This document shows positions 1 to 33,376 of a stretch of 33,376 bases of DNA, one piece after another. Numbering within the stretch: the first letter of the stretch is position 1; each line of letters opens with the position of its first letter. The DNA comes from Actinomycetota bacterium. GTDB taxonomy: Bacteria > Actinomycetota > Acidimicrobiia > Acidimicrobiales > Ilumatobacteraceae. A program made the position numbers and the translations under genes. The stretch spans positions 1 to 33,376 of the forward strand of contig QYPH01000036.1 of NCBI GenBank assembly GCA_007279905.1. The letters are read 5' to 3'. The notes beneath the pieces were generated by a model. That model saw only the letters and a program-made list of their open reading frames with translations. It had not been told where the DNA came from and did no database searches.

Positions 1-306
1 CCAGCCCACGTGACGTTGGTGCGATTTACGACTGACGAAGTGACATCGATTTGCCCTGTCACATCGCAACCCGACCTGTCACACGTAACAATTGAATTTA
101 AGCCCGATCAACTGTGTATCGAGTCGAAGTCGCTCAAGTTGTACCTGTGGCGCTTTCGCGACATGGCCGTGTTTGCCGAGGCACTTGCCGCCGAGATTGC
201 CAATGAAGTGATGACCACTGTCAAGCCAATGTGGGTCAAAGTTGAGTTGACGCAGCGTCCGCGCGGCGGCATTGAAGTGCATGCTGTTGCCGAGCGCAAC
301 CGCTAA
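1..306 (+). CDS. queF: NADPH-dependent 7-cyano-7-deazaguanine reductase QueF, 5'-truncated by the window edge
   Basis: QueF reduces the nitrile of preQ0 to the amine of preQ1 in queuosine biosynthesis, in the cytoplasm. The visible part shows the QueF signature: a catalytic Cys in TSICP, then the Asp of the QPD motif seven residues later, and the substrate-binding ESKSLKLYL block followed by a conserved FR. The frame is open to base 1 (Pro-Ala-His precede the GTG at 10). Bacterial short-form QueF proteins usually have another 30-60 residues before the Cys motif, so the true start lies upstream and the GTG at 10 is probably internal. The gene runs convergently into the ATPase gene on the other strand, and the two coding regions overlap by a few bases at 303-306. 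The family call is confident; only the N-terminus is missing. Confidence 0.93.
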   Translation, partial: PAHVTLVRFTTDEVTSICPVTSQPDLSHVTIEFKPDQLCIESKSLKLYLWRFRDMAVFAEALAAEIANEVMTTVKPMWVKVELTQRPRGGIEVHAVAERNR

Positions 307-1592
307 GGCGCAAGAAGACCAAGCGGGACTACTGCGATACCGTCGCTTCGGCGATAAGCATCGATGCCTGTGGTAAGCACGACACAATCTACGACAGCAT
401 CACCGACTCTGTCGCGAAGCCATTTCAGATGACGTACGTCATGGTCATCGACCGAAGAGCCAAGTTTTGACTCAATTGCAACAATTTTATCCTGGTGCTC
501 AACGATGAAATCAATCTCATGTCGAGTGGATTCTGTGCGCAAGTGAAATGTTTTTGCACCTATGGTTTGAGCGAATGTACGTATTGAGAGCGCGGCCAAT
601 GACTCAAACAGTGCACCAAGAAGAGTGCCATCTCGTGGAACAGTTACGGAGCCATCTTGGCCAGACAACAAGTGCAATCGATTTCGTGAAAGTAGTCGAA
701 CAGCAAGTGCGGGATCGGCTAGATGATGTTTCGGTGAACTGGTGAGTCGCGCAAGATGATTGTTGGTTGGTAGCCATGCATCCAGTGGATCGAGTATTCG
801 TAACGAAGTGAGCAATTCAATATAAGGAAGCGTGGTCGTCCTCGGAGGCTTATTGGCCATTCCGCTTGTTGAAGCATCCCGAATTTTTTCCCAAGTCGTT
901 GCAGTCGCAGTTGCGGCTGCATATGCACGAAGCCATGCAATAAGAGTGGCAGGTCTGCGAACTTTGAAACCTGATTCGGTAAGGTCGTGTGTAACAATTG
1001 CCTCCAAATAACTATCCAACTGTCGTTGTTGAGCTACGCCAACAAGATGGCGCATTCCGGGAAAACCACCCGCAATGATTTGGTCAACATAGTCAGTGAG
1101 CGAGAGTTTGCATGTACCGGAAATTTTTGCCGGGGTATCTCCAAAGAGTTTTGCAAATGAGATTGTGGTTGGGCAGAGTTGTCGTTCATAGAGATTCATC
1201 GGACGCATTCGTATGGTTGCAATTCGACCTGCTCCAGAATGTCCTGGCGCAAATGGAGCCGAACCTGTAAGCAAAAACTGGTTGGGAGACGAATCGTCGT
1301 CAATCAGTCGACGAACTGCATCCCAAACAGGAGGAACTCGTTGCCATTCGTCAATGAGTAATGGAGCTGGATCGTCGGCAATCATAAATGGATCGGCTGC
1401 AATGAGTTGTCGATCGTTGTTCGTGTCGAGTCGCCTCACAGCAGCACACCGTTGGGTTGCGGTTGTAGTTTTACCAACTGCTCGTGGGCCGTCCAAGAGC
1501 AGAGCCGGTAGCTGTGCAAGTAAGACGTCTAGCTCTTGGTCGATTACACGAGGAATGTATGCGGGATCGTGATGGGGACGACCTGTAATCAT
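303..1592 (-). CDS. AAA-type ATPase with DUF4143 (AAA_14 family)
   Basis: The 429-residue protein has a P-loop at about residues 35-42 (GPRAVGKT), a Walker B acidic pair at about 80-82 (LLIDEW) and a sensor-like LLTGSA at about 107-112. A middle winged-helix-like region and a C-terminal DUF4143-type segment follow. The C-terminal part has a PD-(D/E)xK-like arrangement (HEIDFIVE, then AIESKLG, at about 358-378), a fold related to nucleases in this family. The cellular role of these ATPases is poorly known; they are common, patchily distributed accessory genes. The ATG at 1592 fits, because the P-loop domain begins about 20 residues in. The gene is convergent with queF, and a 23-base tandem repeat lies just upstream of it. 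The family call is confident, the function unknown. Confidence 0.85.
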   Translation of the reverse strand: MITGRPHHDPAYIPRVIDQELDVLLAQLPALLLDGPRAVGKTTTATQRCAAVRRLDTNNDRQLIAADPFMIADDPAPLLIDEWQRVPPVWDAVRRLIDDDSSPNQFLLTGSAPFAPGHSGAGRIATIRMRPMNLYERQLCPTTISFAKLFGDTPAKISGTCKLSLTDYVDQIIAGGFPGMRHLVGVAQQRQLDSYLEAIVTHDLTESGFKVRRPATLIAWLRAYAAATATATTWEKIRDASTSGMANKPPRTTTLPYIELLTSLRILDPLDAWLPTNNHLARLTSSPKHHLADPALAVRLLSRNRLHLLSGQDGSVTVPRDGTLLGALFESLAALSIRTFAQTIGAKTFHLRTESTRHEIDFIVEHQDKIVAIESKLGSSVDDHDVRHLKWLRDRVGDAVVDCVVLTTGIDAYRRSDGIAVVPLGLLAP

Positions 1593-1610
1593 GTTTCTAG
1601 GCTACCAGTT

Positions 1611-1675
1611 ACGCAGTCATTACACTACTTTTTACGCAGTCATTACACTACTTTTCACGCAATTCTTGTCATGTA
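1611..1675. repeat. 23-bp direct repeats upstream of the ATPase gene
   Basis: The unit beginning ACGCAGTCATTACACTAC occurs at 1611-1633 and 1634-1656, nearly identical, with a third degraded copy starting ACGCA at 1657. The spacing is exactly 23 bases. The repeats lie 19-65 bases upstream of the minus-strand ATPase start, where its promoter should be. They may be operator iterons or a simple tandem duplication; the sequence alone does not decide. Confidence 0.8.
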
Positions 1676-1688
1676 ACCCAAGCAGTGT

Positions 1689-2294
1689 TTAGGATTCTTC
1701 GTCGGCTGGCACAAACTGCAACTTGAGATCTCCAAGATTAATCAGCGTTGAGGCAACCCAATGTCCGAGCGCGCCAAAGTGTTCATCCAACACCGCGCTC
1801 GTGCCATCTTGCAAAGTTTCTTCCGCCAACTCGTATTCGCCTTCGTAGGTAATTTCAAGCGCAAAATCGGTGGTGTCGCTCGTTGTTGGGTGACTCATCT
1901 CGATCGTGATGTTGTCGCGCTCGAGTTTGCCGTTGCCAACAACGGGGCTAAACATCACAGCCACATCGTCGACAACCGAAGGGTCTGGCTGCTCGGCAAG
2001 TCGCTGGATGCGAAACACGACTTCGATTTCGATGGACGGATTGTGGTCGAGAACCTCGTCGACATACCAACGGCGATATGCAGCGGCACTGCGACTAGGC
2101 CAATTGAACGTAACGTGTGCGACGACTCGAGGTGGCTGGCCTTCGCCTGGCAAGCCATAACTTGTTTCCCACACCAAGTCGCCAAGCAAGATGTCGGATT
2201 GCAAATGCTCTTCAAATGCTTGGCGCTCAAGAAATGCGTTGCCAAAAGCATCGCGAAGGGCACTTATTGCATCGGTGAAGACATGGTCGAGCAT
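1689..2294 (-). CDS. conserved-looking hypothetical protein, acidic, 201 aa
   Basis: I do not recognise a family. The product is soluble, rich in Asp and Glu, and has no signal peptide or membrane segment. A central stretch of alternating hydrophobic and charged residues (VVAHVTFNW, IEIEVVFRI, ITIEMSH, FALEITYEG) suggests a beta-rich fold. The start at 2294 is an ATG. It is transcribed divergently from the crotonase gene with only about 31 bases between the start codons, so the two promoters must overlap or lie inside the neighbouring coding region. The frame is long and free of stops and the composition looks like a real protein, but the function is unknown. Confidence 0.75.
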   Translation of the reverse strand: MLDHVFTDAISALRDAFGNAFLERQAFEEHLQSDILLGDLVWETSYGLPGEGQPPRVVAHVTFNWPSRSAAAYRRWYVDEVLDHNPSIEIEVVFRIQRLAEQPDPSVVDDVAVMFSPVVGNGKLERDNITIEMSHPTTSDTTDFALEITYEGEYELAEETLQDGTSAVLDEHFGALGHWVASTLINLGDLKLQFVPADEES

Positions 2295-2325
2295 GCGTAT
2301 TTAGAGTAGTCGCTAACCTTGAGCC

Positions 2326-3078
2326 ATGGCATTGGTCTTACTTGATATTGCAAACGGTGTAGCAACGATCACGCTCAACAACCCAGACGAACGCAACACG
2401 ATGACGGCTCCGATGGTTGCAGAGATCATCGCCGCGATGGACCGCGTTGAGGGCGACAGTGCAATCGGCGCAATTGTGGTGACAGGAACCGCCCCCGCTT
2501 TTTGTGCCGGAGCAAATCTTGGAAATTTGGCAGAAGCCGATGGCGATTCGCTTGGCGTGATCTATGAAGGGTTCTTGCGCATAGCGCGCAGCCCATTGCC
2601 AACAATCGCAGCAGTCAACGGGGCAGCAGTTGGTGCCGGAATGAATTTGGCACTTGGTTGCGACGTTCGGATTGCTGCCAAGCGCGCCAAGTTTGATACA
2701 CGATTTTTGCAACTCGGCATTCATCCGGGTGGCGGTCACACGTGGATGTTGCGACGCATTGTTGGGCCGCAGGTGACTGCAGCAGCGGTGCTGTTTGGCG
2801 AAGTGCTCGACGGTGCCGAAGCACAACGGGTTGGCCTGGCATATCGCTGTGTTGAAGATGCTGATTTGTTGACAGTCGCTCAGGAATTGGCTGCTCGGGC
2901 AGCAAGTGCGCCGCGCGAACTCGTGATCGAAACCAAAAAGACAATTGCAGCCATGGCCGACGTACACACGCACCCAGAGGCTGTGGCGCGCGAACTGACC
3001 CCGCAATTGTGGAGCACCCGCCAGCCTTGGTTTACCCAACGCCTGGCTGCGCTGCAAGCCAAAATCACCAAAAAGTAG
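2326..3078 (+). CDS. crotonase-fold protein (enoyl-CoA hydratase/isomerase family) without the canonical catalytic glutamates
   Basis: The 250-residue protein aligns along its length with the enoyl-CoA hydratase family. It has the acyl-CoA/oxyanion-hole segment FCAGANL at about 59-65, the VNGAAVGAG helix start at about 98-105 and CDVRIAA at about 112-118. Compared with rat mitochondrial hydratase, the position of Glu144 is Asn107 and the position of Glu164 is Phe127, so the classic hydratase pair is absent. The oxyanion-hole glycines appear retained. The protein may be an isomerase, hydrolase, decarboxylase or acyl-CoA binder rather than a hydratase. It starts with an ATG at 2326 and is divergent from the acidic hypothetical gene. 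No operon partner follows on this strand within 130 bases. Confidence 0.88.
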   Translation: MALVLLDIANGVATITLNNPDERNTMTAPMVAEIIAAMDRVEGDSAIGAIVVTGTAPAFCAGANLGNLAEADGDSLGVIYEGFLRIARSPLPTIAAVNGAAVGAGMNLALGCDVRIAAKRAKFDTRFLQLGIHPGGGHTWMLRRIVGPQVTAAAVLFGEVLDGAEAQRVGLAYRCVEDADLLTVAQELAARAASAPRELVIETKKTIAAMADVHTHPEAVARELTPQLWSTRQPWFTQRLAALQAKITKK

Positions 3079-3213
3079 CGAGAGCATGGTGCCATATGGC
3101 GCATCTGAGTAAATGGGTAGCGCGGGTGTATGCCGTAGGTGTACGGTGCAAGTAAGGGGAGCTAGCAGTGTCGAATTCGTCAGTATCGAGAGATATGAAA
3201 GGCGGGGGAAGCA

Positions 3214-3531
3214 ATGAGCAAGCGTCACAAAAACCGGCAGGTTGTATTGCCACCAACAATTGAGACTCGGGCACACGCTCACAGCGAGCGTCACCGAGTG
3301 AACTCAGAGTTGCATCTGGTGACCAACTTGGTGAGCCACGGAGTCGAGCCTGATGATGTCATCGAGCCGGGTCGTGCATGGAAACCAGTGCATCATCATG
3401 ATGCAGAAATTGGCATCGAGCATTCGCGCAAACAGGCGATCAGGCATTGGAAGACAAAAACTTGGAAGCGACGCAAGGTTGTGCGCAAGCAACGAGTGAT
3501 CGCGATAGAACATCTGCGCGATATTGCGTAG
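3214..3531 (+). CDS. small basic His/Arg-rich hypothetical protein
   Basis: The 105-residue product is strongly basic (runs such as RHWKTKTWKRRK near the C-terminus) and unusually rich in histidine, including HAHSERH and HHH. It has no membrane segment or signal. A strong purine-rich ribosome-binding site (AGGCGGGGGAAG) ends just before the ATG, which is the main reason for calling it. A stem-loop followed by T-rich sequence lies directly after the stop. It could bind nucleic acid or metal, but that rests on composition only. It is convergent with the acetyltransferase gene. Part of the opposite strand is also open, so some doubt remains. Confidence 0.55.
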   Translation: MSKRHKNRQVVLPPTIETRAHAHSERHRVNSELHLVTNLVSHGVEPDDVIEPGRAWKPVHHHDAEIGIEHSRKQAIRHWKTKTWKRRKVVRKQRVIAIEHLRDIA

Positions 3532-3532
3532 C

Positions 3533-3565
3533 TCGCTCTATCTCGAGCGATAGCTTTTGGTTTTT
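3533..3565 (+). terminator. possible intrinsic terminator after the small basic gene
   Basis: An inverted repeat TCGCTC (3533-3538) / GAGCGA (3545-3550) with a six-base loop is followed by a T-rich stretch, CTTTTGGTTTTT, ending at 3565. It sits right after the stop codon at 3531 and between two convergent genes. The stem is short, so strength is uncertain. Confidence 0.45.
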
Positions 3566-4214
3566 ATTGCAACCACGTTTGTGTGAGTTGAGATTTTTGT
3601 TGTTGCCATTCTTCAGTCGTGAATCCGTAGCGCACGTGGTCTTCCCACACGCCATTGATTTCTAGAAAACGTTCGGCAAGGCCTTCCTCTCGGATACCAA
3701 GTTTTTCCATCACACGACGGCTGTTGTGATTGCGTGGGATGATGCAAATCTCCATGCGATGAAGGCTGAGTTCTTCAAATGCAAATTTGGAAACGACAAG
3801 CACTGCTTCCGACATGTAAGCATTGCCCGCGCGCGCCTCATCGATCCAATAACCGATAGTGCCACATTGCATAGCGCTGCGTACGACGTTGTTGATGTTT
3901 ACTTCGCCAGCAAAAGAGCCGTCAATAAAAATTCCGAACGCGTACGAGCCCCCAGATTGTCGCTCTCGGTCGCGCGCAATACAACGATTGTTGAATGCGT
4001 CTCGATTGGTTGACGGGTCTGGAAGATGTGCCGATTTGATGGGTTCCCATTTGCTCAACCATTCTCCGTTGCGATGGCGCACCTCGCTCCATGCTTCAAA
4101 GTCGGAGGCAACGAGCGGCCGCACAACAATTCGTTTGCCATACAGTCGCAGAGGCGCTGGGCTAGAGGTAACCACGCTTGCGGGGTGAAGCTGGTGGTGA
4201 TAAGCCGAACTCAT
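3564..4214 (-). CDS. GNAT-family N-acetyltransferase, RimJ/RimL-like
   Basis: The 216-residue protein matches acetyltransferases of the RimJ/RimL group, which transfer acetyl from acetyl-CoA to protein N-termini or small amines. Recognisable parts are the N-terminal LYGKRIVVRPL strand at about 23-33, the GTIGYWID strand, the acetyl-CoA loop region EARAGNAYMSEA and the C-terminal NHNSRRVMEKLGIREEG block that defines this group. The ATG at 4214 overlaps the stop of the upstream DUF501-ppx gene by four bases (ATGA type), indicating translational coupling. The true substrate cannot be read from sequence; a ribosomal-protein acetylase is one possibility. Confidence 0.88.
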   Translation of the reverse strand: MSSAYHHQLHPASVVTSSPAPLRLYGKRIVVRPLVASDFEAWSEVRHRNGEWLSKWEPIKSAHLPDPSTNRDAFNNRCIARDRERQSGGSYAFGIFIDGSFAGEVNINNVVRSAMQCGTIGYWIDEARAGNAYMSEAVLVVSKFAFEELSLHRMEICIIPRNHNSRRVMEKLGIREEGLAERFLEINGVWEDHVRYGFTTEEWQQQKSQLTQTWLQ

Positions 4215-5617
4215 TGTGGATCCAGTATGTGTTGCACCGCACCGTCAAGCAAATTGTGCACAGAAACCGTGATTGAGGGCAGGCGGAGTCGGCGCATAAT
4301 GCCAACGAGCGCACAACAGCCGCCCACAATGACATCGGCGCGCTCTGGGGAAAGACCAGGGTTTGATTTACGGTCGCTTAGTGATTCGGTGGCAAGAGTG
4401 CGAAAAACATCTTCGGCAGCCTCTCGTGTGAGGGTCATGCCATGCAGTGCAACAGGGTCGAATCGCGCAATACCCAACTCAATAGCAGCGATAGTCACAA
4501 TGGTGCCGGCAACGCCCACCACGCGTGTTGCTTCAAGCACCTGAGGATTTGATCGAACCAGGTCGTCAATACAGTCGGTAACAAAACCGATCGCATTTGT
4601 GAGTTCTTCTGGGCGAGGTGGATCGCGGTGCAACTCTGTTTCAAAAAGGAATACCGCACCAAACGGAAAACTGACAGTGTGGTGCAACTCGTTACCGACA
4701 CCGATCATGACTTCGGTTGACCCACCACCAATGTCGACAACGATGGTGGTGCCATTGTGCGGGCCGAGTTTGCTCAGAGCTCCGCGATATGCGAGCTTTC
4801 CTTCTTCGACGCCCGAGATGATTTCGGGGCGCTTGCCCAGAATGGTTTCGGCTTGGTCGAGAAATTTGTGTGCGTTGGATGCTCGACGGCAAGCTTCGGT
4901 TGCCGTGACGCGAAAGGTTTGGACATTGTGTTGTTTGAGTAATGATGCATAGATCGCAAGTTGCTGCACGGTTGCACCAATCGCGTCATCGTCGAGCATG
5001 CCTGTTGCTGCAACGCCCTTACCGAGCCGAGTGACGCTTACTTCGCGCACGATCTCGTTGCCAAGAGGATCAACAATCAATAAGTTTGTCGAGTTGGTGC
5101 CAATGTCAATTGCTGCAACTGGCGAAGTGAACACAGGTCGCGCGACTGTATTGCCGGTGACGACATAGTCATCGCGCGAGATCGAAAGTTTGTCGGCAAC
5201 CCATTGGCCAACTGGGTCGTTGCCACCCGCGAGCCACCATCCAAAATGTGCATGCAAACATTTGACACCAATGCGTGTGCCACCAACACCACCAAAAGGC
5301 CTAGGGCCAGTATGGTCAGGGTCGATCGCGCCGTCGCGTTCGGCTGCGTAACGATTGTGCGTTTTTACAAGAGCCTCAGGGCCGATGTCGGCTTCTGCTT
5401 GGTTGACTCCACCTGTTGCTTCGAGACGCCCAACAATCACTGTCTCGCGCTCGCCCAACAGCCAGTAACGCGTGGGCATCGGGGTGCCGTCGTCGAGAAA
5501 TGGCGCGTTGCGCAATACAACTGGGTCGCCGCTTTTGGTGCGCACAACAATCTCAAATTGGCCTTGTGGAATACGACCTAAGAGCTCGCCGACTCTGGCC
5601 TTGTCGGCGGGATCCAT
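4211..5617 (-). CDS. DUF501 domain fused to exopolyphosphatase (Ppx/GppA family)
   Basis: This is a 468-residue two-domain protein. Residues 1 to about 155 are a DUF501 domain, with PTRYWL at about 48-53 and GGTRIGVKCLHAH at about 112-124 followed by LAGGNDPVG. Residues from about 165 are a Ppx/GppA phosphatase of the ASKHA fold: phosphate loop 1 DIGTNSTNLL at about 171-180, the catalytic glutamate region SGVEEG at about 268-273, phosphate loop 2 DIGGGSTE at about 295-302 and the later VGVAGT motif. The enzyme should hydrolyse inorganic polyphosphate or (p)ppGpp-type substrates. In mycobacteria and many other actinobacteria DUF501 and ppx are two adjacent genes downstream of eno and ftsB. Here they form one uninterrupted frame, separated from eno-ftsB by the cox island. 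The ATG at 5617 lies 2 bases after the coxG stop. Confidence 0.93.
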   Translation of the reverse strand: MDPADKARVGELLGRIPQGQFEIVVRTKSGDPVVLRNAPFLDDGTPMPTRYWLLGERETVIVGRLEATGGVNQAEADIGPEALVKTHNRYAAERDGAIDPDHTGPRPFGGVGGTRIGVKCLHAHFGWWLAGGNDPVGQWVADKLSISRDDYVVTGNTVARPVFTSPVAAIDIGTNSTNLLIVDPLGNEIVREVSVTRLGKGVAATGMLDDDAIGATVQQLAIYASLLKQHNVQTFRVTATEACRRASNAHKFLDQAETILGKRPEIISGVEEGKLAYRGALSKLGPHNGTTIVVDIGGGSTEVMIGVGNELHHTVSFPFGAVFLFETELHRDPPRPEELTNAIGFVTDCIDDLVRSNPQVLEATRVVGVAGTIVTIAAIELGIARFDPVALHGMTLTREAAEDVFRTLATESLSDRKSNPGLSPERADVIVGGCCALVGIMRRLRLPSITVSVHNLLDGAVQHILDPQ

Positions 5618-5619
5618 GC

Positions 5620-6246
5620 TTAGAGAATTCTGATCGCGGCGATCACAATCACTATCAATGCAACGACAGCGGGAATTGCGCGCTTCAAGATCGGTGCACC
5701 TGCAGTACCCAGTAGATCGAGTGGGGCAACTTCGGCACTTTCAATCTTGCGAATTTCTGGGCTTGCAGCTGCAGGTGTTGTTGTAGTTGTAGCAGCCGGC
5801 GCGCTGGTGATCAACTGATTGAGATTTTCGGCAAACTGGGCGAGCAGTTTGTCGCTCACGTCGGCAAGTGCGCCTCGCCCAAATTGTGCAACTTTGCCCG
5901 AGATGGTGAGGTCGGTAACAACAGAACATTTTGTGGATGTTGGTGTCACTGCAGTGAGTTGGGCAGTGATCGTTGCTGACGCGGTGCCCTTGCCAGTGGT
6001 GTCGCGGCCTTCTGCTTTCAGCGATGCTCTGTGTGCGGCGTCGTCACGAGTAACAAAACTTGCTTGGCCCTTGAACTGAGCAACAATTGGTCCAACCTTG
6101 ACTTTGACTTGACCGCGGTAGGTGTCGCCTTCGACTTCGGTGAGTTGTGCGCCTGGCAGACAGGGCGCGATGCGCTCGAGGTCGGTGAGAATGACCCATG
6201 CGTCGTTGACGGGCACATTGACAATGAATTCGTGATTCAGATCCAT
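5620..6246 (-). CDS. coxG: CoxG-like SRPBCC protein with C-terminal membrane anchor
   Basis: The 208-residue product begins with a START/SRPBCC domain typical of the CO dehydrogenase subunit G family: an N-terminal FIVNVPVNDAW segment, then LPGAQLTEVEGDTYRG and VKVKVGPI. A Thr/Ala/Pro-rich linker (about 145-165) leads to a single hydrophobic helix at the extreme C-terminus (about 187-207, VVALIVIVIAAI) that should tether it to the membrane. In Oligotropha-type systems CoxG recruits the molybdoenzyme to the cytoplasmic membrane. Its ATG overlaps the stop of the nucleotidyltransferase gene by one base (TAATG), and the next gene starts 2 bases after its stop, so it is in one operon with both. 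Confidence 0.9.
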   Translation of the reverse strand: MDLNHEFIVNVPVNDAWVILTDLERIAPCLPGAQLTEVEGDTYRGQVKVKVGPIVAQFKGQASFVTRDDAAHRASLKAEGRDTTGKGTASATITAQLTAVTPTSTKCSVVTDLTISGKVAQFGRGALADVSDKLLAQFAENLNQLITSAPAATTTTTPAAASPEIRKIESAEVAPLDLLGTAGAPILKRAIPAVVALIVIVIAAIRIL

Positions 6247-6878
6247 TAGTGAGTTCTCCGAGATTTGATAATGAGCTGGCTTGCTTGTTCGAGGTCTTCG
6301 ATCGTGTCAATGTCGATTGCCGACCCTAAACAGGATACTTCTTCAACAAGTTCACGATGAGAGCGCAGCAAATGTCGCGCGCCTTCGTCGCCGCTTGTTG
6401 GCAACAGAGACCACATTTCTGCATGCAACTTGACAGGGTTGCCACGCTTGGAGTCGTATGTTGCAACTGCAAGTGGGGCAGTGCTGCTGGCAACGAGTTG
6501 CCATGCGCTGGGTGGTACACACGGTTGATCCCCGAGTCCGATCACCACTGATTGCGCACCGAGCGATGCGGCGTAGGCGATGGCGCACTGCACCGAACTT
6601 GCCATGCCGGTCGACCAGTTTGGGTTTTCGATTGAGTGAGGCTGACCCCACAAGCCAAGCGAGGAATGGGCCTGCGAACTCATTGCAAAATCGAGCGGAA
6701 GCGGCGTTTTGCCCGTCACCACCACGACTGGTCCGATGCTTGCCTCAATGGCCGACTCGACTGCCCAGTGATACACAGGGCGTCCCTGAGCCTCGCTCAG
6801 GAGCTTGTGGGTCGATCCTGCAAACCTGGCGCCACTGCCTGCAGCAAGCACTACGGCAACGGTGAGTGACCCTGTCAT
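6246..6878 (-). CDS. MobA/MocA-like nucleotidyltransferase (molybdopterin cytidylyltransferase type)
   Basis: This NTP-transferase has the family signature LAAGSGARF followed by HKLL near the N-terminus, and an acidic metal/nucleotide-binding GLGDQPCVP in the middle. Members next to XdhC and CoxL genes usually attach CMP to molybdopterin, making the MCD cofactor used by CO dehydrogenase-type enzymes, so MocA-like activity is the best inference. I place the start at the ATG at 6878. The frame continues two codons upstream to a TTG at 6884, but neither has a clear ribosome-binding site. The gene is divergent from the NlpC/P60 gene, with the candidate operator region between them, and is translationally coupled to coxG. 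Confidence 0.87.
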   Translation of the reverse strand: MTGSLTVAVVLAAGSGARFAGSTHKLLSEAQGRPVYHWAVESAIEASIGPVVVVTGKTPLPLDFAMSSQAHSSLGLWGQPHSIENPNWSTGMASSVQCAIAYAASLGAQSVVIGLGDQPCVPPSAWQLVASSTAPLAVATYDSKRGNPVKLHAEMWSLLPTSGDEGARHLLRSHRELVEEVSCLGSAIDIDTIEDLEQASQLIIKSRRTH

Positions 6879-6927
6879 ACCCAATGTCTACTTGGGTTTG
6901 AGGAGATCCCCAAATATTACAGTTAGA

Positions 6928-6955
6928 TGACATAAACTGTTACACAGTTGACATA
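6928..6955. promoter_or_regulatory. candidate operator: inverted repeat nested in direct repeats
   Basis: In the divergent intergenic region there is an inverted repeat AACTGT-TAC-ACAGTT (6935-6949). Two TGACATA direct repeats (6928-6934 and 6949-6955) flank it, 21 bases apart, i.e. two helical turns. The arrangement resembles a dimeric repressor or activator site serving one or both divergent genes. No regulator gene was recognised in the window, so the binding protein is unknown. Confidence 0.4.
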
Positions 6956-6973
6956 TGGCGAGTTTTCGCCCCC

Positions 6974-7750
6974 GTGAACTCCACCGCCCCCCGGTCGAGT
7001 CAGGGCCACCGTGTCACCCCCCAAACTATGACCCCACCAGATCTCTCTATCCATAGCAATAGCAATAGCCATTCAGGCACTCGAGCACCAGGGCGTGCTG
7101 TGCGGTTGAGGTGGACAAGTTTCGGACTCGTGGCTGTTGTGACGGTGATGGCAATCGCAGTAGCGATTTTTGGAACACCGACAACAGCGTTGGCCAAGCC
7201 AATGCCAAGTGCACAAGAGCGAGTGATCGCTGAGTCTGCACAAATTGCTATTGAGGTTTTTGATTCGTATTTGACATTGAGTACTGCAGACCGGAACGAA
7301 GTGTTTAGTGCCTATGTTGCCGATATTGCTCAACAAGCAGCAATCTTTTTGGGAGTAGATGTGCGAACAATGCAACGAGCGTGGTTGAGTGCAGACTTGG
7401 TGCACCAGCGTGCTTTGATTAACGGTCTTACGCAACTTGGCGTGCCCTACAAATTAAATTCGGCAATTGAAGATGTGGCGTTTGATTGCTCTGGTCTTGT
7501 CGCATTTGCGTGGGGCAAAGTAGGTGTTGACATGACGCACGGTTCAACAGCACAATTTGCGAGCGCGACTCGTGTGAAAGTGGAAGAAGCGCAACCTGGT
7601 GACTTGATCTGGCGACCCGGTCACATTGCAATGTATCTAGGTGTGCAAAGCGCTGTCTTGCAAACACCGTATTCGGGCAGGAGTGTTGAATTGCAAATGA
7701 TGAATGATCGAGTCACTTCTTGGGTGAAATACGCAAATCCATTGATCTAA
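6974..7750 (+). CDS. secreted NlpC/P60 cell-wall peptidase
   Basis: The product has a basic, low-complexity N-terminus (including alternating Ser-Asn), then a hydrophobic signal/anchor segment at about 49-67 and an ALA-type cleavage site near residue 74. The C-terminal NlpC/P60 domain shows the catalytic Cys in DCSGL (about Cys172) and the catalytic His in GHIAMYLG (about His217), with the usual QPGDLIW strand between. Such enzymes cleave stem peptides of peptidoglycan outside the membrane. The frame starts with GTG at 6974; an ATG at 7028 (residue 19) keeps the whole signal and may be the real start. It is the only plus-strand gene in the left half of the cox island and is not obviously linked to molybdoenzyme maturation. 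Confidence 0.87.
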   Translation: MNSTAPRSSQGHRVTPQTMTPPDLSIHSNSNSHSGTRAPGRAVRLRWTSFGLVAVVTVMAIAVAIFGTPTTALAKPMPSAQERVIAESAQIAIEVFDSYLTLSTADRNEVFSAYVADIAQQAAIFLGVDVRTMQRAWLSADLVHQRALINGLTQLGVPYKLNSAIEDVAFDCSGLVAFAWGKVGVDMTHGSTAQFASATRVKVEEAQPGDLIWRPGHIAMYLGVQSAVLQTPYSGRSVELQMMNDRVTSWVKYANPLI

Positions 7751-7752
7751 AA

Positions 7753-8571
7753 CTATTTGTGAATTGGTCCGTCGCTATCGCGAAGTGACGGCGCTCCGCG
7801 GCCCGTGCGACGTGCAATAATTTCGCCAACAATGGAGATTGCAGTTTCTTCCGGCGTGCGCGCACCGATATCGAGACCGATTGGCGACATCAGTCGCGCC
7901 AATTGATCGGCACTCGTAATGCCCACTTCGGCAAGTCGTTCAAGACGCTTGGCGTGAGTTTTACGGCTACCCATCACACCGATATAGCCAACGTTTGTGG
8001 CAAGTGCGCCCTGCACAGCAGGCACGTCAAACTTTGGGTCGTGGGTCAAAATGCATACTGCATCGCGAGAGGTGAGTGCATGCCCGCGATCACTAAAGAG
8101 TGGTGACGGCCACGAAACCAAAACTTCGTCGGCCATAGGAAAGCGACGGCGAGTTGCAAACACTTCGCGAGCATCACAGACCACCACGTAGTAGCCCAAC
8201 ACTTTTGCAACTTTTGCGAGTGCGGCTGTGAAGTCGACTGCTCCAAAAATCCACATTATTGGTGGTGGCGAAAACGCTTCAATAAATACGCGCACTGTTG
8301 GAGTGTCGACCAAGTCTTCGGGAGTTGTTTGCCCCTGCGGGCCATAATGGCGCACGCCGGTTCGTGCGGCCTCTACTTCGCCAAGCGCATCGCGAGCAAC
8401 AATGCGACTGAGTTCGTTGTCGCCAAGTGTGCCAAGAGCCTCGGTAGACGGTGACACAAGCATCATCGCGCCGATGTTGGGACCATCGATAACGGTGACG
8501 AGTGCTACCGGAATGTTTGAGCGAACTCGTTCGGCAAAAATTGGGTAAAGCGACATGGGTTTGAGCGACAT
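7753..8571 (-). CDS. XdhC/CoxI family protein, Rossmann-domain part
   Basis: XdhC-type proteins bind the molybdenum cofactor and help insert its sulfurated, dinucleotide form into xanthine and CO dehydrogenases. This 272-residue gene carries mainly the C-terminal NAD-binding-like half: IFGAVDFTAAL at about 108-118, VVVCDAREVFAT, and the conserved VGYIGVMGSRKTH block, then SPIGLDIGARTPEE. The ATG at 8571 lies two codons after the stop of the preceding gene, which encodes the N-terminal XdhC piece in the same frame. A second in-frame ATG five codons later (8556) repeats the same local sequence, so either could be the start. The final bases end just before the convergent NlpC/P60 stop. Confidence 0.9.
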   Translation of the reverse strand: MSLKPMSLYPIFAERVRSNIPVALVTVIDGPNIGAMMLVSPSTEALGTLGDNELSRIVARDALGEVEAARTGVRHYGPQGQTTPEDLVDTPTVRVFIEAFSPPPIMWIFGAVDFTAALAKVAKVLGYYVVVCDAREVFATRRRFPMADEVLVSWPSPLFSDRGHALTSRDAVCILTHDPKFDVPAVQGALATNVGYIGVMGSRKTHAKRLERLAEVGITSADQLARLMSPIGLDIGARTPEETAISIVGEIIARRTGRGAPSLRDSDGPIHK

Positions 8572-8574
8572 GTT

Positions 8575-8892
8575 TTACCAGTTGAGCGGCGAGATGAACA
8601 GATGAATAATTCCGCCGCATGTAAGACCTACCGCAAATGCTTCGTCATCTGAGTAACCAAACTTGACAAGCCGGGGTTGTTTGTCGCCGCGCAATATCTC
8701 GAGTGCCTCAGCAACCACTGCGCCTTCGACGCACCCACCACTCACCGAGCCAACTACTTCTCCGTCTTCATTGACAGCCATAGCGGCGCCCGGATCGCGG
8801 GGACCAGAGCCCTCGATGTCGACAACGCGAGCAATAGCAATCTGTTTGCCAGCCTGTTGCCAGCGCTCGATGTCATTGAGAAGTTCGCGCAT
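8575..8892 (-). CDS. XdhC/CoxF family protein, N-terminal domain only
   Basis: This 105-residue protein corresponds to the N-terminal domain of XdhC. It has DIEGSGPRDPGAAM at about 25-38, SGGCVEGAV at about 51-59 with a conserved Cys, and LTCGG at about 90-94 with a second conserved Cys. These cysteines are thought to take part in molybdenum cofactor handling. The gene lies 9 bases after coxE and directly before the gene for the Rossmann half, so the two products probably work as one XdhC. Separate small and large XdhC genes occur in other actinobacteria, so the gene does not look degenerate. Confidence 0.9.
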   Translation of the reverse strand: MRELLNDIERWQQAGKQIAIARVVDIEGSGPRDPGAAMAVNEDGEVVGSVSGGCVEGAVVAEALEILRGDKQPRLVKFGYSDDEAFAVGLTCGGIIHLFISPLNW

Positions 8893-8901
8893 AGGTACTA
8901 G

Positions 8902-10050
8902 TCAATCGCGAGAAATCACTCGAGTGAGATGCTCGAGGGCCTGTATGGAGTGGCCCTCTACAAAGTCGTCAACGAATGGAAGCGCAGCAGCCATTCCGCG
9001 GGCGAGTGGAGCGTAACCCGGGGTGACTTTGAGCGGGTTGACCCACACCACGCGAAAAGCAACTCGCTGCAAGCGCTGCATCTGTTCCGCAAGTACTTCG
9101 GGGTCGCCTCTGTCCCAACCATCGCTGAGCACTACGACAATTGCTCCACGGGCCATTCCGCGTACGCCCCATGTTGCATTAAATCGGCGCAGGCTTTCGC
9201 CTAGGCGCGTGCCTCCGCTCCAGTCGGGCACTTGTGCAGCCGCGCGGGTAAGTGCCCTGTCTGGGTCGCGGCTACTCAGTTCTTTTGTCAAACGAGTGAG
9301 GCGTGTGCCAAATGTAAATGCTTCAACGCGCTGTCTGCCAACAACGGCTGCGTGCATGAAGCGAAGAAGCGCTCTGGCGTATGGCTCCATACTGCCCGAG
9401 ATGTCGAGAAGCACAACGAGTCGGCGTTGGCGCTCACTTGGTTTGCGCCAATGCAGTCGTGCAGACTCGCCACCAAAGGCAAGTGATGCGCGAACAGTGC
9501 GACGCAAGTCGTGTCGTGAACCACTTCGTTTTGCATGTGTGAGGCGCAATGATTGTCGGGGAGGTCCAGCGAGACGAAGTTGATGCATGAGCTTCTGTGA
9601 TTCGTGCAATTCTTCGTCGGTGTAGTTTGCAAAATCCTTATTGCGCAAAGACTCGTTTGCAGTAAAGCGCAATTGCATTGTTTGATTGTCGTCATCAGCA
9701 TTGTTCGCGTCATCATCTTTGTTTTTGTCTTGACCATCTTCGTCGTCGAGCAACAGCGTGATTTTTTGTGGCGGTCCGTCTTCATCGGTGTCGGTCGCAT
9801 TGTGGTGCTCCCAGAAAACCGCAAATGCTCTGTCGAAGAGTTGCTGATCTTCTGGTCGATGCACCAAGGTGGCCCGCCCGGCCCAATACACGTCGTTTCG
9901 CTTGGTCATCGACACAACATCGAGAGCTTGCACAAACGTAATCACCGAATCGATGGGCACGCTGATGCCCGCGCCGCGCAAAACGCGCGCAAACGAAACC
10001 GCCATTTCATCTGCCGATGAGCCAGCAATGTGCATCGCTGCTGTCGACAT
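8902..10050 (-). CDS. coxE: CoxE, VWA-domain protein of CO dehydrogenase maturation
   Basis: The 382-residue protein has an N-terminal helical region, a highly acidic linker rich in Asp and Asn at about 101-123, and a C-terminal von Willebrand A domain. The metal-ion-dependent adhesion site DISGS is at about 216-220, with a later VVLSDGWDRGDPE strand. CoxE acts with the AAA+ protein CoxD in posttranslational maturation of the active site, best known from Oligotropha. It follows coxD by 12 bases, and the XdhC pair follows it, forming an accessory operon. The ATG at 10050 is used. The acidic low-complexity linker is longer than is usual in CoxE, as far as I can judge. Confidence 0.92.
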   Translation of the reverse strand: MSTAAMHIAGSSADEMAVSFARVLRGAGISVPIDSVITFVQALDVVSMTKRNDVYWAGRATLVHRPEDQQLFDRAFAVFWEHHNATDTDEDGPPQKITLLLDDEDGQDKNKDDDANNADDDNQTMQLRFTANESLRNKDFANYTDEELHESQKLMHQLRLAGPPRQSLRLTHAKRSGSRHDLRRTVRASLAFGGESARLHWRKPSERQRRLVVLLDISGSMEPYARALLRFMHAAVVGRQRVEAFTFGTRLTRLTKELSSRDPDRALTRAAAQVPDWSGGTRLGESLRRFNATWGVRGMARGAIVVVLSDGWDRGDPEVLAEQMQRLQRVAFRVVWVNPLKVTPGYAPLARGMAAALPFVDDFVEGHSIQALEHLTRVISRD

Positions 10051-10062
10051 GGGTGTGTTTTC

Positions 10063-10986
10063 TTAGTTGTGCGACAAGCCGCGGTCGAACGCTTGTTTCA
10101 CAAGATCGGCTATGCCCGTTTCGCGCACACGTTCGTGATCTTCGCGATACTTGAGCACTGTGCCAAGTGTTGCGGCAACGCTGGTTTCATCGAGTTCAAG
10201 AATCCCTAGTTGACCAAGCGCTGTTGCCCAATCGATGGTTTCGGCAACACCCGGCGGTTTGTACAAATTGAGCCCACGCATGGCCTCGACTGCGGCGGCA
10301 ACTTGGCGTGCAAGCGATTCGGCAATTTGTGGAACACGCAAGCGCACGATGGCAACCTCGCGCTCAAAATTTGGGTGTTCGACCCAGTGATACAAACACC
10401 GACGCTTCAGTGCATCGTGCACATCGCGCGTGCGGTTTGATGTGAGGACCACGATTGGCGGGGTAGTTGCACTAAATGTGCCGAGTTCGGGAACGGTGAT
10501 TTGAAAATCGGACAAGATTTCGAGAAGGTATGCCTCAAACTCGTCGTCGGCTCTGTCGATCTCGTCGATCAAGAGCACCGCAGGAGTGGTGCGGTTGTCG
10601 ATGGCGCGCAATAGTGCACGCTTGATCAAAAATCGTTCGTTGTACAACTCGCTTTCAAGGAGCGAAGTGTCTTTGGATTTGGCTTCACCCGATGCTTCGG
10701 CTGCGCGCAAGTGCAAGAGTTGGCGCGAGTAGTCCCAGTCGTACACAGCCTGAGATGCATCAATGCCCTCGTAGCACTGCAAGCGAATCAGTTCGCCGCC
10801 TGTCATTGCGGCAATGACTTTTGCCAATTCGGTTTTGCCAACACCAGCTTCGCCTTCAAGCAACAGTGGTCGCTTCAACGAGAGTGCCAAAAACACTGCC
10901 GTTGCTAGACCTTCATCGGCCAAGTAATTCTGACCACCAAGTGCATTTCGCACTTGTGCAACCGATGTGAACGCGTGCAAACTCAT
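10063..10986 (-). CDS. coxD: CoxD, MoxR-type AAA+ ATPase
   Basis: This 307-residue MoxR-family AAA+ protein has Walker A GEAGVGKT at about 45-52, Walker B LLIDEIDRAD with DDEFEAYLLE next to it, and a sensor-1 strand VVLTSNRTRD; the size is normal for the family. In aerobic CO dehydrogenase operons CoxD is an ATP-dependent chaperone needed to build the active site together with CoxE. The ATG at 10986 precedes a typical MoxR N-terminus. It is the first gene of the coxD-coxE-XdhC accessory operon and lies 24 bases after the FAD oxidoreductase gene, so it may be cotranscribed with it. Confidence 0.93.
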   Translation of the reverse strand: MSLHAFTSVAQVRNALGGQNYLADEGLATAVFLALSLKRPLLLEGEAGVGKTELAKVIAAMTGGELIRLQCYEGIDASQAVYDWDYSRQLLHLRAAEASGEAKSKDTSLLESELYNERFLIKRALLRAIDNRTTPAVLLIDEIDRADDEFEAYLLEILSDFQITVPELGTFSATTPPIVVLTSNRTRDVHDALKRRCLYHWVEHPNFEREVAIVRLRVPQIAESLARQVAAAVEAMRGLNLYKPPGVAETIDWATALGQLGILELDETSVAATLGTVLKYREDHERVRETGIADLVKQAFDRGLSHN

Positions 10987-11010
10987 CGTCTTACTGTAGG
11001 GGCATCGGGG

Positions 11011-12432
11011 TTAGGAGTCGAAGCCCAAACCAAGTCGATCGAGTGTGCGCAGCCAGAGGTTGCGCTTGCCGGTGCGGTCTTCGCGGTTGAGCGCCCAGCG
11101 AGTGGTCTGAATACCAATGAATCGAAATGGCTCTGGCGGAAACGGCAAGGGTTTGCTTTTCACGAATTTGGTTTGAGTGGCCGGAGTCTTGTGGCCGTCG
11201 AGCAAATCGAGCATGACTTCGGCACCAAATCGTGAACTGGCCACGCCAAGGCCGGTGTAACCAATGGCGTAGGCAACTCGGTCGCGCATGGCTTGTCCCC
11301 AAAACACGCTGTATCGGCTACATGTATCGATGGCGCCGCCCCACACGTGTGAAAACTTGACGCCTTCGAGTTGGGGAAATGTTTCGAAGAAGTGTTGTGA
11401 CAATTTCGCCCAACTCTCTGGACGAGATTCCAAATCAACGCTCATTTTTCCACCAAAGAAATACATTGCGTCGTAGCCTCCCCACAAGATGCGATTGTCG
11501 GCAGTGAGTCGGTAGTAGTGAAACTGATTGGAGATGTCAGATAAACCTTGACGATTTTTCCAACCCAGGCTGTCGAGTTGCTGCGCGTTGAGTGGCTCGG
11601 TAACGAGGCAGTAGTCGTATACCGGCGCGATGTAGTTGCGCATGCGCTTGAGAAGCGGCTTAAACGCATTTGTGGCAAGCGCAACATGTTTGGCTTTGAT
11701 ATCGGCGAGCGCAGTTTCTACAGAGACACCGCTGCCCGAGTAATCAAGGCCTGTTGCGCGAGTGTCTTCAAAGATGCGCACGCCAAGGCTTTCGGCTGCA
11801 CTTTTGAGACCCCACACGAGGCGTGCAGGATCAACGAGTGCTGCAGTGTCTTTGCACCACATGCCGCCAGTAAAAATTGGCGATGCAACTTCGCGTTGCA
11901 CTGCCTGTTGATCGAGCCATTCAACTTTGTGACCCAACTCAACCAATTGTTCGTAGTCTTCGCGCATCTCTTCGAGATAGTTGGCAGCATGACGCGTGCT
12001 TGCTATTTCAATCACACCATTGCGCTCGAAGTCGCAGTCGATGTTGTAGCGACGAATTGCTGCCTCAATTTGATTGAGGTTTTCTAAACCCAAGTCTTCG
12101 AGCAAGCCAACTTCTTGAGGAAATCGAGCCTGCGCATTTGCGATTCCGTGCGTCAGGCTTGAATCCATAAAGCCGCCGTTGCGACCACTTGCGGCCGAAC
12201 CAACTTCGTGCGAGTCGATCAGGATGACATCTGCAGATGGATTGCGTTCTTTGGCCAAGATCGCTGTCCATAACCCTGTGTAGCCACCACCGACAATGCA
12301 CAAGTCGCACGAGTCGTCACGTACGAGCATCGGATTGGAGTCGGGTTCGTCGACATCCTCCATCCAATACGGATACGGCTCGGCATCAGCGATCGCGTCC
12401 AAAAAGCGTTCGTCTTCTTGATACCCACTCAT
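11011..12432 (-). CDS. FAD-dependent oxidoreductase of the DAO / amine oxidase-like (PuuB-type) family
   Basis: The protein has an N-terminal dinucleotide-binding motif IVGGGYTGLW (about 46-55), with a preceding acidic segment that resembles gamma-glutamylputrescine oxidase and related enzymes. SAASGRNGGFMD follows, the flavin-contact motif of this subgroup. The C-terminal half contains the conserved GYTGLGVA block of DAO folds. The likely reaction is oxidative deamination of an amine or amino acid using FAD, giving H2O2 or passing electrons on; the substrate is unknown. I choose the ATG at 12432, preceded by GGTGGTGAG, over the GTG at 12447. It lies immediately upstream of coxD on the same strand and is divergent from the SDR gene. 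Confidence 0.85.
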   Translation of the reverse strand: MSGYQEDERFLDAIADAEPYPYWMEDVDEPDSNPMLVRDDSCDLCIVGGGYTGLWTAILAKERNPSADVILIDSHEVGSAASGRNGGFMDSSLTHGIANAQARFPQEVGLLEDLGLENLNQIEAAIRRYNIDCDFERNGVIEIASTRHAANYLEEMREDYEQLVELGHKVEWLDQQAVQREVASPIFTGGMWCKDTAALVDPARLVWGLKSAAESLGVRIFEDTRATGLDYSGSGVSVETALADIKAKHVALATNAFKPLLKRMRNYIAPVYDYCLVTEPLNAQQLDSLGWKNRQGLSDISNQFHYYRLTADNRILWGGYDAMYFFGGKMSVDLESRPESWAKLSQHFFETFPQLEGVKFSHVWGGAIDTCSRYSVFWGQAMRDRVAYAIGYTGLGVASSRFGAEVMLDLLDGHKTPATQTKFVKSKPLPFPPEPFRFIGIQTTRWALNREDRTGKRNLWLRTLDRLGLGFDS

Positions 12433-12491
12433 GGGGTTTCTCACCACCTAACGGCACCAAGTTAGCACCAGTAGCAGTAGCGTTTTGGGCT

Positions 12492-13238
12492 ATGGATCTG
12501 GGGATTGGTACACGAACAGCAGCGGTTGCAGCCGGGTCTAGTGGCTTGGGTTTTGCCACTGCGCAGGCGCTTGCCAATGAGGGAGTACGTGTAGTTATTT
12601 GTAGCCGTGATGCTGCACGCGTGGCCGAAGCAGCAAAAACTATCGGTAACGATTGCATCGGTATTGTTGCCGATGTTTCGACGGGTGGGGGCGGGGCCCA
12701 ATTTGTGCGCGAAGCCACCGCACTACTTGGACACATCGATATTTTGGTGGCAAACGGTGGCGGACCACCGGCTGGAAATTTTGCGTCAACAGATTTAGAT
12801 GCATACCCTGCAGCTCTTGAGCAAAACTTGTTGTCGGTAATTGGCATGTGCAAAGAAGTATTGCCGGGCATGCAAGAACGCAGGTGGGGGCGCATCGTTG
12901 CTATTACGTCGGTCGCCGTGCGTCAGCCAATGGCCAACTTGATTTTGTCTAACACTGCACGCGCAGGCGTGACAGGATTCTTGAAAACCGTTGCGCGCGA
13001 AGTTGCACAAGATGGTGTCACGGTCAACACTGTGCAGCCAGGCATTCATGCGACCAATCGAATCACGCAGTTGTATGGTGCAACGCCAGATGCTGTCGCT
13101 CTTGGTATTCCTGCCGGTGTGGTGGGTAGCCCACGCGACTTCGGTCAGGTAGTCGCGTTTTTGTGTGGCGAGGGAGCAAAGTTTGTGACCGGCGCAAGTT
13201 TGCAAGTCGATGGCGGATCATATGGAGGTTTGTTGTAA
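12492..13238 (+). CDS. atypical short-chain dehydrogenase/reductase
   Basis: The protein is about 248 residues with a Rossmann SDR fold: a nucleotide motif AGSSGLG at about 14-20, the DV after the fourth strand at about 61-62, NGGGP at about 88-92, and the Ser of ITS at about 140. At the position of the catalytic YxxxK it reads SNTAR, so Tyr is replaced by Ser153 and Lys by Arg157 at normal spacing from Ser140. Such substituted SDRs form a recognisable subgroup, annotated loosely as 3-oxoacyl-ACP reductase-like; chemistry is uncertain. The frame is open further upstream but overlaps the divergent FAD oxidase gene. The ATG at 12492 is the sensible start because the fold begins there. It is coupled to the next gene by a TAATG overlap. 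Confidence 0.85.
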   Translation: MDLGIGTRTAAVAAGSSGLGFATAQALANEGVRVVICSRDAARVAEAAKTIGNDCIGIVADVSTGGGGAQFVREATALLGHIDILVANGGGPPAGNFASTDLDAYPAALEQNLLSVIGMCKEVLPGMQERRWGRIVAITSVAVRQPMANLILSNTARAGVTGFLKTVAREVAQDGVTVNTVQPGIHATNRITQLYGATPDAVALGIPAGVVGSPRDFGQVVAFLCGEGAKFVTGASLQVDGGSYGGLL

Positions 13239-13534
13239 TGCTGCAGCATGTCGTAGCAATCACATGGAATGACCAGGTGCCGCCGAACTATGCCGAAACC
13301 GTTTCGACTGTGTTGAACGAGATGGTGTCACAAATTTCTTCAGTGCGTGAATACAACTGTGGCCCAGACTTGGGCATTTCAACAGCAGTCAATGCCGACT
13401 ACCTGATCGTTGCAACCTTTGACGATGTGGATGGGTGGCGCCAGTATGACGAAGATGTCTCTCACAACGAGATTCGTGCAAAGTATTTCAAGCCATACAT
13501 CGCATCGCGCACGTCGGCACAAATTACTCTTTAA
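13238..13534 (+). CDS. Dabb (stress-responsive alpha/beta-barrel) domain protein
   Basis: This is a 98-residue single-domain protein of the Dabb ferredoxin-like fold. It starts with the typical LQHVVAITW strand, then has a helix with VREYNCGPDLG and the DYLIVATFDDVDGWRQYDED block, and closes with HNEIRAKYFKPYI. Dabb proteins dimerise. Some act as cyclases or bind small aromatic molecules, others have no known role. The ATG overlaps the SDR stop by one base (TAATG), so the two are cotranslated and probably work on the same compound. The stop overlaps the convergent PAP2 gene by four bases. The longer open frame upstream is inside the SDR gene and is not used. Confidence 0.87.
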   Translation: MLQHVVAITWNDQVPPNYAETVSTVLNEMVSQISSVREYNCGPDLGISTAVNADYLIVATFDDVDGWRQYDEDVSHNEIRAKYFKPYIASRTSAQITL

Positions 13535-14517
13535 CGCGCGCGCAGATTTTTTATCGCGCCAGAATTTCGTTGTTCCCATTTGGATGAAATCCAGATAGCA
13601 ATGCCGACATAGAGCCAGCCGGCCAAAATGTCGGCAACATAGTGCTCGCCGAAGTAGACAAGACAAATAGCCATACTTGCTGGCAATGCAAGCGACACGA
13701 CTCGCATCCACTTTGGCAAATAGGGGAAGAAGAACACCACCACTAAGAGCGCACACGCCGCATGCAACGAAGGCATTGCCGCATACGGATTGGTGATGGC
13801 GGTACCGCGATCAAACACTTTGCTCACCGACTTGATGCCCATGTGCGACCATGCGCGTGCAGTAATGCGCTGTATCGGAGCAATGTAACCCTGTTTGGCT
13901 GTGAGCCAAGGTGGTGCAACTGGAAATGCTGCAAATGTGGCGCATGACAAAAAGAACAAGATGCTCAGTCGGCGCACATAGCGCACCCATTCGTCGCGAT
14001 TAAACCACCACAACACCACGGCTACGCCGGGAGGCAAAATAGAGTGCGTCATGTAGGTGACAGCCAGCGGGTATTCGTACCAACTGAGAACTTTCGAAAT
14101 ATTGAGGTGCTGCTGCATCCACACATTTGGGTCTGTGCCAAAAAAGAGTGCGCGGTCAAAGTTGCGAACTGCCAAATAGGAGATGGGACGACCCAATTGA
14201 TCGGAGAGACCTCGGCTGTATTCGTAAGCAAACAGCATGCCTGCAAAGATCGACCAGTCGCGCAACATCGCAAATTGGTCTTTCCATGCCTTGCCAACGT
14301 TGGCAAAAATAAATGCGACGAGCACCCATCCTGTGACCGCAATGCGATCGACTGGTAAACCAAACCGTTCTATTGACCATGCAAACAGCGCTAGATACAG
14401 CGCAATAGCAACTACTCGCGTGCGTGTTGGTTTACGCCGAAGAAAGGTTGCGACTGACAGGTTGAGAAGTTTAGCGAAATCGTTATGCCGACGCTTTTTC
14501 GAGAGCGCGACGCACAA
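13531..14517 (-). CDS. PAP2-superfamily membrane phosphatase/transferase
   Basis: This polytopic membrane protein has about six hydrophobic segments and the PAP2 signature in two parts: AAMPSLHAA at about 246-254 with the catalytic His, and GEHYVADILAG at about 290-300 with the second His and Asp. The FPVAPPWL segment before them is typical of the branch related to inositol-phosphoceramide synthase and lipid phosphate phosphatases. It likely dephosphorylates or transfers a lipid head group at the membrane. The start is uncertain. No ATG exists in the first part, and the earliest candidate is a TTG at 14517 inside the end of coxM. It follows coxM on the same strand and may be cotranscribed. 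Confidence 0.82.
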   Translation of the reverse strand: MCVALSKKRRHNDFAKLLNLSVATFLRRKPTRTRVVAIALYLALFAWSIERFGLPVDRIAVTGWVLVAFIFANVGKAWKDQFAMLRDWSIFAGMLFAYEYSRGLSDQLGRPISYLAVRNFDRALFFGTDPNVWMQQHLNISKVLSWYEYPLAVTYMTHSILPPGVAVVLWWFNRDEWVRYVRRLSILFFLSCATFAAFPVAPPWLTAKQGYIAPIQRITARAWSHMGIKSVSKVFDRGTAITNPYAAMPSLHAACALLVVVFFFPYLPKWMRVVSLALPASMAICLVYFGEHYVADILAGWLYVGIAIWISSKWEQRNSGAIKNLRAR

Positions 14518-15307
14518 GCACTTTGGCTAAGTGCACGCGGTATTCGCTCGATGCGTTGAGGTCGCTCTGTGGCTCAGCTTCGGCTGATGCGAGTTCTGCT
14601 GCGTCTGCCACTGATGCACCAGACTTGAGAGCTGCCGAGACACTTGTTGCCAAAATTGGTGTGCTGCCCATATTGACGAGTGCGACACCGGATGCATCTT
14701 TGTTGCGCCATGCTGCCACGCCAACAATGGCCCAGTCTTGGGCACGGCGATTGAACTTTTCGAAACCCCACTTTGCACCATTCATTTTTGGCACACGAAT
14801 TTCGGTCAGCATTTCATCTGGCTTGAGCGCGCTTTCAAGGAAGCCTTTGTAGAAGTCGGCTGCGGCAATGAGTCGCTCGCCCTTTGGGCCTTGCGCAACA
14901 TATGTTGCCCCGAGTGCAAGGGTGGTGGCTGGAAGGTCGCTTGCCGAGTCGGCGTGTGCAAGTGATCCACCAATGGTTCCGCGATGGCGAACCTGAGCGT
15001 CACCCACATGACCGGCAGCATGGGCGAGCAGTGGCACTTCTTTGAGTACGAGTGCCGATTTCTCGACATCCATATGCCGAGTCAGTGCACCAATAGCAAT
15101 GTGGTCTCCGCCGTCTTTGATGTACGAAAGATCTTTGATGCGACCAATGTCGATGAGCATCGCAGGCTGGGCGAGACGAAGTTTCATCAATGGCAAAAGG
15201 CTGTGGCCACCTGCCAAAAACTTGGCATCGTCGCCGTATTGCCCGACAAGCGAAATCGCTTCGGCTGCTGAAGATGCTCGCTTGTAGTCAAATGCTGCTG
15301 GTATCAC
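14483..15307 (-). CDS. coxM: FAD-binding medium subunit of a CO dehydrogenase-type molybdoenzyme
   Basis: This 274-residue subunit carries FAD, passing electrons from the iron-sulfur centres to the acceptor. It has both FAD motifs of the family: AGGHSLLP at about 32-39 and TIGGSLAHADSASDLP at about 111-126, then the C-terminal CO dehydrogenase flavoprotein domain with FEKFNRRAQDWAIVGVAA. The start is a GTG at 15307 with GGGAG seven bases upstream. It is the last gene of the S-L-M trio. The end overlaps the possible start of the PAP2 gene. The family call is firm; the substrate of the complex is not known. Confidence 0.94.
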   Translation of the reverse strand: MIPAAFDYKRASSAAEAISLVGQYGDDAKFLAGGHSLLPLMKLRLAQPAMLIDIGRIKDLSYIKDGGDHIAIGALTRHMDVEKSALVLKEVPLLAHAAGHVGDAQVRHRGTIGGSLAHADSASDLPATTLALGATYVAQGPKGERLIAAADFYKGFLESALKPDEMLTEIRVPKMNGAKWGFEKFNRRAQDWAIVGVAAWRNKDASGVALVNMGSTPILATSVSAALKSGASVADAAELASAEAEPQSDLNASSEYRVHLAKVLVRRALEKASA

Positions 15308-15334
15308 GATGTGCTCCCTTGAATGATTTCGTAG

Positions 15335-17722
15335 TTACATTGCTTTGGCTGCTGATTGAATTGCGCGCCACACATTTTGTGGTGATGCGGGCATTGGCAT
15401 ATACGTAACGCCAACGCCAGACAAGGCGTCAACTACTGCGTTGATCACCGTGCTCGCAGCACCGATAGTGCCGGCTTCGCCTATTCCCTTCACGCCAAGT
15501 TGATTTGTCGGTGAAGGAGTGACGGTGTGGGCAGTGGTGATTGATGGAACATCGCTTGCGGCTGGCACCAGATATTCGGCAAGTGTTGTTGTTTTCAAGT
15601 TGCCATCTGTGTCGTATACAGCCTCTTCAAATAGTGCCTGGGCTAGGCCCTGTATCACTCCGCCGTGTACTTGACCTTCCACGATGAGTGGGTTGATCTG
15701 TACTCCACAGTCGTCAACGGCAACGTATTTGAGTATCTCGATCTGACCAGTTTCGGTGTCGACTTCGAGAACGCACATGTGAGTGCCGAATGGCCAGGAA
15801 AAGTTTGGCGGATCGTAGGTGTACTGCGCTTCGAGGTTTGGCTCGAGACCATCTGGCAAGTTGTGAGCGGTGAATGCTGCAAATGCAATTGCCGCCATCG
15901 GAACTGCTCGGTCTGGCGAACCTTTGACGCTAAACACGCCACCGGCAAACTCGAGGTCATCGGCAGAACACTCGAGTTGGTGCGCAGCAATGAGCCGAGC
16001 CTTGTCGATGACTTTGTCACATGCTCCGGCAATTGCTACGCCACCGACAGGAAGCGAGCGCGAACCGTAGGTGTCGAGACCAAGTGGAGAAATTGCAGTG
16101 TCGCTATGCAGCACATCGATATCTTCTTGCGGAATACCAAGTTTTTCGGATGCAATCATGGCCCACGAAGTTTCGTGTCCCTGGCCGTGTGGCGAGGTGC
16201 CTGTTACAACTTGTACTTTGCACGTTGGCAACACGCGCACGGTTGCTGCTTCCCAGCCACCAGCGCCATAGTTGAGCGAGGCGAGTACACGAGACGGTGC
16301 TAGACCACACATTTCGAAGTACGAACTCATACCAATGCCCAGTCGTTTTTTGGCACCCGGAACATTTTGCTTTGCTTGTTGTGCGCGAATACCTACGTAG
16401 TCGGCAAGACCCGCAGCTTTTTCGGCGGCCTGTAAGTGGTCGCCAGAGTCGTATGTAAGACCGCTAAATGCGAGATATGGGAACTGCTCTTTTTGAATGA
16501 AGTTGCGCTTGCGCAACTCGAGTGGATCGATATTCATTTCGCGCGCAAGTGCGTCCATTGCCGACTCGATGGCGTACGTTGCCTCTGGACGACCAGCACC
16601 TCGGTATGCATCGGTTGGCGTGAGGGTAGTAAAGATGCCATCGCAACTGAAGTCGTAAGCGTGCGGGATGTCGTAGACGCCCGCATACAAGAACGCCCCC
16701 AAGATGGGCACGCCAGGCGTGACCAATTGCAGATATGCACCCATGTCGGCTTTGATGCGTACGCGAACCGCAGTGAGCTTGCCGCCTTTGTCGGCGGCAA
16801 GTTCGACATACTGCACTTGTCCACGACCATGAATGGTGGCCATCGAGTTTTCGCTGCGCTCTTCAACCCAACGTACGGGCAGGCCGTGTTTGCGCGCAAG
16901 CGCCATGCACAACAACTCTTCGGCATACACATCGAGTTTTGATCCGAACCCGCCGCCAACACTTGGCGCAATCACGCGCACTTGTTGCTCGGGAATACCG
17001 AGTGTGAGCGCGGCCATCACTTTGAGAATGTGGGGTATCTGGGTAGACGAATAGAGCGTGATGTCGCCACCAAATGGTTGTGGCACTGCGGCAACCGCGC
17101 GTGGCTCCATGGCCATTGGCAATAGACGCTGCTGCACGTAGCGCTCGCTGACTTTGAACGCGGCATTTTGAAATGCCTCTTCGACGCAACCCTCGGTGGC
17201 CTCAATTTTCAAATTCCAGGTGTAACTCTTGTTGGTACCCAAGTCTTCGTGGATAATGTTGGCATCGCTGAGTGCTTCTTCGACGTCAACAACGGCTTTG
17301 AGAACTGTGTATTGCACTTCAATGAGGTCGAGCGCATCGCGTGATGCACTTTCGCTTGTTGCAAGCACCGCAACCACACCGTCACCGACGTAACACACCT
17401 TGTTTGCTGCAAGAGGAAAGTGCGGTGGGTTTTTCATATCTGCAGTGACCGGCCATGCACATGGCATTGGGCCAGCCCACTGTGACTGCAACTCTGCGCC
17501 GGTGTACACGGCAACAACGCCAGGTGAGGATTTGGCCGCTGCTGTATTGATGCTCACAATTTTTGCGTGTGCATGTGGAGACCTCAAGATTGAAAGATGC
17601 AATGCACCTGGCAAATTGAGATCGTTGGTGAATTTTGCTTCACCAGTCAAGAGGGCAGGATCTTCGCGACGTAGTTGCCTCGTACCGATCACGGTATTTT
17701 GGCGGTTGTCTGTCATTGTCAT
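15335..17722 (-). CDS. coxL: molybdenum-binding large subunit, CO dehydrogenase family form II
   Basis: This 795-residue catalytic subunit binds molybdopterin cytosine dinucleotide. Visible landmarks are GGGFGSK at about 257-263, the active-site loop AYRGAGR at about 372-378, a Gln/His-rich HGQGHET motif in the middle of the second domain, and a C-terminal GIGEAGTIGA containing the conserved catalytic Glu. Form I CO dehydrogenases carry AYxCSFR with the copper-ligating Cys; this one has the form II loop and no such Cys, so CO oxidation is uncertain. The ATG at 17722 has AGGAGA six bases upstream. It follows coxS and precedes coxM, the order usual in form II clusters. Confidence 0.95.
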   Translation of the reverse strand: MTMTDNRQNTVIGTRQLRREDPALLTGEAKFTNDLNLPGALHLSILRSPHAHAKIVSINTAAAKSSPGVVAVYTGAELQSQWAGPMPCAWPVTADMKNPPHFPLAANKVCYVGDGVVAVLATSESASRDALDLIEVQYTVLKAVVDVEEALSDANIIHEDLGTNKSYTWNLKIEATEGCVEEAFQNAAFKVSERYVQQRLLPMAMEPRAVAAVPQPFGGDITLYSSTQIPHILKVMAALTLGIPEQQVRVIAPSVGGGFGSKLDVYAEELLCMALARKHGLPVRWVEERSENSMATIHGRGQVQYVELAADKGGKLTAVRVRIKADMGAYLQLVTPGVPILGAFLYAGVYDIPHAYDFSCDGIFTTLTPTDAYRGAGRPEATYAIESAMDALAREMNIDPLELRKRNFIQKEQFPYLAFSGLTYDSGDHLQAAEKAAGLADYVGIRAQQAKQNVPGAKKRLGIGMSSYFEMCGLAPSRVLASLNYGAGGWEAATVRVLPTCKVQVVTGTSPHGQGHETSWAMIASEKLGIPQEDIDVLHSDTAISPLGLDTYGSRSLPVGGVAIAGACDKVIDKARLIAAHQLECSADDLEFAGGVFSVKGSPDRAVPMAAIAFAAFTAHNLPDGLEPNLEAQYTYDPPNFSWPFGTHMCVLEVDTETGQIEILKYVAVDDCGVQINPLIVEGQVHGGVIQGLAQALFEEAVYDTDGNLKTTTLAEYLVPAASDVPSITTAHTVTPSPTNQLGVKGIGEAGTIGAASTVINAVVDALSGVGVTYMPMPASPQNVWRAIQSAAKAM

Positions 17723-17731
17723 GACCGTCTC

Positions 17732-18196
17732 CTATTTCTTCGCCGCAGCGAGCACCGACTTCACAATGTTGTGATATCCGGTGCAGCGACAGAGGTTGCC
17801 CTCGAGGCCGAGTCGGACTTCTTCTTCTGTTGGATTTGGATTTTCATTGAGTAAACCAATCGATGCCATCACCATTCCCGGTGTGCAGTAACCACACTGC
17901 AGTCCGTGGTTTTCCATAAATGCTTGTTGCATTGGATGCATCACGCCGTCTTTGCTCAGTCCTTCGATGGTTGTCACCGTCCCACCGTCTGCTTGTACTG
18001 CGAGAACAGTGCAGCTCTTGACTGCTTCGCCGTTGAGATGCACGGTGCAGGCGCCACAACTCGATGTGTCACAACCGATGTTTGTGCCCGTGAGTTGCAG
18101 TTGATCGCGCAAAAAATGTACGAGCAGTGTTCGAGGCTCTACATCTTTTTCTTGGCTTGTGCCATTGACAGTGATGCTGACTGTGATATCAACCAT
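17732..18196 (-). CDS. coxS: [2Fe-2S] small subunit of a CO dehydrogenase-type molybdoenzyme
   Basis: This 154-residue subunit has two [2Fe-2S] clusters. The N-terminal plant-ferredoxin-type cluster uses Cys42, Cys47, Cys50 and Cys62 ([10 protein letters not shown]). The C-terminal cluster uses Cys101 and Cys104 (CGYCTPG) with Cys136 and Cys138 (CRC). All eight are present, so it should be functional. I choose the ATG at 18196, preceded by GGGGGAA about eight bases upstream, rather than a GTG seven codons earlier. It is the first gene of the coxS-L-M operon. A gene-free stretch of about 150 bases upstream, after the cupredoxin-like gene, probably holds the promoter, though I see no convincing boxes. 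Confidence 0.95.
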
Positions 18197-18345
18197 GCTG
18201 TTGTTCCCCCATTCCACTAGTGCGGTGCACTGTGAGTTTGCTTGACGACATCCTGCCTCATAGAGCAGGGTCTTGTCTAACGGAGACGGGAGTTCGGCGG
18301 AGAACTCAGCGGTGAACGGGGTGGTCTACTGGCTGGAGGACGGGG

Positions 18346-18708
18346 TTACTTAACGGTAATTGTCGCGCGCAAAGTAGGGGCTTTGGCGCAGGTAATGGAG
18401 AATGTTCCGCGCTGCGGCAACGGAACGGTCTTTGAACCTTTGGCAGGAACGACCAATAACGTGGCCCCAATCTTGATTCGGTAGGCAATGTCGTCGGTAT
18501 TGATCAAGGTGAGGGTGCCACCTTTGAGTACCACAACTGCGGCTCGACTAAATTTTGCGCTCGAAATTGACAACTTTGCCGAAGTAGGAACAGTTTGTTT
18601 GCTGGGCGAAACGTCGTGCGCAAATGTCTGTGCAGGGGATGCAAGCAAAACGAGAAGCCCTGCAACAACAAATGCTGTGCAGCGTCGGCGCATCGATGAT
18701 GTGAACAT
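18346..18708 (-). CDS. small secreted protein, cupredoxin-like
   Basis: The product is about 120 residues with a basic start (MFTSSMRRR), a hydrophobic signal core at about 12-24 and a probable cleavage site after AQTFA near residue 30. The mature part looks like a cupredoxin beta-barrel: GGTLTLINTDD at about 63-73, a central VPAKGSKTVPL, and GTFSITC at about 101-107. The N-terminal copper His usual after the N-x-D motif is a Tyr here, and no Met ligand is clear, so copper binding is doubtful. I use the ATG at 18708, because the longer open frame overlaps the permease gene. It follows the ABC exporter by 20 bases and is likely in its operon. Confidence 0.7.
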   Translation of the reverse strand: MFTSSMRRRCTAFVVAGLLVLLASPAQTFAHDVSPSKQTVPTSAKLSISSAKFSRAAVVVLKGGTLTLINTDDIAYRIKIGATLLVVPAKGSKTVPLPQRGTFSITCAKAPTLRATITVK

Positions 18709-18728
18709 GGTGCTTAAACAATAACCGA

Positions 18729-19514
18729 CTATTTGTTGAGCTTGTCGAGACCGCGTCGTGCAAACACAAGTGTCAGTGTCGCCATGCCGGCAATTGCAAT
18801 TAATCCACCGAAGGTGTTGTGCCAACTCATGTAGTCGGCAGATGTTGGAAGCACAAGACCTTGGCGTGCGAGTCGCAAAATATTGGTTGCTGGATTGATG
18901 CGCGCAACGTTGTGCAACCAGCCATGCATCAGCGGTAGTGGCATCTGTGCTGTCGAGAGATAGAGCACAACAAACATGGTGAGTTGCATTACTGCAGCAC
19001 CACGCATATCGCGAAATCTAAAAGCTAAGCCAAGACCCCAGCCGAGCGAGATGGTCGAGACGCCAACTGCAGCGATGACGAGCGTAAATAAGCCAAGTAG
19101 TCCGCTCGTAAAGCGAACACCCAGCAGCATTCCCATCGGAATAACAAATGCGCACAATATGGCAATTCGCACCCATGCCGTGAGCAAGGGGCCAATGATG
19201 AGAGCGCGACGTGGAACAGGCGACATCAACAATCGATCATAAAACTTCGTCTCGATGTCTCGAATAGTGGAAAACCCGAGTCCGATGCCGGAGAATGCTG
19301 CACCGAAACAAATACCGAGCGGCATGAACCAATTGACAGATCGATCGGTTGGAAATCCGGGCAGCTGTGTGATTGCCGAAAAGGTTCCGGCAAATGCAAT
19401 CATCGTGAACACCGGCATTGCCATTGAGGGGAAAAATGCAGAGGGCAAACGGCGAAGATTGCGAACTCCGCGCAAGGCGAGCCCGCGAGAACTGCGCATG
19501 GTGGTGATGCTCAT
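18729..19514 (-). CDS. ABC-2 type transporter permease (second of two)
   Basis: This integral membrane protein has about six hydrophobic segments and the ABC-2 permease pattern: a long first extracellular loop after MPVFTMIAFAG, then a cytoplasmic DIETKFYDRLLMSPVPR segment that is the family hallmark. The ATG at 19514 overlaps the stop of the preceding permease by four bases (ATGA), which fixes the start; the longer frame to 19571 is not needed. With the adjacent ATPase and the other permease it forms an exporter of the daunorubicin-resistance (DrrAB-like) kind. The cargo is unknown. Confidence 0.88.
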   Translation of the reverse strand: MSITTMRSSRGLALRGVRNLRRLPSAFFPSMAMPVFTMIAFAGTFSAITQLPGFPTDRSVNWFMPLGICFGAAFSGIGLGFSTIRDIETKFYDRLLMSPVPRRALIIGPLLTAWVRIAILCAFVIPMGMLLGVRFTSGLLGLFTLVIAAVGVSTISLGWGLGLAFRFRDMRGAAVMQLTMFVVLYLSTAQMPLPLMHGWLHNVARINPATNILRLARQGLVLPTSADYMSWHNTFGGLIAIAGMATLTLVFARRGLDKLNK

Positions 19515-20314
19515 CGTGCGGCCAACTTTCGTCGAAGCTCTGTGAGCGCAAACAAAATTGCGGCAATACAAATTGCGGTTGGCACTAACAGCGATCGTGC
19601 TACAGCAGAAAATGAAATCCCTTCGAGCACAAGCGCGCGCAGACCCTCAACAAGATATGAAATTGGGTTGAGGTCGGCTACCCGCTTGTAGGCACCGCTC
19701 ATTGTCTCGCGGGGGAAGAAGGCGCTAGAAAAGAACAGCAATACAAACAACAATGGAAAAGTGCCTTGTACCGCTTCGGCAGAGCCTGTGCGAATAGCAA
19801 CGGATGACATGATGGCGCTGATGGCAAGCGAGACGATGCCGCCCGACAAGATCATTACAAGCGCGCCAGGTATTCCGGCAGAAATCGGTGCATCAAAAGG
19901 AACGAGCACGGCAAGAAAAAATGCAGACTGAAACAACCCGAAAAGCGCACCGCCAGCAAGGCGACCCAACAAAATTCCGGTGCGCGTTGTTGGCGAAAGC
20001 AGCAAACGATCAAAGAAACCATTTTCGATGTCGGTAGCAAGCGCCGCAGCGCCAGTTACCGAACCAAACAACACTCCTTGAACAACAGTTGATGCAAGTG
20101 TGAACTGCATGAACGACTCGACTTTTGGAAAACCCGGTATCGATGTGGTTTTGCTGAAACTTGAAGCGCTGAGTACTGCAAAAAATATGGGGAAGAACAT
20201 GCTTGGCGCAATGAGCGCTGGTTGCCGTGCGATCTCGAGCGTTGACCGCTTGGCCATCGCAACTGTTTGACGCACAGAGAGCTGCCGGCTGCGCACCGTT
20301 GTTTCAGCTGTCAT
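19511..20314 (-). CDS. ABC-2 type transporter permease (first of two)
   Basis: This 267-residue membrane protein has six predicted hydrophobic segments and the ABC-2 hallmark DIENGFFDRLLLSPTTRTG in the cytoplasmic loop. A NPISYLVEGLRALVLEG block before the last helix is typical of DrrB-like permeases. Together with the other permease it should form a heterodimeric channel powered by the ATPase encoded just upstream. The ATG at 20314 overlaps the ATPase stop by four bases and its own stop overlaps the next start, so all three are translationally coupled. Confidence 0.9.
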   Translation of the reverse strand: MTAETTVRSRQLSVRQTVAMAKRSTLEIARQPALIAPSMFFPIFFAVLSASSFSKTTSIPGFPKVESFMQFTLASTVVQGVLFGSVTGAAALATDIENGFFDRLLLSPTTRTGILLGRLAGGALFGLFQSAFFLAVLVPFDAPISAGIPGALVMILSGGIVSLAISAIMSSVAIRTGSAEAVQGTFPLLFVLLFFSSAFFPRETMSGAYKRVADLNPISYLVEGLRALVLEGISFSAVARSLLVPTAICIAAILFALTELRRKLAAR

Positions 20315-21261
20315 GCCTTGGCACCCTCAAGGCGGTGGCCAGTTGCTTCTGCAAATACGTCGTCAAGGCTTGGCTCATTGACTTCCAGGTGTTGCACGCG
20401 TACTGATGCTTCGTCGAGTTGGCGCACAACGTCGGTGACGACATTTGCGCCGCCGCGCAATCCAACACCAAGAGAACCCTCGGCGGTTGGGCGAATCTCA
20501 CCGAAAGTGGCAAGCACGGCTTTGGCGCGCTCAGTCTGATCGGATGGAACGGTGATGAGCAGCGTTGGAAATCCGACACCTGCCTTGAGATCTTGCGGTT
20601 TTCCTTCTCGCACAATCTTTCCTGCGTCGATGATCGCGATGCGGTCTGCGAGTTGATCGGCTTCTTCCAAATATTGGGTAGTCAACATGACAGTGGTGCC
20701 CTCGCTATTGAGCCTGCGCACTTCTTCCCACAGCGACATGCGGCTCATCGGATCAAGACCTGTCGTTGGTTCATCGAGAAACAACACGGTTGGTTGGTGA
20801 ATGAGTGCGAGTGCCAAGTCGAGACGGCGGCGCATGCCACCCGAATACGTGCCAACGCGACGATCTGCTGCTGCTGTGAGACCAACTCGCTCGAGCAACT
20901 CGCTCGCACGGTTTTTCATCTGCGATTGGGGTATTCCGTACAGCACCGCTTGCAAGCGAAGCAATTCGGTGCCGGTCATCAGCGGATCGATTGCTGCGTC
21001 TTGAAGCGCAACACCAATTCTGCGTCGCACCTCATCGGGGTGTTTTGCGACATCGAACCCCGCAACGGTTGCTGTGCCAGAGGTGGGGCGCAAAAGTGTG
21101 GTGAGCATGCGCACCGCTGTTGATTTTCCGGCTCCATTGGGGCCGAGAAAGCCAAAAATTTCGCCAGTCTTCACGGTGATGTTGATGCCATCAACAGCCT
21201 TTACATCGCCAAAATAGCGAACGAGGTCTTGGGCAACAATTGGGTCAGCAGATGAATTCAT
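20311..21261 (-). CDS. ABC transporter ATP-binding protein, DrrA-like
   Basis: This 316-residue ATPase has Walker A GPNGAGKST at about 40-48, a Q-loop at VALQDAAID, the signature YSGGMRRRLD at about 139-148 and Walker B VLFLDEP at about 159-165, then an H-loop in MLTTQYLEEAD. The C-terminal extension of about 90 residues is usual in the daunorubicin-resistance subfamily. It energises export through the two downstream permeases. The ATG at 21261 is used, though no clear ribosome-binding site precedes it. The operon is downstream of the second large-subunit gene, about 57 bases after its stop, and could be cotranscribed with it. Confidence 0.92.
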   Translation of the reverse strand: MNSSADPIVAQDLVRYFGDVKAVDGINITVKTGEIFGFLGPNGAGKSTAVRMLTTLLRPTSGTATVAGFDVAKHPDEVRRRIGVALQDAAIDPLMTGTELLRLQAVLYGIPQSQMKNRASELLERVGLTAAADRRVGTYSGGMRRRLDLALALIHQPTVLFLDEPTTGLDPMSRMSLWEEVRRLNSEGTTVMLTTQYLEEADQLADRIAIIDAGKIVREGKPQDLKAGVGFPTLLITVPSDQTERAKAVLATFGEIRPTAEGSLGVGLRGGANVVTDVVRQLDEASVRVQHLEVNEPSLDDVFAEATGHRLEGAKA

Positions 21262-21318
21262 GCACTAACTGTATGACAGATATCGATCACAAGCTTTGTC
21301 GGAGAAATGTTGTGCGCG

Positions 21319-23601
21319 TTATCGCGCTGCATTGATTGCTGACCACACACGCTCTGGCGTGGCCGGCATATCGATGTGACGCACGACCAAGTGTGAGAGC
21401 GCATCGATTACTGCCGATTGCACAGCAGGCGTAGAGCCAATGGTGCCCGACTCGCCGATGCCTTTTGCTCCAAGTGGGTTGCGCGGTGTTGGCGTCTCCA
21501 TATGGATGACCTGGAAGCTTGGTAATTCGGCTGCGGAGATAAATGCGTAGTCGGCAAAGTTTGATGTGATCGGATTGCCGTCAGTGTCATAGCGAACTTC
21601 TTCCAACAGCGCCTGTGCCGCACCTTGTCCGATGCCGCCATGTATTTGGCCATCCAAAATAAGTGGGTTGATCACTCGACCAGCATCGTCGCACGCAACG
21701 TGTCTGATCAGAGTGACTTTGCCAGTCTCGGTGTCGACTTCCACAACCGATACGTGTGCACCGAAAGGAAATGTTGCACCGTTGGACACGAAGTTTGATT
21801 CTTGAATGAGGCCGCCATCGGTGGCAAGTGCGCTCGAGATGTCGGCCCACGTCTTTGCAACTGCAGGAGTGCCAGCGACGTGAAAAGCCGCAGTGAACTT
21901 GTCGAACACTACGTCGTCTTCAATTGCTTCAAGTAACCGTGCTGCATGCTTGCGGGCTTGCTCAACGAGTTCTTTGGATGCCTGATGCACTGCTGCACCA
22001 CCTTGTTGCAATGAACGTGAACCCATTGTTCCGCCACCCGAGGGAACCGCATCGGTGTCGCCCCACACGACATCGATCATCTCCATCGGAATTCCGGTTT
22101 CGTCACTTGCCAACATTGACCACGAAGTCACGTGACCCTGTCCGTGCGGTGAAGTGCCGGTGTACACAATTGCGCGACCATTTGGAAGAATCTCAACCTT
22201 GCCATATTCGCCAGACGAAGTTCCTGCTGTGATTTCGACATACACACTGACACCAATACCGAGCTGTTTGGTAGCGCCACTCGCACGGCGCGCAACTTGA
22301 TCTTTGCGAAGCTGTGTGTAGTTTGATGCCTCGAGTACTTTGTCGAGCGCTCCTTCAAAGTCTCCGACGTCGTACGTTTGTCCAATTGAAGTAGTGAAGG
22401 GCTCGAGAAACTTTGGAATCAAGTTGATGCGTCGCACTTCTGTCACGTCTTTGCCAATTTCGAGCGCAAACAAATCCATTGCACGCTCGATTGCTGCCGT
22501 TGCCTCGGGGCGTCCTGCACCGCGGTAGGCAACCATTGGTGTGGTGTTTGTTGCAACAGAAGTGGTGCGCACTTCGATAACAGGAATGTCGTACACGCCA
22601 GACGCCATCGGCCTAGTCATGAAAGGAGCAAGAATTGCACCAACATCGACCCATGCACCCGAATCTTGAAGTGCGTGTAATTGATATGCGGTTACTTTTC
22701 CGGCTCGCGTGCCGCCAATGGTGATGTATTGAATCTGGCCACGCCCGTGACCGAGAGCCACCATCGACTCGCTTCGTGTTTCTGTCCAGCGCACAGGTTT
22801 GCCAACCTGTTTTGCAATCTTGCCCAACAACAGATCTTCTGGGTACGCGTCGATTTTTGCTCCAAAGCCTCCGCCAACATCTGGTGTGATCACGCGAACT
22901 TGACCGGCCTCAAGACCGTTGACTTTAAGAATTGCGTCGCGGGCACCTTGGGCGTGCTGCGTCGACAGCCATTGCACCAAGCGGCCGTTGTCCCATGCGG
23001 CTGCGGCACCACGAACCTCAAGGGGGCATGGTGCAACACGCTGATTGATAAACCTGCCTTTGACTACAACTTCGCAATCTGCAAACAATGCATCACCCGT
23101 GTTGTCTGGCATGCCGATAGCAGTTGACTCGAACACAACGTTGCTGCCGACCTCTTCGTAAATATGTGTTGATGATGTCATTGCTTGCTCAACATCGACA
23201 AGAACCTCAAGGGCGTCGTAGTCAACGATCACACGCTCGGCTGCGTCTTCGCCTTGGTTTGCAAGTTCAGTCAGCACCACTGCAACTGGTTCGCCAACAT
23301 AGCGAACCTTGCCGCTTGCAAGGAGCGTGCGCTTGGCCATCGGGTTAAACGAAGCCTCGACTGGTGAGAGAGCAAGATCTTGCGCGGTATAGATGGCCAC
23401 GACACCCGGCATCATTAGGCCTTCAGAAACATCGATGCTTGTGATGTTGGCGTGGGCAACAGTTGATCGAACAAATGTTGCATGCACGGCACCAACCAAC
23501 AATGGCTCGTCGCGCAAGTCGTCGACATAGACACCACCAGTTGTGAGAAATTTTGGATCCTCTTTGCGAAGAACGCGGTTGCCTAAAATGCTTCCAGCCA
23601 T
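21319..23601 (-). CDS. second molybdenum-binding large subunit, stand-alone, form II-like
   Basis: This 760-residue protein of the xanthine/CO dehydrogenase large-subunit family has GGGFGAK at about 243-249, the active-site loop AYRGAGR at about 358-364, a HGQGH motif in the second half, and a C-terminal GIGESGTIGS with the catalytic Glu. It is clearly a paralogue of the coxL at 15335, but the sequences differ throughout. No small or medium subunit gene accompanies it; it sits between ftsB and the ABC exporter. It may borrow CoxS and CoxM from the neighbouring operon, giving a second substrate specificity. The ATG at 23601 has AGGAG six bases upstream. Confidence 0.94.
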   Translation of the reverse strand: MAGSILGNRVLRKEDPKFLTTGGVYVDDLRDEPLLVGAVHATFVRSTVAHANITSIDVSEGLMMPGVVAIYTAQDLALSPVEASFNPMAKRTLLASGKVRYVGEPVAVVLTELANQGEDAAERVIVDYDALEVLVDVEQAMTSSTHIYEEVGSNVVFESTAIGMPDNTGDALFADCEVVVKGRFINQRVAPCPLEVRGAAAAWDNGRLVQWLSTQHAQGARDAILKVNGLEAGQVRVITPDVGGGFGAKIDAYPEDLLLGKIAKQVGKPVRWTETRSESMVALGHGRGQIQYITIGGTRAGKVTAYQLHALQDSGAWVDVGAILAPFMTRPMASGVYDIPVIEVRTTSVATNTTPMVAYRGAGRPEATAAIERAMDLFALEIGKDVTEVRRINLIPKFLEPFTTSIGQTYDVGDFEGALDKVLEASNYTQLRKDQVARRASGATKQLGIGVSVYVEITAGTSSGEYGKVEILPNGRAIVYTGTSPHGQGHVTSWSMLASDETGIPMEMIDVVWGDTDAVPSGGGTMGSRSLQQGGAAVHQASKELVEQARKHAARLLEAIEDDVVFDKFTAAFHVAGTPAVAKTWADISSALATDGGLIQESNFVSNGATFPFGAHVSVVEVDTETGKVTLIRHVACDDAGRVINPLILDGQIHGGIGQGAAQALLEEVRYDTDGNPITSNFADYAFISAAELPSFQVIHMETPTPRNPLGAKGIGESGTIGSTPAVQSAVIDALSHLVVRHIDMPATPERVWSAINAAR

Positions 23602-23634
23602 TGCTACTCCTTTAATTTTTTGGGAGGATGGTTT

Positions 23635-23647
23635 GTAACGAGGTTAC
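23635..23647. promoter_or_regulatory. small inverted repeat upstream of the second large-subunit gene
   Basis: GTAAC-GAG-GTTAC is a perfect five-base inverted repeat with a three-base centre, 34 bases upstream of the ATG at 23601 and inside the 59-base gap after ftsB. Its position fits an operator, but so short a repeat can occur by chance. Confidence 0.25.
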
Positions 23648-23660
23648 TGAATTGAATGCG

Positions 23661-24095
23661 CTACGGAAGTAGCGGATCCAGCGAAATCTCGCCTTTTGCG
23701 TTTGCTTGCGCTGCTTGAAGCGTCTTGACAAACATCATCGTCGAAACAATCGTGTAGGGCCAGCGCTCGGGAAGCGTCGTAGACAAAGCGGGTGTGTCCA
23801 TCATTGGCACACGGCGCTCGGATGGATAGAGGTAGCCGAGTTGGGTGCGGATGGCATCGCGCAATCCGGCAGGCGACTGCAGGTAACCCACTTGATCTTG
23901 CATGTTTTCAACAATGTCTTCGTAGGCGGCATATTCCTGCTGCCTGGCACTCAGCACCTGTCGCTGGCTGATCCATGTGCGTACTGGAACGACAAAGAGC
24001 GTTGTTGCAAGTGCAAATGCGATGAGAATCGTGAGGGGGACCGCAAATGCGCGTATTCCACGATGGCGCACGAGATGGAGATCAGTACTTGACAC
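23661..24095 (-). CDS. ftsB: FtsB/DivIC-type septum formation initiator
   Basis: The 144-residue protein has a short basic cytoplasmic tail, one membrane helix at about 18-37 (VPLTILIAFALATTLFVV), then a short coiled-coil at about 43-72 and the conserved DAIRTQLGYLYPSE motif of DivIC/FtsB. It links the divisome parts FtsL and FtsQ. Its place directly after eno is the classic actinobacterial order. The start is GTG at 24095, preceded by AGAGGG at very short spacing, so the exact start is a little uncertain. The C-terminal 40 residues beyond the conserved motif are not recognised. Confidence 0.88.
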   Translation of the reverse strand: MSSTDLHLVRHRGIRAFAVPLTILIAFALATTLFVVPVRTWISQRQVLSARQQEYAAYEDIVENMQDQVGYLQSPAGLRDAIRTQLGYLYPSERRVPMMDTPALSTTLPERWPYTIVSTMMFVKTLQAAQANAKGEISLDPLLP

Positions 24096-24152
24096 CCCTC
24101 TATTGTGGCTTGTGGAGCGCCCAAAATGGGGGAGTACAACGGTTGCTGATGC

Positions 24153-25810
<1,658 letters not shown>

Positions 25811-25813
25811 ACC

Positions 25814-26950
25814 TCAAAAAGTAGAAGTAAAAGCAGAAGCAGAAGCAGAAGCAGAAGCAGAAGCAGAAGCAGAAGCAGAAGCAGAAGCAGAAGCGCTACC
25901 GATGGATTTCTTTTCTGCTCGCTTTATCTCGTCCCATGTCAGCACCACATCGTCGGCACTGGTTGCTACAACGTCGCCAAACACGTGTGGATGTCGGCGC
26001 ACCAATTTGTCGTGTATCGAGCGGGCCACATCGGCCATGCTGAAGCGACCTTGTTGCTCGGCAATCGTTGCGTGAAACTGAACTTGATAGAGCAAGTCTC
26101 CGAGCTCTTCGATCAACGCGTCGTCGGTTGAAGGATCGTTTTCGTTGAGTGCGTTCAGTGCATCGACAACTTCGTATGTTTCTTCGATGAGGTGTTTGAT
26201 CAGCGAATCATGGGTTTGCTCGCGGTCCCATGGACATTTTTCTCGCAGCGTGCGCGCAAGCTGGTGTAGACGCGCGAGTTCTCCTGCAACTGGCTCTGCC
26301 ATTTGCGGAATGTACAACGTCGTGAGGTGGTCGGCTGGTAACACGCGATCGAGCTCTTGCCATGTGGTGTGCTCGACTCGTTGATCGGGGAGCCCAAGAT
26401 GATGAAGCAATACGACTGGTTCGTTGCCATGTGCTGATTCGTGAGACAACTTGACATCTGACAACACCCAGTCGGCGTGCACTTGGGCTACGAGTAGTGG
26501 TCCGCGCTCACCACTTGCTTCGAGGGCAAATCGATGACCATCGATCAGGCGCACACCGGCATTCACGGGGTCGATGCCGAGTGCTTCCCACGCGAGATCC
26601 AAAAAACTTAAAGCAGGAAGTATGTGCACTTCCACCCGCGAGTCTGTGCGCAATTGGGCAACACTCGATTCCAGTATCAACGGCGATCCTGGCACTGCGT
26701 ACAGCACTTCGCCGTGTTCTATGGCCGCCGCTACAACCGATTCGGTAATCGCGTGGTACACATCATCAAAAGTTGGAAGTGTGTCGTACAACGAGTCGAA
26801 ACTTGTTGCTCGAGGCATCAATGTAGAAGTTGGGTGTCGTTTGGTGCGCACAAACTGCACATCGATGCGCGCGATTTCATCAAGTGTCGCTTGTGTGACG
26901 GTGTTGCTTGGGCCAGGGCCAAGACCCACGATCACAACGCGAGCGGTCAT
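25814..26950 (-). CDS. mazG: MazG family protein with N-terminal tetrapyrrole-methylase-like domain (YabN-type), ending in a Ser-Ala tail
   Basis: The 378-residue protein has a methylase-like N-terminal domain at about 1-220 (VVIVGLGPGPSN, YAVPGSPL) and a MazG domain from about 225. That domain has KCPWDREQTHDSL at about 238-250, EExxE at about 256-260, ExxD at about 282-285, and RRHPHVFGDV at about 318-327. MazG hydrolyses NTPs or dNTPs to monophosphates. YabN-type proteins of about 490 residues continue with a second MazG domain; here the chain runs into eleven Ser-Ala repeats, FTSTF and a TGA, and the second domain follows in the same frame. The start is ATG at 26950. The neighbours mfd, eno and ftsB match the usual actinobacterial order. 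Confidence 0.9.
   Translation of the reverse strand: MTARVVIVGLGPGPSNTVTQATLDEIARIDVQFVRTKRHPTSTLMPRATSFDSLYDTLPTFDDVYHAITESVVAAAIEHGEVLYAVPGSPLILESSVAQLRTDSRVEVHILPALSFLDLAWEALGIDPVNAGVRLIDGHRFALEASGERGPLLVAQVHADWVLSDVKLSHESAHGNEPVVLLHHLGLPDQRVEHTTWQELDRVLPADHLTTLYIPQMAEPVAGELARLHQLARTLREKCPWDREQTHDSLIKHLIEETYEVVDALNALNENDPSTDDALIEELGDLLYQVQFHATIAEQQGRFSMADVARSIHDKLVRRHPHVFGDVVATSADDVVLTWDEIKRAEKKSIGSASASASASASASASASASASAFTSTF
25821..25892. repeat. hexanucleotide microsatellite (GCAGAA)n
   Basis: Ten perfect GCAGAA units run from 25833 to 25892, with two degraded units (GTAGAA, GTAAAA) at 25821-25832. On the coding strand they encode an alternating Ser-Ala tail at the end of the upstream MazG gene. 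The repeat lies exactly in the linker between the two MazG domains. Unit gain or loss keeps the frame. Confidence 0.97.
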
Positions 26951-26971
26951 GACAATTGTTGCTTGCTCGAG

Positions 26972-27919
26972 TTAGTTGGCGACGATTTTGTTGGTGGCCG
27001 CATCGAAGTGGCCGTATTGCGAACCAACGGTGACGGTACTTGTGGCAAGCAGCCCAACAACAAGCATTTGTCCCGGAGTTTTTGCCAAAAGTGCATTGAG
27101 CGACAAAGTGGTGTCGGCGTATGGTCGCACCAAAATTACGTGATATCCGAAGCTGCTCTTGACTGGCCCTGATGGCACTCCTGGTTTTGCAACGAGTGCT
27201 CCCGCAGTAAAACCGGCATCAAACTGAGCTTGGTAATCGCTCAGCAACAAGCAGTCGCCATCGGCACTGCCCAAAACGCCGCCAGTTTCGCCAGCATTTG
27301 GCTCGATCGAATATTCGCCTGCCAATTTTTTGAAATCTCCGCCGTCATTGAGGAGTTTGATCACTTTGTCGGCTGTGGCCGATTCTTTAACAAGAATGTG
27401 TTGCACGCAGAGTGCACCAAGCGACGCTGGTGATTGCTCATACATAGCGGCGACATCTTTTTCGGCAGGCGCCTTGATGCGAGCAAGCGCTAAGTCACTC
27501 GCATTCATCGACAAGATGAGGTCTTTTAAGTCTGGCCCTAGTGCGTCGAAGCTCGGGTCTTGTTGCATTCGGGCAAGCACGGCGTCGTTGTCTTCGGTGG
27601 TTACTGACTCGTTGTATTGCTTGACTATTTGGCTTGTGGCAACACCACGCAGCATTGCGCCGAGTACTGAACGGGCATCGTCGCCAGTCGCAACACCGTT
27701 TTCAAGAGTGATTTGTTTGGCATCGGCCAACTGGGTAATCGTCTTTTCAAAAGATTCGATGGATACAGAATCTCCGTTGAGCGAGATCGCGTCGTTGGCA
27801 ACAGTGGACGAGCCACAACCGACAAGGCCGAGAACTACACACGAAAGCAGTGCTGTAACGAAAGCACCCGACTGTCGATGCAAACGACGTGAATGTGAAA
27901 CAGATGTGGGGGATGACAT
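26972..27919 (-). CDS. lipoprotein with PpiC (parvulin) peptidyl-prolyl isomerase domain, SurA/PrsA-like
   Basis: The 315-residue product begins with a signal and a lipobox: the hydrophobic stretch VTALLSCVVLGLVGC ends at the Cys to be lipidated (about residue 35). A SurA-N-like helical region with a short coil (about 45-160) follows. The parvulin domain starts at CVQHILVKES (about 173) and has GGDFKKLAGEYS, GGVLG and, at the end, SSFGYHVILV. Such proteins help fold exported proteins at the outer face of the membrane. It lies 10 bases after mfd and 21 bases before mazG, all on one strand, so it is probably in that operon. Three cysteines besides the lipid Cys are present, which is unusual for this family. 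Confidence 0.87.
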   Translation of the reverse strand: MSSPTSVSHSRRLHRQSGAFVTALLSCVVLGLVGCGSSTVANDAISLNGDSVSIESFEKTITQLADAKQITLENGVATGDDARSVLGAMLRGVATSQIVKQYNESVTTEDNDAVLARMQQDPSFDALGPDLKDLILSMNASDLALARIKAPAEKDVAAMYEQSPASLGALCVQHILVKESATADKVIKLLNDGGDFKKLAGEYSIEPNAGETGGVLGSADGDCLLLSDYQAQFDAGFTAGALVAKPGVPSGPVKSSFGYHVILVRPYADTTLSLNALLAKTPGQMLVVGLLATSTVTVGSQYGHFDAATNKIVAN

Positions 27920-27929
27920 CTGGTTAATC

Positions 27930-30900
27930 CTAGTTGGCTGGCTCTATGAGTTCTTGCAGAAAACCAACGAGATACGTCACCGTTGCGCCATCATCAATTT
28001 TTGGATTTGATGCTCGTGGCAACGTGATCACGAGTTGCTTGATCTTTTCGTTCCAGTCGGGGCTCTTGGCGATGCGCTGGAGGCGCATAACTTCGCTTGC
28101 TTTGAGCGTGATGGGCAACATGCGCGCCCGTCCATCTGCAACCACCAATTCGCGCAAACCAAGGCGATGGCATTCGGCTCGCAACAAACCAACCGTGATC
28201 AGTGCGAGTGCAGGCTCTGGCAATGCACCGTAGCGATCGAGCCACTCATTGCGAATGTCTTCAACATCCGCAACACTTGTCACGGCAGCGAGTCGGCGGT
28301 ATGCGTCCAAGCGCGACTCTTCTTTAGTGACGTAATCGGTTGGCAAGAATGCGTTGGTCGGCACGTCGAGTTTGAGCTCAGGAACAGCAGGTGGCACTTC
28401 TTCGCCCTTCATCTCTGCAACTGCTTCGGTGACGAGCTGGCAGTAGAGGTCGTAGCCAACTGCAGCGATGTGTCCACTTTGTGCTTCTCCCAGCAAGTTT
28501 CCGGCACCACGAATCTCGAGGTCGCGCATCGCGATTTTGAATCCACTACCGAGTTCTGTTGCTTCGCCAATTGTTTTCAAGCGCTCGTATGCGTCTTCTG
28601 AAAGCACGCGATCTCGGGGATGAAACAAATATGCATATGCGCGCGAACCGCTGCGACCAACGCGACCGCGCAGCTGGTGCAACTGACCAAGGCCCAACAA
28701 GTCTGCTCTCTCAACGACGAGAGTGTTGACGGTAGGCATGTCGATTCCGCTTTCGATAATGGTCGTGCATACAAGAACGTCGTATTTGCCTTCCCAAAAA
28801 TCGATCACTGTTTGTTCGAGCAGCGCTTCGTCCATCTGGCCGTGAGCAACTGCAATGCGCGCCTCTGGCACAAGCTCGCGCAACTCGCGCGCGCGGTCTT
28901 CGATGGATTGCACGCGATTGTGAACCCAAAACACTTGGCCATCGCGCAGCAGTTCGCGCCGAATTGCTTCGGTTGCTACTCGTTCGTCTTGCTCGCCAAC
29001 AAACGTGAGAATCGGCTGGCGGTCGGCTGGTGGTGTTTGCAAGAGCGACAAGTCGCGAATGCCAACAAGGCTCATCTCGAGCGTGCGGGGGATAGGTGTT
29101 GCCGTCAGTGTGAGCACATCCACATTCGTTTTGAGCTGCTTCATCGCTTCCTTGTGGGTGACACCAAAGCGTTGCTCTTCGTCTACAACCAAAAGACCGA
29201 GGTCTTTGAACTTGATGTTGTCTTGCAGCAATCGATGCGTGCCAATCACACAATCGACTTCGCCTGTTGCGAGCCCTGCAATTACTTTTTTGGCTTGCGC
29301 GGCAGTAAGAAATCGTGAAATGACCTCGACACGAATCGGGTAGCCAGCGAAGCGATCACTAAAGGTATTTCCGTGTTGCGATGCAAGCAGCGTGGTTGGA
29401 ACCAAGATGGCAACCTGTTTGCCGTCTTGCACGCACTTAAACGCTGCGCGCACAGCAACTTCGGTTTTTCCAAAACCCACATCACCACAGATGAGTCGAT
29501 CCATTGGCACATTTCGTTCCATGTCGGCTTTTACAAGATCGATTGCCGTGCGCTGATCGGGTGTTTCAACAAATGGAAATGCGCCTTCCATTTCGTGTTG
29601 CCACGGCGTGTCTTGAGCAAAGGCATGTCCAACCGCATTGACTCGACGTTGGTAGAGCACCACAAGCTCTTGTGCGATCTCGCGAACCGCCGAGCGCACT
29701 CGTTGTTTTGATCGTGCAAAATCGCTGCCACCTAGGCGGTGCAGTGTTGGCTTATCTCCACCGATGTATTGGCGAACTCCGTCAATGTGATCGGTCGGCA
29801 CATACAGCTTGTCGCCGTCTTTATAGGCAAGGAGTAGATAGTCGCGCTCTGATCCGCTGATCTGTCGCTTGACCATTCCTTCGTAGCGACCAACGCCGTG
29901 ATAGTGGTGCACCACATAGTCGCCTGGCTTGAGGTCTTGGAAAACAGAAAGGGAGTCGCGCTTGTTTGATTTTGCACGCGGCTGTCGGTGCATCCGTCGG
30001 CGACCTGTGAGATCTGCTTCAGCAATGATCGACAGTTTGCAATTGGGCAGCGACATGCCGTAGTGAAGCGGCGCAATAATGACATCGACTGCCACGCCTT
30101 CTTTTAAGAAAACTTCTTTGAGTCTGTCGGCAGAACCAGAGCCCTCTGCTGCGATAACGACCGTCCACTTGTCGGTCAGTAATTGCTGCACGCGCTTAGC
30201 AGTTGCTTCTGCGTCGCTTGTTATAGGACCCCAGCCGGTGGACTGCACCGATGGTGCATCGATGGTTTCGGCGGGAAGTGACAACGAAATTGCTCGTAAT
30301 GCCGTTGAAGTTCCGAGCAGTCTGTCGACATCGGCGTGTAGACGCGGAAATGTTTTTTCGGCATCGCGAGCCCACGTAGAAGCGAGTGCTCGTGCGAGAT
30401 CGTCTTCTTCTGCAAGCAAGTCGTGCGCGCGGTCGCGCATGCGACGAGGTTCGACAAGCACGAGTTCGCAGTCGGATGACAGAACATCGGTAAGTAACAA
30501 ATCTTTTTCAATCAGCCACGGCAACCAACTTTCCATGCCATCAAAGTTGCCGCCGTCGGCCAGGCGATCCCAGTGTTCGCGACCCCACGGCTCGGTTGCA
30601 ACGAGTGATCGTGCGCGGTCCATGACATCGTCATCAAGCTGCAACTCACGCGCCGCAAAAATGACCGCTTCGGCCAAAGGATCAGTGGAGCGTTGGTCAT
30701 TGACATTGAACGAAGTGAGTCTGTCGACTTCGTCACCCCACAAGTCGATACGCACAGGTGTATTGGATGTGCTCGGGAAGATATCGATGATCGAACCGCG
30801 GCGTGCAATTTCGCCACGATGCTCTACGAGTTCTTCGCGCCGATAACCACCACCAACAAGTTGCTTGAGCAATTCGTCTGCGTCTAGCTCTGCGCCAGGG

Positions 30901-31316
30901 CGCACAATGATCGGCTCAAATGTGGTGGCATTTGGTCCAAGTTTTTGCAACAGTGCACGTACCGAACCGATAACTACGCGTGGGCGATCTGTGCTGCGCA
31001 TGCGCCACAGCACTTCCATGCGACGTCCCATAGTTTCAACGCTCGGACTCACACGCTCGAAAGGCAGTGTTTCCCATGCCGGAAACAACAGCGCGTTATC
31101 GGCGCCCAGAAACTGCACGAGGTCGTCATGCAGTTGTTGCGCGCCTGTGCCGGTGGGCGTTGCGACGATCAGTGTTGTCTTTGGCGCACGAGCGCTGAGC
31201 GCGCTCAGAATCAGAGCGCGAGCATTTTCGGCAACTGCGAGGACCGAGTTTTTCCCACCAATCTCGCCGAGCGCAGGCTCGTGTCCAGCAAGGATGGCGA
31301 GTTCAGAAAGTTGCAT
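27930..31316 (-). CDS. mfd: transcription-repair coupling factor Mfd
   Basis: The 1128-residue DNA translocase removes RNA polymerase stalled at lesions and recruits UvrA. The N-terminal UvrB-like module has a degenerate P-loop (PTGTGAQQ). The RNA-polymerase-interacting CarD-like domain starts at GDYVVHHYHGVGRYEG (about 480). The helicase motor has Walker A GDVGFGKTEVA, the DEEQ box in VVDEEQRFG, the TATPIPRTLEMS motif and the LRGRVGRSG motif. The C-terminal D7 domain has VPTNAFLPTDYV. The size is normal. The start is ATG at 31316, and a 13-base tandem repeat lies in the gap to pth. All catalytic motifs appear intact. Confidence 0.97.
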   Translation of the reverse strand: MQLSELAILAGHEPALGEIGGKNSVLAVAENARALILSALSARAPKTTLIVATPTGTGAQQLHDDLVQFLGADNALLFPAWETLPFERVSPSVETMGRRMEVLWRMRSTDRPRVVIGSVRALLQKLGPNATTFEPIIVRPGAELDADELLKQLVGGGYRREELVEHRGEIARRGSIIDIFPSTSNTPVRIDLWGDEVDRLTSFNVNDQRSTDPLAEAVIFAARELQLDDDVMDRARSLVATEPWGREHWDRLADGGNFDGMESWLPWLIEKDLLLTDVLSSDCELVLVEPRRMRDRAHDLLAEEDDLARALASTWARDAEKTFPRLHADVDRLLGTSTALRAISLSLPAETIDAPSVQSTGWGPITSDAEATAKRVQQLLTDKWTVVIAAEGSGSADRLKEVFLKEGVAVDVIIAPLHYGMSLPNCKLSIIAEADLTGRRRMHRQPRAKSNKRDSLSVFQDLKPGDYVVHHYHGVGRYEGMVKRQISGSERDYLLLAYKDGDKLYVPTDHIDGVRQYIGGDKPTLHRLGGSDFARSKQRVRSAVREIAQELVVLYQRRVNAVGHAFAQDTPWQHEMEGAFPFVETPDQRTAIDLVKADMERNVPMDRLICGDVGFGKTEVAVRAAFKCVQDGKQVAILVPTTLLASQHGNTFSDRFAGYPIRVEVISRFLTAAQAKKVIAGLATGEVDCVIGTHRLLQDNIKFKDLGLLVVDEEQRFGVTHKEAMKQLKTNVDVLTLTATPIPRTLEMSLVGIRDLSLLQTPPADRQPILTFVGEQDERVATEAIRRELLRDGQVFWVHNRVQSIEDRARELRELVPEARIAVAHGQMDEALLEQTVIDFWEGKYDVLVCTTIIESGIDMPTVNTLVVERADLLGLGQLHQLRGRVGRSGSRAYAYLFHPRDRVLSEDAYERLKTIGEATELGSGFKIAMRDLEIRGAGNLLGEAQSGHIAAVGYDLYCQLVTEAVAEMKGEEVPPAVPELKLDVPTNAFLPTDYVTKEESRLDAYRRLAAVTSVADVEDIRNEWLDRYGALPEPALALITVGLLRAECHRLGLRELVVADGRARMLPITLKASEVMRLQRIAKSPDWNEKIKQLVITLPRASNPKIDDGATVTYLVGFLQELIEPAN

Positions 31317-31323
31317 GGATTTG

Positions 31324-31362
31324 AGTCAGTGATTGAAGTCAGTGATTGAAGTCAGTGATTTA
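31324..31362. repeat. 13-bp tandem repeat, three copies, between pth and mfd
   Basis: The unit AGTCAGTGATTGA occurs at 31324-31336 and 31337-31349 exactly, and at 31350-31362 with one change. It fills most of the 54-base gap between the pth stop and the mfd start, where a promoter or translation-control site for mfd would lie. Simple slippage is the plain explanation. Confidence 0.9.
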
Positions 31363-31370
31363 AGGGTTGT

Positions 31371-31988
31371 CTAACGAGCATTGATCTGTTGCATGGCGGC
31401 CTGTGCGCCTTGCTCGACAATGAGCACTACTGCTTCGGCTGCAACAACAACCGCGATGTCGAGCACCTGGCGTTCACTTTGTGGCACTCGAGAGAGCACA
31501 TGATCTGCGCCTTCGTCTTTTGAGCTTGGTTTGCCGACGCCGATGCGAACGCGCACAAACTCTTGCGTCTTGAGATGCGTCGAGATCGAACGAAGTCCGT
31601 TGTGTCCGGCAAGTCCGCCACCAATCTTGATGCGCACCACACCGGGCTCAAGGTCGAGCTCGTCGTGAACAATGATGATCTGACTTGGATCGGTGACGCC
31701 GTATCGCAATGCGAGTGGGCCAACGGCGTTTCCGCTGTCGTTCATAAATGTTGTTGGAGTTGCGAGCAGCAGGTGAGTGTCGCCCGAATGTACTTCGGCT
31801 ACCAGCGCACGATCGCGAGATGATTTGAGTGCAACCGAATACTTTTTGGCCAGTGCATCAATGACATCGAAACCAACGTTGTGCCGAGTGCCCGCATAAT
31901 CGCGGCCAGGATTACCAACACCAACAATGAGTGCTGCAAATGGAGTGCCTCGCCGCTCGGGCCGCTTATTGCGACCGAACAGCGCCAT
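31371..31988 (-). CDS. pth: peptidyl-tRNA hydrolase
   Basis: This 205-residue enzyme recycles tRNA from stalled peptidyl-tRNA. The fold motif GVGNPG at about 23-28 and the catalytic His in RHNVGFD (about His36) are present. The conserved Asn in PTTFMNDSG, the Asp of VHDELDL (about Asp109), and the GGGLAGHNGLRSI loop (about 123-135) are also present, so it should be active. The N-terminus is about 16 residues longer than in E. coli, a basic extension that starts at the ATG at 31988. It follows rplY by 5 bases in the usual rplY-pth pair. Confidence 0.97.
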   Translation of the reverse strand: MALFGRNKRPERRGTPFAALIVGVGNPGRDYAGTRHNVGFDVIDALAKKYSVALKSSRDRALVAEVHSGDTHLLLATPTTFMNDSGNAVGPLALRYGVTDPSQIIIVHDELDLEPGVVRIKIGGGLAGHNGLRSISTHLKTQEFVRVRIGVGKPSSKDEGADHVLSRVPQSERQVLDIAVVVAAEAVVLIVEQGAQAAMQQINAR

Positions 31989-31993
31989 ACAAA

Positions 31994-32644
31994 CTAGGAA
32001 GCGGCTGGCTTGTCGTCGCCAGCAGCAGGTGCTCCGGCGACAGGTGCGCCAGCAGCGTCGGCGACAGGTGCAGCGGTCTTTTCGGCATCGACCTTCGTTG
32101 TCAACACGGTGACAATCACGATGTCTTCGTCAAGAACTGCAGTTACGCCCTTTGGCAACTTGATGTCGCCCATGCGAATGACATCGTTCATCGTCATGGT
32201 GGTGACGTCGATCAAAATTTCGTTTGGAATGTTGTCGGCTGATGCCCGCACTTCAATGCGGTCGATAGCAGCGTCCACGAGTCCGCCTTCGGCGAGCACT
32301 GCTTTTGCAGTACCAGTCAGGTGGACAGGAACTGACATGGTGATCTCTTCAGTCAAGTCGATCTGCATGAAGTCGACATGGCTGACGGTGCGCTTCACTG
32401 GATCGCGCTGCAACTCTTTGACAATTGCTGGGTACGTCTTGTCGTCAACTTGCAATTCGAGAATGGTGTTGGCGCCAGCAGGGCCCGACAATGCAATGCG
32501 CAAATCGCGACGACCAACAGTGAACAGGATTGGTGTCATGCCGTGACCGTAGATAACAGCAGGGATGTTTTCGGTATTGCGGATACGGCGAGATTCTGGG
32601 CTGCCTGTTGCGCGGCCGGTTTTGGTGATCAATGTGGTGGTCAT
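31994..32644 (-). CDS. rplY: 50S ribosomal protein L25, CTC (long) form
   Basis: The product binds 5S rRNA. The L25 domain includes RRIRNTENIPAVIYGHG at about 19-35, and HVDFMQIDLTEEITM opens the second (TL5/CTC) beta domain. The C-terminus is a low-complexity Ala/Pro/Gly/Asp tail (about 185-216) encoded by partly repeated DNA, common in actinobacterial CTC proteins. The best start is the ATG at 32644, with GGAG seven bases upstream; the TTG two codons earlier is less likely. It is the first gene of a pair with pth and lies about 115 bases after prs. Confidence 0.96.
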   Translation of the reverse strand: MTTTLITKTGRATGSPESRRIRNTENIPAVIYGHGMTPILFTVGRRDLRIALSGPAGANTILELQVDDKTYPAIVKELQRDPVKRTVSHVDFMQIDLTEEITMSVPVHLTGTAKAVLAEGGLVDAAIDRIEVRASADNIPNEILIDVTTMTMNDVIRMGDIKLPKGVTAVLDEDIVIVTVLTTKVDAEKTAAPVADAAGAPVAGAPAAGDDKPAAS

Positions 32645-32730
32645 GTGCAAACTCCGAGATCTATAAGTTGGAAACAGTTACTACAACGGCTGATCAGTGT
32701 ATAGCCGCAAATGGTTGATTTGATCAGGTG

Positions 32731-32770
32731 ATTGCGAGCGATTATGACTGAATGCGAGCGATTACGACTG
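32731..32770. repeat. 20-bp tandem duplication across the prs stop codon
   Basis: The blocks 32731-32750 and 32751-32770 match at 18 of 20 positions (core TGCGAGCGATTAYGACTG). The second block contains the last codons and the TAA of prs on the minus strand, so the first copy is a duplicate of the gene end placed just downstream of it. Confidence 0.9.
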
Positions 32771-33376
32771 GTTTTCACCGTCGAAGAGATCGCTCACCGA
32801 GGTCTCGTCAAACACTGCGGCGAGGGCGTCGGCCAAGATCTTGGCAACTGACAGCACCTCTATTTTGGCGATCTGCTTTTCTTTTGGCAGTGGCAGCGTG
32901 TTGGTCAGTACTACACGGCTGATGACCGACTTTTCGAGACGCTCAATCGCAGGGCCAGAGAGCACGCCGTGTGTGGCCAAAGCCCACACCTCGGTTGCGC
33001 CACGAGCCATCAACAAATCGGCTGCACTCACAATGGTGCCACCTGTGTCGATCATGTCGTCGGCCAAGATGCACAAGCGTCCTTCAACTTCACCAATAAC
33101 TTCTTTTGCCACGGCAACGTTGGTGGTGTTTTTGGGGCGACGCTTGTTGATGAATGCGACGTCGGCGTTCATGTCGGCAAGGTGCTGAGCAAAACGCTCG
33201 GCAACTTTTACTCGACCAGCGTCAGGCGACACGATCACCACTTCGTTGCGCGCATGTTGACGAACATATTTTTCGAGCACCGGCATGGCTGTGAGGTGAT
33301 CGACTGGGCCTTCGAAGAAGCCTTGAATCTGACCGCTATGTAAGTCGATGGAAACCATGCGCTTTGCGCCAGCAGC
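32762..33376 (-). CDS. prs: ribose-phosphate pyrophosphokinase, C-terminal part (5' end beyond the window)
   Basis: This is the C-terminal two-thirds of PRPP synthetase, which makes phosphoribosyl pyrophosphate from ribose 5-phosphate and ATP. It has VSIDLHSGQIQGFF at the start of the visible part, then VSPDAGRVKVAERFA. The PRPP-binding loop DDMIDTGGTI is intact, as is the ATHGVLSGPA block. The frame is open to the window edge (AAGAKR precedes the internal Met), so the true start is outside. It leads the run prs-rplY-pth-mfd on the minus strand. Confidence 0.96.
   Translation of the reverse strand, partial: AAGAKRMVSIDLHSGQIQGFFEGPVDHLTAMPVLEKYVRQHARNEVVIVSPDAGRVKVAERFAQHLADMNADVAFINKRRPKNTTNVAVAKEVIGEVEGRLCILADDMIDTGGTIVSAADLLMARGATEVWALATHGVLSGPAIERLEKSVISRVVLTNTLPLPKEKQIAKIEVLSVAKILADALAAVFDETSVSDLFDGENQS

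Follow-up and report, generated by a model that had tools for sequence, protein, structure and literature searches.

What is a block of cox-type molybdoenzyme genes doing between ftsB and DUF501-ppx in an acidimicrobial genome, how did it get there, and what might it oxidise? To address this we analysed one stretch of DNA of 33,376 nucleotides (contig QYPH01000036.1, family Ilumatobacteraceae, order Acidimicrobiales), referred to here as the window, together with the corresponding loci of relatives. Taken as a whole, our reading, which we regard as probable, is that of an ancient, mostly vertically kept form II locus that would encode an S-L2-M enzyme, with CoxL1 and further solo large subunits sharing its CoxS and CoxM.

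Open reading frames, Pfam and NCBIfam confirmed the gene content and extent that a preliminary description of this DNA had given for the block. All genes lie on the minus strand unless stated and are listed in order of transcription. The right flank is an ftsB-like septum protein (23661..24095), an ORF whose place after eno is the same in relatives; since it has no NCBIfam match and its name comes from position and from the preliminary description, that name is provisional. It is followed by coxL1 (21319..23601), assigned by NCBIfam, motif and tree as a solo-type form II molybdenum large subunit of 760 aa carrying AYRGAGR, and by an ABC exporter: an ATPase with a DrrA-like C-terminus (20311..21261; ABC_tran, DrrA1-3_C) and two ABC-2 permeases (19511..20314 and 18729..19571; both ABC2_membrane). 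A small protein with a signal-peptide-like start comes next (18346..18705; ORF with the start codon picked by eye): the longer ORF, 18346-18825, gave no Pfam match, and 18346-18705 gave tblastn matches in three genus loci only. The catalytic core consists of coxS, the 2x[2Fe-2S] small subunit (17732..18217; Fer2_2, Fer2), coxL2, a canonical form II large subunit of 795 aa, again with AYRGAGR (15335..17722; MoCoBD_1/2), and coxM, the FAD medium subunit (14483..15307; FAD_binding_5, CO_deh_flav_C). Downstream lie a PAP2-family protein (13531..14517; PAP2_3), a short-chain dehydrogenase (SDR) on the plus strand, opposite to the cox genes (12489..13238; adh_short_C2), and a DAO-family FAD oxidoreductase (11011..12447; DAO). 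The remaining genes are a MoxR-type AAA ATPase, which we take to be coxD from its position and general knowledge of cox clusters (10063..10986; AAA_5), the VWA protein coxE (8902..10050; VWA_CoxE), an XdhC_CoxI-domain protein (8575..8892; XdhC_CoxI), XdhC for cofactor insertion (7753..8571; XdhC_C), an NlpC/P60 protein, also on the plus strand and opposite to the cox genes (6974..7750; NLPC_P60), a mocA-like molybdenum cofactor cytidylyltransferase (6246..6884; NTP_transf_3), which at 80 bits does not reach the cut-off of 186 for TIGR03310, and coxG (5620..6246; COXG). The left flank had been described as two genes, DUF501 and ppx; here it is one in-frame protein of 468 aa (4211..5617; Pfam DUF501 at 25-141, Ppx-GppA at 189-461), and the same fusion is found in 17/17 full-length genus loci, the window's included.

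The junction on this side is as tight as first reported: the TAA stop of coxG is followed, after 2 bases, by the ATG of DUF501-Ppx. We found none of the marks of a genomic island (deviant composition, integrase, tRNA, boundary repeats), with 20 window ORFs examined in Pfam. G+C is 53.5% within the cox block and 53.3% outside, and mean third-position G+C is 0.528 and 0.534, respectively. Two junction stretches that we compared (300 and 360 bases) have no direct repeat of 9 or more bases in common; the sole shared word of that length is one 9-mer in inverted orientation. The window contains no tRNA or tmRNA, and no transposase or integrase was matched by Pfam among the 20 ORFs, in agreement with the earlier remark that neither integrase nor tRNA lies at the block.

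To place the block in time we measured the eno-DUF501 interval in genomes where the two genes share a contig and a strand, calling it closed when shorter than 1 kb. It is closed in 81/85 class members outside the order, which supports the earlier assumption that eno-ftsB-DUF501(-ppx) is contiguous in the ground state; more widely, DUF501 is preceded on its own strand by eno, at a distance of at most 1.5 kb, in 15 of 21 loci outside the order (class 3/3, phylum 12/18), these loci being drawn from the best 30 of 93 matches. Among order members outside the family the interval is closed in 12/31, and all 12 belong to one family (f22). Within the family it is closed in 0/12 and open, at 14-75 kb, in 12/12; four further family genomes have eno and DUF501 on different contigs and fall outside the count. 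The preliminary wording implied a recent horizontally acquired island in the strain or genus. Such an event would fit the closed state, which prevails in the class beyond the order and is frequent in the phylum, but the interval is open in every family genome counted rather than absent from close relatives, it is conserved across genera and families with a similar gene order in other families, composition is equal inside and out, no direct junction word is present, and the gene tree tracks the family tree. On conservation, composition and trees we rejected a recent island, and consider it extremely improbable. What survives of the inserted island is an insertion at great depth; what does not is an island in the usual sense. 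The same description had held that an identical arrangement in all relatives would make it ancestral, and this is largely what we see, with an open interval throughout the family and a closed one in 12 of 31 other order members.

Mapping of the intervals confirmed that the cox set sits in the ftsB|DUF501 junction. At least some of it is present in 16/16 family genomes and in 16/27 other order genomes; over the whole mapped set, mostly in one order, the count is 32/49. The order genomes to be mapped were taken from those whose two flanks share a contig, and they include 1 of the 12 genomes of the closed family f22. A similar gene order, ABC exporter included, is seen again in distant families. 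In the accessory-gene tree the window's family (support 100), f27, f30, f7+f14, and f26, which is the outgroup there, come out as groups; the mfd+eno tree recovers the same groups, except that f5, on eno alone, falls inside f1. This species tree has 60 rows, 10 of them on eno alone: the mfd search left 9 genomes without a match (8 kept with eno as their sole marker, G088 omitted), the 275-aa mfd of G098 was dropped, and G003, G014 and G007, which had no mfd in the set, are left out. Locus gene trees largely match it. Together with the similar gene order in other families, this argues for an old and mostly inherited insertion. We infer that it took place approximately at the base of the order and that the locus was later inherited, lost and reshuffled, gain preceding loss.

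Could the junction instead be a hotspot that opened on several separate occasions and took up cox genes repeatedly? On the species tree the presence or absence of cox switches at least seven times (with G054, whose interval spans 50 kb, scored by default as lacking cox), a count of states that does not tell gains from losses. In f36, a family of the class, 14-16 kb of genes occupy the junction, none of them matching the window's cox proteins, and several order genomes have additional unrelated genes in the interval. These points favour repeated filling; against it stand much the same long gene order and ABC exporter in distant families and locus gene trees that run largely along the species tree, and we think a hotspot unlikely. 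We also rejected the additional genes of large intervals as island cargo: of 20 ORFs from such intervals, Pfam assigned four from G103 to purine or IMP-dehydrogenase genes and one from G182 to PEP carboxylase, making rearrangement the likelier cause there.

Under the favoured reading of one old insertion, a form II cox-type locus would have become established between ftsB and DUF501 near the base of the order and been passed on mostly vertically, with losses. Some intervals hold only parts of the set. The intervals of G103 (coxD/E, XdhC, mocA) and G051 (the same plus coxG) contain no S, M or L, and that of G121 lacks S and M, a close coxM lying elsewhere beside an L2-type gene. The ABC exporter is kept at the site in G046, G134 and G058, genomes with no PF20256 (among the matches listed) and no PF00941 match, and it is absent from the intervals of G003 and G014, which have the enzyme genes. 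As each occurs without the other, it is doubtful that the enzyme requires the exporter.

Does the locus encode a CO dehydrogenase? Form I enzymes carry the active-site motif AYxCSFR, are encoded in the order M-S-L, and are accompanied by coxD, coxE, coxG and XdhC/CoxI-type accessory genes. The solved structures closest by sequence, 8uem and 1ffu, are CO dehydrogenase large subunits, and coxD/E/G-type accessory genes are present here, as a genuine aerobic CO dehydrogenase oxidising trace CO would lead one to expect. However, both window large subunits have AYRGAGR and lack the copper-binding cysteine, which makes CO an unlikely substrate. Across 57 large subunits the motif reads AYRGAGR in 50 and AFRGAGR or SYRGAGR in 7, and relatives' form I CoxL with AYRCSFR or AYACSFR form a separate clade under both tree models. 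Against TIGR02416 (CO_dehy_Mo_lg), coxL1 and coxL2 score 505 and 661 bits, below the cut-off of 991. Passages of PMC7248562 give AYRGAGR and the S-L-M order as marks of form II, and the copper-binding cysteine as required in form I CO dehydrogenase. The genes coxS-coxL2-coxM follow the form II order; coxL1 lies outside it. On motif and NCBIfam scores we rejected CO dehydrogenase as the likelier function and judge it quite improbable; most likely the enzyme hydroxylates or oxidises organic substrates.

What, then, is coxL1? We defined large subunits as orphan or as having their own S/M before building the tree, among the matches listed. In the large-subunit tree 20/20 tested orphans cluster with the locus coxL1 (support 98), and 0/19 self-sufficient large subunits fall inside this clade; a mixture-model tree from which 8 self-sufficient rows were omitted again gives the solo clade 98. 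What is new here is that the tree places coxL1 among solo large subunits, a clade whose members have no small or medium subunit next to them. The trees leave out L204, which is split across two frames and still counted among the 36 L1-type genes, and L175 (267 bases) was left out of the analysis. Three G040 orphans lie on short contigs or close to contig ends, so their lack of S/M neighbours is less sure. G167, a single contig, has no large subunit beside the locus and seven solo ones elsewhere, three of them within approximately 32 kb of each other. Two of the seven are divergent: L196 and L198 are long branches, and L198, which has GIGQGG where other large subunits retain the catalytic glutamate, may be inactive through this loss.

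Using thresholds set in this analysis (650 bits, 58% identity) for L1-type and locus-type genes, we found a locus-type coxM in 22/22 genomes with an L1-type gene and in 1/7 without (29 genomes; Fisher p 1.5e-5, which overstates the association because related genomes are not independent). There is usually one locus-type coxM per genome, for up to five L1-type genes, and the latter outnumber the former in ten of the 29 genomes. In G049 and G091 the single PF00941 match in the genome is the locus coxM and the single PF20256 match, among those listed, is coxL1. From these gene counts and co-occurrences we infer subunit sharing. CoxS, CoxL2 and CoxM would form the canonical S-L-M enzyme, and CoxD/E, the XdhC pair, MocA and CoxG would, judging by their families, provide cofactor loading and membrane coupling. 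CoxL1 would be a second large subunit using the same CoxS/CoxM, which further solo subunits elsewhere in several relatives' genomes would borrow, making the locus a common hub that supplies electron transfer and maturation to interchangeable catalytic subunits. We lean slightly towards a model in which one CoxS/CoxM, together with its maturation genes, works with coxL1 and also, in larger relatives, with as many as seven distant solo subunits. Alternatively, the solo subunits may do without the locus CoxS/CoxM, using another partner or a xanthine-dehydrogenase-type S/M, or some may be inactive. The lost glutamate of L198 fits this, as do the other S/M pairs found in several of the same genomes (a minimum, among the matches listed) and the indirect, non-physical nature of the case for sharing; the 22 of 22 co-occurrence and the lone PF00941 matches of G049 and G091 speak against it, and we hold it to be possible though rather unlikely.

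Many genomes have genes annotated as form II 'CO dehydrogenases', whose function is putative. If the shared hub is real, substrate range could evolve through duplication of the catalytic subunit alone, a coxL gene in such genomes and metagenomes could not be counted as one complete enzyme, and coxM or coxS would be one deletable target for testing all solo subunits together. The locus also suggests that a metabolic block can stay for a very long time in a cell-division and housekeeping cluster without looking like an island. Among the papers listed by searches of open-licence PMC, none dealt, in its title or abstract opening, with an S/M pair shared by several large subunits or with such a locus in acidimicrobia.

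Finally, we compared the locus with known systems. Its flanks, their order and strand are those of the actinobacterial eno-ftsB-DUF501-ppx cluster; the locus differs from it in the cox block between ftsB and DUF501 and in the fusion of DUF501 with Ppx in this genus. With the form I (Oligotropha-type) enzyme it shares a three-subunit molybdenum/2Fe-2S/FAD architecture and the coxD, coxE, coxG and XdhC/CoxI genes, but the active-site loop is without Cys, the M-S-L order is not seen and the large subunits belong to a separate clade. Each of the four catalytic subunits has a glyceraldehyde dehydrogenase model (alpha, beta or gamma) in first or second place among its NCBIfam matches, yet all remain below the cut-offs of NF041018-20: coxL1, for which glyceraldDH_alpha is the best match, scores 615 bits and coxL2 624, against 790, and the other two 270 against 350 and 250 against 290. 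The form II (BMS-type, putative) CO dehydrogenase coxSLM, as far as passages of PMC7248562 describe it, shares AYRGAGR, the coxS-coxL2-coxM order and coxG; unlike it, the window has a second large subunit before coxS with an ABC exporter between, maturation genes grouped with SDR, DAO and PAP2 genes in a single block, a conserved place at ftsB|DUF501, and solo large subunits elsewhere in relatives.

The window is one entire contig of 33,376 bases from a draft genome that spans 1.54 Mb in 93 contigs and is 69% complete. The window's minus strand reads, leftwards, prs, ctc, pth, mfd, a PpiC/SurA-like gene, mazG, eno, ftsB, the cox block, a DUF501-Ppx fusion and a GNAT acetyltransferase gene (the right-hand housekeeping genes, on the prs to ftsB side, were named by eye from ORFs). 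The cox block encodes two molybdenum hydroxylase large subunits (the solo-type coxL1 next to ftsB, and coxL2), one small subunit (coxS) and one medium, FAD subunit (coxM), together with coxD, coxE, two XdhC proteins, mocA and coxG as accessory genes, and an ABC-2 exporter, PAP2, a DAO oxidoreductase, an SDR and an NlpC/P60 protein. The genes are spaced as in an operon, two of them running in the opposite direction; coxG and mocA overlap by one base, and 2 bases separate coxG from DUF501-Ppx. A small protein that begins like a signal peptide and lacks Pfam matches (18346-18825, minus strand) gave tblastn matches in only three interval loci, all from the genus (G003, G017, G007). AT skew is sharp (0.33) at 19001-20000, over the two ABC permease genes, perhaps because hydrophobic residues encoded on the minus strand use T-rich codons. 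Outside the block, the mazG protein ends in a Ser-Ala repeat run (25814-25910, minus strand), possibly a variable-length simple repeat.

The gap between eno and DUF501 was measured in 149 genomes of the class, counting those in which the two genes share a contig and a strand; 21 genomes (4 from the family, 8 from the order, 9 from the class) fell outside the counts, the genes being on different contigs or one or both missing. The gap was under 1 kb in 81/85 genomes of the class outside the order. Within the order but outside the family, 12/31 were under 1 kb (all from family f22), 2/31 were 1-3 kb and 17/31 were 3 kb or more, while the window's family had none of 12 under 1 kb and a range of 14-75 kb. 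A phylum search of 118 genomes gave 93 with a match; among loci for the best 30 of these 93, eno lay within 1.5 kb upstream of DUF501 on the same strand in 12/18 from outside the class and 3/3 from its other orders. The junction is therefore closed in the ground state, and an open junction carrying cox genes belongs to the window's order. In one locus (L085, G043) eno-DUF501 adjacency is kept, yet a 1095-aa ORF separates DUF501 from ppx. In the window these last two share one frame (4211-5617, minus strand), as they do in 17/17 loci of full length from the genus (L002-L018, of which the window's is one); among the remaining order loci that were checked, the two lie in separate frames or are divided by stops. 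The same fusion occurs in 5/5 loci (L100-L104) of f62, another family of the phylum, where it apparently arose separately.

To characterize the interval we fetched it from 49 genomes and mapped the window's proteins onto each. Cox genes were present in 16/16 family genomes, 16/27 others of the order and 0/6 of the class. Some are incomplete: in the family, G007 is partial and G103 keeps coxD, coxE, XdhC and mocA with coxS, coxM and coxL absent; in the order, G051 has accessory genes only and G041 coxS, coxM and mocA only. Among the 11 order genomes lacking cox genes there, three (G046, G134, G058) have the ABC exporter, G184 has SDR and mocA, and seven have other genes or none, one of these (G148) with a weak coxG match (36%). 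In three loci (L052, L056, L057) whose genomes match neither PF20256 nor PF00941, the exporter still lies between eno and DUF501; this suggests that it has its own role at this cluster. The order L1-ABC-S-(L2)-M-(SDR)-(DAO)-D-E-XdhC-XdhC-MocA-G is mostly conserved between families, with S-M inverted in f27; L1 lies inside the interval in 13/16 family and 11/27 order genomes, L2 in 9/16 and 3/27. In class family f36 (L078, L079) the same junction is open as well and holds 14-16 kb of genes that do not resemble those of the window (the scanned ones include TPR, histidine kinase, MFS and thiolase), so the site can open independently.

In a species tree built on mfd and eno (60 genomes, of which 10 are represented by eno alone) the order split from the class outgroup (support 94), cox-bearing families were spread through the order, and cox-bearing f26 was sister to closed f22 (96). 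Cox state, present in 30/60 rows, required a minimum of 7 changes. The tree built from six accessory proteins (31 rows, with f26 as the root) recovered the window's family (100), its genus, f27, f30 and f7+f14; among-family placement was in places discordant with the mfd-eno tree. On the simplest reading, the block was gained once, close to the base of the order, and later losses closed the interval again, a direction that these data do not prove. The preliminary description of an inserted island of ~18 kb between ftsB and DUF501-ppx names a real feature; it holds as an old event only and is wrong for the family, where no counted genome is closed.

AYRGAGR and a GxGExG glutamate motif are present in each of the window's two large subunits. 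Among 57 large subunits extracted, the active-site loop reads AYRGAGR in 50 and AFRGAGR or SYRGAGR in 7, and none has a cysteine there; one solo subunit (L198, G167), the sole such case, retains AYRGAGR with GIGQGG, Q replacing the catalytic glutamate. Both window large subunits score below the cut-off for every NCBIfam model listed. Relatives G003, G121, G188 and G040 have form I enzymes (AYRCSFR or AYACSFR), and these fall in a separate clade. These findings make CO an unlikely substrate of the window enzymes, which we infer to oxidise organic molecules. In one relative from the genus, a CoxL carrying AYRCSFR lies next to its own coxS and coxM (L233, G003 C39), so true CO oxidation may take place in the genus at a different locus.

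Large-subunit (PF20256) matches, which include fragments and fused proteins, outnumbered medium-subunit (PF00941) matches in 37/44 genomes and equalled them in 7/44. Genome G167, a single contig, has coxS and coxM but no coxL in the interval, and seven coxL genes lie elsewhere without coxS or coxM nearby. We fetched 20 such orphans from eight genomes, and later L232, with 19 self-sufficient coxL genes for comparison. No coxS or coxM match lay near the first 20 within the 3.7-4.5 kb fetched (three, from G040, are on contigs that are short or end nearby), nor at L232. With L204, split across frames, omitted, all 20 remaining orphans and the locus coxL1 grouped into a single 46-row clade (98), which held 0/19 self-sufficient genes, one of these (L229, G023) being its sister. 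Orphans L196 and L198 have long branches; the clade was recovered again under a mixture model with eight self-sufficient rows omitted (98). Finally, 29 genomes were searched with coxL1 (L1-type at 650 bits or more, our own threshold) and coxM (locus-type at 58% identity or more). L1-type genes occurred in 22, all of which had locus-type coxM (one copy in 20, two in two), as did 1/7 of the rest (G038, beside its own L2). The totals were 36 L1-type and 25 locus-type coxM genes, with L1-type in excess in ten genomes. From these sequence patterns we infer that solo large subunits would use the locus CoxS/CoxM and maturation proteins in common. S-L-M is the published form II gene order (PMC7248562), and S-L2-M matches it here; the cox block is a new form II variant in which coxS and coxM likely serve as a shared hub.
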